From: Sinohyriopsis cumingii
Lineage: Eukaryota > Mollusca > Bivalvia > Unionida > Unionidae
Direction: 5' to 3'
Length of the DNA: 64,000 bases
Assembly (NCBI GenBank): GCA_028554795.2
Contig: CM068842.1
Span: 28,907,077-28,971,076 of the forward strand
Within the stretch, counting starts at the first letter, position 1, and the number at the start of each line of letters is the position of its first letter. Below are positions 1-64,000 of this stretch, piece after piece. A program made the translations under genes and the position numbers. A model generated the notes under the pieces. It was given only the letters and a program-made list of their open reading frames with translations, searched no databases and was not told the origin of the DNA.

Positions 1-7
1 TAGTATA

Positions 8-331
8 ATGAATCACTGCAAATGGTTGATGATTGGGTCGACAACCCCGTGCAATAAATCATGTAGAGGTGAATTCTGCGGGTATCATTTACAAAGCGTT
101 CGTAATGGTTCTCTTGGCCCCCTCCCGTGCTTGGTTTGCCACGTCGGTGTAAGAGGAAAATCGCAGTTGTGTATCAATTGTGGCGGAAAGCGATACAGGG
201 AACTAAAACGCTATTATGACAAGCGAATTAAAAACGCCGTCATTGACCCCACCGCCGACTTCGTCATCAAAACCCCCCAAGACTACGTTGAAAGATTCAT
301 AATTAAACCAAATAATAAATTAGACAAGTAG
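8..331 (+). CDS. Small zinc-ribbon protein
   Basis: This 107-residue protein has several Cys and Cys/His pairs in its first 60 residues (CNKSCRGEFCGYH, then PCLVCHVGVRG and LCINCGG), consistent with one or two zinc-binding folds. Its C-terminal half is basic and helical. Small Cys-rich proteins of this kind recur in Polinton-like elements, but I know no defined function; nucleic-acid binding is an inference. It is 13 nt upstream of the HNH gene in the same orientation, suggesting co-expression. The ATG at position 8 is the first in frame, but a longer gene starting before the window cannot be excluded. Confidence 0.6.
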   Translation: MNHCKWLMIGSTTPCNKSCRGEFCGYHLQSVRNGSLGPLPCLVCHVGVRGKSQLCINCGGKRYRELKRYYDKRIKNAVIDPTADFVIKTPQDYVERFIIKPNNKLDK

Positions 332-344
332 TATTATTATACAA

Positions 345-875
345 ATGGACCAAGAATTTCAGCCGCACCCCCTGCTCGTCAATTACGAGGCATCTCGCGA
401 CGGTATTGTTAGAAACCGCAGACTGAAGAAGCCGGTTGGATGGAAAAACAATCACGGGTATTTAATGTTTACTGCTGGAGGGAAAAAATATCTCTGTCAC
501 AGAATCATCTATGAATGTTTCCACGGATTGATCAAAGATAGTCTCGTTATTGATCACATTGATTCTAATTATCAAAATAACAGACTGTGTAATCTGCAAG
601 CCATCTCTCAGAGTGAAAATAGTAAAAAAGGCCAAACTGGTAAATACTCAAAGAAAGCAAAACCCGTAAAGTCATTTGATACAACAACTCACGAGGGAAA
701 AATATTTCAGTCGATGAATGAGGCAGGAAAATATTTTGACATTTGTATCGCCTCAATACAATTTGTTGCAGAACGAATATATCAAACAGCGATCTCAAAA
801 AAGACGGGTCATAGAATTCGATTTTCATATATAACATCAAAGGGAGATAACTCGTTTTGTGATAGCGTCGCATGA
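345..875 (+). CDS. HNH endonuclease with NUMOD-like DNA-binding parts
   Basis: This 176-residue protein has an HNH nuclease core. A conserved His lies in the CHRIIYECFHG segment, an Asp-His pair follows at residues 70-71 (VIDHID), and an N-rich segment (QNNRLCNL) ends with Asn83. The N-terminal segment with a DGIVRN turn resembles the NUMOD4-type region that precedes HNH domains in phage and large-DNA-virus homing enzymes. The C-terminal part (FQSMNEAGKYF onward) resembles a NUMOD1-type helical DNA-binding repeat. It should cut double-stranded DNA with metal help. It may be a selfish homing gene or a replication-linked nuclease. It looks intact, with no stops or shifts. Confidence 0.85.
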   Translation: MDQEFQPHPLLVNYEASRDGIVRNRRLKKPVGWKNNHGYLMFTAGGKKYLCHRIIYECFHGLIKDSLVIDHIDSNYQNNRLCNLQAISQSENSKKGQTGKYSKKAKPVKSFDTTTHEGKIFQSMNEAGKYFDICIASIQFVAERIYQTAISKKTGHRIRFSYITSKGDNSFCDSVA

Positions 876-884
876 CAAGAGTTA

Positions 885-936
885 CGTCCCTTGAAGTCCA
901 ATTAATGTTGCGTCCCTTGAAGTCCAATTAATGTTG
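885..936 (+). repeat. Two exact tandem copies of a 26-bp unit
   Basis: A 26-bp unit beginning CGTCCCTTGAAGTCCAATTA occurs twice head to tail, 10 bp after the HNH stop codon. It opens the largest non-coding gap of element 1 (876-1749). No function is visible. Confidence 0.9.
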
Positions 937-1171
937 CGATTAATTAATCATTTTACGATGAAAACTAATGAAATACACGCTGTTATCTAACAGCTGTATT
1001 CTTTTTTTTAATGTTTTATTTGAGTATTTGGTTTCATTTAAATGCCGTGAAACACCATTAATAAGTATTTAAGGATTCAAACGATTCAAGGGAATTCAAA
1101 TTAACACACACCTTGTGACTGACGCCGCTGTATTAGTCACTTTATATATAAGATGACTCGTTATAAGCCTG

Positions 1172-1301
1172 GGGCTTTCGAAAGCCAATTCAACTAATCA
1201 AAACTAACCCACGCTCTTGACCCGGGCGTGTGGTTGTCTTTTGTTCACAATCATGCAACCGGGTTAATTTAATTGGGTTGCTTTTGATTGGTTGAATTGG
1301 C
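1172..1301. other. Large imperfect cruciform / three-way-junction structure
   Basis: An outer 20-bp inverted repeat (1184-1203 against 1282-1301, one mismatch) encloses two smaller stems: AACC(C)ACGC against GCGTGTGGTT at about 1206-1236, and GCAACC/GGGTTGC at 1255-1280. It is preceded by the perfect palindrome GGCTTTCGAAAGCC at 1172-1185. This is too elaborate to be chance. It could be a folded RNA, an origin-like DNA structure or a small captured element. The sequence around it, 937-1171, is AT-rich and has no gene that I can see. Confidence 0.6.
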
Positions 1302-1371
1302 CGTAGAGTTCCGCCCCGTCGTTTTATGTTTGTGCTGTCTTGTGTCGTCCCATCATCCATCAATCATTTCA

Positions 1372-1513
1372 TCCTTAATTAAGTACATGTAGTGATGTCC
1401 CCCAAGCATATCTTCTGGGCGGTCTACGATGACGTTTGTCACCCTAGGCCTCCCTCCCGGAGATGTATGCTTTGGGGTTCCAAGATGTGAATGTCCTTAA
1501 TTAAGTATATGTA
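1372..1513. other. Hairpin flanked by 20-bp direct repeats
   Basis: An imperfect inverted repeat (1399-1419 against 1456-1476, CCCCAAGCATA against TATGCTTTGGGG) lies between near-identical direct repeats TCCTTAATTAAGTACATGTA (1372-1391) and TCCTTAATTAAGTATATGTA (1494-1513). A hairpin between flanking duplicates could be a small inserted element or a regulatory structure. Its origin is not clear from sequence. Confidence 0.5.
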
Positions 1514-1514
1514 T

Positions 1515-1688
1515 ATGCCTGTAATCTGCCACAACACTCGAGTGGAGATCTACGGCATTGTACTGTCCATGTATGCCTGTAATCTGCCACAACACTCGAG
1601 TGGAGATTTACGGCATTGTACTGTCCATGTATGCCTGCAATCTGCCACAACACTCGAGTGGAGATCTACGGCATTGTACTGTCCATAC
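1515..1688 (+). repeat. Three tandem 58-bp repeats
   Basis: Three near-identical 58-bp units start at 1515, 1573 and 1631. Each contains the palindrome CACTCGAGTG. They lie just upstream of the next coding region, and an open frame runs through them in line with that gene. The repeat is shown by DNA identity, so the translated repeat is probably incidental and the array may be a promoter or enhancer block. Confidence 0.9.
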
Positions 1689-1749
1689 AAAAAACGGGGT
1701 CAAAAATGGCCCCAATAATTTTATTAAAATTTTTGATATTAGAAATAAG

Positions 1750-2145
1750 ATGTTTTATAAGAATATGGATTCCCAAGACATCAATAATATATTAACTGAG
1801 ATTTCAAAATTAAAAAATCAAGGAATTGAATTATCTGATGGTCTCGACAGTGAAAAAATATTATCCGATTATGAGATTATTAACGAACAGTCGAAACGGG
1901 GGCGTTTTACCCTGGCCCGCGAGTATTTTTTTATAAAACGATTACAACATACGATTAATGAGAACCTGTACCACAATGACGCAAATGCATTCATTGGACT
2001 ATTTACTGCCGTTGAAATAATACGAAAAAAACTCGGACGTGTTTATGAACGACGCCGGGAGATTTCTAGTAAGATCAAAAACATTAGAAGGATTATAGAC
2101 GAAAACTCCGTGGAGCTCCCGATGGTACACTCGGCGGAAAATTAG
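1750..2145 (+). CDS. Helical protein of unknown function
   Basis: I do not recognise this gene. From the ATG at 1750 it gives 131 residues; an alternative ATG is at 1765. The open frame extends further left, but that part is translated from the tandem DNA repeats and uses a non-ATG start, so I excluded it. The protein is rich in Lys, Glu, Ile and Arg and predicted helical, with a basic C-terminal third (RRREISSKIKNIRR) that could bind nucleic acid. It ends 24 nt before the next gene and sits in the virion gene cluster, so a structural or DNA-packing role is possible but unproven. Confidence 0.55.
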   Translation: MFYKNMDSQDINNILTEISKLKNQGIELSDGLDSEKILSDYEIINEQSKRGRFTLAREYFFIKRLQHTINENLYHNDANAFIGLFTAVEIIRKKLGRVYERRREISSKIKNIRRIIDENSVELPMVHSAEN

Positions 2146-2169
2146 AAATTTGCGGAGTAATTTGCAATA

Positions 2170-3111
2170 ATGGTAGGTGAATCACTTACTACTCGGCTAG
2201 CCAGAGAGCGACTAGCAGCGCTTAGAAAGTTTATACCGTTACGAGACAGAGTGAGAGAGAAACTTCAAACGCGACAACAAATGCAAACCGATTTTACTGT
2301 TGGAAGCGAACAACTCTTTGCCCCGGTAACTAAAGCGACTAAGGATGTTACAGCGGCAACTGTACCCGTTCTTGGTGCGCTTGAAAAGATAGCGGCAGAG
2401 ACAAAACAAACAAAAAGGTCTTTAGAAACACTCCCTGCAAAAATAGCGGCTGCTACAACACGGAGGCCACCACCACTCGCTATAACCGAACCACAAGAAC
2501 CTTATGTTACAATGGCCGACGAGGAAGAATTAGGTGCTACTGCGAAAGAACCAGAAGAAGAAATACCCGCAGAAACACCCGAAGAAACATCGAAAGAAAA
2601 AAAGAAAGAGGGAAATATACCCCGTAATGTTCTTAAAAAGTCCGCAATAGATCAAATTAGAGACATCGACGACGATGAAGAATTAGTTAATTTTGTTGCT
2701 ACAACATCAACTAAGAGCATTCGAGATGAGTATATCAATGAAGGTTACAAGAAAAAAATAACCTCGACGGAGAACTGGGCAAGAATAGTGTATTTAGCGA
2801 GTAAACATAGAGAAGCATTACCACATCGTGGTGATCCCGATTACGATAAATTCCTCGAGAAAGTTAAGAGTATAACACCAAAAAAAGGAAAAGGATACTC
2901 TGTTGGTAAAGAATCCTACGGCGTTACCTGTCCTAATAGTGTTCTCAGTGATATATCACGGCTGGAAGTACTAATCGGAGGAAAACGAGCCGGAAATAAC
3001 TCTACGGAAATAATCAATGAGGCCGCTGATATTTGCAAGCGGTTATTTGCAGGCGGTATTATGGACATTAATGCATATCGAACGCTCATAGACGAACTCG
3101 TGGATGATTAA
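2170..3111 (+). CDS. Polinton-type helical protein with conserved C-terminal motif
   Basis: This 313-residue protein has a basic, helical N-terminal third (residues 1-50), an acidic Pro/Glu-rich linker (about 105-150) and a structured C-terminal domain. The last 50 residues carry a pattern I associate with an uncharacterised family common in Polinton-like elements: a segment reading GGKRAGNNSTEIINE, then a short helix, then a MDINAYRTLIDEL-type ending. The function of that family is not known to me. Its place directly before the pVI-like and capsid genes suggests a virion or assembly protein. Start and stop are clean, and the gap to the next gene is 26 nt. Confidence 0.6.
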   Translation: MVGESLTTRLARERLAALRKFIPLRDRVREKLQTRQQMQTDFTVGSEQLFAPVTKATKDVTAATVPVLGALEKIAAETKQTKRSLETLPAKIAAATTRRPPPLAITEPQEPYVTMADEEELGATAKEPEEEIPAETPEETSKEKKKEGNIPRNVLKKSAIDQIRDIDDDEELVNFVATTSTKSIRDEYINEGYKKKITSTENWARIVYLASKHREALPHRGDPDYDKFLEKVKSITPKKGKGYSVGKESYGVTCPNSVLSDISRLEVLIGGKRAGNNSTEIINEAADICKRLFAGGIMDINAYRTLIDELVDD

Positions 3112-3137
3112 TTGGAAAACTGGTGTTTTTAATAAGG

Positions 3138-3632
3138 ATGATCATACACTACAACCATGATAAACCAGTACTCGTCTACGTGGTAAACTCGCGATTGCCT
3201 GTTTACCGCGCGTACTATGGAGATGGTCTCGGTAGCACCATTGCGGGGTTATTTACAAGAATGGCTCCAAAAGTAGCGCCGTTAGCCAAACAATTAGGAA
3301 TGAAGGCTATTGATGTTATTCGTGATAGGGGTATTAGTGCTATTGGAGATGTTGCCGGAAAGGCGCTTTCAGCCGCGCGGGACAAACTAATGTCATTGGT
3401 GAAATCCAAGAGATTCTCAAAAAGAAAACAGATGCCATCAACGACAGTGATGCCTGCGAATGTCAGTAAAGTAATAAATAACGCCGTGGAAGAAAAATTA
3501 GAGTCGTTGGCGACGACTCAGTCGTTGGCGACGACTCCGTCGTTGGCGACTTCGCCATCCGCCGATGCGGCAACCAACGCGCTCATGAACGCGGTAGCTG
3601 GAAGTGGTCTACGACGAAAAAATCGCAATTGA
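3138..3632 (+). CDS. pVI-like minor capsid protein
   Basis: From the ATG at 3138 it has 164 residues. The diagnostic part is a PVYR motif followed by GDGLGS and a helical, basic stretch. The same layout (PVYR, then GHGLGD, then amphipathic helix) is seen in the element-2 protein at 24774-25193. In adenovirus-related viruses the equivalent protein VI links capsid and core and is cleaved by the viral protease; applying that here is inference. The C-terminal half is Ala/Thr/Ser-rich and contains three copies of a SLATT-type pentapeptide. It lies 10 nt before the capsid gene. Confidence 0.6.
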   Translation: MIIHYNHDKPVLVYVVNSRLPVYRAYYGDGLGSTIAGLFTRMAPKVAPLAKQLGMKAIDVIRDRGISAIGDVAGKALSAARDKLMSLVKSKRFSKRKQMPSTTVMPANVSKVINNAVEEKLESLATTQSLATTPSLATSPSADAATNALMNAVAGSGLRRKNRN

Positions 3633-3642
3633 AAACATCAAC

Positions 3643-5090
3643 ATGATAAATAATAGAATGTTTGCGCGTACCGCTGATCCCGCGTTTGATATGGATGCCC
3701 CAGTGCGCAGGGATGATTCTGTCCGTGATTATCAATATTATTCTTATTATGCAGCGCAACCTGACCTACGATCGCGAATTGAACTTCAAGTCCAAGATAC
3801 CAGTAAATACTTTCTGCCGTGTGAAGCGTTTATCGAAATTGAGGGAGAACTCGTGACAAATGCCGCCGATAATGCACCATACGCAGATGACCATCGTGTT
3901 CGAGTTGGCTTCGTCAACAACGGTATCATGGTGTTATTTGAGAGCGCTAGATATCTTATTGACGGGCGAGAAATTGAATCAATAGAACGCGAGGTTGATG
4001 TTGCAACGACGATAATTGGGTTGGCGAGATACTCGGATGATTATACAAGATCGGCGGGCCCATCTATGATGTTTGCGAAGGACACCGATAATAGCGCTGA
4101 TCATCTTCAGTACATCAACGTGCTGGTGGAAGGAGATACCGCAACTAACCCACAGGCTGAAGCAAATAACCCAGACCGCAGAGCAAGACCAGGCGCTAAT
4201 TTCACTGTTATAAAAAGTCTTAACGATAATTTTAATCTAGGGTTTGCAACACGAGTAGGAATGTTGCAAGGACCACGCCGAAAGTTTTCATGCGCGATTC
4301 CACTCCATCACATATTTGGATTCTGCAGAAATGTCAGGAAGGTTATCTATGGAGCTAAGCATACAATCGCGCTAACGCGAAGGGGCGATGATAACAATGC
4401 AATATGGCGTGCTGCTGGCGTCGCTGCCGGTAAGGTTGTTTTAACTAAAATGGCATTGTGGATGCCGGTGCTGACTCCATCAGTTACCACGGAGGCACGA
4501 TTGTTAGCATTTATGGAACAGGGAGGGAAATCGTTGTTGAGTTGGCTAGCGGTAACAACTGATGCTAAAGAAGATAACGTCGCCGATACGTTTACATGGC
4601 ACCTAGCATCAAAACAGGGTGTTTCAGCCCCGCGTCATATATTCATAGCGCTACAGAATAGGGAACGATTGGGCAGTCAAGAACACAGCCATATGATATT
4701 TGATCAATTAGGAGTCAGGGATGTTTCGCTGAGAATAAACGGACAACAGGAACCATCCGAGGATATACAGCTTAATTACGGCGACAACCATATCGCACGT
4801 GTGTATCATCGATTGCTGTCGTATATGGGTCGTGATCAAAACGTCGACACTGGTTTGCAAATATCACAACTTGATTTTAAAAAACTGTATCCGATTTATT
4901 ATTTTTCGCTGGAACATCTTGATTTAACGAGACAATCCGTCGTTGATATACACTTCCGAGCTCGTATAGCCCCCCCCCGGGTGGTGTTAATTATAGAGCG
5001 GTTGCTGTCATTCTCAGCGATAAATCAATGCTGCTAGAAGGCGTTGGTGGACGAATGAGAATCGTTGATGCGCCAGTGGAAAACATGTAA
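3643..5090 (+). pseudogene. Major capsid protein (double jelly-roll type), frameshifted near its end
   Basis: This encodes the main shell protein of element 1. From the ATG at 3643 the frame runs to 5037 (464 residues). Family features include an early LPCEAFIEIEGEL strand, the VNNGIMVLFESARYLIDG segment, and the IPLHHIFGFC and VIYGAKHTIALTRR region in the middle. The last 20 or so residues before 5037 do not look like the family. After a run of nine C at 4970-4978, the neighbouring frame stays open to a stop at 5088-5090 and reads like a normal capsid C-terminus. Either the gene carries a one-base indel, or the run is a sequencing error. All other element-1 genes appear intact. Confidence 0.8.
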
Positions 5091-5119
5091 TTGAAAGCAC
5101 AAAACGCGTTTACAATAAA

Positions 5120-5596
5120 ATGTCGTATAGTGTCGTCAGTGTAGAGTTGACTGATGGTCAAGTCAAGAAATTACGATCAAAGTCAGCTAAACAATGCGGG
5201 ACCGCAATAACGCTGAAGCCGTCACAGATGGCGGGTGGTAATCATAAGATATCGTTGACGGCGCGTCAAATAAAACATTTCAATGATGCGATGAAGAATA
5301 AAAAGGGTGTTCAAATAGATTTTTCCGCCGCAGCGATTAAAAACATGGAAAAGACCGGTGGGATATTTCCGCTGTTAGCTGCGATTCCAGCGTTGATTGC
5401 CGCGGCCGCACCAGCAGTGGCTAAGGCGGCGGCGTTGGGGGCCGTTGGTACCGCGGCGGGAATGGCATTAAAGAAGGCAACCGGGAAAGGCTACAAAAAA
5501 AAACGACCCGTGGCCGGAAAGGGTCTAAGACTACCGGGAACCCCGTATTCATGGTATTCGGGAAAGGGTCTAAGACTACCGGGAACCGTTTATTGA
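5120..5596 (+). CDS. pX/mu-like core protein with hydrophobic segment
   Basis: This 158-residue protein has a polar N-terminal domain (residues 1-80), then a Gly-Gly followed by a 40-residue Ala/Leu-rich hydrophobic segment (GGIFPLLAAIPALIAAAAPA), then a Lys-rich tail. The GG-hydrophobic-basic pattern matches the pX/mu-like proteins of Polintons and adintoviruses, which are thought to pack DNA or act on membranes after protease cleavage. The tail ends with a duplicated GKGLRLPGT motif, matched by a duplicated DNA stretch at 5512-5590. It precedes the protease gene. Confidence 0.65.
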   Translation: MSYSVVSVELTDGQVKKLRSKSAKQCGTAITLKPSQMAGGNHKISLTARQIKHFNDAMKNKKGVQIDFSAAAIKNMEKTGGIFPLLAAIPALIAAAAPAVAKAAALGAVGTAAGMALKKATGKGYKKKRPVAGKGLRLPGTPYSWYSGKGLRLPGTVY

Positions 5597-5631
5597 CTCG
5601 GGAGTCAATGACTCCTGAGTCTATGATTCCA

Positions 5632-6090
5632 ATGTCTAATTTTGATTTAATAGACGCCGCAAACGCGTTAGCGATAAAAAACTTCAGAGGTGTTTTTATG
5701 AGGGATCAATTACCGGCGGCACCAAGGAATACTGAAACAGGCATAATTAACCTCGATGGGTCCTCCGGAGCGGGAACTCATTGGGTTGCATACGCGATTG
5801 ATCCGCGTGCGATCGTCTATTTTGATTCATACGGGTTAGCCCCGCCGAAAGAGTTCATGCGGTATATCCGGGCGTGTTCAGCCCGGGCGTGTTCAGCCCC
5901 GGTTTTTTATTCCACGCTGCCAACACAACAATTAAGTGACCCACCGATATGCGGCCGTGAGGTATTGAACGTACTCGCGGCAATTTCATCATCGCGGAAA
6001 CCACCTCATGTGGTTGTAAACGAATACACTAGTGGGGTCGTAGAAGCTCAACGGATTTTAGAGAATAACATTTACAATAACGATGATTGA
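5632..6090 (+). CDS. Adenain-type cysteine protease
   Basis: This is the virion maturation protease. From the ATG at 5632 it has 152 residues. A longer form from 5551 would overlap the previous gene by 46 nt and seems less likely. The catalytic set of the adenovirus protease family (C5) is visible: His50 in GTHWVAY, Asp65 in YFDSYG, a Gln-containing segment (PTQQLSD), and Cys107 in the CGREVL helix start. Element 2 encodes a second, clearly related but divergent copy with the same motifs. It is expected to cut the pVI- and pX-like proteins. Its last 8 nt overlap the start of the fibre-like gene. Confidence 0.85.
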   Translation: MSNFDLIDAANALAIKNFRGVFMRDQLPAAPRNTETGIINLDGSSGAGTHWVAYAIDPRAIVYFDSYGLAPPKEFMRYIRACSARACSAPVFYSTLPTQQLSDPPICGREVLNVLAAISSSRKPPHVVVNEYTSGVVEAQRILENNIYNNDD

Positions 6091-7552
6091 TATTTGGGGA
6101 CGACCGGTTTCGGCGCTGAAAAAACCCACGGAAACGGCCGCCGCCGACATAAAAAAACTAATTGAGGATGAAATCGCTGATACGTTGAATTTAACCAGTG
6201 TTGACCCGGGCGAAATAGTTGTATTTCAAGACCGCCAGGGTAAATTGAAATCCAGTAATGTGTCGCTGGATGACGTTTTAATACGACGGCGTGATGCCGA
6301 CGAGAACACTATCGCGCTGTATACCAGCGACGGACGACTCAGACCGGGTAAACATATAGTGGAGATAGAGAGAATAATAGAATTAATCCGAGACGGTACT
6401 ATAAGGTTGAATGAATCCGTGATCGAACTTGACGCGCATGTGAAAAAATCTGCCACCGAGGTGAAAAAATCTGTCGCCGAGGTGAAAAAATCTGTCACCG
6501 ATATACAACTCACTACCGCTAGTTTTTTTGGAACCCCGACGGTAACCGAACCGAATCTTGCAACAATAAAAAATACTATTTTGGAGTTTACGACGCTGTC
6601 GGGCCAATTTACCTCGTTACGAAAAAATGTTAACAGGATCGATGACAACTTTGATAAATTCCTTGGTAAAAAAAATGCCAAACCGGATGAAATCACAATA
6701 ACTATAAATGATATCACTGCGTATGGACAGGAAATAGAAACAATCAAAACTGATGTTGCAACGAACAAAAGGAGTGCAGACGCGCATGAACGGGAAATAG
6801 AAATAATCGGCGCTAATGTTGCAACGATCATAAATAATGTAGACTCGCATGGACGGAAAATAGAAACAATCAAAACTGATGTTACAACGATCATAAATAA
6901 TATGGACACGCATACACAGGAAATAGGAACAATCAAAACTGATATTGAAGCGAACAAAAAAAATATAGACGCGTATTGGCGGGGAATAGGATTAATCAAA
7001 ACTGATGTTGCAGCGAACAAAAAAGGTATAGACGTGCATACATATGAAATAGGAACAATCAAACTTGATGTTGCAGCAAACAAAAAAAGTATGACCGAGA
7101 ATACACGGGAAATAGAAACAATCAAAACTAATGTTGCAGCGAACAAGAATAATATAGACGCGCATTGGCAGGAAGTAGGAATAATCAGAACTGATGTTGA
7201 AGCGATTAAAGACGGGCTACCGAGAGTAGCAGAGCAATTCGAAAAAATAAAAACCCCTCATGAGAACATCATCAACACAGTATACACAATTCGGCATGGA
7301 TCATTCGATTGGACTCCTACACAGAATACAGTAAATATCACAGCAACTGTTAAGGGCATTTATCGATTGACACTGGTTTCAATGATGCAGTTTAATATAT
7401 TATCGTCGAGTTCATCCGGGTTTAACAATACAATATCAACAATTATAGACAAGAACGCAACTGAACTGTTTACAATTTATGCCGTTGATAGAAATCTAGC
7501 CGGGGCAAACATTACATGGTATGTGGAATTTGTAGCGAATCTAAGTAATTAA
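6083..7552 (+). CDS. Fibre-like trimeric coiled-coil protein with C-terminal head
   Basis: This 489-residue protein has an N-terminal domain (about 1-110), a long helical stalk (about 110-400) and a Thr/Asn/Ser-rich C-terminal domain of about 85 residues predicted to be beta-rich. The stalk contains eight copies of a 21-residue unit of the form EIETIKTDVAANKKNIDAH, which is three heptads per unit. A shaft of this kind topped by a head is typical of viral receptor-binding fibres. The fibre role is inferred from architecture and from position between the protease and the penton-like gene, not from recognisable homology. Element 2 has no equivalent. Confidence 0.6.
   Translation: MIDIWGRPVSALKKPTETAAADIKKLIEDEIADTLNLTSVDPGEIVVFQDRQGKLKSSNVSLDDVLIRRRDADENTIALYTSDGRLRPGKHIVEIERIIELIRDGTIRLNESVIELDAHVKKSATEVKKSVAEVKKSVTDIQLTTASFFGTPTVTEPNLATIKNTILEFTTLSGQFTSLRKNVNRIDDNFDKFLGKKNAKPDEITITINDITAYGQEIETIKTDVATNKRSADAHEREIEIIGANVATIINNVDSHGRKIETIKTDVTTIINNMDTHTQEIGTIKTDIEANKKNIDAYWRGIGLIKTDVAANKKGIDVHTYEIGTIKLDVAANKKSMTENTREIETIKTNVAANKNNIDAHWQEVGIIRTDVEAIKDGLPRVAEQFEKIKTPHENIINTVYTIRHGSFDWTPTQNTVNITATVKGIYRLTLVSMMQFNILSSSSSGFNNTISTIIDKNATELFTIYAVDRNLAGANITWYVEFVANLSN
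6730..7233 (+). repeat. Eight 63-bp tandem repeats inside the fibre-like gene
   Basis: The segment GAAATAGAAACAATC or a variant recurs every 63 bp at about 6730, 6793, 6856, 6919, 6982, 7045, 7108 and 7171. The period is a multiple of three, so the repeats add or remove exactly three heptads of coiled coil without breaking the frame. The copies have diverged at the DNA level, so the expansion is not recent. Confidence 0.85.
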
Positions 7553-7577
7553 AAACACTAGCTCTTTTAAAATAAAA

Positions 7578-8114
7578 ATGACCACCAAGGAAATTGAATC
7601 AGAGGTATCACCAACGTCACATCAATATCGATTCGATACCGCAAAAGAATTTTCCGCGAACTTGAAAACGCTTTCCGAACAATACCGTGTAAAAATAAAA
7701 AAATACCGTCGTAAAATAACCGCCATCGACGCGGTCGTGTACTCGGTGTCGGGTATAGTAGCTGGCGCCGGTGTTATTTTATCCACGGTGACCACGATAG
7801 CCCCGATCGCTGTTCCAATCGCTGTCTCCGCAATGACAACAGTTGCTGGAGTCGCCAACGCAATCACTAGGAAGATATCATCGTGTTTTCAGAAAAAACT
7901 CAACGAGTATACAGTAAAACATCAAATAGTATCCGACGCATACTCGAAATTATCCGGGTTGATCTCGTTATCGATTGATAATTTGTTCGTATCCGATGTT
8001 GAATTCTCCACGATGGTCCAGTTATATAGCTCCGCGATGTCAAAAATCGAGGATTTTCAACTGGAAGCCGAAACCACCTGGTTGTTAAAATTAGACACTA
8101 AAAACAACGAATAA
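7578..8114 (+). CDS. Two-helix membrane protein of unknown function
   Basis: This 178-residue protein has a charged N-terminal region with a short coiled coil (residues 20-50). A long hydrophobic stretch of about 45 residues follows (SVSGIVAGAGVILSTVTTI, then APIAVPIAVSAMTTVAGVA), which could form two membrane helices with a Pro-containing turn. The C-terminal domain is amphipathic and helical. The arrangement is loosely like SLATT-type proteins, but I would not assign that family. It lies 26 nt after the fibre-like gene and 5 nt before the penton-like gene. A role in the virion membrane or in host membrane interaction is possible. Confidence 0.55.
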   Translation: MTTKEIESEVSPTSHQYRFDTAKEFSANLKTLSEQYRVKIKKYRRKITAIDAVVYSVSGIVAGAGVILSTVTTIAPIAVPIAVSAMTTVAGVANAITRKISSCFQKKLNEYTVKHQIVSDAYSKLSGLISLSIDNLFVSDVEFSTMVQLYSSAMSKIEDFQLEAETTWLLKLDTKNNE

Positions 8115-8119
8115 TAATA

Positions 8120-9424
8120 ATGTCGCTGAACCCCGAAGGGGTTCAATTACTTCAGCGGATCGCGGAGAACACCACTCCAGTACAAACAAATATGATATCG
8201 ATAACATCAACGAAACCCGAATTCAGTGTAAACTTTCCATCACCGGTTCCAGTAAAGGAAATAGCGCTGGCAAAATTGCGAGTATATCACAGTTGGCCTA
8301 ATATCCGAGCGGACGCATTTAACGGACAACAACCTAATAACTCGCTGGTTTTTGCACGGACAAATAAACCCGATGGGACCCCAGACTGGGAGGAGGTTAC
8401 AATACCAACTGGGTCATACCAAATAGAACAAATCAATAAAGAATTTCAACGCAGGATAAAATCGATCACAGGAAAGGAATCAAAAATCGCTATTACGGTT
8501 CATGAACCGACGTTATCGTGGACGATTGAAATAAGCACACCGGGGTATATGGTTGATATCTATAACAGTTCAATAAGAACCATACTAGGATGGCCTGAGA
8601 ATCCACCTCATAAAACCCCCGCGGACAAGCAATCGTATCATGAGATTAATCCCAATTATCAAAATAAATTGTATAATATGAAAAACGCGTTATTACCCAG
8701 TATATTTGCATTTCAAGACAGGAATAACATGCAATGGTATTTTCAGCATGGGGAAACTCACAACACATTCGTAATTAGTTTAAAGAATATCACTGATATG
8801 TTTGCCGAAATTAATCATTATTACCAATTACAACTAGAACAGCTACGAGAGACAAAAGCACAAAAACACGTTGAGGTGTTAAATCAACTTATATCAGACA
8901 TGGAATATATCAATGAACGAATCGTTAAAGTAATATCCGATAGCAGCGATGATAATAAACAAAAATTCCTAACCGAGTATAATATCGCAGAAACCGATTT
9001 ACCCGATTTCAGGTTTCCAGGATACAACGCGCCAGAACTAAGAAAGTCTCTTAATGATTTTCTCAGTTCATCAACTCATATCCTCAGACACGATAACGGA
9101 GATGATGGTAGGCATATTGCCCCGTACAACGTAAACATCGCATCGGTGATAGCAATCAATCTAGTGTGTGATGCTATCGAAGGGAGTTACCAGGTGGATA
9201 CCAAGCAATCAAATCAAGCTCAACAGGGGTATATCCTTTATTCATTTTCACCAACAGCCCCTCCGGGATTTTTAATCGTTGAGAGTCCGATTAATCCGGT
9301 TTATATGCGATGCCATGATCGGTTTTTAACGAGAATTAATTTTAAACTCACCGATCAGTCAAATAACCTAATTGATCTACAGGAGGAGGAGTTAGTGATC
9401 ACTCTGTTTGTAAGATCATTGTAA
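8120..9424 (+). CDS. Penton-like minor capsid protein with large insertion
   Basis: This 434-residue protein has the two ends typical of Polinton minor capsid (single jelly-roll, penton-type) proteins. An N-terminal half contains IPTGSYQIEQINKEF and a later LGWPENPP segment. A C-terminal segment reads FLTRINFKLTDQSNNLIDL and ends with a short hydrophobic strand. Between them lies a charged helical region of about 130 residues (roughly 205-335) that looks inserted compared with the shorter element-2 homologue (312 residues). It would sit at the capsid five-fold vertices and could anchor the fibre-like protein; this is inference. The ATG follows the previous stop by 5 nt. Confidence 0.65.
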   Translation: MSLNPEGVQLLQRIAENTTPVQTNMISITSTKPEFSVNFPSPVPVKEIALAKLRVYHSWPNIRADAFNGQQPNNSLVFARTNKPDGTPDWEEVTIPTGSYQIEQINKEFQRRIKSITGKESKIAITVHEPTLSWTIEISTPGYMVDIYNSSIRTILGWPENPPHKTPADKQSYHEINPNYQNKLYNMKNALLPSIFAFQDRNNMQWYFQHGETHNTFVISLKNITDMFAEINHYYQLQLEQLRETKAQKHVEVLNQLISDMEYINERIVKVISDSSDDNKQKFLTEYNIAETDLPDFRFPGYNAPELRKSLNDFLSSSTHILRHDNGDDGRHIAPYNVNIASVIAINLVCDAIEGSYQVDTKQSNQAQQGYILYSFSPTAPPGFLIVESPINPVYMRCHDRFLTRINFKLTDQSNNLIDLQEEELVITLFVRSL

Positions 9425-9646
9425 GTAACCACTTAGCAGCAGGGGGGCGATGACATCGACGCGGTCGTCGATGTGCTTACCGGACGCTGACGACGCTGGG
9501 GATCGACGCGCAGAAGGTGTTAATTAAACCAAATGACGATTGGACGATCCCCCAACGACGTCGTCGTTTTTTTTTTACCAGGCGCTGACGACACTAGATC
9601 GTTGAGTGCAGAAAGTAATAATTAAGCAAAATAACGATTGGACAAA
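9425..9646. other. GC-rich repeats with hairpins, end of element 1 or retrotransposon 5' region
   Basis: Two diverged copies of an 80-bp unit (from about 9480 and about 9584; shared GCTGACGAC, AATTAA and ACGATTGGAC) lie here. They are accompanied by the hairpin CATCGAC/GTCGATG (9454-9473) and the palindrome ACGACGTCGT followed by nine or more T. I see no gene. The composition fits element 1, but the region could instead be the 5' UTR of the retrotransposon that follows. Confidence 0.6.
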
Positions 9647-9948
9647 ATGTCCGATTCGCCCCCTCTGCTGCTGGTACAAATGGGAATTTACCACAACAGC
9701 TTAGAATCCAGAGAAATAAACATCCAGGAACTACAAGTACATACAGACACACAGAGGGAAAAAAACCAAACAAGCAGAATCACTAGATCAACTATTAAAA
9801 AAAATGAAACAAAAATCCAGACAATAGAGGATGCTATAAAAAGCAAAGTCACAAAGAACAAAAAACCAATTAAAATACAAACAGAATTAAACATACATCA
9901 TAACGAACAGGGACAAACAACAAGCGTTAGTCCCACACCTACAACGAC
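9647..9948 (+). pseudogene. Retrotransposon ORF1, 5' fragment cut by the Polinton
   Basis: An open frame from the ATG at 9647 reads into the Polinton terminal repeat. Its DNA becomes A-rich from about 9680, like the retrotransposon. The frame is the same as that of the ORF1 portion resuming at 30379, once the Polinton and one copy of the 6-bp duplication are discounted, so this is the N-terminal part of the same ORF1. The first 10-15 codons could instead belong to an element-1 gene, because the exact 5' boundary of the retrotransposon is not visible. No domain is recognisable in this part; it is polar and Thr/Lys-rich. Confidence 0.75.
9943..9948. repeat. Target site duplication, left copy (AACGAC)
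   Basis: AACGAC directly precedes the AGTAGTGAATGG terminus of element 2. The identical hexamer follows the other terminus at 30373-30378. Six bases is the standard duplication length for Polintons. Confidence 0.95.
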
Positions 9949-10000
9949 AGTAGTGAATGGGGGCGCTTTACGGACAATGGGAATTAGCATTAAAAACACC

Positions 10001-10217
10001 CCTGGGTCACTTTACGGACAAGGGAAATTTAACATGGAGAAAAATCGTGGGTCACTTTACGGACAAGGGAAATTGAACATGGCAATAAATCGTGGGTCAC
10101 TTTACGGACAAGGGAATTGAACATGGCAATAAATCGTGGGTCACTTTACGGACAAGGGGAATTGAACATGGCAATAAATCGTGGGTCACTTTACGGACAA
10201 GGGGAATTTAACATGGG
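10001..10217 (+). repeat. Five 44-45-bp subterminal tandem repeats
   Basis: Units begin CGTGGGTCACTTTACGGACA and include AACATGGCAATAAAT. The copies are almost identical and are mirrored in the right terminal repeat (about 30104-30320). Repeated subterminal motifs commonly serve as binding sites for an integrase or terminal-protein complex; that role is inference. Confidence 0.9.
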
Positions 10218-10295
10218 ATTTTTTTTAAAAATTTAAAAAAAATTAAAAAAAGGGGTAGGCAATGGAAAGGCTATCTCTTTTCGAGAAATATGGCT

Positions 10296-10311
10296 GGCCC
10301 TGAAAAGGGCC
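10296..10311 (-). terminator. Histone-like 3' stem-loop in left terminal repeat
   Basis: On the minus strand this reads GGCCCTTTTCAGGGCC: six paired bases, a UUUC loop, a CCAAA-type 5' flank and AGCCA after it. CTCGAAAAGAGA follows about 13 nt downstream. It lies 25 nt after the stop codon of the minus-strand gene 10570-10337, the same spacing as the plus-strand copies elsewhere in the element. Confidence 0.75.
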
Positions 10312-10336
10312 TTTGGGTTTTATGTTAATGTATTCA

Positions 10337-10570
10337 TTAACATAAATGGCACCGCATTGGTCTTCTTCTTGTCCTTAGGCTGCGTCTTACTGTTGGTCCG
10401 TACATCAGCACTCTTTTCAGGCATCCTTGTCTTTCGACGTAGATCCTACGTATCCACAGGCTGGTGTTTGTCCTGTGGACAACGGTCCACTTGGATCTTA
10501 CATACATGAGCAAGTCTGTCCGAAACATCATGGAAGACACAAGGGTGGATGACTCAACTGTAGTCCACAT
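10337..10570 (-). CDS. Small Arg-rich protein of unknown function
   Basis: I do not recognise this 77-residue basic protein, which is rich in Arg (especially residues 38-72), Val and Thr. Three things favour a real gene over a chance frame. A strong TATAAATAAG box lies on the minus strand at 10622-10613, about 45 nt before the ATG at 10570. The first ATG after it opens this frame. A histone-like stem-loop sits 25 nt after the stop. That makes it the left-end counterpart of the right-end module genes. A basic protein of this size might bind nucleic acid, but nothing proves it. Confidence 0.5.
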   Translation of the reverse strand: MWTTVESSTLVSSMMFRTDLLMYVRSKWTVVHRTNTSLWIRRIYVERQGCLKRVLMYGPTVRRSLRTRRRPMRCHLC

Positions 10571-10612
10571 CTTGAAGCGACGAGAACAGGTGAATCAATG
10601 CATTGAACGGCG

Positions 10613-10622
10613 CTTATTTATA
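10613..10622 (-). promoter_or_regulatory. TATA box for the minus-strand left-end gene
   Basis: TATAAATAAG on the minus strand, 43-52 nt upstream of the ATG at 10570. It fits a focused RNA polymerase II promoter. The segment 10623-10789 also holds the palindrome TGACGTCA (about 10720), which may serve the divergent gene at 10790. Confidence 0.65.
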
Positions 10623-10789
10623 GGCGGAGGAAGGATTGAAACGGATTGAGTTCATTTACCAATCCGAACACGCGTTACAGAATTCAGTCAGCTCGCATCC
10701 AATCCGAAGAGAGCAGTCTGTGACGTCACGTAGTCAATATAGATTCGCTAGCGCTTGTGTGCAGTCAGTCTATGCGACAGTGATTCAAC

Positions 10790-11365
10790 ATGACGGAAAC
10801 TCAGAAAACGATCCATTGGGGTGCACCAGCAGGGGAGACTGCCCAAGGGAACTCGGACTTACTTTCAGAAGAGGTGAATTGGGATTTTGTGGATTTTCTC
10901 TCCTCGCAAGAATTTGTTCCGGAACCTTCGTTACCTTCTTCATTACCGCAAGTGGAGAATTTTAGACAGAGACAGAAAGAAGAATTGGAGAAATTTATAC
11001 AACGACAAAAGGAAGCGGAACAGGCTTTTCTCCTACAGCAACAGCAACAAGAAGAAGAGGTAAGAAAAAAACAACAGCAACAACAGCAAGAAGAAGTAGC
11101 AGCAAAGAAACAAGAGGGTGAAAATCAAACGGTCACGGTACTGTTGGACATTTTAGCGGAGTTAAGAAGTCTGAAACAAATGTATCAGACTTCTTTATCA
11201 CGACCGAAGAGAATACGACCTTCCCGAGCTAAACACGTCAACCCTGTGACTAAGCCTACCGTACCACCCTTAGTGATTTCAACCCAATCATCATCAACAT
11301 TACGCAGTCCAGAAGTAGGCCTTGGTCGTGGCAAAGGCATAAGGCAGTTAAAGTTGATTGGTTAA
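10790..11365 (+). CDS. Gln/Glu-rich coiled-coil protein of the left end
   Basis: This 191-residue protein has an acidic, Trp-containing N-terminus (NWDFVDFLSS), a long charged coiled coil with polyQ tracts (about residues 55-115), a short helix (LLDILAELRSLKQMY) and a basic C-terminus (RPKRIRPSRAK). I do not recognise a domain. An acidic/aromatic N-terminus joined to an oligomerisation helix and a basic tail would suit a regulator, but this is speculation. It resembles the right-end module genes in composition and ends 28 nt before a histone-like stem-loop. TGACGTCA at about 10720 is the clearest upstream site. Confidence 0.6.
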   Translation: MTETQKTIHWGAPAGETAQGNSDLLSEEVNWDFVDFLSSQEFVPEPSLPSSLPQVENFRQRQKEELEKFIQRQKEAEQAFLLQQQQQEEEVRKKQQQQQQEEVAAKKQEGENQTVTVLLDILAELRSLKQMYQTSLSRPKRIRPSRAKHVNPVTKPTVPPLVISTQSSSTLRSPEVGLGRGKGIRQLKLIG

Positions 11366-11393
11366 ACTCACCCCTTCACCATGAAGAAAAAAA

Positions 11394-11409
11394 GGCCCTT
11401 TTCAGGGCC
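11394..11409 (+). terminator. Histone-like 3' stem-loop after the 10790 gene
   Basis: GGCCCTTTTCAGGGCC, preceded by A-rich sequence and followed by ACCCA, which is the animal histone consensus flank. CTCGAAAAGAAA follows 12 nt downstream, then AATTTGCCAA and a possible back-up AATAAA at 11460. It lies 28 nt after the stop codon. Confidence 0.85.
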
Positions 11410-11662
11410 ACCCACATTTCTCGAAAAGAAATACAATTTCAATTTGCCAATAACTCAAAAATAAACCCCCACCCATTTTACCCTTATAGTACGTGTCTGT
11501 GTATGAGTGCGTGAGTGTACGTTCTTATTTTAAAATCAAAACTCAAAGACACTTACCTTATATCATTCATTTATTCTTTTCTCCATTTTTTTACAATCCA
11601 ATTAACAATTCACAACATAACACTTTAATAAAAAGTTCATTGATTTCTTCTTTTCTCCTTTT
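11410..11662. other. Convergent 3' region between two genes
   Basis: No gene is visible. It holds the downstream box of the plus-strand stem-loop, AATAAA at 11460-11465 (plus) and AATAAA on the minus strand at 11575-11570, which serves the zinc-knuckle gene. The remainder is AT-rich. Confidence 0.7.
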
Positions 11663-12181
11663 TTAGTCTCTCGGTTTTTTTAATTTCTTCACCCTCACAC
11701 TCTTTTCCTCTTCTTCTTTCTCCTCGCTTTCTTCCCTTCTTCTTTTCTTCTCGTGTTTCTTTGCCTCATTTAAATAGAATTGTCTTTTTTCTTCCTCTTC
11801 TTCCTCTGAAGAATTCCTCTCTTCTTCTGAAGAATTCCTCTTTTCTTCTGACTCCTCTTGTTTCTTTTTTGGGCAATCTGGAGACCAATGTCCTTTTTCT
11901 TTACAATAATAACAGGTATCTTGACTTTTGTCTTTTTTATCCCCTGTTTTTTTTCTTTTTTGACGGTCTGGACACTCTGAAGACCAATGCCCTTTCTTCT
12001 GACAGATATAGCAAGTATCTTGACTTTTATCTCTAAAGGAAGGAGAGTAGTCCGTAGGCTGGTCTGAAGAGAATTTTCTAATGACCCCTCGCAAAGCTCT
12101 GACGAAACGTTCCATCTGGTTAGTCTCTTCCATCGTTGTGCTCGGCTTGAGAGTGAAATGAATAGTGAAAGGACAAGACAC
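11663..12181 (-). CDS. CCHC zinc-knuckle protein
   Basis: This 172-residue protein has a short N-terminal domain (residues 1-50), two retroviral-type zinc knuckles (CYICQKKGHWSSEC and CYYCKEKGHWSPDC) about 30 residues apart, and a highly charged Glu/Lys/Arg tail. CCHC knuckles bind single-stranded nucleic acid, so it probably coats or chaperones viral RNA or DNA. It is the only core gene on the minus strand and diverges from the polymerase gene, with a TATATAAAAG box at 12196-12187 just upstream of its ATG. Minus-strand AATAAA lies about 90 nt after the stop. The knuckles show this is the coding frame rather than the overlapping one. Confidence 0.75.
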   Translation of the reverse strand: MSCPFTIHFTLKPSTTMEETNQMERFVRALRGVIRKFSSDQPTDYSPSFRDKSQDTCYICQKKGHWSSECPDRQKRKKTGDKKDKSQDTCYYCKEKGHWSPDCPKKKQEESEEKRNSSEEERNSSEEEEEEKRQFYLNEAKKHEKKRRREESEEKEEEEKSVRVKKLKKPRD

Positions 12182-12267
12182 ACACCCTTTTATATACGCT
12201 GGTCTGCTATGACTATAAAGTAGTTTATGGTGTTTGAACTTGAGTCATTTGACTTTTTGCTTTCAAG
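12182..12267. promoter_or_regulatory. Divergent promoter, zinc-knuckle and polymerase genes
   Basis: An 86-bp gap contains TATATAAAAG on the minus strand (12196-12187) and TATAAAG on the plus strand (12214-12220). The second is 48 nt before the polymerase ATG. Confidence 0.65.
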
Positions 12268-15200
12268 ATGAAACGATCCCATTCATTCGAGAAGAAAAAA
12301 GAAGAAGAAAGTAAGAGGCAGAAACGTGATCTCTCGCCTCGTACCAGGGCTGAAATCTTGGCACAAATTCATGCCAGTGATTTTGAAGAGGACATGAGTG
12401 AACCAGAATCCGAACCCTCTAAACCAAGTTCATCACCCTTTGTCAACCCTGAAAAGTACTATTCCATTCAAGAGACGGAAAAGCGCTCCTCTAGAAAATT
12501 TAGAACCACGGCTTACAAATACACGGTGAAGTTTAAAGATTTCAAGGCTGAAGTGCCGTTAGAGAAAGCAGAAGTGTTCATCACCGAGGTGTGGGATTCT
12601 TTGCTCACTGCACTCAAGCGACAATGTCAACCCAAAGAAGACGATCGCTTGAGACTTTCCATACAACACGACGGTTTGAAATCCCCTGTTTGGATCGAGT
12701 TTAGCACCCCTGCAGAATTGACTGCTTCCAAAGTCATGGACAAGATTCAACACGTACAACAATCTAATGATCAGTTTGACATCACCGATGGTAAAGCCAC
12801 ACTGGACATGACCCACGTCTCTCCTCCTCAAGGGACAGGACGCAAAAAGATGTTATTGGTGGACGACCTTCGCAACACCAAAAAGAGTCTCGTCCGAATT
12901 AACAACCCTCATGACCAGATGTGTTTAGCCCGTGCCATCGTGGTGGGACGAACCTATGCCAACAAGAACGACACGGTAGAATGGAAAAGAACCTGGGACA
13001 CTATTCAACGTTCCGACCGAGCCAAACAACGAAACGAAGCAGAACTCCTGTTACAACAAGCTGGCCTGTCCAAAGACACACCCTGTGGTATTCCTGAGAT
13101 GCAAAAATTGCAAGATGCCCTAGCTCCACGATACACCTTGAAAGTGCACCCTCAAGAAGTGCGCGGACCTCTGTTGTTTCGAGGCCAAGATTTTAAGGAC
13201 GGAAAATACATTCACCTTTATCATCACGATGACCATTTCGATACCATTACCAGTATCACTGGATTCCTGAGATACTGTTATTATTGTGAGAAATGTGACC
13301 ATGGTTATAACAATCGAGAGCAACACAAGCATTGTGGATCGAAATGCTCAGGATGTTTGGCCTCTTCACCCTGTCTGAGCGAAGGACCAGTGCCTTGTTC
13401 AACTTGTCTGCGTACGTTTGTCAGCCCTACCTGTTACCAACAACATCTGAAAACGCAAGGTTCACAGAAGAAATGCGCTTGTCAACTCCTGAGATTGTGC
13501 CCTACGTGTGGACAAGGCATACGTACCAATAGTGCCAAGGCACACGTATGTTCAGGAAAAAAGAAATGTCACATTTGTCATCACATCGTGGACTTGAAAC
13601 ACGAATGTTACGTGCAAAAATACCAACCCCCACCAGAGAAAGAGGATGGTCACAAGAAGAAAGGCAATTTCATCTTTTTCGATTTCGAATGCATGCAAGA
13701 GACCGGCATTCACATTCCTAATTTCTGCGTGGCTCATCGAGCGTGCGAGAAGTGCATTCAAGAACCTATCTTCAGTCATTGCCCTCACTGCAGCAAGATT
13801 CCCGGAGGGCGTGAAAAAATCTTTCGGGGACCCAACACGTTAGCCGATTTTGCCCAATGGGTCTTAGACCCCGTCGACAAGACGTGGAGCCAAGAGGACA
13901 TCGAACGTTACGGAGATTGTCATCGTCATGCCACGGTGATGGCTCACAATTTCTCCGGATACGATGGACAGTTTCTTTTGAGGTACTATACGGAACAAGG
14001 CACCGAGCGTCCTAAAGTGACTTTGAACGGAGCCAAAATCATTTTCATGCAAGTGGGACAAGTACAGTTTAAAGATTCGATGAGCTATTTGGCCATGCCT
14101 TTGAGTCGAATGCCTAAAACGTTTGGAATGACAGAAATGGCTAAAGGGTACTTTCCACACTTTTTCAATACGGAAGCCAATCAACACGCCGTTCTACCCC
14201 ATTTACCAGAGGCTCACTATTACGACCCCGACAACATGCGTACCGAACAACGAGAAGCTTTCTACGCTTGGTACCAGGCTCACGCCTCAGACCCTTTCGA
14301 CTTTCAGGAAGAAATGCTAAAGTATTGTCGTTCCGACGTGGACATTTTACGGCGTTGCTGTGGAAAATTTCGAGAACTGTTCATGGAACACGGAGGGGTC
14401 GATCCTTTGAAAGAAGCTTGCACCATTGCCAAAGCGTGTTCCTTAGTGTATCGACAACGATTCATGCCTGAAAACACCGTGGCTGTCATCAGCCCTCAAA
14501 CGACCAACTTTGTCAAACGTCAATACTCGGTCAAAGCCTTACGCTGGTTACATTACTTGTGCGACAAGGAAGACAAGTGGATTCAGCATGCCCGCAACGG
14601 AGGGGGCGAAAAGACCATCGGAACGTATTCGGTCGATGGCTGGGACTTAGAAAACCCCAAGATCGTGTACGAGTTTAACGGTTGCTTATTTCACGGATGT
14701 CCCGTTTGTTACCCTGACCGTGGCACTAAAAATCAGTTTTTGCAACGAACCATGGAAGACTTGTACCAGGACACTTGTCAGCGACGCCTAAAGTTAGAAC
14801 AGCAAGGATACCAAGTGGTGGAAATGTGGGAACACGAGTACGATCACCGTTTGAAAACCGATCCCGAGTTTAAACGCCTCGTGGAAAGTTACCAGTTCAT
14901 GGACCCGCTGAACCCGAGGGATAGTTTGTACGGAGGAAGGACCAATGCCACCTGTTTGCTGTACCAAGCCGACGAAGAGAAAGGAGAAGAAATCAAATAC
15001 TTGGACGTGTGTTCGCTGTATCCCTACGTGTGCAAATATTGTCGCTTTCCTGTAGGGCACCCGCAATTGTTAACGGAACACATCGACCTGAAAAACATTC
15101 GACAATACGAAGGCTTGATCAAGTGTAAAGTTTTGCCTCCCACGAACCTATACCATCCCGTCTTACCTCACCATTGTCAAGGCAAATTGATGTTTCCCTT

Positions 15201-16308
15201 GTGCCGTACTTGTGCCGATACGTGCAACCAAGACCAACCTTGTCAGCACAGCCAGGAAGAACGTGCCTTGACGGGAACCTGGGTCAGCGTAGAATTGTTC
15301 AAAGCTATGGACATGGGATACCAACTGTTAGAAGTGTACGAAATTTGCCACTTTCCCAAGACACAACAATACCGCAAGGGTGACCCTACTCAGAAAGGCA
15401 TTTTCGCCGACTACGTGGATGCCTTTTTGAAACTGAAGCAAGAAGCCAGCGGCTATCCTTCCTGGTGTCACACTCCCGAAGACCAAATACAATTCAAAGA
15501 GAAATACTACGAACAAGAAGGCATCTCTTTAGACCACATCGAGAAAAACGAAGGCAGGAGATCGTTTGCCAAAGTGATGTTAAATTGCTTGTGGGGTAAA
15601 ATGGCACAACGACCGTGTTTACCCAAGACGGAATATTTGACAGAACCTTCCCGCTACTTCCAGATGATTCACGACAAAACCAAATGCATGAAACACGTGG
15701 ACGTCGTTCGAGAGAATTTGATCTTGGTCAATTACGAAGAAGATCTGGACTTTGTACAAGACGACCCTTTTGGAAATGTCATCATTGCGGCTTACGTGAC
15801 AGCCCATGCTCGCTTAAAATTGTACGAAGCTTTAGAACTGTTAGAAGAACGCGTCCTGTACTTTGACACGGACAGTTGCATTTACATCCATCACCCGATT
15901 CAACATCACCCTAACATCGAAGGAGACCGTTTAGGAGCCTGGACAGACCAGCATCCCGACGACAAGATTCTAAGTTTCGTCAGTGGCGGTCCCAAAAATT
16001 ACGGCTACGAATACCGTGACAAACAAGGAGAAGTGCACACGACGTGCAAAGTGAAAGGACTGACTCTGAATTATCGTACCAGTCGAGTGGTCAACTTTGG
16101 GGTATTGAAAGAAGCCTTGCAATCGGGAGAGGATGGAAACTTTAAAGTGACCACTCACCAACCGAACAAGATTGTACGTTTACCCACTCACCACATCGTC
16201 AGTCGGCCCTTGGAAAAAGTCTATCAAATCGTGTACCAGAAGCGAGTTCGACTTCCCAATCATTTCACCTTACCGTATGGACACGTTGGTATAAAACATT
16301 GGTTGTAA
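12268..16308 (+). CDS. polB: Family B DNA polymerase, protein-primed Polinton type
   Basis: At 1346 residues this polymerase replicates the linear element. The exonuclease motifs are present: Exo I with Asp472 and Glu474 (FFDFEC), Exo II with Asn561 and Asp566 (NFSGYD), Exo III with Tyr686 and Asp690 (YCRSD). So are the polymerase motifs: A with Asp913 (DVCSLYP), B with Lys1102 and Asn1106 (KVMLNCLWGK), C with Asp1200 and Asp1202 (FDTDS). All catalytic residues are kept. A long N-terminal extension holds the Polinton-type segment NNPHDQMCLARAIVV (about 210) and a Cys/His-rich zinc region (about 335-455). Terminal inverted repeats together with this family imply priming from a terminal protein. 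Confidence 0.95.
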   Translation: MKRSHSFEKKKEEESKRQKRDLSPRTRAEILAQIHASDFEEDMSEPESEPSKPSSSPFVNPEKYYSIQETEKRSSRKFRTTAYKYTVKFKDFKAEVPLEKAEVFITEVWDSLLTALKRQCQPKEDDRLRLSIQHDGLKSPVWIEFSTPAELTASKVMDKIQHVQQSNDQFDITDGKATLDMTHVSPPQGTGRKKMLLVDDLRNTKKSLVRINNPHDQMCLARAIVVGRTYANKNDTVEWKRTWDTIQRSDRAKQRNEAELLLQQAGLSKDTPCGIPEMQKLQDALAPRYTLKVHPQEVRGPLLFRGQDFKDGKYIHLYHHDDHFDTITSITGFLRYCYYCEKCDHGYNNREQHKHCGSKCSGCLASSPCLSEGPVPCSTCLRTFVSPTCYQQHLKTQGSQKKCACQLLRLCPTCGQGIRTNSAKAHVCSGKKKCHICHHIVDLKHECYVQKYQPPPEKEDGHKKKGNFIFFDFECMQETGIHIPNFCVAHRACEKCIQEPIFSHCPHCSKIPGGREKIFRGPNTLADFAQWVLDPVDKTWSQEDIERYGDCHRHATVMAHNFSGYDGQFLLRYYTEQGTERPKVTLNGAKIIFMQVGQVQFKDSMSYLAMPLSRMPKTFGMTEMAKGYFPHFFNTEANQHAVLPHLPEAHYYDPDNMRTEQREAFYAWYQAHASDPFDFQEEMLKYCRSDVDILRRCCGKFRELFMEHGGVDPLKEACTIAKACSLVYRQRFMPENTVAVISPQTTNFVKRQYSVKALRWLHYLCDKEDKWIQHARNGGGEKTIGTYSVDGWDLENPKIVYEFNGCLFHGCPVCYPDRGTKNQFLQRTMEDLYQDTCQRRLKLEQQGYQVVEMWEHEYDHRLKTDPEFKRLVESYQFMDPLNPRDSLYGGRTNATCLLYQADEEKGEEIKYLDVCSLYPYVCKYCRFPVGHPQLLTEHIDLKNIRQYEGLIKCKVLPPTNLYHPVLPHHCQGKLMFPLCRTCADTCNQDQPCQHSQEERALTGTWVSVELFKAMDMGYQLLEVYEICHFPKTQQYRKGDPTQKGIFADYVDAFLKLKQEASGYPSWCHTPEDQIQFKEKYYEQEGISLDHIEKNEGRRSFAKVMLNCLWGKMAQRPCLPKTEYLTEPSRYFQMIHDKTKCMKHVDVVRENLILVNYEEDLDFVQDDPFGNVIIAAYVTAHARLKLYEALELLEERVLYFDTDSCIYIHHPIQHHPNIEGDRLGAWTDQHPDDKILSFVSGGPKNYGYEYRDKQGEVHTTCKVKGLTLNYRTSRVVNFGVLKEALQSGEDGNFKVTTHQPNKIVRLPTHHIVSRPLEKVYQIVYQKRVRLPNHFTLPYGHVGIKHWL
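16290..16297 (+). promoter_or_regulatory. TATA box for the first BIR gene
   Basis: TATAAAAC lies inside the last codons of the polymerase gene, 43 nt before the ATG at 16333. Confidence 0.5.
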
Positions 16309-16332
16309 GAGGATAGTTACCCCACCAGAAAG

Positions 16333-16791
16333 ATGACTTCGCCACAGCAAGAATCGAGTGAGAAACCTGATGAGAACTCCAAGTTCAAACCCTACCATTT
16401 TCCAGTCTTCTTACCTGACTATTGTGATTGTGCCCGTCGATTGGACACGTTTCAGAAATGGTCTACGGATAGGGAAGGATTACCTTCTTCGCATGTTTTA
16501 GCTAGAACAGGATTTGTCTACTTGGGACCTGAGTCAGGATTGGGATACGAGGTACAGTGTTTCGCTTGCGGACTGAAGTTACGAATGGATCTATGTATCT
16601 ATAAAGATTCAGCTATTCTGGAGCATACTCGATGGTCTCCGAATTGCCCTTACCTTTCTATGGCCTTTCCACCCATCACACTACGGTACAATGTTGACGG
16701 TACCTTAGAGACGGTACCTTCCAGAACAGGACATAAAAAACGTAAAAAAGGAAAGATGTACAAGTTGGAGACTGCATTGAGACTAGTATAA
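16333..16791 (+). CDS. BIR-domain protein, short form
   Basis: This 152-residue protein contains one baculoviral IAP repeat (residues about 20-120). Visible features are RLDTFQKW, a short helix, ARTGFVYLG, the CFAC zinc pair, and EHTRWSPNC carrying the His and Cys ligands. The spacing between CFAC and the His is slightly longer than usual, and the segment has lost the usual acidic/aromatic residues, so ligand binding may differ. There is no RING or second BIR. Such proteins usually block caspases or other cell-death steps; the target here is unknown. The C-terminus is basic. It pairs with the BIR gene at 16851. Confidence 0.8.
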   Translation: MTSPQQESSEKPDENSKFKPYHFPVFLPDYCDCARRLDTFQKWSTDREGLPSSHVLARTGFVYLGPESGLGYEVQCFACGLKLRMDLCIYKDSAILEHTRWSPNCPYLSMAFPPITLRYNVDGTLETVPSRTGHKKRKKGKMYKLETALRLV

Positions 16792-16794
16792 AAA
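16787..16794 (+). promoter_or_regulatory. TATA box overlapping the upstream stop codon
   Basis: TATAAAAA contains the TAA stop (16789-16791) of the first BIR gene and lies 57 nt before the ATG at 16851. The same overlap recurs at 20148 and 21134. Confidence 0.7.
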
Positions 16795-16850
16795 GGGGGC
16801 TATGGTCAAGATCGATAGTTCATTGTGACTACCAAGACCGAGCGAACAAG

Positions 16851-17588
16851 ATGAATACTTTGAAAAAGACATCGTTTCAGTTTGGGGATTGTAAAAAAGT
16901 TGTATCTTCCTCTAGTGTGACTAATACTGGATGGATAAGACCCAGGCATTGCGACGGAAAATGTCCGGAAGGAAACTGCGATTGTCCATGTGGTTACCAT
17001 TGTAATTGCGTAACGGAGTTTGCAGACGAGTGCGATTGTGAGCCTTGCGATGGGACCGATGCTGTACGTTGTGACCTGAGCGATGCCGTAAAGCATCATG
17101 GGAACTTTGTTCTCACTGCCCCTGTCATGGAAAGTGATGCTGTGCGTGTCAAACCTGAGGGATGCGAAAGCGATGCCGCTCGTCCTCTTAGACATTTTAC
17201 CGGGTTTAAAGGGGAATGTTCACCTTCACGTCTACCCCCCTACGGATGTCATCCAGCCCTGAGCAAACTCCTGTTCCTGTCACCCAACCCTCATCGAAAC
17301 GAACCTGTGAAAAACGAATATTCGTTCCCTGTGCGTTTGTCGGAATACTGCGACTTTGAAAATCGTCTTCAATCGTTCAAAGGAAAATGGCCTAAGTATC
17401 TGGGAGGACCGACCCCCGAAGAATTAGCCAGAGCCGGATTTTTCTACTTGGGCGAAGGAGATAAAGTCAAGTGCTTCAGTTGTGGTGTGTCACTTCACCA
17501 CTGGGAACCGCAAGATTCGGCCTACGTAGAACATGCTCGATGGTCACCGAATTGTCATTACTTACCTTTAGTGGGACCGAGACATTGA
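16851..17588 (+). CDS. BIR-domain protein with Cys-rich N-terminus
   Basis: This 245-residue protein has a canonical BIR domain at about residues 155-242: RLQSFKGKWP, ARAGFFYLGEGDKVKCFSC, then HARWSPNC, with all four zinc ligands in place. The first 60 residues hold a separate Cys-rich cluster (CDGKCPEGNCDCPCGYHCNC) that may bind metal. The middle contains repeated SDAVR-type motifs, as if a short segment had been duplicated. It is expected to act in the infected cell against apoptosis, alongside the neighbouring BIR protein. No RING finger is present, so ubiquitin-ligase activity is not expected. A TATA box lies 57 nt upstream. Confidence 0.85.
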   Translation: MNTLKKTSFQFGDCKKVVSSSSVTNTGWIRPRHCDGKCPEGNCDCPCGYHCNCVTEFADECDCEPCDGTDAVRCDLSDAVKHHGNFVLTAPVMESDAVRVKPEGCESDAARPLRHFTGFKGECSPSRLPPYGCHPALSKLLFLSPNPHRNEPVKNEYSFPVRLSEYCDFENRLQSFKGKWPKYLGGPTPEELARAGFFYLGEGDKVKCFSCGVSLHHWEPQDSAYVEHARWSPNCHYLPLVGPRH

Positions 17589-17616
17589 AGTAACTTCTTA
17601 CCATAATAATCTGTTC

Positions 17617-18072
17617 ATGGATACTTTACAAGAGAACATTCGTGCTTTGCCTGTGGAGTTGAGAGAACGCATTTATCGAGAACTGGTCAAAATACAAGTG
17701 AAACGTAAAGAACAATTGCATCCGATACGTCACCGGTGTTTGAACCACTGGTACCTGAAGGCTATACAAGGACTGATTCAATTGAAAGTGTTCCATCGGA
17801 CAGACATTGATCAACGATCCTCTAGTTTTAAAAAGGATTGGTTTGGTATGGACGATTGTAGTTACATCATTGTAAACGTACTGCATCGAATTCCAGAGGA
17901 AGAGTTAACGAATTACCAACATCTTAAACACAATGTCAACTTGGTGAAAGAGGAAACTTCTGAACGAATTGTAATGTGTAGATTAGTGACTCAACGATTT
18001 AAATTCGACACTGAAGTGAAACCATGTTTGTGCAAAGAGTACATTTCTTGTGTCAGACCAAAGAGGATTTAG
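17617..18072 (+). CDS. Paralogue A of a tandem pair, F-box-like N-terminus
   Basis: This 151-residue protein is nearly identical to the next gene over its first 45 residues and diverges after that. The shared N-terminus contains LPVELRERIYRELVK, whose pattern is like the first helix of an F-box. If so it could recruit a ubiquitin ligase, but the resemblance is short and I give it little weight. The rest has no recognisable domain. It starts 28 nt after the BIR gene and ends 12 nt before its paralogue, so the pair arose by local duplication with strong constraint on the N-terminus. Confidence 0.6.
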   Translation: MDTLQENIRALPVELRERIYRELVKIQVKRKEQLHPIRHRCLNHWYLKAIQGLIQLKVFHRTDIDQRSSSFKKDWFGMDDCSYIIVNVLHRIPEEELTNYQHLKHNVNLVKEETSERIVMCRLVTQRFKFDTEVKPCLCKEYISCVRPKRI

Positions 18073-18084
18073 TATGACCTATTC

Positions 18085-18603
18085 ATGGATGCTTTACAAG
18101 AGAACATTCGTGCTTTGCCTGTGGAGTTGAGAGAACGCATTTACCGAGAGCTGGTCAAAATACAAGTGAAACGTAAAGAACAATTGCATCCGTTACGTCA
18201 CCAGATCTTTAACCACTGGTACCTGAAGGGTATAAGAGAACTGATTCGTCAGAAATTGTTTCAGTGGTCAGACCTTGTTCAATACTTCCAGGCCCCCGAT
18301 GATTCACGTGTTGATCATTTTGGTTACTTCGAGATTCACCTAGAGCAACCCATTGAGGAAGACGAGGTAAAGGATTACCAACATATTTTACGTGGAATCT
18401 ACTTAGCGGAAGAGGAAACTTCTAATCGAACTCTGACGTTTCGGTTACAGTATGCAAGATTTACATTACCCACTGGAAAACGAAGATCACTGGCTAGAAA
18501 GTACGTGTATTCTTTTCGAAACAAAGAGACTATAAAAACAGGCAGCTATGCCACGACTTATGTCGTATGTAATCCAACAGATTCCGTGGAAGGAACTCAA
18601 TGA
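18085..18603 (+). CDS. Paralogue B of a tandem pair, F-box-like N-terminus
   Basis: This 172-residue protein is the second member of the duplicated pair. The DNA of its first 140 bp is almost unchanged from paralogue A, while the rest retains only scattered matches such as the EEETS segment. That contrast suggests selection or gene conversion on the N-terminal helix. Function is unknown; a host-interaction role is plausible because it lies beside the BIR genes. Its last 56 nt overlap the next open frame, and a TATAAAAA box at 18531 lies within its coding end. Confidence 0.6.
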   Translation: MDALQENIRALPVELRERIYRELVKIQVKRKEQLHPLRHQIFNHWYLKGIRELIRQKLFQWSDLVQYFQAPDDSRVDHFGYFEIHLEQPIEEDEVKDYQHILRGIYLAEEETSNRTLTFRLQYARFTLPTGKRRSLARKYVYSFRNKETIKTGSYATTYVVCNPTDSVEGTQ

Positions 18604-19105
18604 CCATATTCAAACCGTGGATCATTACCATCGATTATTACAAGAACTGTATCCATTCAATTTGGGACGACAAGTGGTGTGTGTCTTAGTGACTTGTTTT
18701 TTTGGGATTTCGTTTACCAGCCGATTCTTTGTGGACTCTTTACGATCAGTACTTACCACCTCCATGGCCTTAAATGGTCACGAAAAACTCCTTTTGCTCA
18801 AAGCCTTGCGTTTTCATCTGGATACTTCTCGACCTCAACAGGAAAAAAAGATTCGTCAACTTTTAGCTACCCAAGACGTGTATGACGATGTGTGTGTAGC
18901 TTGTGACTTACACCCTCATTGGACAGATGTTCGTGACTGGAAAAAGGGGGGTTTTGAGGCTTGGACCCAAGAAGTGGCCCAGTATGCACAAGAGTTGTTC
19001 AAGGAAAAAAGTTACTTTTCAACCTGTGTTAGTGACGGTGCCAGAAGAACCCGTCACCGAGAACAACCACTCGCTTCAGGACAGGACTGTCATGGACATT
19101 CCTGA
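18548..19105 (+). CDS. Unknown protein with hydrophobic helix, overlapping next frame
   Basis: The frame gives 185 residues from 18548. The ATG at 18560 may be the true start because a TATAAAAA box at 18531-18538 is very close. A hydrophobic helix (VVCVLVTCFFGISFTS) lies at about residues 43-58, followed by helical sequence and a Trp-rich segment (HWTDVRDWKKGGFEAWTQ). The last 20-30 residues look unstructured. From 18903 a second frame overlaps it and ends in a membrane helix. A run of A near 19004-19009 lies where the two frames would meet, so this could be one gene broken by an indel, or two genes. I do not recognise the family. Confidence 0.5.
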   Translation: MPRLMSYVIQQIPWKELNDHIQTVDHYHRLLQELYPFNLGRQVVCVLVTCFFGISFTSRFFVDSLRSVLTTSMALNGHEKLLLLKALRFHLDTSRPQQEKKIRQLLATQDVYDDVCVACDLHPHWTDVRDWKKGGFEAWTQEVAQYAQELFKEKSYFSTCVSDGARRTRHREQPLASGQDCHGHS

Positions 19106-19313
19106 AAGGTCATTCCGGGAGGACACTTGTGTGACAATACCTCATGTAGAGACTGTAAGAACATTACACACTGTCCCTAGGACATCTTGGTTACCCAAAA
19201 CATGTTGTACAGACACTTGTTTATATTCCACTTTGATCGCTTTGCTGTGTTTTATATTCCTGTACATCACTATTTGGGTTGTATGTATTTTTGTCTTTCG
19301 TGTTCATATTTGA
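18903..19313 (+). CDS. Overlapping frame ending in a C-terminal membrane helix
   Basis: This 136-residue open frame ends with a 25-residue hydrophobic helix (YSTLIALLCFIFLYITIWVV) and a short tail, typical of a tail-anchored membrane protein. The first 65 residues overlap the previous gene in another frame and may not be translated on their own. AATAAA lies 8 nt after the stop, which supports the stop as a true gene end. It may be the 3' part of the preceding gene, reached by a frameshift, or an independent small membrane protein. Confidence 0.45.
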   Translation: MTYTLIGQMFVTGKRGVLRLGPKKWPSMHKSCSRKKVTFQPVLVTVPEEPVTENNHSLQDRTVMDIPERSFREDTCVTIPHVETVRTLHTVPRTSWLPKTCCTDTCLYSTLIALLCFIFLYITIWVVCIFVFRVHI

Positions 19314-19320
19314 AACATTC

Positions 19321-19326
19321 AATAAA
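19321..19326 (+). terminator. Poly(A) signal
   Basis: AATAAA lies 8 nt after the stop at 19313 and upstream of the ATPase promoter. It shows that core genes use ordinary polyadenylation, unlike the end modules. Confidence 0.6.
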
Positions 19327-19341
19327 CGTGTTCTGAAAAAG

Positions 19342-19349
19342 TATATAAA
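19342..19349 (+). promoter_or_regulatory. TATA box for the packaging ATPase
   Basis: TATATAAA, 48 nt before the ATG at 19397. Confidence 0.65.
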
Positions 19350-19396
19350 CTCTTGTCTTGTTTGTTTTTCGTGTCACAAGTGACATTTCTCATACC

Positions 19397-20152
19397 ATGG
19401 CTACCTCTGCTGTCTCTGCTCCCTCTTCCTCTACTGTCAAAGTCATCGACGAACACTTAGATCGTGCCAGTTGGGAGGCTTTGTATCTTCGCCATCCCTT
19501 TAACATGCTCATTGCTGGACCTAGCGGTTCAGGCAAAACCGAATTCGTCAAACGTTTGATCGAACATAAACATCATTTGATCGATCGACCCCCTCAACGG
19601 ATCGTGTGGTGTTACAAAGAGTGGCAATCGGCGTACAGCCTCTTGCGAGAAAGTCAAGGCGATTCCATCGTGTTTGTGGAAGGCATTCCTAAAGAAGACG
19701 ATGGCATCGTCTCTGACTCCCGTCTAACCCATTTGGTCATTTTCGACGACATGTTAGGAGAAGACGAAGAAGAAATTAAATTGTGGTTCACGCGCAAAGG
19801 GCATCACCGTAATGCCAGTGTCGTTTACATCACCCAAAATTTGTTTCAACAAAGTAAAGCCCATCGCACCATCAGTCTCAATGCGCATTACGTGGTCTTG
19901 TTTAAAAGCCCTCGAGATAAATCGCAAGTGCAAGTCTTAGCCAAACAGTTAGGAACGCCTTGGCTGACTCAGGCGTACGACGATGCCACTCAAACTCCAC
20001 ACGCCTATTTACTCGTCGATTTGAAACCTACGACCCCGAGGATTTGCGATTTCGTACCCACTTGTTTCACCACTGGTGCCAAGACGGAGGGCCTGTCCTG
20101 TACACGTCTCCGTCCTCGACTTCATTTCACTCCCCATGAAAAAAATCTATAA
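19397..20152 (+). CDS. A32-like DNA packaging ATPase (FtsK/HerA superfamily)
   Basis: This 251-residue ATPase drives viral DNA into the capsid. The Walker A motif is at residues 41-48 (GPSGSGKT) and Walker B at about 113-118 (LVIFDD). A sensor-like segment follows (ASVVYITQNLF, about 158-168). A basic, conserved stretch (FKSPRDKSQVQVLAKQLG) comes next. Length and motif order match the Polinton ATPase family. I chose the ATG at 19397, which follows a TATA box at 19342; the frame is open further left without an ATG. Its TAA stop is part of the TATAAAAA box of the next gene. Confidence 0.93.
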   Translation: MATSAVSAPSSSTVKVIDEHLDRASWEALYLRHPFNMLIAGPSGSGKTEFVKRLIEHKHHLIDRPPQRIVWCYKEWQSAYSLLRESQGDSIVFVEGIPKEDDGIVSDSRLTHLVIFDDMLGEDEEEIKLWFTRKGHHRNASVVYITQNLFQQSKAHRTISLNAHYVVLFKSPRDKSQVQVLAKQLGTPWLTQAYDDATQTPHAYLLVDLKPTTPRICDFVPTCFTTGAKTEGLSCTRLRPRLHFTPHEKNL

Positions 20153-20155
20153 AAA
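20148..20155 (+). promoter_or_regulatory. TATA box overlapping the ATPase stop
   Basis: TATAAAAA contains the ATPase stop codon (20150-20152) and lies 39 nt before the ATG at 20194. Confidence 0.65.
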
Positions 20156-20193
20156 CCTCAGACCCTTTTTCGTCTGTCTCACACAGTGTGAAC

Positions 20194-21138
20194 ATGACGT
20201 CCCTTCAGTCGCATCTTCCCGTCAAATTGATTCGTGCCTTGTATGGCATCAGTCGAGAAAAAGATCCACAAACACGAGCCCGTGTCTTAGAAGCTAGTCT
20301 CAAAGAAGTCTTACGATGGTTCACGGTGACGGCACGTCAATTACTCCAAGGAATCATTCAGATTCCTCATCAAACTCAACGCTTTTTCGATCGAAACAAA
20401 GTCGCTTTGGTCCAACTGGCCGATCCCCGCATCGACACTCAAACCAAAAAACAAATCATTTTGAAACCTGGAGGGAGCGGTACTCTAGGAGGGGTCATCA
20501 TTCGCTCACTCTTAAGATGGGATCCTAATGCCCCCAAAGTTATCCCCAAGACAAAAGTTCAACGAAGCCCCAAGAAGAAAAAGAAAAAGACCAAGTCCCC
20601 AAGAAGAATAACTTCTCCAGTGGCAGGACCCTCCTCTTACCAGACACCACCCCGGAAAAAGAAAAGAAGCCCCCAGAAAAAGAAACAGAGAAAAAGTCCT
20701 CAGAAAAAGAAAAGTCCACAGAAGAAAACTAGTCGCAAGAGAGGCACTTCGGCCAGGACGCAACCTTACACTCGCAAACCACGACCTGCCACAGCGTCTC
20801 CGGCAGCCTCACGTTTGTCCACTTCTCCGTTGATGTCACCAGGAACTGAAGAGTACTTGGAGACGTTGATCACACCAAGAACTTCTCCGTTGATGACCCC
20901 CAAAAGAACTTCCCCAGTGGCAGGACCTTCCCATTTAGCGGCAGTGGCTGATGCTCACAAAGTACCTTCTCCCAAAATCAAAGTTCAAGAAAGATCGGGC
21001 ATGTTACAAAGTTTACTGGATTTGTCCAAGCAAGAACTGGCTCGATTTAGTCCGTTACGTACCCCTGCACGACGTGTCATGCCTGTCCTCAAACTGATAA
21101 AACGTAAAGACAATCAGTGGCGACGCGTTCCAGTATAA
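20194..21138 (+). CDS. Basic core protein with conserved Polinton N-terminal domain
   Basis: This 314-residue protein has a folded N-terminal domain (residues 1-110) with a LADPRIDTQTKKQIILKPGG segment and a Gly-rich hydrophobic end. A long Lys/Pro/Ser-rich tail follows, with repeated KKKKRSPQKK-type blocks and two ARTSPL/TSPVAGPS-type repeats. The highly basic tail suits DNA condensation in the virion. The N-terminal domain, with its ADP segment before a GG-hydrophobic motif, is shared by a family found near the ATPase in other Polintons. Protease cleavage at Gly-Gly sites is plausible. The tail ends with VYL-like hydrophobic residues before the next TATA box. Confidence 0.6.
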   Translation: MTSLQSHLPVKLIRALYGISREKDPQTRARVLEASLKEVLRWFTVTARQLLQGIIQIPHQTQRFFDRNKVALVQLADPRIDTQTKKQIILKPGGSGTLGGVIIRSLLRWDPNAPKVIPKTKVQRSPKKKKKKTKSPRRITSPVAGPSSYQTPPRKKKRSPQKKKQRKSPQKKKSPQKKTSRKRGTSARTQPYTRKPRPATASPAASRLSTSPLMSPGTEEYLETLITPRTSPLMTPKRTSPVAGPSHLAAVADAHKVPSPKIKVQERSGMLQSLLDLSKQELARFSPLRTPARRVMPVLKLIKRKDNQWRRVPV

Positions 21139-21140
21139 AA
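21134..21140 (+). promoter_or_regulatory. TATA box overlapping the core protein stop
   Basis: TATAAAA includes the TAA stop at 21136-21138, 57 nt before the ATG at 21197. Confidence 0.6.
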
Positions 21141-21196
21141 AAGGCCTGTGACCGAGTAGGGTATCAGTGTTTTTAGGTGCTCCTAAAGACTCAAAG

Positions 21197-21583
21197 ATGT
21201 CACCCTCCAGAAAACCCCAAGGAAAGAAAAGAAAAGGACTACCACCACGTTTAGCCAAACATGGGGACCTGTTATCTGTCCTGTCCAAAGCTTCTCCACC
21301 CCTACGAAAAAAACTCATTCAAACGGCCTCCAAGGAGGTCATCGATACCGTGTGCGAATGTTGTTTGAACGTTTTGAAAGGCACGATCCCTTTGTCCAAA
21401 CACCAGAAACAATGCTTAGGCAAACATCGTCACGTTCTTCGGAAAATGGTTCAAAAGAAAATTCCCATTCGTCAAAAAAAGAAGATGTTGGTCCAACGTG
21501 GAGGCATTTTACCTCTCTTGTTAGGCCCCATACTGAAAGGAGTCTTGGGAACCATGTTGGGAGGACTGGTGGGAGCAAGATAA
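21197..21583 (+). CDS. PX-type basic protein with GG-hydrophobic C-terminus
   Basis: This 128-residue protein begins with a basic segment (RKPQGKKRKG), has a helical middle with two Cys pairs (CECCLNVLKG) and a KHQKQCLGKHRHVLRKM segment, and ends in a conserved block: a basic KKMLVQRGG, then a hydrophobic ILPLLLGPIL helix, then GGLVGAR. This is the widespread PX family of Polintons, similar in pattern to adenovirus pX/mu. It probably condenses DNA or interacts with membranes. From its length and architecture it is the element-2 counterpart of the protein at 5120-5596. Its stop (21581-21583) lies in GATAAAAA, a possible promoter for the next gene. Confidence 0.65.
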   Translation: MSPSRKPQGKKRKGLPPRLAKHGDLLSVLSKASPPLRKKLIQTASKEVIDTVCECCLNVLKGTIPLSKHQKQCLGKHRHVLRKMVQKKIPIRQKKKMLVQRGGILPLLLGPILKGVLGTMLGGLVGAR

Positions 21584-21632
21584 AAAGGCCTTCGGAAGTC
21601 CCAAGATCTCAGAATTCACCCCTGACAACCCC

Positions 21633-22274
21633 ATGGAAGGACGAAAACTAGCTTTAGTGCCTTACAAACGATGGATGGAATACCATCGGTGGCAAGAACA
21701 ACGCACCCCGCATTTACCTCCCAATCCCAATTTGAGCGAGATGTCCCAGTTACAACACGAATTGCAATCCTTGATGGATCGCCAAGATTTGTCCGAAACA
21801 GAAAAATCGCAAAAGTACGGTCAACTCTTGCAACGACTACAACTCTTTCACCAGAAAGCTTTAGACGAAACAGCTCTACCCACTTTGAAAGATTTTAAGA
21901 CCTTGATGAAAAGTCCAGCACCATCACCAGTACCAGTACCAGTACCACCAGTACCCGTGACCAAGACAGAAAAAGGAAAAGAAGAAGAAGAAGGGTTTCA
22001 AACTCCACCAGAAAAAGTACGCAAGTTAACAACACCACCTACCTCCAGAATTGGATGGATTAAAAAGATGATGGCCACCCCTTCTTCCTCACAAGAGAAA
22101 AAGAAAGTGAAGACAGAAGTGAAGACAGAAGTGAAACAAGAACCGATATCCCCCGCTCAGACATCCTTCTCCTCTTCGACACCTATTGCTGGCCGCACAC
22201 GCAAAGCCTTGCAATCCAAGAAAATACCCCAAGAGAAAAAGAGTAGCCTCTTCCAAGAGTGGGTGCCTTATTAA
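21633..22274 (+). CDS. Conserved Polinton protein of unknown function
   Basis: This 213-residue protein opens with LALVPYKRWMEYHRWQ, has a helical segment with the pattern SETEKSQKYGQLLQRLQLF (about residues 49-67), then a long Pro/Lys/Glu-rich low-complexity region and a basic end. The helical pattern (K..Y...LQRL) recurs in Polinton proteins next to the integrase, whose function I do not know. A triplicated VKTEVK motif is visible near residue 155. It lies 22 nt before the integrase start. A scaffolding or core role is a guess. Confidence 0.5.
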   Translation: MEGRKLALVPYKRWMEYHRWQEQRTPHLPPNPNLSEMSQLQHELQSLMDRQDLSETEKSQKYGQLLQRLQLFHQKALDETALPTLKDFKTLMKSPAPSPVPVPVPPVPVTKTEKGKEEEEGFQTPPEKVRKLTTPPTSRIGWIKKMMATPSSSQEKKKVKTEVKTEVKQEPISPAQTSFSSSTPIAGRTRKALQSKKIPQEKKSSLFQEWVPY

Positions 22275-22295
22275 GACACCAATCAACACAAAAAA

Positions 22296-23408
22296 ATGGA
22301 AAAAGTCTTAGCTAGCATTTACTACGATCCCTCCCATCCTGCAGGTTACGCAGGAGTTCAAAAATTGTATCGTGCTGCCAAAACGCGACTGAAAAGTCTC
22401 CGTTTACCTCAAGTGCAACGATGGTTACAAGAACAAGCTACCTACACTTTACACAAACCCATTCGACGCAAGTTTGCCAGAAGTCGCACCCGAGTGGAAG
22501 GCATCGATCATCAATGGCAAGCCGATTTAGCCGATGTCTCTCATTTGGCCAGCTACAATCGTGGTTACAAATATTTGTTTTGTGTCATCGACGTCTTTTC
22601 CAAATTTGCCTGGGTCGTGCCCTTGACTTCCAAATCGAGCAGCGAGTTAGTGCGAGCCCTGCAACGGGTGTTGAAACAAAGCGGTCGTCGCCCTCTTCGA
22701 TGGCAAACGGACAAAGGCACCGAATTTCTGAACCAAGCTTTCCAAAAAGAATTAAAGAAACGTGACATTCATTTTTTTACCACCGAGAATCCCGAAACCA
22801 AAGCCAGCATCGTGGAACGTTTTCAACGCACTTTGAAAGAACGCATGTGGAAATATTTTACGCATCACCACACTCTGAAGTACATCGACATCTTACCGCA
22901 CCTGGTGCAAGCGTACAACCAATCTTACCATCGAAGCATCGGACGTGCCCCGCAAGACGTGACCCCCGAGAACGAAGTGTTGGTGTTCGAGCGCCTGTTT
23001 GGTACGTCCCCGACGAGGGCTGTCCCCAAGAAAAGTGGAGAGTTGACCGTAGGAGATTGGGTGCGCATTGGCAAAACCAAACGCACTTTCGACAAAGGTT
23101 ACTTACCTAACTGGACGACCGAATTGTTTCGCGTCACTGGACGAGTACATGGCCGTCATCCTGCCGTCTATAAATTGGAAGACATGAACGGAGAAGTACT
23201 CAAAGGAACGTTTTATTTGCCCGAGTTACAACGTGTCACCAAAAAAGAAGACGACGTGTACGACATCGAAAGCATTCTCGAACGCAGAACCCGTAAAGTG
23301 GGCCAACGACGTGTCAAAGAAGTCAAAGTACGTTGGAAAGGATATCCACCCAGTTTCGATTCTTGGATCGACGCTTCGCAAGTCATCGACTATAAAAAGA
23401 AGAAGTGA
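22296..23408 (+). CDS. Retroviral-type integrase with C-terminal chromodomain
   Basis: This 370-residue enzyme inserts the linear element into host DNA. An N-terminal helical domain (1-65) is followed by the rve core with the catalytic triad Asp77 (QADLADV), Asp139 (QTDKGTEF) and Glu174 (KASIVERF). The last two are 35 residues apart, the classical D,D(35)E spacing. A beta-rich domain (about 245-310) precedes a chromodomain (about 321-366, DIESIL and VRWKGYPPSFDSWI). The chromodomain may steer insertion to marked chromatin. The perfect 6-bp duplication around the element is the expected footprint. All catalytic residues are present. Confidence 0.95.
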   Translation: MEKVLASIYYDPSHPAGYAGVQKLYRAAKTRLKSLRLPQVQRWLQEQATYTLHKPIRRKFARSRTRVEGIDHQWQADLADVSHLASYNRGYKYLFCVIDVFSKFAWVVPLTSKSSSELVRALQRVLKQSGRRPLRWQTDKGTEFLNQAFQKELKKRDIHFFTTENPETKASIVERFQRTLKERMWKYFTHHHTLKYIDILPHLVQAYNQSYHRSIGRAPQDVTPENEVLVFERLFGTSPTRAVPKKSGELTVGDWVRIGKTKRTFDKGYLPNWTTELFRVTGRVHGRHPAVYKLEDMNGEVLKGTFYLPELQRVTKKEDDVYDIESILERRTRKVGQRRVKEVKVRWKGYPPSFDSWIDASQVIDYKKKK

Positions 23409-23413
23409 CCATC

Positions 23414-23827
23414 ATGCCCTTTCACACATCAGACGCAGCTACGTCGACCAGTCCTTCTTCCCCTAGTTCTTCTGTGCAAGATTTACAAAAACAACCCTTG
23501 TGGGTGTGGTGTGGAGAACGTGTGCCTAAAACGCAAATCGTCTTTTTCTGCCAAATCTTCGTGGTGTATTGTGTCATCGGGGCAGCCATCGCCAATTTGA
23601 GTTTGCAACAAGGAGACAAACAATTGTGGACCATTTTATTGAGCAGTTGCATCGGTTACCTACTTCCCAATCCCTCCCTGAAATTCTCCTCGAACGGGAA
23701 CGTTGTGTCCAGTGCCAGTGTCAGTGCCAGTCACCACTCCAACCACAACCAGAACCCCATTTTGGGCGGAGACACGCCTCTGACATCCACTAACCCCTCG
23801 GACAGCCACAGAACTCTGGAATTATGA
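23414..23827 (+). CDS. Polinton membrane protein
   Basis: This 137-residue protein has two predicted membrane helices. The first is at residues about 35-57 (TQIVFFCQIFVVYCVIGAAI). The second is at about 70-87 and contains LSSCIGYLLPNP. This ILLSSCIGYLLPNPSLK-type ending of the second helix is a hallmark of a small membrane protein seen in many Polintons and adintoviruses. A Ser/Asn/His-rich tail follows. Its virion role is unknown. The frame is open 9 nt further left, but the first ATG is at 23414. The stop overlaps the next start as ATGA at 23824-23827. Confidence 0.65.
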   Translation: MPFHTSDAATSTSPSSPSSSVQDLQKQPLWVWCGERVPKTQIVFFCQIFVVYCVIGAAIANLSLQQGDKQLWTILLSSCIGYLLPNPSLKFSSNGNVVSSASVSASHHSNHNQNPILGGDTPLTSTNPSDSHRTLEL

Positions 23828-24762
23828 GTCACCAAAACCAATTTTACTTAACCTTACCCAGTGACAGTTCCATGGAGGTGTTTCCCAACAACAAGTTGTG
23901 CTGTTACACAGCCAAATTACCTCAGGCCATCCCCTTAGATCACGAAGCCCATTGGGAAGTGGCTTTGGTAGAAATAATTCACCCAACCCAAGTCTTCAAT
24001 GTCATTGACAATCAAAGTAAATTTACGGTGGAAGTTTATGACGAACAATTGCAAAAGTGGATGAATGAGAATAACAAATATCCCCATAAAACAAAAAACA
24101 AATTCAATCCAAATTGGATGGACTATGAGTTGTTCATTCCCTCGGACTATTATTTTAGTGGTCAACATTTGGTCAGCGCCATAGCCTCCAAGTTAAATGG
24201 TGTGTTTGGGGAAGCTTTTAAGACTTTCAAGTCCAAAGCTATCACCCTGGAATACCACAAAATAGCTCGTCGCTTCCTGATGAAATTTCCTGAGGAAAAA
24301 ATCATGGGTTTCTATTTTTGTGATGAATTGTTTGACATGTTGGGTGGTGACGTAAAGATGAGGAAGAAAGTAGAACATACACTAAAACAAAAAGCCGTCA
24401 TTTACAGCAACGAGTCTTTTGGCCAGTATTTTCGTGCCCCGGTAGAACTGAACCAAGGACTGAATTTGATCTTTGTGTATTCCGATGTGGTGGAATACAA
24501 CGTGGTGGGACACACCTCCGTGCCGTTACTGCGTGTCATTCCTTTCAAAGTGGACTCTGCCACGATCGCTGACGAGGAAGGTGGAAACACTTACCACGTT
24601 CACCGCGAATTTGTCCATCCTCACTATTTGCCCGTCAGCAAGTCGTATTTGGACACGGTCAACATTACTATAAAAGGAGATTTGGGACAAGATATTCCAT
24701 TCACCAAAGGAAAAGTCACGGTGAAACTCCATTTTCGAAAACGGTTCTCTCACGACTCGTAA
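23824..24762 (+). CDS. Penton-like minor capsid protein
   Basis: This 312-residue protein has the pattern of the Polinton single jelly-roll minor capsid family: an N-terminal strand set with FPNNKLCCYTAKLPQAI, HWEVALVEI, an FIPSDYYFSG loop and a C-terminal block ending in IPFTKGKVTVKLHFRKR. It should occupy the five-fold vertices. The fold is expected to match adenovirus penton base, though sequence similarity is low. Compared with the element-1 version at 8120-9424 it lacks a central charged insertion. It overlaps the previous gene by four bases and precedes the pVI-like gene by 11 nt. A TATAAAAG box for that next gene lies within its 3' part (24669-24676). Confidence 0.75.
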   Translation: MSHQNQFYLTLPSDSSMEVFPNNKLCCYTAKLPQAIPLDHEAHWEVALVEIIHPTQVFNVIDNQSKFTVEVYDEQLQKWMNENNKYPHKTKNKFNPNWMDYELFIPSDYYFSGQHLVSAIASKLNGVFGEAFKTFKSKAITLEYHKIARRFLMKFPEEKIMGFYFCDELFDMLGGDVKMRKKVEHTLKQKAVIYSNESFGQYFRAPVELNQGLNLIFVYSDVVEYNVVGHTSVPLLRVIPFKVDSATIADEEGGNTYHVHREFVHPHYLPVSKSYLDTVNITIKGDLGQDIPFTKGKVTVKLHFRKRFSHDS

Positions 24763-24773
24763 GTAAGTAAGTC

Positions 24774-25193
24774 ATGTATCCAGTGTACCGAGGGGTTGCT
24801 CGACAGCGAGGACACGGTTTAGGAGACATGTTAAAATCGGCCTTTCGTTCGGTGGCTCCAGTCTTGAAACCGATGGTGACACGAGGATTGCACGCCTTGA
24901 AAGATGCGGCACTGACACAAGGCAAAGAATTTCTCCAAAATGTCATCATCGACAAACAAAACCCTAAAGAAGCCTTCATGAGGGCAGGCAAAAATGTCTT
25001 GCTGCAAACGGGCAAAGACATTTTAGGCCGACGAGACACACCTATAAATGCCCTGCACGCTACCGAGTCAAGCATTCAGCAAGGACAAGGCAGAAAGAGA
25101 CGACGAAGAAGAAAACACCCTTTCACCAGACTTCAAGCGAGAAAGGCCAAAAAAAGAAGAACCGTTCGAGACTTAGACGTTTTCGATTATTGA
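24774..25193 (+). CDS. pVI-like minor capsid protein
   Basis: This 139-residue protein begins PVYRGVARQRGHGLGD, followed by an amphipathic helix (LKSAFRSVAPVLKPM), a helical middle and a very basic tail (RKRRRRRKH). The opening PVYR..G.GLG pattern is the mark of Polinton pVI-like proteins and recurs in the element-1 gene at 3138-3632. In adenovirus the equivalent is cut by the viral protease and can disturb membranes; the amphipathic helix here fits. It lies between the penton-like and capsid genes, as expected for a structural protein. Confidence 0.65.
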   Translation: MYPVYRGVARQRGHGLGDMLKSAFRSVAPVLKPMVTRGLHALKDAALTQGKEFLQNVIIDKQNPKEAFMRAGKNVLLQTGKDILGRRDTPINALHATESSIQQGQGRKRRRRRKHPFTRLQARKAKKRRTVRDLDVFDY

Positions 25194-25212
25194 GACACAG
25201 CAACAACAAAAA

Positions 25213-26532
25213 ATGATGCACCGAGAGTCTTGCGCCTGTTCCAACACGGAACTGGATCTGTTTACCATGCCCCCCACCATGATGACGATGCAAGAATCCC
25301 AATGGGTGGAATTTCATCCCGTCTCCTCATTGACAGCCTCAGCTCCCATCGAGTTTGAAATCAAAGGACAGCCCGAAGATTACATCGATCTGAATAGCAG
25401 TTACTTGTACTTGAAAGTCGAAGTTCTAGATCAGAATAATGATGGAGTAGATGCCGCTGAGATTATAGCTCCCGTCAACAATTTCATGCATTCCTTGTTC
25501 AGCTCAGTGGACTTGTACTTGAATAACAAACTGGTTAGCAGCAGCATGGATACTTACCCTTACCGTGCCTACCTGGAAAATCTCTTGACGTACGGACCAG
25601 ATGCCAAGACAAGTCATCTCAATGCCTGTGTGCTGTGGACAGATGACGAAGCGGGCAAGTTTAAGATAGCTGACGCAGAAGACAATGACGGCTTTGTGGC
25701 AAGACGAAACAGAATCACAGGCAAAAAGAGTTTAGAACTGATGGATCGTTTGCATTTGGACATGTGGTTGCAAGAGAAATATTTGCTGAACGGTGTCAAT
25801 GTGCGCCTGAGACTGAATCGCAGCAGTGCCGCTTTCCATTTGTTGGCTAATGCTGATGCTACTAAGACTGGCAATCCTAAAAGCACAATCCTACAAGCCA
25901 GACTCTACGTACGGCGCGTGGAAGTGTTACCTAAAGTGGGAAACGACATCAGTCAGACGTTGAGCAGAACGACCGCCAAGTATCCCATACGACGTGTGGA
26001 AGTGAAAACGTTCACCATTCCTACTGGACAGCAATCCATGATCGAAGATCATCTGTTTCAAGGACAGTTACCCAAACGTTTGATCCTTGGTATGGTCTCG
26101 AATGCAGCCTTCAACGGAGCCTTCACTGAAAATCCTTTCAACTTTGATCACTTTTTCGTGAAGAAAGTCGAAGTCAGTCGTGATGGCAAGACCTTGTATA
26201 CCCGACCTTTCGAACCTAGCTTTGATCCCACAAAGATGAATTACTTGAGATCGTACTTGTCCCTGTACGAAGCCACCGGTCAGTTAGGAACCAACACCAG
26301 TCACGGCATTGAGTATGAGGATTATGCAGGAGGCTATGCTTTGTGGGCGTTTGATTTCACTCCAGACCAAGGCAGCGACGAGGGACATTTCCACCCTATA
26401 AAATCTGGCCAGATTCGTGTGGAACTTCAGTTTGCAAAAGAACTGGACAAGACAGTGAACGTCATCCTGTATGCAGAATTCGACAATACGATAGAAATCA
26501 ACAGTTTGAGAGAAGTCATTCTAGATTATTAG
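25213..26532 (+). CDS. Major capsid protein (double jelly-roll, hexon-like)
   Basis: At 439 residues this is the main shell protein. Family signs include a Cys/Thr-rich start, QWVEFHPVSSLTASAPIEF, YIDLNSSYLYLKV, an NNFMHSLFSSVDLYLNNKLV segment and a C-terminal block with HPIKSGQIRVELQFA and YAEFDNTIEI. These are typical of the Polinton/adintovirus major capsid. Its sequence is very different from the capsid of element 1, so two capsid lineages lie in one window. The frame is intact. A TATAAAT motif at 25043 and TATAAAAT at 26397 may serve this and the next gene. Confidence 0.9.
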   Translation: MMHRESCACSNTELDLFTMPPTMMTMQESQWVEFHPVSSLTASAPIEFEIKGQPEDYIDLNSSYLYLKVEVLDQNNDGVDAAEIIAPVNNFMHSLFSSVDLYLNNKLVSSSMDTYPYRAYLENLLTYGPDAKTSHLNACVLWTDDEAGKFKIADAEDNDGFVARRNRITGKKSLELMDRLHLDMWLQEKYLLNGVNVRLRLNRSSAAFHLLANADATKTGNPKSTILQARLYVRRVEVLPKVGNDISQTLSRTTAKYPIRRVEVKTFTIPTGQQSMIEDHLFQGQLPKRLILGMVSNAAFNGAFTENPFNFDHFFVKKVEVSRDGKTLYTRPFEPSFDPTKMNYLRSYLSLYEATGQLGTNTSHGIEYEDYAGGYALWAFDFTPDQGSDEGHFHPIKSGQIRVELQFAKELDKTVNVILYAEFDNTIEINSLREVILDY

Positions 26533-26538
26533 AAAGCC

Positions 26539-27045
26539 ATGGAAGACTGTTATCCCTCTTTACCTAGTGGAGAAACTTTGGAGATGGAATGTGAGGAGAC
26601 CGTGGAAAAAGAAGAATCTCAAGACAAAGACGAAGAAGATATCATGATGAAGTCGAGATGGCCAGAACAAGAAGCCCATTTAGTCTGCTGTTTTGCCAAA
26701 CACTTGGTCGACAAAATGACGGAATTGATCAAGAAAAATTGCTGTGGATGTCAAAACGATCATCCCAGTCAAATTCAACACGATAAATGCCTGATGTTGA
26801 GTCAAGAAGAAAAATTAGACGAGTATCTGGACGAAGCTTGGAGCCTCATCTCGAACAAAGACGTGTTGCACCAGTGGTATAAAGACTTGCGTGAACATTC
26901 TTGTCCACCATTAACCACTCAAGAGATCCATCGTATCGAAGCTCTCCTGAATCAGAGTGAGGAAACAGAACGAATAACCGTTTATTCGTCAGACATTTTC
27001 AAGCAAAAAGTCAGGATCGAATTGACGACTTATTATTACCTGTGA
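26539..27045 (+). CDS. Conserved Polinton Cys-containing protein of unknown function
   Basis: This 168-residue protein has an acidic N-terminus (about 1-40) and a conserved centre reading CCGCQNDHPSQIQHDKCLM, then helices with DEYLDEAW and a basic end. The C.GC..DHPSQ..H..CLM pattern recurs near the capsid gene in other Polintons and may bind a metal ion. No function is established that I know. It starts 6 nt after the capsid stop, and the region has several TATA-like boxes. Confidence 0.6.
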   Translation: MEDCYPSLPSGETLEMECEETVEKEESQDKDEEDIMMKSRWPEQEAHLVCCFAKHLVDKMTELIKKNCCGCQNDHPSQIQHDKCLMLSQEEKLDEYLDEAWSLISNKDVLHQWYKDLREHSCPPLTTQEIHRIEALLNQSEETERITVYSSDIFKQKVRIELTTYYYL

Positions 27046-27067
27046 AGAAGAAAACAAACACAAAACA

Positions 27068-27628
27068 ATGGATACCTGGGAACTTTATTACCTTTTGAAC
27101 CACAGTTCGTATACGTCTTCTTGGAATCCTGTCGTCTGTGCTAAAGATGAACTCCCTCATCGCAAACCTAAAGACCATCAAGCTTACGTGATCAACACGG
27201 ACGAAAGTCATCTCCCAGGAACCCACTGGGTAGCCGTCTACTTTCCTCAAGAAGGATGTGTGGAATATTTCGATTCGTACGGATTGCCGCCTTTGGAAGA
27301 CGATATCATTGACTTTATGAGAAGAAATGCTCAAACCACCCGATTCAATAATGTGAAATTACAAGGCACAGATTCCTTGGTGTGTGGACAGTACTGTGTG
27401 TATTTTCTGCATCATCGCAGCCTGGGCTATTCCTTAGAACATTTAGTGACTCATTTCGATCCTCGTTCTTCTGCTAGAAACGATGTGAAAGTAGATCGAT
27501 GGTTTTGTGACCATTATGCTTATCTTTTGTCTCAAGCTAGGAAACGTAGTGTCCATCAATGGCCTAATGATTTCCAACAGTGGAAATCACAATTTCATTC
27601 ACAACGTTGTCAGCCCTGTTCAAAGTAG
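27068..27628 (+). CDS. Adenain-type cysteine protease
   Basis: This 186-residue maturation protease has the full catalytic set of peptidase family C5: His53 (GTHWVAV), Asp69 (YFDSYG), Gln99 (KLQG) and Cys106 (CGQYCVYFL). It matches the element-1 enzyme over these motifs but differs elsewhere and is longer at the C-terminus, with an Arg/Lys/Gln-rich tail. Likely substrates are the pVI-like and basic core proteins, which have GG-containing sites. It is the last core gene; AATAAA follows at 27741-27746. Confidence 0.9.
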   Translation: MDTWELYYLLNHSSYTSSWNPVVCAKDELPHRKPKDHQAYVINTDESHLPGTHWVAVYFPQEGCVEYFDSYGLPPLEDDIIDFMRRNAQTTRFNNVKLQGTDSLVCGQYCVYFLHHRSLGYSLEHLVTHFDPRSSARNDVKVDRWFCDHYAYLLSQARKRSVHQWPNDFQQWKSQFHSQRCQPCSK

Positions 27629-27863
27629 TTAGTAATTGAAGAAAAAAATGTTTGTCATTTGAAAAAATATTGTTTGATGTTATCATGTTGGATTATTGTT
27701 AGAGTTGTTGTTGTTGTTAGTTAGTGTTAAGTGATTTTTGAATAAAAAATGTTGTGTTTAGAAAAAAATGCCTTTGTGGTTTGTTTAGCTATAAGAATGT
27801 TGGATTGATGCTCTTTCATTTCTTACTATCCCTCTCATGAACGTTGCGGCTCGAAAACCGTGT
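27629..27863. other. Boundary between core genes and right-end modules
   Basis: No gene is visible. An AT-rich tract holds AATAAA at 27741-27746, then the sequence changes to the repeated promoter block starting at 27864. Confidence 0.6.
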
Positions 27864-27892
27864 GGGGATGTTTTCCTTCACGTCCGCGCTTT
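27864..27892 (+). promoter_or_regulatory. Module promoter block, copy 1
   Basis: The core GTTTTCCTTCACGTCCGCGC is preceded by GGGGAT and followed by TTAACTTTAAG at a TATA-like position. It lies 63 nt before the ATG at 27955. Other copies are at 28723, 29459 and 29528. Confidence 0.75.
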
Positions 27893-27954
27893 AACTTTAA
27901 GAACCGGGTTGTTCCCAGTCTAGCCATCCATTGTCGACTCATCCTCCTAAGAAG

Positions 27955-28314
27955 ATGTGCTCCAAACTAGCTAAGCTCAACGAAGCCTACGTGAATCTGC
28001 ATAGGGTCAGACACAGTCTGATACCGAAGCCAGAAGAAATAGAGAATGTGAGAATGTTAAAAATCACTGAAGACCTGATAGAAGAGCTCTTCCGAGAAGA
28101 AATGAACAGGGAAAAAGAAGAATGGACAGAGAAGTACAGACTTCAGAGACAGCAGCAACAGCAGCAACAACAGCAACAACAGCAGCAACCTGAAGCTGAC
28201 AGAGGCTTTGTCGATTGCCGTATCGACACCAAAGAGTTCTTCTTCTCTTTCCGAAGAAGCAGACCTATCGCCAGAAAGTCTATCCTCAGAGGACATCGCA
28301 TTCTTAGAAACTAA
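27955..28314 (+). CDS. Right-end module protein 1, polyQ coiled coil
   Basis: This 119-residue protein starts at the first ATG (27955); the frame is open further left without one. An N-terminal amphipathic helix (KLAKLNEAYVNLHRVRHSLI) is followed by an acidic/basic coiled coil, a polyQ tract encoded by mixed CAG/CAA, and a structured basic C-terminus (FFFSFRRSRPIARKS). No known domain is visible. The N-terminal helix resembles those of the next two modules (KLEKLLELHVHLEYARRIL-like), so the three genes are probably paralogues. A histone-like stem-loop begins 28 nt after the stop, and a shared promoter block lies upstream. A degraded copy lies outside the element at 38207-38560. Confidence 0.65.
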   Translation: MCSKLAKLNEAYVNLHRVRHSLIPKPEEIENVRMLKITEDLIEELFREEMNREKEEWTEKYRLQRQQQQQQQQQQQQQPEADRGFVDCRIDTKEFFFSFRRSRPIARKSILRGHRILRN

Positions 28315-28342
28315 AAAAGAATGCCATAGCAAACAAAAAAAC

Positions 28343-28358
28343 AGCCCTTTTCAGGGCT
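28343..28358 (+). terminator. Histone-like 3' stem-loop, module 1
   Basis: AGCCCTTTTCAGGGCT with AAAAAC before and ACCCT after. CTCTAGAAAAGAA follows 10-20 nt downstream, then ATTTGCCAAT and a possible back-up AATAAA at 28426-28431. It lies 28 nt after the stop. Confidence 0.85.
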
Positions 28359-28722
28359 ACCCTAATACTCTAGAAAAGAAGTAACGATAGATTTGCCAAT
28401 GTGAGTGTAGGTAGAGTAGTGTGAAAATAAACACTAACTCTTTTCTTAAAAAATGTGAGGGTATGTGATGGTGTGTTAGTAAAAGATAAAGTAAGTTGGT
28501 ATGGATAGTAGATTAAAATGATGTTTTTTTGGTGTTTGAGGTGTATATTTGGAGTTAGATTGAATTGATTTGCGTATATGGATAGTGCATTGAAGTGATT
28601 TATAAAAAAATTTTAAAATAGTGATGGGTAGCATAAAAAGTGAGTGAGTGTTTCTTTTTAGGTCCGCGCATTGTTGTTGTTTTTTGGTCATGATCTAGGT
28701 AAGATGAATTTTATGTTATTAG
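28359..28722. other. Inter-module spacer
   Basis: No gene is visible. It holds the downstream box of the module-1 stem-loop and an AT-rich stretch related to the spacer 29222-29458, sharing GCCAATGTG, GTAGGTAGAGTAGTGTGAA and AACACTAACTC. It also shares GGTCATGATCTAGGTAAGAT with the region before 29528. The modules therefore arose by tandem duplication. Confidence 0.7.
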
Positions 28723-28762
28723 GGGGATGTTTTCCTTCACGTCCGCGCTTTCAGTATAAATT
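28723..28762 (+). promoter_or_regulatory. Module promoter block, copy 2, with TATA box
   Basis: The repeated GTTTTCCTTCACGTCCGCGC block is followed by TATAAATT at 28755-28762. It lies about 52 nt before the ATG at 28814. Confidence 0.8.
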
Positions 28763-28813
28763 GAAACTCGTTCGGCAGTCCAGCTACCCTTGTTGATTGA
28801 TCAACACCAAAAA

Positions 28814-29176
28814 ATGAACACGAGACTTGAGAAACTGTTGGAGCTTCATGTGCATCTGGAATATGCCAGGCGCATATTAAATGAACTGGCCGCGGAAGCC
28901 ATTGTCGAGGAGGGAAGGATAAGAGAGGAGGAAAGAAGAAACAAAGAAGAGGAGGAGAGAAGATATAAAGAAGAAGAAAGAAGATATAAAGAGGAAAGAA
29001 GAAACAAAGAAGAGGAGGAGGAGGAAAAGGAGAGAAGAAATTTCAAAATCCCAGAGAGCGAAAATTGGGATTCTGAAGCAACATATCCTGCCTCTGCTCT
29101 CTCCCCCCAAAAGGTAAAAAGTAACTGGGGGATAAGATGTGTATGTGGCGCCAGGCCTGGAAGGTGCCACCATTAA
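28814..29176 (+). CDS. Right-end module protein 2, charged coiled coil
   Basis: This 120-residue protein has an N-terminal amphipathic helix (RLEKLLELHVHLEYARRIL), a long repetitive Glu/Arg/Lys-rich helix with EERRYKEEERR repeats (about 40-80), and a C-terminal end with a CVCGARPGRCHH cluster that could bind metal. It has no known domain. It uses the same promoter block and stem-loop as the neighbouring modules. The start is the first ATG, 52 nt after the TATA box. An oligomeric scaffold or nucleic-acid binding role is possible, not shown. Confidence 0.6.
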   Translation: MNTRLEKLLELHVHLEYARRILNELAAEAIVEEGRIREEERRNKEEEERRYKEEERRYKEERRNKEEEEEEKERRNFKIPESENWDSEATYPASALSPQKVKSNWGIRCVCGARPGRCHH

Positions 29177-29205
29177 CCAGGTGTCCATGAAGTTCCAGAC
29201 AAAAC

Positions 29206-29221
29206 AGCCCTTTTCAGGGCT
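29206..29221 (+). terminator. Histone-like 3' stem-loop, module 2
   Basis: AGCCCTTTTCAGGGCT, preceded by CAAAAC and followed by ACCCA, which is the exact histone consensus flank. CTCTAGAAAAGAAAT follows, then ATTTGCCAAT. It lies 29 nt after the stop. Confidence 0.88.
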
Positions 29222-29458
29222 ACCCAATACTCTAGAAAAGAAATAACCATCAATTTGCCAATGTGTGTAGGTAGAGTAGTGTGAATATAAACACTAACTC
29301 TTTATTAATAGTGGAAGTGTATGTGATTGTGTGTTTGTGTTTGTGTTAGTAACTAATGAAGTAAGTTTGTGTGAATAGTAGATTATGGGTTTCTTTATTG
29401 TTTCTTAGCGTATGTGGAGAGTATAGTTTGGGTTTGATTATATGAAATGAGAAAGTAG
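29222..29458. other. Inter-module spacer
   Basis: No gene is visible. It is a diverged copy of the spacer at 28359-28722, with GT-rich stretches. Confidence 0.65.
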
Positions 29459-29484
29459 GGGGATGTTTTCCTTCACGTCCGCGC
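29459..29484 (+). promoter_or_regulatory. Module promoter block, copy 3, without a gene
   Basis: A complete GTTTTCCTTCACGTCCGCGC block that is not followed by a TATA box or gene. The sequence leads instead into GGTCATCATCTAGGTAAGAT and the next block. It is probably left over from tandem duplication. Confidence 0.7.
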
Positions 29485-29527
29485 GATGTTTGGTCATCAT
29501 CTAGGTAAGATCCATTTTATGTTTTAG

Positions 29528-29565
29528 GGGGATGTTTTCCTTCACGTTCGCGCTTTTCGTATAAG
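29528..29565 (+). promoter_or_regulatory. Module promoter block, copy 4, with TATA-like box
   Basis: The block has one change (CACGTTCGCGC) and is followed by GTATAAGAAC, about 55 nt before the ATG at 29615. Confidence 0.75.
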
Positions 29566-29614
29566 AACCCACAGTATTCGTTGTTCAAACCATTCTGCAA
29601 AGAATACAAAGAAG

Positions 29615-29995
29615 ATGGCGTCAAACCAAATGGACAAATTGCAAACCTTGCAAGACGTTTTAGACAACTTAGGAATAATGGAACAGATGCTATTAAGACT
29701 GGTTGAAGACCATTATTCCTATAGTCCCCATCGTGTGAAGATGGAAATTAATAACTTAAGGAAAGCAAAGGACAAGATTAGTGGTGTCATGAAAGAGATC
29801 AAGGAGGAGAAGGAGGATGAAGAGGAAAGAATAAGAATACGCAATTGGAACGAAAAAATTGAAAAAGAAGAAGAAAATGAAAAGAAGAAGAAAGAAGAGG
29901 AGGAAGAGAAGAAAGAAGAGGAGAAGAAAAAAAAGAAAGAGAAGAAGAGTGTAGGAGATAAAATAAGAACTTGGTGGAGGAAAAGAAGAAATTAG
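29615..29995 (+). CDS. Right-end module protein 3, Lys/Glu-rich coiled coil
   Basis: This 126-residue protein has an N-terminal helical domain (MDKLQTLQDVLDNLGIMEQM, about residues 6-55), a very long Lys/Glu-rich helix (about 60-110) and a basic tail ending RTWWRKRRN. The tail could contact DNA or membranes. No family is recognised. It is the third paralogous module and lies directly against the right terminal repeat. The stop is 13 nt before the stem-loop, which is inside the repeat, so the terminal repeat supplies this gene's 3' signal. Confidence 0.6.
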   Translation: MASNQMDKLQTLQDVLDNLGIMEQMLLRLVEDHYSYSPHRVKMEINNLRKAKDKISGVMKEIKEEKEDEEERIRIRNWNEKIEKEEENEKKKKEEEEEKKEEEKKKKKEKKSVGDKIRTWWRKRRN

Positions 29996-29998
29996 AAG

Positions 29999-30372
29999 AA
30001 AACCCAAAGGCCCTTTTCAGGGCCAGCCATATTTCTCGAAAAGAGATAGCCTTTCCATTGCCTACCCCTTTTTTTAATTTTTTTTTAAATTTTTAAAAAA
30101 AATCCCATGTTAAATTCCCCTTGTCCGTAAAGTGACCCACGATTTATTGCCATGTTCAATTCCCCTTGTCCGTAAAGTGACCCACGATTTATTGCCATGT
30201 TCAATTCCCTTGTCCGTAAAGTGACCCACGATTTATTGCCATGTTCAATTTCCCTTGTCCGTAAAGTGACCCACGATTTTTCTCCATGTTAAATTTCCCT
30301 TGTCCGTAAAGTGACCCAGGGGTGTTTTTAATGCTAATTCCCATTGTCCGTAAAGCGCCCCCATTCACTACT
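29999..30372 (-). repeat. Right terminal inverted repeat
   Basis: Complement of 9949-10321, with five 44-45-bp subterminal repeats (about 30104-30320) and the terminal CCATTCACTACT. Its inner end carries the stem-loop used by the adjacent gene. Confidence 0.95.
30009..30024 (+). terminator. Histone-like 3' stem-loop, module 3, inside the right terminal repeat
   Basis: GGCCCTTTTCAGGGCC with CCCAAA before it and AGCCA after. CTCGAAAAGAGAT follows. It lies 13 nt after the stop of the gene ending at 29995. Because terminal repeats are inverted copies, the left end carries the same signal on the other strand. Confidence 0.85.
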
Positions 30373-30378
30373 AACGAC
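30373..30378. repeat. Target site duplication, right copy (AACGAC)
   Basis: Identical to 9943-9948; directly follows the ACTACT terminus. Confidence 0.95.
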
Positions 30379-32803
30379 GGAAACACAACCAACCAGGAAA
30401 AAAAAAAATAAACAATCTGAACTAAACGCAAAACGGACTGCAATCTCAGAATCAACAACTCCCAAAACAACACTTACACAAAGCAAGGAAGTAACACCAC
30501 CAATTAGGAAACAAAATAGCCCTAAAACAACATCAGCAATAACACCAACAAATAAACAAACAACAGAAGCAACACCTCAAAAACAAACAACAGAAGGCCA
30601 GAACACATCAACACCATATCTAACAACATCACCCACAACAGCACATCCGACAACAACACAAAAGAAATCTAAAATACCTACACCAATAAATACTAAAAAG
30701 AGAACAACTACAGGAATGACAACAATAACGACAACAGCCATCCCAATGATTGAACAACAAAGAATCATGGCAACAACAACACCAGGGACAACAGTCACAT
30801 CAAAGACTAAACAACTCAACCCAGCAACAACACCCAAACAAACAACAACAAAGAGAACAACACCAAGAACACCATCTACAACAAAGACTCCCCAAGAGAT
30901 AAACATATCCACCACTACTATTAAACCTAATACTAATATTACCAAAGTAAACAAACCAAAAAACAACACAATACACAACAGTCAACAGGCAGGCCCTTCT
31001 ACAAATATAACAACCAATGAGATGACAGTAATTGAAGAGGCATCCACGGAAGGGGACAAACTTAAACAAGACAGAGGAACAAGAACACCTAATTACACTA
31101 TTCACAACAGTCAACAAGCTGGCCCCTCGATGCACATAACACCACAAGAACTGGAAGAAATCGAAAAAGCCATCAGAGAAGCAGATCAACTCGAACAGAT
31201 GCCAGCCTATCACAACAATCTCCACAATGAGAATCACGAAGAAACATGCTCCAACAAAGGAAAAAGACCAATGAACAAAAAACAAATAATCAAAAAATCT
31301 GAACCACTTCAGCCACAAAAGGACAACCCAAACATACTAAGCAATATCCAAACGGAAACTATAAGGAAACAAACAACTCAGACCCCAAACCACCAGAAGC
31401 AACAGGAAATATCAGGTAAGAAAATAAATTCTCTTTCAGACAATCAAATAAACCAAGACAGCGGATCACAAATAACTAAAACAGGGCAAAGAAATCAGAA
31501 CAACAACAATCAGCAACAACAGAAATACCCGTACCATCCAACTGAACTTACACTATATATCACAAGCCCAAACCCCAAATTCATCAGGCTAAGTAGTACA
31601 ACAATAGCCGCATCTCTAAACAACAAACACCGAGGGACATACAGAATTATAAGGCCAAACACTGAATATATAGTGATATGGTGTACCACCAACAGGCAGG
31701 TGGCTGAATATTTGGAGCTAGACCAAATGGCAGGAATGAAAATCAAGATCCAAAGACACCATGCCGTGAACAGAAAAAAAACAGCCACAACAAACATCAG
31801 TACCAACAAAAACACTACCTCAAATATCACACAAGACGAGCTGAACAACAGCAGAAAATCAATCCAAGGAACATTCAAGAATCCCACAGATAACAGCTGG
31901 CAAACCACAAACAGCGGAACCAGACACACAGACACCCCAAAAGCAAGCTTCAAAGCCATACTGAAACTAACGGGAACCTACAAGCACTACACAACAGCAG
32001 ACATCGAATATGATCTACACTATTATAGCATACCATACAAGAGAGCTATAAAACTTAAAAACAAGAAGGGACAAGAAACTACCACAGTACTACTGGAGTT
32101 TTACAACCCACCACCAAAAAACATCAAAATAGGACCCCAAGCTAAATTGAAACAGCTCAACAAATATATAAATAAACCTCGGTTCTGCACGAATTGTAAA
32201 AGATGGGGGCATTTCACCACCAAATGCCACTACCAAACCAGGTGCTATAAATGTGGAGGTCCACACAAACAACAGTGCACGTCAAAAATACAAAAATGTG
32301 CCAACTGTCTAGGAAACCACCACCCCAACTCTTACGAATGTCCATATACAAAAATAGAACACAGAACAATAGAAATAATGGAACAACAACAAATACTCTA
32401 TTATGAAGCAAGGACAAAAGCCAAGAAACCACAACAAACAGTCACAGAAACTGCAGCTACGACAAGACCAAAGGAAAAAAACATAACATCAGATATTGAA
32501 ATCAATCCGCCAATACAAATACCTAACAAGCCGATAGGAAACAACACTCAAAGGAAAGATAACTCACAACTAGAGAAATATCCAACTAAACAACCACATA
32601 AACCAATAACCACAAATGTGGAACTACAACAACAAAACACAAGTAATAATGAAGGTTTGATAGATTCTAATCTAATACAAAAGTACATTGGGGCATTACA
32701 GAAAGGGGTCAAACAAATAACAAAAAACAATGAAGTACAAAAACAGGACTTCTTACAACTTTTAATAAAACTCATTGGAACATTCTACCCCAACACTATT
32801 TAA
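30379..32803 (+). pseudogene. Retrotransposon ORF1 (gag-like), 3' part, cut by the Polinton
   Basis: This is the main part of the RNA-binding ORF1 protein. It is Thr/Asn/Gln-rich with low complexity over its first 400 codons and includes a duplicated IHNSQQAGPS segment. A conserved region precedes three retroviral-type zinc knuckles: CTNCKRWGHFTTKC, CYKCGGPHKQQC and CANCLGNHHPNSYEC. The frame is open from the Polinton boundary to the stop at 32801-32803 and continues the frame of 9647-9948. It must have been intact before the insertion. The protein would package retrotransposon RNA. It is now disrupted because the element 2 insertion separates start from domain. Confidence 0.85.
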
Positions 32804-32845
32804 AACTGAAAACTAAGGAACTACATAAACGCACTAAAATCTAAA

Positions 32846-35800
32846 ATGGATACAGAAGACAGCACAGACAGTGAAAATAGGATACTCATTTGGCAATGGA
32901 ACTGCAGAGGACTAAAAAAGAACCATGGGGAACTTTCTGCAGCCATTGCCAATACCAATCCTAAACCAAGCATTATTTGCTTGCAAGAAACCTATCTAAC
33001 CAATGCAAACAATAAAATACCCAAAATTAGTGAGTACCATACAACATACACAAAAAATAGAACCAATAACACAAGAGGGGGAGGATTAGCCATTTATATA
33101 CACAACTCGGTTACCGAAACTTATGAAGCTAATCCTACCATAGACCTAAATGGGAGTCCCATAGAGTATCTAGTCATAAATATTAAACTTAAAAATAAAA
33201 CAATAAACATATATAACATATATGATCCAGGTAGCTCTAGCCTAAATCCCATACAAAACTATATAGATATATTTAAAGAAAGGGGTCAACACACAATTAT
33301 CTGCGGAGACTTTAATGCACACAATCCAGAGTGGGGAGGCGACCATACTGATACCAGGGGGAAAAACCTAGAAAAGTACACAATGGAACATCAATTAGTA
33401 ATACTAAACACAGGAACACCCACCAGATTAGACCCAGGAACAGGAAAGCTAACCCCTATAGACATAACTATTGCCACACCCAGCATAGCACTAATCAGCG
33501 AATGGGAAGTACTACATCAAAGCACCCTGGGCAGCGACCACTTCCCCATATGCACAACAATATACACACAAAAAACTAAGCAACAAACTAAAATCATACC
33601 AAAATGGAAAACTGAAAAAGCTGATTGGAATACATTCTACAAATCATTAGAAAAAATTACACTAGGGGAACTACATAACCACGACAGCAGCCAATTTTAT
33701 GAAGCCATAACTCAAGCTATCAACAAAGCAGCTACAATCAGTATACCGAAAACACAGAATAAAATAAAACAAACACCTATACCATGGTGGACAGAGGAAT
33801 GCCGAATAGCAATTCAGGCCAAAAAGAAAGCACTAAATCGGTTCAAACATACTAAAGTAACAGCAGTCTTCCTCGAATACAAACGTAAAGAAGCCATAAC
33901 TCGGACTACAATTAAGGACTCCAAAATCAACTCATGGCGAAAATACTGCTCCACACTTAACCATCATAGCAACTCAAAACAAGTGTGGGGAAAGATTAGA
34001 ACCATGAAAGGAAACACACCAAAATCAACACCAAAAATTCCTGGTGCGGACACTAACGAAGAAAAAGCCAAACAACTGGCCCAACATTTTGCAAACTCTA
34101 GCAGCAACAGCAATCACACCAAGGACTTCATGAAACAAACCACCATTCTCGAAACGGAATTTCCGCACCTATTTAACGATCAAACAAACAACGAAAATAC
34201 ACCACTAAATGATTTATTTAATATAAATGAATGGAGAAAGGCGTTACGTAACAAAAAATCAACATCTCCAGGTGAAGACCTGTTAGGCTACGAATTTTAC
34301 AAAAAAATACCTCCAAACATGGAAAATATAATTCTCCAACTAATTAACCAAATATGGCAAACAGGGAGCATACCAACGACATGGAAACAAGCAATAGTCA
34401 TTGCCATACCCAAACCCGGGAAAGACCCTACAAATATTAATTCCTACCGCCCAATCTCCCTGACCAACACCCTGTGTAAACTTATGGAGACTATGATAAA
34501 TAACCGATTAAAACACCACCTAGAACAAAACAAATTATTATCAGAGAATCAAAGCGGATTTAGACCTAGACGATCTACTATAGATCAACTCATCCGGCTA
34601 GAAGCCAACATCAAACTTGCTTTCAATGCAAAAAGGAAGAAAGACCGACATCTTATTGCGATCTTCTTAGATCTAGAAAAAGCCTTTGACATGGTGTGGA
34701 CCAAAGGACTCGTATCCAAACTCAACCAGTATGGTATTACAGGACGCATGCACTGCTGGATCTCTAACTTTCTAACTGGAAGACAGATTAAAACAAGAGT
34801 AGGGGATGCACACTCAGAAAAACACACATTGGAAAATGGAACACCACAAGGGAGTGTGATTAGCCCCACTCTATTCAACATCATGATCAATGAACTCAGC
34901 AAATACGTCAACACCAACCAAGTGGAACTTTCACAATTTGCTGATGATAGTGGTATCTGGAAAGCAGGCAACCCAAACAGCCAAGAAATTATCAAACAAA
35001 TTCAACTCAACCTAGACAAGATAGGAACCTGGGCTGACAATTGGGGCTTCAAAATATCCAAAACCAAAACTGTAGGAATGCTTTTTTCCCCAACGAATAA
35101 GTGTAAAATAACATACCCTAAATTATATCTACAAAAAACACCAATAAACTTTGTCAAAAATACATACTTTCTAGGAATGTTGCTGGATGAACAATTAAAC
35201 TGGCAATCTCATATTACCAACATCATACAGAGATGCAATAAAGATCTAAATCTACTTAAAAACATAAAGGGAACAACATGGGGAGCAGATCAACAAAGGA
35301 TGTTAATGATATATAGGTCACTGATTAGATCCAAATTAGACTATGGCTGCCAGGTATATGCATCGGCAAGCACAAAACTACTTCACAAACTAAACAACAT
35401 ACAGTATAAAGCACTAAGGCTCTGCACAGGAACACTTCCAAACATTGCCCTAGAAGAACTACAAATCCTTACAGGGGATTTACCCCTATACCTAAGAAGG
35501 GAGGAACAAACCCTTAGGTATGCCACCAGGAACTCCATACACTCGGATAATAACCCCACCAAAAGTACAATCACCAAATGCCGACTAACATTTAGGCCAA
35601 AACTTGTCCCAAATCCACCGGCAGCCAATAAGGTACATACGCTCTGTACCGAAATAGGACAATGGGGACTACAAGCTGAACAACACCAATTAATAGACAT
35701 AACACCATGGAAAAATAGGACTCCAGACATCAACCTGACAGCACAAAAAATTGGATCCAAAAACGAAAACCCAATAGGACTCTTAGCAGAAATACAAAAG

Positions 35801-36709
35801 ATCATAACGGAAGAGTACCCGACTCATGTTAAAATCTACACAGATGGCTCCAAATCGCAAGAGTTAAAAAGAACGGGAGCAGCTGTGGTTATCCCAGAAT
35901 ATAACATCGAAATAACTGAAAGACTCCCAGACGACTGCTCAATCTACACAGCTGAATTTTGGGCCATAAATGAGGCTCTAAACTGGATTACACTTTCAAC
36001 CACAAAACAACACGTAATCATCACCAACTCCCTCAGTGTACTTAAATCACTAGAATCTGGTATTTCCAAAAGTAGAGCAAATCTCATGGAAAAAGCGCTA
36101 CAAACAATAAGGGAAATAGATACCAAACAACAGAAACTAACATTCCTGTGGGTACCCTCACACATTAACCTACCAGGAAATGATAAAGCAGACCTAAGTG
36201 CAAAATCCAGCCTCACAAAAAATACCTATCTGACCATGCAATATAGCGTTACAGAAATATATAGTCAAATAACTCAGAAAATCAACCATAAATGGCAACA
36301 AACATGGGACAACAGCATCAAGGGCAGACACCTATACCAATGGCAAAAAAAGGTGGAGAGACATATTACAATACCTAGAACACTGCAAAGCCCAGATATC
36401 AGAATCATAAATCGAATAAGGACCGCTAAAACCTTACTCAAGGGAAGCTTTGGAAGACATCTCAACAAAGGAATGGACAACCACACCCACTGTCCCCATT
36501 GCACCAGCACAGAGACCCTGGAACACGTTTTTAATCAGTGCACCTATTACCACTCGCACAGAATGGAATTTCAAAAACAACAAAAGAAAATCGGATCGCC
36601 CTACAAATATCCAGACTTCATAAATCCCAAAACAAACAGCAACAAAGACCTAACATACAAAAACATAATAACATACTTAAAACAAATAAACAAGTATGAC
36701 AAGATATAA
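32846..36709 (+). CDS. Retrotransposon ORF2: AP endonuclease, reverse transcriptase, RNase H
   Basis: This 1287-residue polyprotein is open throughout. The APE endonuclease domain (1-240) shows WNCRGL, CLQETYL, CGDFNAHNPEWG and the GSDHFPI signature. The reverse transcriptase (about 450-770) has AIPKPGKDPTNINSYRPISL, FLDLEKAFDMVW, GTPQGSVISPTLFN, and FADD. RNase H (about 995-1125) has Asp1000 in YTDGS, Glu1037, and Asp1113 in GNDKAD, but the third acidic position is Asn1061 (TNSLS) instead of the usual Asp. A C-terminal CCHC-type cluster (CPHC...H...C) follows near 1215. Only the RNase H change points to lost function; endonuclease and RT residues look complete. Confidence 0.92.
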   Translation: MDTEDSTDSENRILIWQWNCRGLKKNHGELSAAIANTNPKPSIICLQETYLTNANNKIPKISEYHTTYTKNRTNNTRGGGLAIYIHNSVTETYEANPTIDLNGSPIEYLVINIKLKNKTINIYNIYDPGSSSLNPIQNYIDIFKERGQHTIICGDFNAHNPEWGGDHTDTRGKNLEKYTMEHQLVILNTGTPTRLDPGTGKLTPIDITIATPSIALISEWEVLHQSTLGSDHFPICTTIYTQKTKQQTKIIPKWKTEKADWNTFYKSLEKITLGELHNHDSSQFYEAITQAINKAATISIPKTQNKIKQTPIPWWTEECRIAIQAKKKALNRFKHTKVTAVFLEYKRKEAITRTTIKDSKINSWRKYCSTLNHHSNSKQVWGKIRTMKGNTPKSTPKIPGADTNEEKAKQLAQHFANSSSNSNHTKDFMKQTTILETEFPHLFNDQTNNENTPLNDLFNINEWRKALRNKKSTSPGEDLLGYEFYKKIPPNMENIILQLINQIWQTGSIPTTWKQAIVIAIPKPGKDPTNINSYRPISLTNTLCKLMETMINNRLKHHLEQNKLLSENQSGFRPRRSTIDQLIRLEANIKLAFNAKRKKDRHLIAIFLDLEKAFDMVWTKGLVSKLNQYGITGRMHCWISNFLTGRQIKTRVGDAHSEKHTLENGTPQGSVISPTLFNIMINELSKYVNTNQVELSQFADDSGIWKAGNPNSQEIIKQIQLNLDKIGTWADNWGFKISKTKTVGMLFSPTNKCKITYPKLYLQKTPINFVKNTYFLGMLLDEQLNWQSHITNIIQRCNKDLNLLKNIKGTTWGADQQRMLMIYRSLIRSKLDYGCQVYASASTKLLHKLNNIQYKALRLCTGTLPNIALEELQILTGDLPLYLRREEQTLRYATRNSIHSDNNPTKSTITKCRLTFRPKLVPNPPAANKVHTLCTEIGQWGLQAEQHQLIDITPWKNRTPDINLTAQKIGSKNENPIGLLAEIQKIITEEYPTHVKIYTDGSKSQELKRTGAAVVIPEYNIEITERLPDDCSIYTAEFWAINEALNWITLSTTKQHVIITNSLSVLKSLESGISKSRANLMEKALQTIREIDTKQQKLTFLWVPSHINLPGNDKADLSAKSSLTKNTYLTMQYSVTEIYSQITQKINHKWQQTWDNSIKGRHLYQWQKKVERHITIPRTLQSPDIRIINRIRTAKTLLKGSFGRHLNKGMDNHTHCPHCTSTETLEHVFNQCTYYHSHRMEFQKQQKKIGSPYKYPDFINPKTNSNKDLTYKNIITYLKQINKYDKI

Positions 36710-37431
36710 CCCAATGAGTTGAAAGCATCAATTGCTAGCTGAAAAGCACACTCAAGGTTAAAAATACAAACAGGATAACACAAAATACAGGCTACCAAAC
36801 ACACATCAATAACGAGAACAGGTACCTTTGAGAAGTCCCCAGGACCTGATTACTCAGCAAAGGTGCCTCGATATATAAAAAAAGAAGAATAACTAACTTT
36901 ACAAACAATACAAATCTTTACAAAAAAAATAAAAAATTATTAAATAAAATAAAATAGCAATTTTAAAAATAAAAACTAAAAATAAAATAAAATAAACTAA
37001 CGAAAAGGGAAAGGGAAAAAAAAAAAAAAAAAAAACAACAACAAAAAAACTATCTTTAAGAAAATGGGGAGACAGGCACCTTTCATAAGTCCACCCGGAC
37101 CTGAGTATTCAGCAAAGGTGCCTGCACCCATAAAATTATTAAAATACATGCATGTACCAATCTTCCCTTCTCTACCTTCCAACTTTGCATGTATATATTC
37201 TGACTATAACATCTAAGGTCTGACAACAAGAACAGAATACATTAACTCCCTAAATTTAGATATATAAGGTGACATAAGCCCAGTCATCAGGACCCCCCGC
37301 ACAAGGCGGAACTAAACTAAAGTCACAACAAAACTTATCATTAATAACACACTACACAGGGAGCACAGGACTTTTTTCAGACCACGTGCTGACAATTTTA
37401 ACTATTAAAAAAAAAAAAAAAAAAAAAAATA
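36710..37431 (+). other. Retrotransposon 3' region with two related hairpins and A-rich tract
   Basis: Two related hairpin units lie at 36821-36867 and about 37074-37124. Each has the form GGYACCTTT, then a loop with GGACCTGA, then CAAAGGTGCC. They flank an A-rich stretch (36880-37060). The element seems to end at the A run 37407-37430. Hairpins near the 3' end may be recognised by the reverse transcriptase, and duplication of the unit is unusual. Confidence 0.6.
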
Positions 37432-38167
37432 TTATTATTATATTAGAGTTTGAGGCACAATGATAATTAAGATAATGGTGTGTGGCAGTTGAGCAGAAGG
37501 GGACTCCAACAAGAAAAGACCAGCAACTCACAACAACGATGACAGAAAGAAGACACAGACATCGGTCAATTGCCTCAAAAGAAGCTCTCACATTGGCTAT
37601 TAGAGGGCTCTTCAGACATACCAAATTTTTGTGGCCCTAATTCAATATGATCATTTTTGGACACCGCCATCAAAATTCAAAACTTAAAAATTACAATACA
37701 AGAACTGAAAGTAACGGGTGACAAACACCTAATTGATTGGCATAATTTATGTTTTTTTTTTTATATACATACACAAAAGTACACTCTGTACATAAACAAA
37801 AGAAAAGAAAACTGCTATAGGTTAACATAAACAAATCTAACAACTATCAAGATCAGGATAATTACAGTGGCTAACACGACATTGATATATTTAACGTCCA
37901 TTAGTACAACTGGACTCGATTTGAACAATAGGCTTTGGCGTTTCTAACAACATGGACCTGTGACGTCGGGCTCCTCCTGGACTCATGCCTTCCCTCCTTT
38001 GCCACGGACAGACATTTTAATTAAGTAATGCGGTCATCGCATATAAACACGGGGATGTAGTGGCACCATTCCTACAAACCCGATCAAATAAATAGCCTGG
38101 TCATCAGGCATTAACAAGACGCAAAAGTACTAGTACGTAAGCGTCTATAATTCAATATTCATTCATT
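37432..38167. other. Flank after the retrotransposon, no gene seen
   Basis: This AT-rich sequence has no recognisable gene or match to element 1. If the retrotransposon inserted within element 1, the rest of that element should resume here, but I see no such sequence. The right end of element 1 may thus lie close to 9640. Confidence 0.5.
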
Positions 38168-38206
38168 CAGTCTAACCATCCATTGTCAACTCATCCTCCT
38201 ACGAAG

Positions 38207-38560
38207 ATGCGCTCCAAACTAGCTAAGCTAAACGAAGCCTACGTGAATTTGCATAGGGTCAGACACAGTCTGATACCGAAGCCTGAAAAGACAGAGAATG
38301 TGAGAATGTTAAAAGTCACTGAAGACCTGATAGAAGAGCTCTTCAGAGAAGAAGTGAACAGGGAGAAAGAAGAATGGACAGAGAAGTACAGACTTCAGAA
38401 ACAGCAGAGATAGCAGCAACAGCAGCAGCAGCAACCTGAACCTGACAGAGGCTTTGTCGATTGTCGTATCGACACCAAAGAGTTCTTCTTCTCTTTCCGA
38501 AGAAGCAGACCTATCGTCAGAAAGTCTATCGTCAGAGGATGTCGCATTCTTAGAAACTAA
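38207..38560 (+). pseudogene. Degraded copy of element-2 module gene 1, outside the element
   Basis: The DNA matches 27955-28314 closely over its whole length, with about one change in 15-20 bases. The frame from the ATG at 38207 meets a TAG at 38411-38413, in what is the polyQ tract of the intact gene, so the product is cut after 68 codons; the polyQ tract is also shorter. Homology starts near 38168 (matching 27916) and stops near 38574, before the stem-loop. The promoter block, the stem-loop and the downstream box are absent. It is a remnant of another element copy or an RNA-derived copy. Confidence 0.8.
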
Positions 38561-38574
38561 AAGATTGCCATATA

Positions 38575-38910
38575 ACATTAAAGTGTCCACAACTGCCGTG
38601 TAATTTCGAAGATACAATCTAAAAACTCGACATTGCACATCGAATTTTCAACCAGAGCTGTGTAATTCAACGGATGAAATCTAAATACTCAACATGAGAT
38701 AGAACTTTCAACATAAATACTTTGAACCAATATGTAAATTAGGAATTCTCGACGTATGACATTGAAATTTCAACCACCGCCGAGTAATTCAAACGACACA
38801 ATCTAAAACATCGACCTAGAGAATGGAACTTTTTAAGGACAAGCATATTTTTTTTATACAACACGTGAAATTGGAATTCTCGACATACGACATCGAAATT
38901 TCAACTGCAA
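38575..38910. repeat. Diverged tandem repeat array, about 90-170-bp units
   Basis: Related segments recur: AATTTCAACNAC, GTGTAATTCAA, ACAATCTAAAA and TCTCGACATACGACATCGAAATT. The copies have diverged and unit length varies. No gene is visible. Nothing else stands out until about 39300. Confidence 0.55.
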
Positions 38911-40015
38911 CTTTCTCATTGGATCAGCTTTTGTCCGCTACGGCGCCTCATACTTGTCTGCTTGTTTACGTCGAGAGGTTCCGTTTGATTTGAAACGCCA
39001 GTTATCTGTGTTAGGCAAACTGATGAATTAACTAAGTTTTGTGCATTTGTTTATTCCCTTGATGCTATTCATTTTTTAAGTTTGGTAGGGGGATAGGTAC
39101 AAACAAACGCGAGGGTCTGCCAATATTATAATCTCTCTCTATCTCTCAGAAGATGTCAGTGCATTGCATGCATGGAAATTTCACTATTTTTAACAGAAGA
39201 CAAATACTTTCAAAAATATGAAAGTATTTGGCTCCTCTTCCTATGCCTATGCAATATTTCTTCATCTGTAAGTCGGTTGTTATCTTGGAAAATATTTTAA
39301 AAAATTAAATTACTATATTAACTTGTATGGCCAGTGTTCATTTACTATATTAACTTGTATGGCAGGAGTTAGAAAATGTAATGTGTTAAACGGTGTTATA
39401 GGTCAAATGCTCTGCTTGTTAGGGTTGTGGTTGTTTTTAAATCCATGATTTATATATATATTTTTCAAGGTGGTTTGGATCCATTTCATAGTGAATTTTA
39501 ACTGAAAATAATACAATTGTGGGATACATGCTGGCTTTTTATCATATACTATTTTCTGCATTGCAGGTGTGTATCCTTTGATTTTCATAAAAAAATTTTT
39601 TATGTAACTGGGTTTTGTTAAAAAATAGTGAGATTAGTAAGCCAGGGTTTTTCATGAGCATTACTGAGCTTGAGTTTGTCATGAAATTTGTCTTGCGGAC
39701 AAAGCCGGTTGTCTTGCGGACAAAGCTGGTTAAAAACCGAGCATCATAATCCAAGTAAGCCAGAAGATGACTATTGGTTCTTCAAAAAATAAAAAAATAG
39801 CTAACTGTCACATGTTAATTGAAACTCATTTTAAAGTGGACGAGAGCTAGTTAAACATTTTAACCTGGATAGTACTGGTTAATTCAGCCATGATTCGTAC
39901 ATAGATTAATACTAGTGATCTATTTTCAATCTTAGTACAAATCCGGGTGTTAGCTTGGCCTTCAAACAAACAAATATATTAATGAAATGTGACCCAAGTT
40001 TTTTTATTTTTAAAA
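38911..40015. other. Host intergenic or intronic DNA with small duplications
   Basis: No gene is supported. Two short duplications stand out: TACTATATTAACTTGTATGGC (about 39307 and 39342) and TCTTGCGGACAAAGC (about 39691 and 39712). Confidence 0.5.
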
Positions 40016-40140
40016 AGATCGCCATCGATGTTATTAGGTAGGAATGATCCGTCATCAATGTTATTAGGTGGAAATGATCAGTCATCAATATCATTAGGTG
40101 GAAATGATCAGTCATCAATGTTATTAAGATGGTAATGATC
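40016..40140. repeat. About four 30-bp tandem repeats
   Basis: Units of the form GATCAGTCATCAATGTTATT followed by AGGTGGAAAT repeat about four times with few changes. Confidence 0.85.
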
Positions 40141-40759
40141 TGTAGTATTCATGCAGCAATTTCTGGCATTGTATAGTTGTTTCCACCAGCCCTCTCATGT
40201 GGAGAAAAGAGACCAACATTCTACATGATGATGACAGTGCAATATGTTTGCACCAACACATTCATGTGTGGATACAATAATATAAAGAGCAATTTAATGT
40301 TTGCAATACCTTCTTTGTATAGGGAAGCATTAGCAACGCTAAACAACAAAATTAAAAATTGCAAGTGCGTTAGTGCGGCAAACGCCAAAGAAAATATTAA
40401 AATGTAGATAGTGCATGAAGAGGGTTCTGTTGTATAATTAAAAAATATATCAGATAATTATTAAAGTTTCTGTTGCTTATTATGACTTCAAAATTATCAT
40501 GTCAAAAACACCAATTTGTATTCAATAATTGGATATATCATAGATAATAGAAACAAACAGCTAAACACATTTCATTGGGTTCTGTATTTGTACTAAATCA
40601 ATCCACAAGTGATATAGCCAATAATTTTGAAAGAAACCGCTTCAACTTAAGTATTTTATGATCTATGACAGAGTGGTCCAACTACAAGACTTTGTGTCGT
40701 TATTTTCTCACGCTTAAGATTTATAATTATAGTATAATTGATCCAAAATGTATAGGCTT

Positions 40760-41520
40760 TATCATTACTCCAGGTGCAAGCCATCCACAGTTTAGCTCAG
40801 GACTGTGATGTACAATTCAAAATTATTGTGCTGAAACCATCCTTATGTCGGAGATGGTAACATCAGCCTTTGACTGCCAAATTAATGGGCTTCTGTCTTA
40901 CCTAATCTGCTAGTCATCCACCATCTTTGATGAAGGTACAGTCAAGAACTAAAATTTCTGTGCAGAAACCATTTTTAAAAAAAATTTTTGTTGGTTACCA
41001 TGGTCTGTCTGACCCTTTAACTGATAGACTTCTTCCTTCCCAAAGTGTAAGCTACACACAGTATTTGGTCTCTTTCTTTTACCTTCTCATCCCAAATGCA
41101 CAAAGCTTTTTCCATTCCCAAAAGGCTAACTATTCACAGTGTGTTACAAGTGTACAAAGTAGAACCAATGCTATTGTGCAGAAACCATTTTCTTATTTCA
41201 GTTAGTGATCATAACATTTGACCTTCTGACTGACAAAGTTATCCACAAAGTTTGGTCCTGATATGTGACATAGAACTAATGCAATTGTGCAAAAGCCATT
41301 TTTCTTACGTCAGTCTCACTGACCTTGACCCCAATTCAAAAATCAACAGTCTTCTTCCTTATTCCAAGTGCAAACTATCCACAAAGAATGGTCCAGGTAT
41401 GAGATGTACAATTTAACGTGATGTTTGTTTGCAGAAACTATGTTTCTTCTTTCAGTTAGTGATCTTAAACTTTGAACCTGGAATCGTTAGATTTATTCGT
41501 TACACTAAAGTGCAAGCCAT
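40760..41520. repeat. Diverged dispersed repeat, 'gaccttgacc' family
   Basis: Loosely periodic segments read like GTGCAGAAACCATTTTTCTT, CAGTGACCTTGACC and CAAAGTTTGGTCC. The same family recurs at about 51660-52340. No coding sequence is seen. Confidence 0.6.
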
Positions 41521-41631
41521 CTAGAAAATTCAGTGAAAGTACATATTGTGGAACTTTATTGTGGTAATGAAAAGGTAATGGACAGATGGCAGGACAGACA
41601 GGGTCATAGCCTAATGCACTCCACCAAAGTG

Positions 41632-41632
<1 letters not shown>

Positions 41633-41662
<30 letters not shown>
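41633..41662. repeat. (TG)n microsatellite
   Basis: About 15 uninterrupted TG dinucleotides. Confidence 0.95.
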
Positions 41663-41665
<3 letters not shown>

Positions 41666-41689
41666 TTTTAATTTTTAACGTAGCTTTAA

Positions 41690-41985
41690 TAACTTTTCAG
41701 TCCTATCGCTACGATGTCTGCAGTGTGGCAGTTTATTTTTTTATGGTTAAGTCCAGCACTGGGGCATCATGCCACAGACATGAAGCATGATATCCCACCC
41801 AGTTACATTATCCTGACACCAGGCCGACCAGTCCTAACACTAACCTCTTAATGCTGAGCGCCAAGCGAGGTAGCTGTTAGTACCATTTTTGTAAGTCTTT
41901 GGTATGACTTGGCTGGGATCGAACCCACAACCTCCTGCATCCGAGGTGGACGCTCTAACCACTAGGTCACCTCCACCGAAGTGGC
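41690..41985 (-). mobile_element. tRNA-derived SINE, copy 1
   Basis: Read on the minus strand, the right end is tRNA-like: an A-box-like TGGTTAGAGCG (41961-41951) and a B box GGTTCGATCCC (about 41924-41914) at tRNA spacing. A body of about 230 bp with AGCTACCTCGCTTGG follows. About 85% similar over its length to copy 2 at 48050-48362. Confidence 0.8.
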
Positions 41986-44813
41986 AGATGTATAAAATTA
42001 CAATTGGTCTACAAAACACCTGTTGCAAGAGTAAAACAAAGTATAATTCAAAGATAAATGAAAATTAATTAAAGAATACATGTGCTGCTGGAATTTAGAG
42101 AAATGCAACCAGTTAAAAGCTGCCAAGCTCATTCAGTAAATATCAGATAAAATACAAAAAAGATGCTATATAGTTTGCATGTTTTTATTTTATCTTAATG
42201 GTTATTACAGTACTTTGAAAATAACAAATGAATAAAATATCAAAAGGATATAATTATAATTTATTTCCATCAATTATTAGAGATAATGCATGCATGAAGC
42301 ACCTGTGATCTGCCCTTTGCAAATGATTATATAATAATTTAAAGAACAGTATATACTCATGAGAACAATTAGGCGGATAGTTAAAAGAGATAATTTCGTC
42401 TTAATGGAGATAGGTCTGCCATAAATTTCCAGCTTCTTCATTAAGTAGTGGGACATTTCATACACAACTTATTTTTGCTACTTTTGACTGCAAAAGTTTG
42501 CTAAAAAAAACCCCAAATAAAATACTGAGAACTAGGTTGTTGAGAATAATCATGGCACACATTGCCTCCAAAGAAAAACTACAAATCATGAAAATTTAAC
42601 AAGTGGACTGTCAAAAAATGTAGATTTGCCCCAAATGGAACTCAACTACACATCTTAACACATTCACTAGGACTTTGCTCACTTTCCTGTTCATGTCACA
42701 TGGGAATTTGGAGTGAAGATCGGTGTAAACCAAACATAAAATCAGCTTTCAGGAAAATTTGTGGAAGAAAGCATGAAATCACTTTTTTCTGACATCTGAG
42801 CTCATTTTACATAAACTTTAGGAAACAAACTGGACAATTTCTTTGATCTGCAAGCCTTTTCAAGCAAATTACTGAAACTAAGCAAAATACTGCATAAATA
42901 TAAAATGGGCACAAAGTTAGTCAAGTTTTCATACGACAAAACGCACCAATTTGTTCAATAAAACATCACCTCCCCCTTCTCAATTTTGGTATGATCCGAG
43001 TTACATTTATATGCTTTGGAAGAGTGCAATATCAGAATTATGGAATGGGTTTTGGAAATGTCATATCACTGACATAAGTGCTGAAGTGATTTATGCACAT
43101 TCTTGCAAAGGCAACATAAATTATACTAAAAAATATCGAGCAGAAATTTCTGAAGTACAGTCCCCCAGCATCAACCAACCAAAAAGTAACAAAATTTTAT
43201 TGCTAGGGTTTAATGAAAAAAGAAAATATTAAACTCCACCCACTCCAAGGAACAGAGAAATGAGTTCATAGAACATGAATGCCCTGTCACCCCACAAACA
43301 TAAATTTTATACAACCAGGAAGTTAAATATGCATGAAACTGACCAGTTCACAAGAAATACTGAGTCTGATATGTAGGTCACAGTGGCCTAATTTCAGTAG
43401 ATGACATTATGTTCAATAAGACAGATATATAAAAAAACAATGTTTATTGGACATATTGAACCTGAGAAAATGACCTAAGCACGTCTTTAACGAAAGTCAT
43501 TGAAGCTTAAAATTTAAACCTACTCTTTCTAGTAACTGTCATACACATCAAGAGGCATCTGTTTACCAATTTACATGTATTTGGGGTTAATAAATGAGAA
43601 ACTGACCAAAATTCAAACTATACCAATGTCAATGAAGCTTGAAATGTATATCAGTGACTCAATACCAAGCTGCATATTTCTAGGGCTAATATGCCTGAGA
43701 AAGTAACCTAAATGCAATACTTAAATGAAGTAGGTTACAGAATCCTCATTCTTACAGGATGGCATAGTACTTACCAAGATGTATCACTCTTTGATATTGT
43801 CTGAGAAACTAAAGGCAAAATTTGAGCAAAGTCACTGAAGCATGTAAAGTAAGTCAAACTGACACTCTTTTAGTAAGATAGTGCTTTCTCCACCAAGATG
43901 CAAATACATATCAAACTGTATGACTCTGGGATAACAAAAATAGAAAGATAAAACAGAACAAGCAATGAAGAAACGGAAGTACAGCAGGGCATAAAAGCAT
44001 AACACAGTATGCTCCTTTGACATTTACGGCATACCAATAAAACAAAAAAATATTAATACAGTAATGCACTGGGAAAATAATACCTATGTATTTAATTTTT
44101 TCAGCGCATAGGGAGAGGAAAATAAGCTAACATTTTGAATAAAAAAGGGAGGTAATGCATGATTGACTGATGACAATCCATAACAATCCATTCACTACTG
44201 AAATAATAAATTGCTGAATGGCCCTGAAATTACCATTCAGTCATGAATATTTACACTTCCATGAAGTATACAAGAGAACTTTAGATGAGATGTATTTGAT
44301 AAAAGTTCCCCTCAGAGGTGGTGAAACACATTGCACATACAAAGGCCTTGGTAAACTGATGCAGATAATTCTACTTCTACAATGAACATGTCAATACAAA
44401 ATGTATATGATTGAATCCCATACTGATCATGGGGAACAAAACTACACAGAAGTAATAAGAGCAGTTATCTGGTACAGTAAATGCAGACAAGTACAGCAAA
44501 TGACGGACACACTAAGAAATACAAATACCTCTTATGATGGATGATTATTAATGACATGTAGATGAAATAGATGCAACAAAGTTTCAAGTAAATCAGCCCA
44601 GTTGTTGTATTAAGAACAGTTTCCTATTTGTGTATTGTACAATTTACTAGCAAGGAACTACCTCCCCATAAAAATACATTCATGAATCCCTTCCTTTTGC
44701 TAAATTTTTGATGAAATTCAGCACATTAGTGAAAAGTTAGATGCACCTAGACTAGAAGACTATCTTTTTTTATCTTATGCAACAAATTGGACACAACATG
44801 TATATAATAAACT

Positions 44814-44820
<7 letters not shown>
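41986..44820. other. Host DNA, no gene seen
   Basis: AT-rich sequence with weak repeats of the AAATGTAGGTCACAGTGGCC family near 43370-43850. I see no gene. Confidence 0.5.
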
Positions 44821-44882
<62 letters not shown>

Positions 44883-44902
44883 ATAGAGAGAGAGAGAGAG
44901 AA
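44821..44902. repeat. (TA)n and (GA)n microsatellites
   Basis: About 27 TA repeats at 44821-44875, followed by (AG)n at 44885-44902. Confidence 0.95.
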
Positions 44903-47900
44903 TTTTTTTTTTTTACTGCAATCTGTAGTGCAGGTGACCTTTTTGGATCACACCTATTTACTTCATAATCCTACACAAAGGCCAAGAGGATGAACTCAAT
45001 AAACATTTTATTTTCTGTTTAGGTTTTAATGCTTCTTTCTACTGAATGCTTGCAGCATACTTCACTGGTTAGCAACTCTCCAGGAAACAAATCAGACATT
45101 AGAAAAAAAATATTATTTTCTTCTGGATTACATAAGCATGCAATAACAGCTGATTTTTTCCATTAGTGTAGTGAAACGTTAAAACAATTTTAAAGAAAAT
45201 GTTGTCAATCCCCCAATATAAAATTGTGCATTAATATAAGAAAACCAAAACCATGTAGTTTTAATATCATATATATTATCAAATAAAAAGTACTAAATAT
45301 ATTTATATTTTTCACCATCTACTGTTTAGTTAAAAATGTACAAAGGGAAGGTAATTCCTTGTAAAAAGGGAAACAACCTATAAGAACTAACAGAGTCTAT
45401 TGCTGGATTGTATACACTATTTTGTCTTCTATAATGTCCTTTCAACTATGACCAATGTAGACTGAATAAAAAATTACACCATGATACATCAATAGACATG
45501 GGTATACAATATTTAAAACTGCAGATACATTACACATACATTATGACAGTAACAGTTATGACCCCAGCTACTGTGAGACAGCATCATACCTGTATTGCCT
45601 TGTCTCCACCTCCCCCATCCCCAAAATATTACTACAGATGAATGATTGGTCAAATGTAACTGTAAAAGTAATGCGATTTTTGATTGGTTAAAGTTTTAAA
45701 ATTTGCAACAGTAACTTGTATACATAAAGGAATATGAACAAGACTTCACACATAGATAACTAGCATAAATACACTATTAAATAGTTTTTCATAATTATTC
45801 AAATTTAGGTCTGATCATCAACATGATTATGTAGCCATTCTAGAAGAAAAGTGTTTCACCCAATCTGCTACTAAAAGTCAAATAAGAGATGACATCTCAA
45901 AATTTCCTTGGATAAAAAAGTACAAAGTAAAAGCTACAGGTCACTTTTGAAGATAAATGGTTGAAAAATGGAAACAATCTTAGAAATAAATCATACTTTT
46001 AAACTGGACAAATATGATAAACATTTAATTAGATGATAACATTATCGATATCCAACATTCACACATAGACACACTTGGAATGACATGTATAGCTCATATG
46101 AAGTGAATGGTCTTTGCCTACTTTGTAGGCATAAATTAAGAATAAAAGGCAAATAACTGGTACATTTACTTAGTACAGGAACTGCATAAGTCTACAATAT
46201 TACAGTGATTGGTCAATTTTATTCCACTTCTGAATACAATAGGAAATAGTGGAAAATCAAGATTCACCAATAATCTTTTACACAGCAATTGGCTGTAATG
46301 TGAAGACAGCCAAACATTTACAGACCACAAAAATGAAAGCATTATACTTTCACCATAAACTACAAATCAAAAGCTTGGGAAATGGAAACCTGGATGGTGC
46401 AGTGGTTAATACACTTATTTTCTACCTCTATGTTCCTGAATTCAATCCCCCGATTCAGTTCACAAAGATTTAATGTTGCTCATCCTTGGACAGAGACTTT
46501 AAATAATTTCTCTGGTTTCACCTACCTCTAAAACCCCTTAATGCCACTACTTTTATTGTTGAAAGTACACAGTAAAGCTAAATTCATGTCAATGCAAGCT
46601 ATATTGCCAAGACAACTGTATCTTTTTCCTCTCAAACTGAGTCTTTCATAATGTTATTTCCATGGCCCTCAACAGGGACCCATCATGGTGATCATGACAA
46701 GCGTCTTTCAAATGCATGCTGGGGTGTTGGATGAGTACTTTTTTTTAGAATGTTTCAATTCTATTAAAAGGTCACTTATGAATGTCTCCAAAGCCGATGA
46801 ACAGTACAAAACAGCTCACTCTGGCATGCATCCTCTGATTCAATTATCGAAAAATGAGTGATATCTATCATCACCACAAGTCTACGTCACCAGGATTTAC
46901 ATGTAGATGCTATGGGAATAATATTGCAAAAGCTTGTCATTTTGAGTGAATATGGATACCAAGATAGAGAAAGCTAGTTTGAAAATGTAAAGCATTTAAA
47001 AGAAATAATTTTTATCCACAATTTTTAGCAATATAGTTCTTTCATTTAAGAATTATCAGATCTTGACAGGTGTACAAGCTGCAAAGGATGCAGCAAAACT
47101 TTAATATTCAAAGAACATGCTTACAACACTGTAAATATACTTTTTAATGGATACATTTTGCAAACAGTATAAATATAGCCTACTTGTATCAAGTTTTACA
47201 AATGGCTGATCAGTAATGTGTATACTGCAAATGATTAGGTTGCATTACATACATTAGTATGACTTAAACAAGGGCTCATTTTATACGAAGTGTAAAAAAA
47301 CTCAATGGATAATTTGCCTCCTAATGCAGGCAGTTCATTATTCAGTCTCATAAATTTTATACCAAATGGACATGTGTTTAATAATTTGTGTATCACATAG
47401 CAATAAGAATTTTCCATCACTCAATGACACTGATATGCGATGTTTCTAGATGTTATGCCAGTGTGGCATACAATGTCATGATGCCAATTTATATTGAGCA
47501 TTATGTAATAAAATGTATTTGCAAACATATTCATTAATAATGAATCTGCAAACAAACTTTTGCGCATATTACTATTCCTAGTTCAAATGTATAATTTAAA
47601 TATGCCTACCACAATGTTACTGGTTTACTACTCATTGACAGTAGAGAGTAAAAGGACAATAATACTGGCATATCTGATATAAAACTGATCTATTACTCTG
47701 CTGTTATCTGTAAAGGTAGTTAATGAATGGATAAGAATTTAAATGTTCATTAACTACCTGAATCTCATGTTGCAGTTCCACCAAAATTATTATGCATCAA
47801 GTGATTTATTACTGAAATATTACAAACACTTTATTTTATTCTTTCTTCCATTTCTGTTATGAGAGTTTTTCATCTTGAGGTAGGGAAAAGATAAATGGCC

Positions 47901-47904
47901 TGTA
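44903..47904. other. Host DNA, no gene seen
   Basis: AT-rich, without supported genes. A likely degraded tRNA-derived SINE lies near 46390-46600 (GGTGCAGTGGTTAATACACT, then TTCAATCCCC), with weak evidence. Confidence 0.45.
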
Positions 47905-47990
47905 CACATTACGGCTGTCCAACACTCTTATGAGAGTGTTTATGTTTAGTTTGTAGGACAGGCCTGCATCTGAAAACATGCACAGTAGGG
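47905..47990. repeat. Dispersed repeat with small hairpin, copy 1
   Basis: Contains AACACTC/GAGAGTGTTTATG and ACAGGCCTGCATC, and matches 48535-48620 in the same orientation. The two copies flank SINE copy 2. Confidence 0.65.
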
Positions 47991-48049
47991 AACTAAAGTC
48001 TATTTCAACACCACCAAGTAGATATGTCCTTCAAATCCTCTGAAATGAT

Positions 48050-48362
48050 TTGTGTGAGTGTGATTTGGATTTTTAACGTAGCTTTAACAATTTTTCAGTC
48101 ATATCGCTATGATGTCTGCAGTGTGGCAATTTATAGTGATGTCTAGCATTGGGCATCATGCCACAGACATGTAGCATGGTGTCCCACTCAGTTACATTAT
48201 TCTGACACCAGGCTGACCAGTCCTAACACTAATTTCTTAATGCTGAGTGCCAAGCGAGGCAGCTGTTAGTGCCATTTTTGTAAGTCTCTGGTATGACTTG
48301 GTCAGGGATCGAACCCACAGCCTTCTGCATACGAGGAGGACACTCTAACCACTAGGCCACAG
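48050..48362 (-). mobile_element. tRNA-derived SINE, copy 2
   Basis: Same family and orientation as 41690-41985. The B-box GGTTCGATCCC and A-box-like TGGTTAGAGTG are visible on the minus strand. Confidence 0.8.
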
Positions 48363-50749
48363 GAGTGGTCCCTCTGAAATGAATACTTCAAATCAATACA
48401 TGAACCACAAAGACTGACAACATCAAAGCTCAGTTATTTTGAGCACAAAAATGGATTTTGATTTGAGGTGAAAGTGAAGTATGAGACAGGCAACAGCAAT
48501 TCCAGTAATAAAATGTGCATCTCAACAGGTCAAATTTATGCATTATAGCTGTCGAACACTCCTTAGAGAGTGTTTATGTGTTACTTTGTAGGAGAGGCCT
48601 GTATCCAAAAGTATGCATGTTAGATGGGTATGCCTGCTATTAGCTTATACTTTGCAAGAAGTTTCTTTGATACAAGGGACCAGTCTAGCCAGATATTACC
48701 TACAATGGTTTGCAAATGTCTGATCTGTATATGAATTTCCATATGCCATCTGATACATATACTTCTATATGAAACTAACTCTTGTCAATGAGCTTCTTGT
48801 GTTGCCAAGATTTGTAGTTTATATAATGATTAAAGTATTTATTTCTTCAGAAAATTGGAAGGATACACCTATTGGATGGTAATGCAATAGACTTGAACCC
48901 AGATCACAGCTGATATGTTAAATTGCAAAGTTACTAAATTATACAGCCCCTGCATCTCTCTCAACTATTCATGGGAGAGTTTGCTCAATTCTGAGCCAAA
49001 TGTAAATAAGCACAAAAATGCCCACTGATACAAAATGACTTTCATACTAATCGAGCACAACTGTACAGTCACCCCTGTCCCCACCCACCCTTCAACTAAA
49101 GTGAACTTGCACACTTTTCAGTCATTACTGCAGATTAAGCTCAAAGTTAACGCAAACCTTCCATCATGTTGATAACATACTAACTGAATCAAAATTATTT
49201 ACATCAAAAAGTATAAAAATAATGGTGTGTATCATTCATATAGAACAGTCAGCTTCATCACTAATACAGTTTTACTCACATGAATTAATAAATTAAACAA
49301 TTTTCAAGTCTAAATAATTTTTTAAAGAGAAAGCATGTATTGTACATGTTATATAAATTATGTTTGTCTGCCTGACTTTAGAAGCAATGTAACTAAGTAA
49401 AATTAACCTATTACTTTTTGTCACCATTATGAAAACAAATTTTATTTTGCAATATTTCTGTAAATACAAAAATGCCCATATACAACTATGACTATACAAG
49501 GCTCTGTTAGAAAAGATACTTGCACGGTTAGAAAGTCAATATCCATAAAACTGATATATCAGCAGAGTTTTGGTACTTTTGAAAATTGTGCATCATGGAA
49601 TATGATTTCTCACCTGCACCCACATACTGATGTATCAAAACTCTATTCAAACTGCAAATCTGTCACAAAAGGCTTTAACTCTGACATCTTCACTGCCACA
49701 AAAAACTATCTTATAATGTAAACTGAAGCCAGATCAAAATCTGTTTTGCTTGCAAACATGAAATTGACAGCATCCATGTAATGAATGATTACAGTCCTAA
49801 CAAGTTTAGGTTTTATATTTAGGTTATATAATTTAAATAATTTGTGATGCAATAGGTTTTAATAAATCTATCAAGCATGCTTCTGCATGAGACAACACAG
49901 TGTAATTATTTCCTTCATATTTAACCAAACTCATGGAGATAGATTCATGCTGGTTCTGAGAAACTGCATAAATCTTCATCTAGTATTAAGTAACACCATC
50001 AACAACATAGACCAGGATCTGCCATCACACACTGACTAGTAGATCAGGGTCTATGTTACCCATATGTTCTAGTGATTACTCCCTAACAAACTGTGTAAAC
50101 CAGATCTGCTGGTACATTATATTCCAGCAGTTCTTGGTCTGTGTAACTTACAAGAGATTACATACAGTATGAATTCTGCTAGTACATGAATAAGAAAAAT
50201 CTGTTTTCTCATCAAGAAAAATGAAAAGCCTGGGTCAAACTGTTCAAAACGTGAAGGAACAATTAAGTTTCTATGAAATGCCAATGTCAAGTTTTCTGAG
50301 GCTTTTATCAAATGAATATAATACTATTAAATACACTGCAAATACCTAACCTTTCCCCAATTACCCACAGCCCTTTATCAAACAAATGAAACAAAAACTC
50401 AATTCTAATCATCAATAAATTAAAAATTTCATTTTAAAACGTGATTGAATATGTCCTTAAAAGTGAGAAAGTTAATGAAGGTAGATATTTAACATAAGTT
50501 GATTTAATTACATTTTAGATGTACCAGACCTTGAAAAACTGGCTAAGGTAGGTAATTGCTTAATACTTCTGACTTGTAAGGCAGTCTGACTGTATGCGTC
50601 ATCTGTGTATGACAGGTGCCCCCATGGGACCAACACTGACCTAAATCTGCTATCATGTTCCTAGTTAGCAGATAAAAGTCTATGCTGCTTGTTAGAAATC
50701 ATATGCAGAAAGAACAATGCAGACCCAATTAAACTGGTGAAGTATATAT
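48363..50749. other. Host DNA, no gene seen
   Basis: AT-rich, containing the second copy of the hairpin repeat (about 48535-48620). No gene is supported. Confidence 0.45.
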
Positions 50750-51020
50750 GGCAGATCATGATGTAAAATGTGTATTTGGTGTGTAGAATGTACATCATAC
50801 ACAGTCAATAATTGTAACAGGTGTGTAGAATGTGCATCATACAGCCAATAAATGTAGCAGGTGTGTAGAATGTGCATCATACACACTTGTATCTAGGGTG
50901 TAGAATGTGCATCATATCCAATCAATATTTATAACGTGTGTAGAATGTGCATCATACACAGTCAATATTTGTAACTGGGATACAGAATGTGCATCATACA
51001 CAGTCATTATACTGAAATGG
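50750..51020. repeat. Tandem repeat, about 40-bp period, about seven copies
   Basis: Units such as GGTGTGTAGAATGTGCATCA followed by TACACAGTCAATAATTG repeat about seven times with moderate variation. Confidence 0.85.
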
Positions 51021-51293
51021 GGTATAAAATAGGCATCATAAAAAGTTCAAAACACAATAAGCAAATAAATGATCAATCATTTTTGGGTAACAATTTGCAC
51101 ATCTGCCATTGAATAAAATCTAAAAGTACTTAAAAGATGCATAAAAAGGCATTAAAATGTTTTTAAAACGTATAACAAATTTAAAACAGAATTCTAAATA
51201 ACAAATAAATATTAAAGACACAGCGTAACAGCTGTGCTGAGAATGATAACCTAAGTCCTAAATTTTCAGCATGTTATTAGTGGTCAAATATGC

Positions 51294-51451
51294 TTAAACA
51301 CCCTGATCTACTTGCCATAATGTCCATAAACACCCTGATCTACTTGCCATAATGTCCTTAAACACCCTGATCTACTTGCCATAATGTCCTTAAACACCCT
51401 GATCTACTTGCCATAATGTCCTTAAACACCCTGATCTACTTGCCATAATGT
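51294..51451. repeat. Five 32-bp tandem repeats
   Basis: Near-identical units starting ACACCCTGATCTACTTGCCA with few changes among five copies, which suggests recent expansion. Confidence 0.9.
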
Positions 51452-51659
51452 CCTCAGGTATAATGTGTTCTGTTGCCAATAGAGTAGCCTCAGAGTTTAG
51501 GCTGCATAATGCTACTTCAGATCCAAGTTAAAAATGTTCATACTACAAATTGTTTAGAGCAAACAACATAGATTCTGATTTCACAATGTAATTTGCAGCA
51601 CCAGCTCTGGGTTTATGCTGTTTGTGGTGTGATCTAACTGTATTTCTCCGACTAGAAGA

Positions 51660-52340
51660 TCGGACCAGCCTAATGTAATTTTCAATAATAGTGACATGAT
51701 TTTTGACCTTTTGGTCTCCAAATCAAAAGGTTGCTTCAGTGACTTAAGTGCAGGCTGTTAACAAACTTTGGTCAGGATGCAATGTCCAAAACTAAAGTTA
51801 TTATGCAGAACCATTTCTCTTCTTTCATTCAGTGACCTTGACCTTTAATCTTGTGACTCTAAGATCAACCAACTTCTTTGTTAACCAGACATGCAGTCCA
51901 AAAGTTAAAGTTTTGTATAAAACATTTCCTTTTTTTAATCAGTGATCCTGACCTTGACCTCATTTACAAAGTTTAGTCCAGGTCTGTGATGTACAACTAA
52001 TGTTACTTTGCACAAACCAGTTTTTTTGTTGCAGTCAGTGGTCTTGAACTTTTACTTTTTGATCCCAACATCAAAAGGCTTTTTCCTTACTCCAAGTGCA
52101 TGATATTCACAAAGGGGTGTGATGCTAAGCTAATGTTATTATGTGCAAACCACTTTTTCTTTCAGTGACAGAGACCCTGACCTTTGACCAAGAAATCAAA
52201 AGGTTTCTTTATCAGCAACAACTTACCTGTCAAGTTTGGTGAGTAATAGTTGTAAAACTACAGTTATCATGAAGAAACATAAAAGTTAACAGACAGATGG
52301 ATGAATGGAGAGAGATAGACAGGGTAATTATATAATATGC
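51660..52340. repeat. Diverged dispersed repeat, 'gaccttgacc' family, second region
   Basis: Shares motifs with 40760-41520 such as CAGTGACCTTGACC and AAAGTTTGGTCCAGG. No gene seen. Confidence 0.6.
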
Positions 52341-55300
52341 TCCACCAAAAGCAGGCATATAACGAGTCGGAGATGGGCTTATTCTCATATATGGCCTTGT
52401 CAAATTAGTGTCAAGTCAATGTTAACTGGGTGTCTTGAACTTAGTATTCATTAGGTTGCACTGTGATGGCCATTCTTTGAAACTATGTAATTTACATTTT
52501 AGATTAAATCCCTTCATCATAAAAATATTCAGAGAGCAAATAAAATCTCATTTAAAGAAAAATCCTTTCATGTTTCATCAAAGCATGACCAGGAAAGCAG
52601 TGTAATTTCCTCCAGTTTGGTTAATATTAAAAATCCATACCCACACATGTAACAGTAACAGATCTACGAATTATTTTAAATAATAACCCAGCATTAAAAC
52701 AGACTGTGTATTTCTTCCCATTTTGAATTTAAATGCATTGGAATGTTGTTGTTTTTTGTGTGATTTGTTTAATGCTAGTTTATGGTACCAAACTAGACAA
52801 ACAGGGATCAGTTCACTTCTTCAATTACAATATTTCAACTCAACCACAATAGAATGACATGTTAGCCATGAAAGCACAGTATTTTCAATGTCGTTACACT
52901 TAGTAATTTTAATTATAAATCTTAAATTCCAAATAAGACAGAAGGCAGGAAATGCTTAACTATTCTTGGAATAAAGCTATGATGCTATGATTGCTAGAGC
53001 CAATAAACATGTTTAATGCCTTTTTGAACTGTCAATGATCTCAAATTTTTGCTGGCAATCAAAAGGTAAACAGTAATAGTGTTCTGCATTAAAACAGTGT
53101 GAAAAATGAGCACTGAATTCATTCATATTTGGAAAATTCTAAATAGCAGAAAGGTTCTGAAATGAAATTGTATGAATAACTGATTTTAATACAGCACTTT
53201 AAAAATCTATATAAATCTTTGAGGAATGACCTGCTGCAATGTTTTTTATGCCACTGGGACTAAAAAGCATGCAAAAAATTACTGACTCCTGCACACAACA
53301 TAATGTCTGCAAACATTTCTGTTCACCCTAGGTCTGAAGGAGGGTGGGGTGAGATTATTTTTTAAGGAGTCCCCCAAAAAAAATCTGTCACAAGTTTCTC
53401 CTAGTGATGGGGATTATAGTACAAGTCACATGGGTCATGTATGCACATTGCTCATTTTAAATTAAATATAAATTGTTCTGTTAAAATTTAACACTAATTT
53501 TCATTAACCAAAGTCTATTCAATCCCAATTATTGAATGTTCTGCACCTTAACTGTCACCAAGAAACTTACAGATGAAAATTACCTATTACAATGGACTTT
53601 TACCATGGTGGCCAAGTACTAAACTTGGTTGATTGGCATCATCACAGTTGAGGGTAGTATGAATTTGTTCATCAATATGTGTAACTTTCATTGTGACATC
53701 ACAGCATGTGACCTTCAATCCTGATTGTACTGGATCAAGCCTTTAGGTTTATTTTGTCCAAAATTGTCTATGTACTTTAACATTGATTTTGCCATAAGCA
53801 CCTATCGGGGCATCTAAATAATGACCTTCCAAAGGAATATGGATGTATACGAATCCAAATGAAGCGAATACTTGCCACTTAAAGGTATGATGTATCAAAT
53901 TAATAAAAAATGACACCCATTACTAAAATAATCGGTGTTGAAATGCCTGCATGACCCATGTGACTTGTACTATAGGCAGGGGTGGGGATAGTGTTTACTT
54001 AGGAGCACAGGTAATATATGGTATGCATGCATACTGAGGAGGAATAATAAACTCACAATAAAGACTTGCATAATTCTGACTGCTTTTTAACACGAAAATT
54101 AGGGGCTTGTTTTGGGAAGTCTGACCTGAAATATGACTTGCTGGTAGTCACAGTTCCAGTGTTCTTTAGTTGGATAGCTTTGTTTCAAAGAAAGTGCAAC
54201 ATAGGGTTACCCTTGGTTTGACAAAAGCAAGCAGTAAGTACAGGGGCTGTATGTTGTCACAGTAAGTACACCGAAGCAAAACTGCAGATAGATCTCTATT
54301 TTTATTCTGACTTACTGCACTTGACATAACACCCAAACTATGCACTAAAGAAATGTTTATCTGAGTAACTTTCTTGAAGTTTAAATTCATTATAATAATG
54401 CACATCAATGATATTATAAACACTGCACTCATCACCTCTTCATCTTACTAGGAGTGTGTGTTTTGTTTGTCAATGTTAGGAGCTCTCTACACTGGAAGTG
54501 CATTAACTCCTTCAATATGGTCACAAAGAATAAAGCATAACTAAGATTCACCTGATACTGATTTAAGCCATTACATAGTATTGAGACATGTCATGCATAG
54601 GTAAAAATTAAAACCAAGTGTAATCAGACAATGGCAACGCTCATCCCTATATAGCTTTTAACAGTCTCCAGTAGCTTATTTAACACTGTCATACAAATAA
54701 ATTCAGACTAAATTGATCCTGGTCCCCATTTAAATATATAGTTTTGTTTGCAGTATTTTATCTTTACACTTTGGCTTGTAATCTTTTAAAATGTTACATT
54801 TTACCTTCTAATCAATACTTTATAGCTTGCATTGTGCTGATATACTATGAAACCACCTACCTACCGGTCTATCAACCTGGAAATTCACCTTTTATGACTG
54901 GACATAAATAAGACAATAAAAAAAATATTCTTTTCTTTGATCTTAAATTAGAGTTACTATAATGATTTGATGCAAACCAGAGATTAATATTACTTTCTAA
55001 AATCATTGTATTTACCTGCTCACTAAGCTATTATCATTGCCCACCCCTATAAACCAGACTAAACCTGGTGAAGGTCACAGGCTCTGATGAACCATGGAGT
55101 ACCAGCCAGCAGTACAAACACTGTTCATTCTTCTGTAATTACCTTAATTAGCACTACACAGGAGGCTGCACATGAAAAGCATGAGGTATGCAGTCTACTG
55201 ATTTAATTCCAATACTCTTTCATATGTGTAACACACAGTTAACCTGTTGAGGGTAACATATCACATTATTCAATTTATAGTCAGTAATATGGAGAGTTTC

Positions 55301-55430
55301 CCAATGAATAAACATATTCATTCCTTTTTACAACTATACACGTCAGAAAGAGCCTTCTGAGTATGCAAATATGTATACAAGTCTACCATCAACCAATCTA
55401 TGTGATCATACTGAAGCCATGTTAGTATAT
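52341..55430. other. Host DNA, no gene seen
   Basis: AT-rich; no supported gene or clear repeat apart from short dinucleotide-rich tracts. Confidence 0.45.
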
Positions 55431-57150
55431 CATAAATTGCAGGTCACAGTGACCAATGCTGGTTTTATTGGTGTAGTAGTAGTACAAGAGATGCACCTGA
55501 CCATCAAGTTTCAGGCTTGAAACATATGAAGTACGCAATAAATGAACTTTGAATATAGAATTTAAACAAAGTTCCTGAAGCATGAAATACATGTCACATA
55601 GCCATTATTTTGTAGAAACAAATGTAGAAATTACTGAGATGCATCCACTCACTTAACTGAAATATAGGTCACAAAGAGCCTCTTTTATTGTAAGGATATG
55701 ACAGTAACAGTATTGCACATCATAATCAAATTCATGATACCAGGCATGAACCATGCATGAAAAATGGTTCTAGATAGGATGCCATGAACATAGCATGTCA
55801 AAACCTATGTAGTCATTAGCTGAAAAATCAGAACCTAAACTGGTAAAATGTAACATATAGTTTGTAGTGACCTATTTTAGTACTGGTGTAACATTAAGAG
55901 AGATCTATGCAATTACTTAGTTTAATGATGCAAAAAACAACAGTGAAAACATGAAACTGAACTAAAGTATGAAATATGGTTCAAAGTGACCTACTGTATG
56001 ATGACTGTAGTTCTTGTCAAGACGTATATAAAAAGCCAATGTGGTCATGAGCTAAAAATTTAATCTTAATATAGGCCACTAAAATGTGAAATGTAGGTCA
56101 CAGTGGCCTTCACTGGTTGTGAGGATCTGGTACTAACATATATGCATCTAATCAGCTAGTTTGAATTGAATTGAACAGTGCTTGATATGAAACTAAAAAC
56201 AGTGAAGCATGAAATCAGGTCACAATGACCTACTTTGTTAAATATTCATCAATCCCTTCACCAATTATCATAATCCTATTATAACTGTAAGTATACAGGG
56301 TGCTATAAAGCTATTTAGTCATGCGCTAGATGCAAAGACTGAACCTAAGCCAGTAAAACTGAAATGCAGATTACCAAATTCTTTTGTTGTAAGGTTGTAG
56401 TAATAAACAGGGATACACAAAATCATCCAGTTTGATGATTCTAGCATAAACAGAGCCCGAGAAAAATGAACACAAAATTTGAATGACATCTGTGAGCGTG
56501 AAATGTGGGTCAGTGAATTACTTGTGACATGCAGTACTTATCCAGATTCATCCCCTTATCAAGTTTCATGAATCTTGTTATAACTATATACAGCATCAAA
56601 AACCTATTTAGTCCTTGGCTATATGCAAAAAGTTGACCCGTCATTAAAATGTGAAATGTTGTTTTTGTGGTCCGGGTGGTATACTACCAAAGATGCATAG
56701 TATCATCTAGTTGACAATGAACAGAGCTAGGGAAGTAAACTTTAAACATTTAACATTAATTGCATATGAAATATAGGTCACAGTGACCTACTTTTGTAAT
56801 AAAGGAGCAGTATTTATCAATATGCATACCCTTGCTAACTTTCATGACTCTAGGTATAGAAAGAAATTATAAAGTGTGCACAAAAATTATTTCAGCCTAA
56901 ACTCAAACACTTCACTTAGGCCAGGAAAATATAACATACATATCATTGTGATCTTTTGTGGTAAGGGTCTGGTGCTAAAGAGTGGTACTAATGGAAATTC
57001 ATACAATCATCTAGTTTGTCTGTACCATGAACACAGCTTGAGAAAGAAGCTTACAACAAAATGCAGGCAAACTTAGTAAAGTGTGAACTATAGGTCACAG
57101 TGACCTGCTGTTGTGATGTGGATTTTAATCAGGATGCATCCCCTTGACAA
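55431..57150. repeat. Diverged tandem-like repeat array carrying AGGTCA palindromes
   Basis: Segments of roughly 200-300 bp recur, each with a GTGAAATATAGGTCACAGTG-type core and CATCTAGTTT or TCATGATTCTAGG flanks. Perfect AGGTCAnnnTGACCT palindromes lie at 56217-56231, 56775-56789 and 57092-57106, and near-perfect ones at 55441-55455 and about 56094. No gene is visible. Confidence 0.7.
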
Positions 57151-57931
57151 GTTTCATGATTCCAGGTATAAAAATGTTTATACAGTGTGCAAAAAACCCT
57201 GAGCTAAATGCAAAATTTTAACCAAGATTGTATAACTAATATACTTGAATATACAAAGTTGGCCCCCTCAGCTAGATGCTATAAAACCCACACAAACAGT
57301 AGCCCATGACTTGGCAAGAAAGAATGATCAAGATTCAGTGATGTTGTACACACATACTTTTATCTGTGCAGATGCTGATGCAGACAGTAGTACAATAATT
57401 TATCTATATTCATACTGGTGAGCTAAAACTCATGATATTGTAGGCAGGTTTTTGCAGCAGCTTCCTGCCTGAAATGCATGATGGGATCAAGAAATGTGTG
57501 CTAAGTAAAGAAATGTTTTTTTAAAGTTTTGACCAAAAGACATAGATGTGTTTCTTTTAGTAAGGCACATGTGGGTGTCATGTCAAATATGGTAATTTGT
57601 ATCACAAACAAAACATGTCCCTGTTGATTGATTATTGGTCAGAATTGACTTAATTGGTCTGAGTGCCAAAACACTTCTTGTACCACAAAGAAATGATAAA
57701 TTATTTTAATTATAGTAAATTAAAAATAAAAATGTCTAGGTACAGTCAATATAAACAAACCAGTAAATAAATATAGTTTATTTCTGAGAATGATAATGTC
57801 TTACTAGCTTTATGCATGTAAAAGAATGTTAAATAATTTCCAATTAAGCTAACATTATATTTTGCATTGCTATGGCAAAATGCAATTATACAGCAGGTGG
57901 AACTGTTAGGGTTGACTATTTTTGATTCTCT

Positions 57932-58090
57932 CTATGCAGTGTATAATGGATCTGCACTGCGTGATAAACTGATAGGATGAGAAGGACTGCGCTGGAATGG
58001 TTTCTTTGGCAACCGGTAAATAGCTTTAAGTATCTGGCTGAACTTGGGCCTGTCCTCATTATGGAATGACCAACACATAATTAACACATC
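57932..58090 (-). CDS. Last coding exon of a KSR/RAF-type protein kinase
   Basis: On the minus strand an acceptor site with a pyrimidine tract (GTTTTTACAG, 58100-58091) is followed by 52 codons and a TAG stop (57934-57932). The translation starts DVLIMCW, continues FHNEDRPKFSQILKAIYRLP, then SPSHPISLSRSA. CW...RP.F is the end of a protein kinase domain (the conserved Arg of subdomain XI). LPKK..RSPSHP..LSRSA after it fits kinase suppressor of Ras better than RAF, whose tail I recall as LPKIHRSASEP-like. KSR scaffolds MAPK signalling. Upstream exons are not visible, so they lie in the unresolved part or beyond the window. This is the only host exon I can support. Confidence 0.7.
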   Translation of the reverse strand, partial: DVLIMCWSFHNEDRPKFSQILKAIYRLPKKPFQRSPSHPISLSRSADPLYTA

Positions 58091-58917
58091 CTGTAAAAAC
58101 AAAACCATGCATAATAAATACCAAATAACATACTTTTCACATGATGAACATTGTTCAAATTATGGTGAATGTTTTTATTTTCATGTGTATAAGTTTCTGC
58201 AGTTTCACAAGCATCGTCACTTTCAACAATACCTAAAATCCACTGAATGAAAAAGGGGTTCTATTGTAAAAAAAAGAATTACAATTGTTTGGTGGATCTT
58301 TAAATTCTTGGTTTGTAGTAACCATGAAATCAACAAAAAATTGGCATTCCACAAAACTATGGAATTTAGAGTATTCACATCAAGTCCTTCCATAAAAATA
58401 AATTTGAAACATTCACATCCATAATTATTTCTCATTTTCTTGCTCTCTTAACTCATCAAATATAAACATGTGAAAAATAAGCTTTTACAACAATTTCTTA
58501 CGTGATAAAAGATAATTACATGAGAAGCCTGTATGAAGTTTTAGTTTACAGCAGTTAGTGTAAAGATAAGACATCACGCAGAAAATGTAGAATAAAGTAA
58601 TTCTGGAAATGAAATGCTGGCTCCTGTTCTAAGTAAAGTTTTGTTGTAATTAAAAAAAAGCGTAGAACTTAACTTGTAATCAGCCTGATAATGGTCACCT
58701 GGATTATATAATTTAACAACTATGTCAATAAACAGGCTTACATAATATTGTAACAACACAAACCATATAAACTATCTCCAACAATTTTATATTGTGTCAA
58801 TCTGACCTACTTATTATAGCCTAGAAAGAATTCTGTCCAAAATATAAAAGCATTTTTCATATGTGTTTATTTGAAGATGTAGTGTTTTATGGCAATTTTT
58901 GTTTTAGCATACAAGTA

Positions 58918-60957
58918 CAGTGTGACCCCACTATAACATGGTAGTTGGGAGCCATAAAACCCGACTGCGTTATATACCGAACCGTGTCATATGCAACCAA
59001 GTCAGTTAGCTGAAGAAAATGTACCCCCCCACCAAAAAAAAAAATTGGGGGAGGTTTGGGTAATAAATGCGGGCGGTAAAATATGTGCTTCGTCGGCACA
59101 GTTACCATCTTGAATTGATGCATATTAAATGAGAAATACACCTGTAGTGAAAACAGAGAAGACATAATAATATAATAGTTTACTTTATTTAGAGAACCAT
59201 GAATTGGTACATATACGTGAATCCTGTTTACATATAAATGTCTAATGTATAGCATGAATAGAGTATCAATACCGTGTACTCACCTGCGAACCTTATCATA
59301 TACATTGAATCCACAATACAAGTGATTCCATCGAAAATATGCACACACAGCTTTAAAATATTAATTAATTTTGTAACAGATCATATTGGTCTGAATTCAG
59401 TGGAAAAACATAGCACAATCACATAATGAATGACGAAGCACATTTACTTTAAAGTACGTTCCAAGTCGGTAAAAGTTAGTTTGCGTTTTAAGCTGCCGTT
59501 GGCATAAACATTTTCCCTACAAAAAGGAAACTTTCACAGCACAGTTAACGTGTTCCAGTCACGTTGGAAAATGCAAAAATCCATCAAATTCCATCACTTT
59601 TATTTAAGTTTGGTACTGACTTCCTTTGAAGAAAAGTTCTTTGCTGTTATTGAAAGATTGTAGTCGGCTTTCTTTGATGAAGGCTGCATGCGCTATTGAA
59701 GTCACCGCTAAAGGACAGCTTTGGAGAATCAAATGAATGCCCATTTCATATGGCCATCATTTAGACTATTCTAGTTACTGTCCCTCAATGCCTACTGAAT
59801 AAACCAATAAGTAAGAATTGTTATTTTTTTAAATATTGTTTTTACATTTGTGGCAGCAGTGTGATGCTGCCTTCCACGCATGCGTCCGAAAATTAACAAA
59901 GGGTCAACGGACGATAGACATGCAGGTGTTCTAATGACAGGGATTATTACAGAAAACATGAGCGTTCTGAAGAATTTAATTCTGAGTGAAACGAAGAGGA
60001 ATTTTACTTACCATCCACATACAAATGTCAGTCTTTGTAAATATATTAATTACTAGCGAGCGGCCGAAAATCCGATGAAAGATAGATTACGAAACAATGC
60101 CTCGTCAGGTTGATCTCTGTTACCAGAAATGTCAACAACAAAAAAATCGGATATTTCACAACATACAAAACTCATGCTAGATGTCAAGATAAGCGGATTA
60201 TGATATAACAATGCACTGTTTAGATGGTTTGTCAGTATGGACAAAGAATTTGTTTATGTAACAATTGATAAATTTCAATGCATTTTATATCCAGTTTGCG
60301 GCTTCCTTTCATGGGGCCTCTGAATTTCTGCACTCCAAACCAATGGTTGTATATAAAAGTTTAAACAGTCAACAATGTCACCAACAAATAAAAAAGCCAC
60401 ATGGTATGTTTTGCAGCCAATAAGGAAAAACAATCCAAGTTTGCGACATTGGTGAAGACCTACACGATCCTAGAATAAACTTTTTATGCGTTTTTCTTCT
60501 TCTTACTTTTAAGAAGAAAAAAAATATACTTTTTCGTGTACTAGAAAAATACATATAAAATTTCAGGAGCCAAGCCACGATCGTCTTGTATTATTCATAC
60601 ACCATCTCTTCCCCAAAATGATAAGCAACTTTTTACGTTTTTTTCTTACTTTTTAATTTTTTTATATTTTTTTTGCACAAGAAAAATACATGTACAGTGG
60701 AACCTGTCTTGAAAGACCACCCCTTCTGCCAAAACATAATGGTCTCTCATGACAGGTGGTCTCTCATAACAGGTTATAACACTATATAATCTCTAAATCT
60801 GTACATGGAGAACCTGGTCTCTCAAGACAGGCGGTCTCTCATAGCAGTGGTCTCTCAAGACAGGTTTTACTGTATATAAAATTTCGGGAGCCATGCCACA
60901 ACCATGTTATATCCGAATTTGCATTATAACAGAGCGCGCTATAGCGGGGTCACACTA
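58918..60957. mobile_element. pogo/Tigger-like element with TA target duplication, non-autonomous
   Basis: CAGTGTGACCCCACTATAAC at the left and the complementary TATAGCGGGGTCACACT at the right, flanked by TA on both sides (58916-58917 and 60958-60959). About 2.04 kb with no intact transposase. Internally it carries duplicated sequence (about 60480-60580 and 60640-60890), the second copy interrupted by a 178-bp MITE. TIR form and TA duplication fit pogo/Tc1-mariner. Confidence 0.65.
60695..60872. mobile_element. 178-bp MITE, nested
   Basis: Terminal inverted repeats CAGTGGAACCTGTCTTGAAA and the complement TCAAGACAGGTTTTACTG, with TA on both sides. It interrupts one of two internal copies of the host element; the other copy, at 60545-60580, shows what the uninterrupted site looks like. 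Internal repeats of GGTCTCTCA occur. Confidence 0.8.
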
Positions 60958-61904
60958 TAACTATGTTGCTCCAACCAAAGGTTATGTTCCAAAAATGTAA
61001 AAATTGCACAAAAATTAGGAAGATAAATAAATCCTTCCAAATAAAGATATAATTAAGTACAAAGTTAAAATACATGATGTAAAGATGTAAAAATCCTGTA
61101 AAATTTAATTTTTAATATGTACGGCTTCTTGCCCATAACTAACGTCATCCAAGATCTGTAAAAATTAAGTTCATAGGTGAAGTACTAATTTGTGGTCTGC
61201 AGAAACCCTGTCTTTCACACAAATTTAAATTATAATTCACCATTTATTTCTTTGCCCATGGATTTCTTAATGGAATGCAATGGTAATTAAATCATAAATG
61301 TTTTAAGAGAAAAATCGCATGGGGTTATTATTTTTATTTTAAGCCAGAACTCTGAAAGGTTTATGACATTTATAAACTTAGATATGGTTTTGAACAAAGA
61401 AATATGTTCTCATTGGAGCAAATATAATTTTAGAAGATAAAAAAAGCTATTAATTGCAAACTGGGATATATTATTGTGTAAAGAAATTCTGATCTTTAAT
61501 TACAACACTGCACATAGTTTATGCTTGCCTGCAGTTGTACGTTTTCTCAAACAACATTTTTATCTGATACTTAATAGTTATAAATTACAAATTGTTTCTT
61601 TTAATCTCTAAGGTGCCTTATTTTGCTAATTTCTGTAAACAGGTCCACTGAAATTTTTTTCTCCAAGAACACTTACCTAATCACATTCACATTAGGAATT
61701 AAGCTCTGCTACCATGCCAAACCAAACCACCAAGGAAGACGAAAACAAACAAAAAATGTCTTCCAAATCTATATACCATACAGAAAAGTTCAGAAACTTT
61801 TACCTATTACCTCCACTAACCAAAACAAGGTGGCAACCCAACATATGGATGCTTACCAGTTTAAGCTCAGGTGTATATCGACAAGGATGTTCCTATTTGT
61901 GTGA
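60958..61904. other. Host DNA, no gene seen
   Basis: AT-rich. A donor-like AGGTAAGT on the minus strand near 61674 was considered as a kinase exon boundary but not called. Confidence 0.4.
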
Positions 61905-62150
61905 AGTTGTAGTTGTTGTTGTTGTTGGGTTTAACGCCATTTTTCAGCACATGATAGGCTATACATGGCGGCCAGTATTAATGGTGGAGGAAGAACCCGG
62001 GAAAACCCCGGAAAGAACCACCGACCCACGAGAAGCCTTCTCACATACCCACATTAGCGAATCCAAGACTTGAACCCACGCAGACAGAGGTGAGATGGCA
62101 GTGATCCGTAACGGAGAGCGCTTTAGACCACTCGGCCACTCGGGGGCCCC
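61905..62150 (-). mobile_element. tRNA-derived SINE of a second family
   Basis: On the minus strand it begins with a tRNA-Leu/Ser-like head (CGAGTGGCCGAGTGGTCTAA, then GGGTTCAAGTC). The body includes CGTAATGGATC-like and GGTTCTTTCCGGGG segments and ends near a TGTTG-rich tail. Different from the SINEs at 41690 and 48050. Confidence 0.7.
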
Positions 62151-62187
62151 TCTATTTGTGTGAAGGTTATGACAGAGGTTAACAGTA

Positions 62188-63863
62188 CAGTAGTCCCCCT
62201 CTTATAAGGCCACCCCTAATGCAGCAGGGAAGTGGCCTTATAATGCGGGTGGCCTTTCTAGAGGGGGATGACAAATGCGAATAGTAAATACATATGAAAA
62301 AAGTCACATGTACATTTAATTTTAAATATTTAATATTTTAATTAAAAAATCACATGCATGATGTGAAATAAATGTAAAACAAACTTTGTCATCATTTTCA
62401 AAAGAATGCTATGAATAATCATTGATATAGTTTTAAAACTGTCTTTATAATTATGTTACAGTTCACATCATCTGTCACTTTGTTGGTAACAGTCTAAAAA
62501 ACAAACCAGTCTTGTCACATTAAAAATATCCTTGCTGTCATATCCCCTGCATATATCGTTTAGTCTTTTGTTCCAATCTTCGACAACTTCATTATTAACA
62601 TCAGCTGATTCGCCGCTAATGACAGAACACTTGATATTGTGTCGCACTTGAAATATGTGCAACCATCCGTTACTTCATATTTGCGGTAAAGTCGTCATAT
62701 CCCAATTCAACTGACAAACTTTTTGCTTTTTCTTGTCTTTCAAATCAGGATACAAACGTCTCCTGGCCCAAACTATCTTCCTTTCTCCATCCATTTCACC
62801 TTTCCACTTCTGCAAAATTGTTTCATTATCTTTCATGATATTGTTTATCCTAGTCTTCCCGACCTTAGTTTTGTGCAAGGATCCTCGACGACCTCGCCCC
62901 CCCCGCCGTCAGTTGAATTACTTTCACGTTCTCTTCTAAACTGAGAATTTTTATTTTCCTCGATGACATGTTGATCTTTTTGCAGTAAGTTATTCATGTT
63001 GCCAACTACAATACTGATGAAACAATTTTGTATGCATCTAAACAAATTGCCGTGTGTTTTTAAAGGAAGTGATCTTGTCACGTGATTCGTTAGTCGCAGT
63101 CTGGTACCCTATTGTTTTTATACATTTCTTGAAACTAAGTGAGAGAAGCCAAAACGGCTTCGATATGTACCATTAACATCACGCAGATTTGACCTCGTGG
63201 CCGCTAGGATTCGTAATTTTGACAATTATTGTCAGCAGCAATAGCCACTGATTACCAAACTGAACAAGCTCAACATCTTACTAAGGGAAACCATAAAGGC
63301 TATTAAACTATTTTCCTGCTGACTTGGGTATTGTACATCGATACTGCCACTTCTCAACTGTTACTACTGTTCAATAATTGTAATCTTAACAATTATCAGA
63401 GTGACTAAACCGGACATCTTATGATAACACAGCAGTAAGGCTAATTGGATTACATGTACGTACCCTTTTGTATGGATTAAAATTTGAGTCTTTCTCGGTT
63501 TTTATGGAATAAATTTGGCTTCTCGTGAGGCGTAAATGATATAATATTAACCTTGGTGGTAAATGTACTTTATTCAACACTTCTTTCAGTAAAGAAAACC
63601 TGACATCAGGAAACAGAAATCAGATTACTTAACACACGTCATGAATAAAATACTGGTTCTGGATACATATTCATATAAAATGCGGCCGCTTGTGAGGGGT
63701 AAATTTTATAATTTTGCACTAATATGCTGGCCACTGGTCGCGTTAGCCGGGTGGCCTTTCGCGAGGGGTACTTTTGAACACAAACTCGTCGGTGCCAACG
63801 GATTCTGGCCGTAAGGAGCGGGTGGCCACTGGTCAGGGGGGCTGTTCAAGATGGGGACTACTG
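62188..63863 (-). mobile_element. pogo/Tigger-like transposon with decayed transposase
   Basis: TIRs CAGTAGTCCCC at the left and GGGGACTACTG at the right, flanked by TA at 62186-62187 and 63864-63865. It is about 1.68 kb. Inside, GTGGCC-rich sequences near both ends recur. It contains the transposase remnant at 62468-62878 on the minus strand. Confidence 0.8.
62468..62878 (-). pseudogene. Decayed pogo/CENP-B-type transposase
   Basis: Two minus-strand open pieces match the pogo/Tigger family. The first (62878-62675) has GKTRINNIMKDNETILQKW, the end of the first helix-turn-helix of CENP-B type. The second (62662-62468) has SGESADVNNEVVEDW, then GYDSKDIFN, the segment before the catalytic domain. 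The link between them is short compared with full-length transposases, and no D,D,D catalytic domain follows. It is a remnant and cannot encode active enzyme. Confidence 0.75.
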
Positions 63864-63865
63864 TA

Positions 63866-64000
63866 ATGTGATCGGATGAGAATTCTCTGGGAAACATAAT
63901 TTAATAATGACTGTACTTTCTCCATCAAAAATCTTCTCCTTTCACATTAACATTATGAAAATGGGTAATAGGAGGAAATGCATGAGTATCTGACCCCTAC
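63866..64000. other. Host DNA to window end, no gene seen
   Basis: Short AT-rich end with no recognisable gene. Confidence 0.5.

Follow-up and report, generated by a model that had tools for sequence, protein, structure and literature searches.

The window analysed here is a 64,000-nucleotide stretch of the Sinohyriopsis cumingii genome assembly. The element at positions 9949-30372 is a Polinton, as a first-pass annotation of this DNA had proposed, by its terminal inverted repeats (TIRs), 6-bp target duplication, PolB, integrase and ATPase. Its boundaries and genes are as follows:

9943-9948, unstranded: left target-site duplication, AACGAC (read from the sequence)
9949-10338, unstranded: left TIR, containing the 3' end signal of G2 (arms 9949-10255 99%, 10219-10338 93%)
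10337-10570, minus: G2, 77 aa, no Pfam match
10790-11365, plus: G1, 191 aa, no Pfam match; a protein-database search gave 20 homologues
12268-27628, plus: core genes without stem-loop (PolB, two BIR proteins, A32-type ATPase, integrase, capsid protein, protease, unknowns)
27955-28314, plus: G3, 119 aa, no Pfam match
28814-29176, plus: G4, 120 aa, no Pfam match above cut-off
29615-29995, plus: G5, 126 aa, no Pfam match above cut-off
29982-30372, unstranded: right TIR, containing the 3' end signal of G5 (arm comparison)
30373-30378, unstranded: right target-site duplication, AACGAC (read from the sequence)

PolB, integrase and ATPase were identified by Pfam matches, PolB to the protein-primed-type PolB family, and the integrase is of the rve type with a chromodomain. 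The protease was matched weakly but significantly (E 2.6e-4) to that of African swine fever virus, and more weakly still to the adenovirus proteinase. The capsid protein had no Pfam match of its own; a 43% homologue carries PF21738, and profile comparison with the other double jelly-roll protein of the window gave 60%. The Polinton/Maverick gene set is present: PolB, rve integrase, A32-type ATPase, adenovirus-type protease and double jelly-roll capsid protein. None of the products of the five end genes (G1-G5) had a Pfam match above the cut-off, in keeping with the earlier statement that they are not histones. The end genes are constrained coding sequences, with third positions changing 1.7-2.8 times as much as the first two in aligned copies.

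Each end gene is followed by a stem-loop of 16 nt and two short boxes:

10296-10311, minus: histone-type stem-loop of G2, RF00032 35.6 bits
10276-10285, minus: purine box CTCGAAAAGA of G2
10258-10263, minus: TTGYC box of G2
11394-11409, plus: histone-type stem-loop of G1, RF00032 41.2 bits
11420-11429, plus: purine box CTCGAAAAGA of G1
11442-11448, plus: TTGYC box of G1
28343-28358, plus: histone-type stem-loop of G3, outer pair A-U, RF00032 28.5 bits, below gathering
28370-28379, plus: purine box CTAGAAAAGA of G3
28391-28397, plus: TTGYC box of G3
29206-29221, plus: histone-type stem-loop of G4, outer pair A-U, RF00032 31.0 bits, below gathering
29232-29241, plus: purine box CTAGAAAAGA of G4
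29253-29259, plus: TTGYC box of G4
30009-30024, plus: histone-type stem-loop of G5, RF00032 35.6 bits
30035-30044, plus: purine box CTCGAAAAGA of G5
30057-30062, plus: TTGYC box of G5

The first-pass annotation had reported five stem-loops placed 13-30 nt past a stop codon, flanked by ACCCA or a close variant and followed after 10-20 nt by a GAAAAGA box. All five were recovered at the same positions and on the same strands, each with a 6-bp stem and a TTTC loop, 3' of the stop codon and in sense direction. The distance from stop to stem was 25 nt (G2), 28 nt (G1 and G3), 29 nt (G4) and 13 nt (G5); the flank was ACCCA at two sites, ACCCT at one and AGCCA in both TIR copies, and the spacer from stem to GAAAAGA measured 13 nt at four sites and 14 nt at one. 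A covariance search with RF00032, which the annotation had suggested as a check, placed three of the sites above and two below the Rfam gathering score of 34 bits.

Five sites in the window compare with 0.24 core matches expected by chance (≤2 mismatches), and none of 100 shuffled windows reached five. The window and the 20 kb upstream were also screened for any fully paired stem of 6 bp that carries a TT[TC][ACT] loop. Six matches were found, of which five were the end-gene stem-loops, each trailed by GAAAAG, and the sixth was an A/T-only hairpin lacking it. Chance palindromes were rejected on the basis of the expected number, this screen and the reversed-pattern control in the assembly given below. 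A hairpin confined to the TIRs was likewise rejected, three of the five stem-loops lying outside them. With the signal inside the inverted repeats, a single TIR sequence would terminate both outermost genes, G2 and G5.

It had also been stated that the core genes use AATAAA. This statement was less exact: its basis is just two plus-strand AATAAA (19321 and 27741) from PolB to the 3' flank of the last core gene, and G1 and G3 have AATAAA too, 51 nt (11460) and 68 nt (28426) past the stem respectively. The core genes, without stem-loop, presumably rely on ordinary poly(A) sites.

The tandem histone genes of the host (H3, H4, H2B, H2A and H1) have the same kind of stem and the same 13-14 nt spacing as the element. 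Their purine box is CTAGAAAAGA in H3, H4, H2B and H1 and CCCGAAAAGG in H2A, and most of them have the TTGYC box at a nearly equal distance; we know of no description of this box as a histone 3' element. Similarity between element and host tails extends past the stem, with up to 29 of 45 bases identical to H2B (shuffled maximum 24) and 30 of 45 to H2A (shuffled maximum 21). A search for the host U7 with RF00066 gave three matches below the cut-off, which were not accepted (65 of 801,960 candidates scored), and a search for SLBP with PF15247 found none among the only 14 candidates scored, with no positive control detected; a host SLBP is implied by the stem-loops of the host histone genes.

Upstream of the right-end genes the following sites were located:

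27868-27889, plus: promoter box of G3, common to host H2B and H1
28660-28669, plus: AGGTCCGCGC 5' of G4, compare TTTTAGGTCCGCGC of the host H4 promoter
28727-28748, plus: promoter box of G4, common to host H2B and H1
29463-29484, plus: upstream promoter box of G5
29532-29553, plus: promoter box of G5, adjoining a TATA-like site at 29560

In local alignments a 22-nt box from the promoters of host H2B and H1 was present upstream of G3, G4 and G5 (z 10.6-15.1) and was not found at the left-end genes G1 and G2, nor at the seven core genes examined (z ≤2.3 against H2B and H1). The box, a feature that the first-pass annotation had not noted, supports the idea that G3, G4 and G5 are expressed in the manner of histone genes. 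Nine-letter words common to the host H3 promoter and that of G1 or G2 were dropped (local alignment z 1.1 and -1.3), as was an E2F reading of the box, the letters of which misfit the E2F consensus. The CGTCCGCG core resembles the HINFP recognition sequence of the type in H4 genes; a possible HINFP reading of the 22-nt box drew no support from a literature search.

In the 2.9-Gb assembly the stem-loop core was counted 56,759 times (reversed control 3), and 48,497 of these copies have the purine box at the fixed spacing (reversed pattern 0). Fifty-four sites on one contig were sampled. As an exact match to the 14-nt core served to select them, the box count alone is unbiased. A six-pair stem was seen in 53 of the 54 sites and five pairs in one; GAAAAGA followed at 13-14 nt in 52, the box being lost in two; and the TTGYC box was present in 53 (2 in shuffles). 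An upstream frame of any length was lacking at three sites, and at the other 51 the stop-to-stem distance was 13-38 nt in 50 and 63 nt in one. The outer stem pair was G-C in 29 sites, A-U in 24 and A-C in one. Substitution rates were taken from aligned copies, raw per-position differences being inflated by indels. Within gene classes the purine box had 0.000-0.104 substitutions per site and positions +21 to +30 had 0.13-0.23; its constancy relative to nearby bases was clearest in the classes G1, G2 and G4, and in G3 the spacer +6 to +10 was as invariant as the box (0.000).

The first-pass annotation had looked to close relatives for the motif, and nearly all sampled same-family copies in the assembly retain both stem and box. 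The signal was absent from the one distant relative found outside the host genome with flanking DNA, a decayed copy on a mussel contig with 41% capsid identity. No relatives were found in IMG/VR via the integrase, one capsid homologue and the capsid alignment. The stem-plus-box pattern occurred 0 times in a bacterial and archaeal genome collection and 0 times in IMG/VR; as both collections are without animal genomes, these counts bear little on other bivalves. Among viral contigs GGYYCTTTTCAGRRCCAC was present at three loci in the whole collection (L009, L010 and L011), without an RF00032 match at E up to 0.1; by eye the frames of L011 look phage-like and those of L009 ambiguous.

These comparisons support the earlier reading of a histone-type 3' processing signal, the decisive point being that type of stem, spacing and purine box agree with those of the host histone genes. 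We consider it likely that the five end genes are regulated like the replication-dependent histone genes of the host. Because stem, spacing, purine box, TTGYC box and, in three genes, promoter box match those of the host, and because the purine box is near-constant, it is most likely that the end genes, although they encode no histones, draw on the histone regulatory system of the host.

Three other explanations were weighed. SLBP/U7 processing might be used mainly since the genes are intronless: wherever SLBP is present, a stem-loop end would let their messages be exported and translated with neither splicing nor poly(A), and S-phase timing would be a side effect or absent. In favour of this, G1 and G2 bear the 3' signal but have no histone promoter box, and the AATAAA past the stems of G1 and G3 could yield poly(A) ends outside S phase. 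However, the promoter box is also present at three of the five genes, and the core genes, the frames of which are likewise uninterrupted, have no stem-loop; we regard this explanation as unlikely. The signals could instead be functionless passengers on captured pieces of host histone genes. Descent from host sequence would fit the tail similarity beyond the stem, but hardly the near-constant purine box amid varying neighbouring bases (most clearly in G1, G2 and G4), the outer stem pairs changed on both sides, the presence of the signal on five different genes or the number of cores in the assembly that have kept the box, and we hold it to be very improbable.

We give scarcely any credence to a hairpin that serves the DNA of the element or acts as a virus-type terminator, as hairpins do in mimivirus transcripts, its likeness to histone signals arising by convergence. 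Three hairpins lie outside the TIRs and each of the five stands past a stop codon in sense direction, although the other two are within the TIRs, and the host histone genes agree with the element in stem, spacing, purine box and TTGYC box. In fold predictions a second hairpin can take in the purine box in G1, G2 and G5, as such a role would allow, but this hairpin is imperfect in G3 and missing from the best fold of G4.

Regulation through the host histone system remains the preferred reading. SLBP would bind the stem of end-gene transcripts and U7 snRNP would pair with the purine box, and cleavage of the pre-mRNA about 5 nt past the stem would leave an mRNA without a poly(A) tail. The promoter box would recruit host histone transcription factors. 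With both 3' processing and recruitment of this type, end-gene messages would build up during S phase, a time of plentiful nucleotides and replication factors. Judging from the motifs, the end-gene messages are probably made during replication of host DNA and lack poly(A) tails. We lean slightly towards a broader proposal, in which the element has joined the host histone regulon at both gene ends, by promoter box, SLBP stem-loop, host-specific U7 box and TTGYC box. Its roughly ten thousand copies would then far exceed the histone genes as a set of genes for histone-type mRNAs, poly(A)-minus and made in S phase, possibly in histone locus bodies, and may compete for U7 and SLBP.

A literature search covering titles and abstract openings gave no report of histone-type 3' ends or of a histone promoter box in Polintons. 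In a term search of two preprints on animal DNA viruses, one had two passages on histone-like proteins and the other none. To our knowledge, SLBP/U7-type 3' ends are known from histone genes only, and the present case, with its matching promoter box, would if true be a viral use of the pathway without precedent known to us. It would also show a way for a Polinton to time accessory genes to host replication, and would offer thousands of natural variants (constant purine box, loop variants, additional TTGYC box) for dissecting U7/SLBP recognition. The end-gene transcripts would then be missed by poly(A)-selected RNA-seq.

With Polintons/Mavericks and adintoviruses the element has in common TIRs, a 6-bp target duplication, PolB, rve integrase with chromodomain, A32-type ATPase, capsid protein and adenovirus-type protease; it differs in that five end genes have 3' ends of the histone type, three of these genes also bearing a host histone promoter box. 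Transcript hairpins of mimivirus and virophages stand directly after stop codons; their sequences vary, and they lead to polyadenylation. The hairpins described here are alike in their place just past the stop codon, whereas they consist of one near-fixed stem-loop matching the host histone signal, followed by a purine box. The 3' ends of animal replication-dependent histone genes (SLBP, U7 snRNP; RF00032) are alike in the six-pair stem, UUUC loop, position near the stop, ACCCA-like flank and purine-rich box 13-14 nt on; in contrast to those genes, the genes of the element are non-histone and part of a virus-like mobile element.

The first-pass annotation had claimed five histone-type stem-loops in the Polinton, each shortly past a stop codon, and all five were found in place, 13-29 nt past the stops of short genes at the two ends of the element. 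The end genes and a further box found behind their stems are as follows:

10790-11365, plus strand: end gene G1, left end
10337-10570, minus strand: end gene G2, left end
27955-28314, plus strand: end gene G3, right end
28814-29176, plus strand: end gene G4, right end
29615-29995, plus strand: end gene G5, right end
11442-11448, 28391-28397, 29253-29259, 30057-30062 and, on the minus strand, 10258-10263: TTGYC boxes, about 34 nt past the stem

RNA folding predicted a six-pair stem for 5/5 sites. The covariance check with RF00032 bore the claim out for three sites, which exceeded the gathering score, and left two under it. The window and the 20 kb upstream held only one other perfect stem of the same form, made of A/T only and lacking a purine box, and no stem-loop was found at the core genes in the window screen. 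AATAAA lies 51 nt (G1) and 68 nt (G3) past the stem and could be used when U7 processing fails. A second hairpin can take in the purine box in G1 (11415-11435), G5 (30030-30052) and G2 (10268-10290, minus strand); it is imperfect in G3 and not part of the best fold of G4.

Host histone genes lie in tandem arrays with a repeat of ~8.3 kb (Pfam search: 662 candidates, 150 scored, 150 matches), and many short contigs of the assembly are such arrays (for example C531, C561, C310 and C801). In five fetched stretches the stem-loop stands 27-38 nt past the stop in H3, H4, H2B, H2A and H1 (H4 and H2A assigned from the protein start), reading GGCCCTTTT[TCA]AGGGCC in core histones and GGTCCTTTTCAGGACC in H1, and RF00032 scored 35.0-39.4 bits on the two stretches scanned (L065, L067). 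The host purine box is CTAGAAAAGA in H3, H4, H2B and H1 and CCCGAAAAGG in H2A, and GAAAAG follows the stem after 13-14 nt in host genes and element alike.

The assembly (2.9 Gb, 1,138 contigs) was searched for the 14-nt stem-loop core, which occurred 56,759 times (reversed pattern: 3), with CT[AC]GAAAAGA at 11-12 nt from the core in 48,497 sites against 0 for the reversed pattern; both counts take in host H2B genes, whose core is identical. At five cores per element, this would correspond by order of magnitude to ~11,000 element equivalents, many copies being partial. Twenty stretches of one contig, picked among the first 100 core places listed, gave together with the window 54 exact cores. 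The first-pass annotation had made its reading depend on the motif in close relatives, and same-genome copies keep it, with six stem pairs at 53/54 sites (five at 1/54) and the claimed GAAAAGA box after 13 or 14 nt at 52/54 (exceptions in L015 and L030). Outer pairs are G-C at 29 sites, A-U at 24 and A-C at 1. Choosing the sites by their exact core biases the figures for stem conservation but not those for the boxes. One additional, non-exact site in L025 keeps both stem and box and shows a loop base that host H2A also has.

Stop-to-stem distance was 13-38 nt in 50/51 sites with any upstream ATG frame and 63 nt in 1/51; 3/54 sites had no such frame. Frames of at least 70 aa ended before the stem at 43/54 sites, as against 11% of 2,000 random positions. 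Aligned purine boxes showed 0.000 substitutions per site in G1, G2 and G3, 0.017 in G4 and 0.104 in G5 (8, 7, 10, 12 and 15 sites for G1-G5, two sites outside every class), compared with 0.13-0.23 at +21..+30 and 0.000 (G3) to 0.286 (G1) at +6..+10. The end genes show coding constraint: substitutions at their third codon positions are 1.7-2.8 times as frequent as at first and second positions (frames of at least 55 aa; 7, 7, 10, 9 and 13 for G1-G5).

The TTGYC box was present at 53/54 element sites versus 2/54 after shuffling, in 51 of them as TTGCC at +32 to +35. Among host genes it stands at +36 in H4 and H2A and at +34 in H1; H3 has TGCC at +36, and H2B gave no match. We know of no description of this box as a histone 3'-end component.

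Upstream of the right-end genes, ATGTTTTCNNTCACGTYCGCGC occurs at 27868 (G3), 28727 (G4) and 29463 and 29532 (G5), with 0.01 matches (up to 3 mismatches) expected by chance in the window, and also upstream of host H2B and H1 in 5/5 fetched histone stretches. Local alignment of 250-nt upstream regions gave z 10.6-15.1 for G3-G5 against host H2B and H1, and z 5.5 for G4 against H4; G1 and G2 had no comparable match to host histone promoters. Seven core genes (CCHC, PolB, first BIR, ATPase, integrase, capsid, protease) reached z 2.3 at most against H2B and H1, and the top control value was 3.7 (ATPase against H2A). Across the 20 sampled stretches there are 25 exact copies of the box, present in 11/13 stretches with right-end sites and 0/7 with left-end sites only. 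Its core, CGTCCGCG, presumably resembles the HINFP site of H4 promoters; a literature search found no support for this reading.

Judged from sequence, the end genes are most likely transcribed and processed in the manner of histone genes. The promoter box would give three of them histone-like transcription, SLBP and U7 would produce poly(A)-minus message ends, and the expected outcome would be expression in S phase. According to PMC7026596, histone pre-mRNA is cut by U7 snRNP 4-5 nt past the stem; PMC6210712 reports the stem-loop in bivalve histone mRNAs, with purine-rich elements in some. A Rfam search for host U7 gave three matches, all sub-cut-off (65 of 801,960 candidates scored), and an SLBP profile search gave no match among 14 candidates scored, and no control gave a signal either.

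The Polinton measures 20.4 kb (9949-30372), is flanked on both sides by AACGAC and has inverted repeats of ~390 nt each. It encodes PolB, two BIR proteins, an A32-type ATPase, an rve integrase with chromodomain and a protease similar to the African swine fever virus enzyme (E 2.6e-4; adenovirus proteinase match weak). Its capsid protein has 1,160 homologues; those with an organism name among 120 listed are from the bivalves Mercenaria, Ostrea, Crassostrea and Saccostrea (44-53% identity) and one bacterial MAG. A bivalve is therefore the probable host. Features in and around it are:

9638-9942 and 30379-36709: LINE; ORF2 encodes endonuclease, reverse transcriptase and RNase H
9960-10216 and 30105-30361: minisatellite, ~45 bp unit, within both inverted repeats
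11663-12181, minus strand: CCHC zinc-knuckle gene that faces G1 and has no stem-loop; AATAAA past its stop at 11570 (minus)
16333-16791 and 16851-17588: the two BIR (inhibitor-of-apoptosis) proteins
17606-17814 and 18074-18282: direct repeat, 209 nt, 87% alike, spanning the starts of two adjacent unknown genes

From its position, the Polinton apparently interrupts the LINE ORF1. TATAAA or TATAAG words at 16290, 16787, 20148, 21134 and 23391, near the ends of several core genes and upstream of the following gene, are possibly a core-gene promoter signal. A different element lies nearby (L070:5562-9968, upstream of the window, and window 345-9424), with an rve integrase and SF1-type helicase in L070 and an HNH protein and double jelly-roll protein (3604-5034) in the window; it has no histone-type stem-loop.

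An older, fragmentary member of this Polinton family lies upstream of the window (L071, L070:1-2226; integrase and protease 96% each); L071 also carries one BIR protein. The end genes have no matches there. A G3 copy at ~38207-38557 (88%), whose likeness stops just past the stop codon and ahead of any stem-loop, may continue this fragment, one copy having been split by later insertions. G1 has 20 homologues (59-97% identity) on short contigs. Outside this genome one relative with flanking DNA was found, decayed, on a contig recorded as part of a Bathymodiolus symbiont MAG, and 21 kb of that contig held no stem-loop; the signal may therefore be restricted to one lineage. On this mussel contig the capsid gene is followed by a sub-cut-off match to the twister-P1 ribozyme (L073:11734-11798; 28.9 bits, cut-off 67.2, E 0.014).

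Among the open-licence papers retrieved, titles and abstract starts gave no earlier report of histone-type 3' signals in Polintons, in line with the first-pass annotation, which knew of none. Polintons and histone 3' signals are each known; their combination is, as far as can be seen, new.
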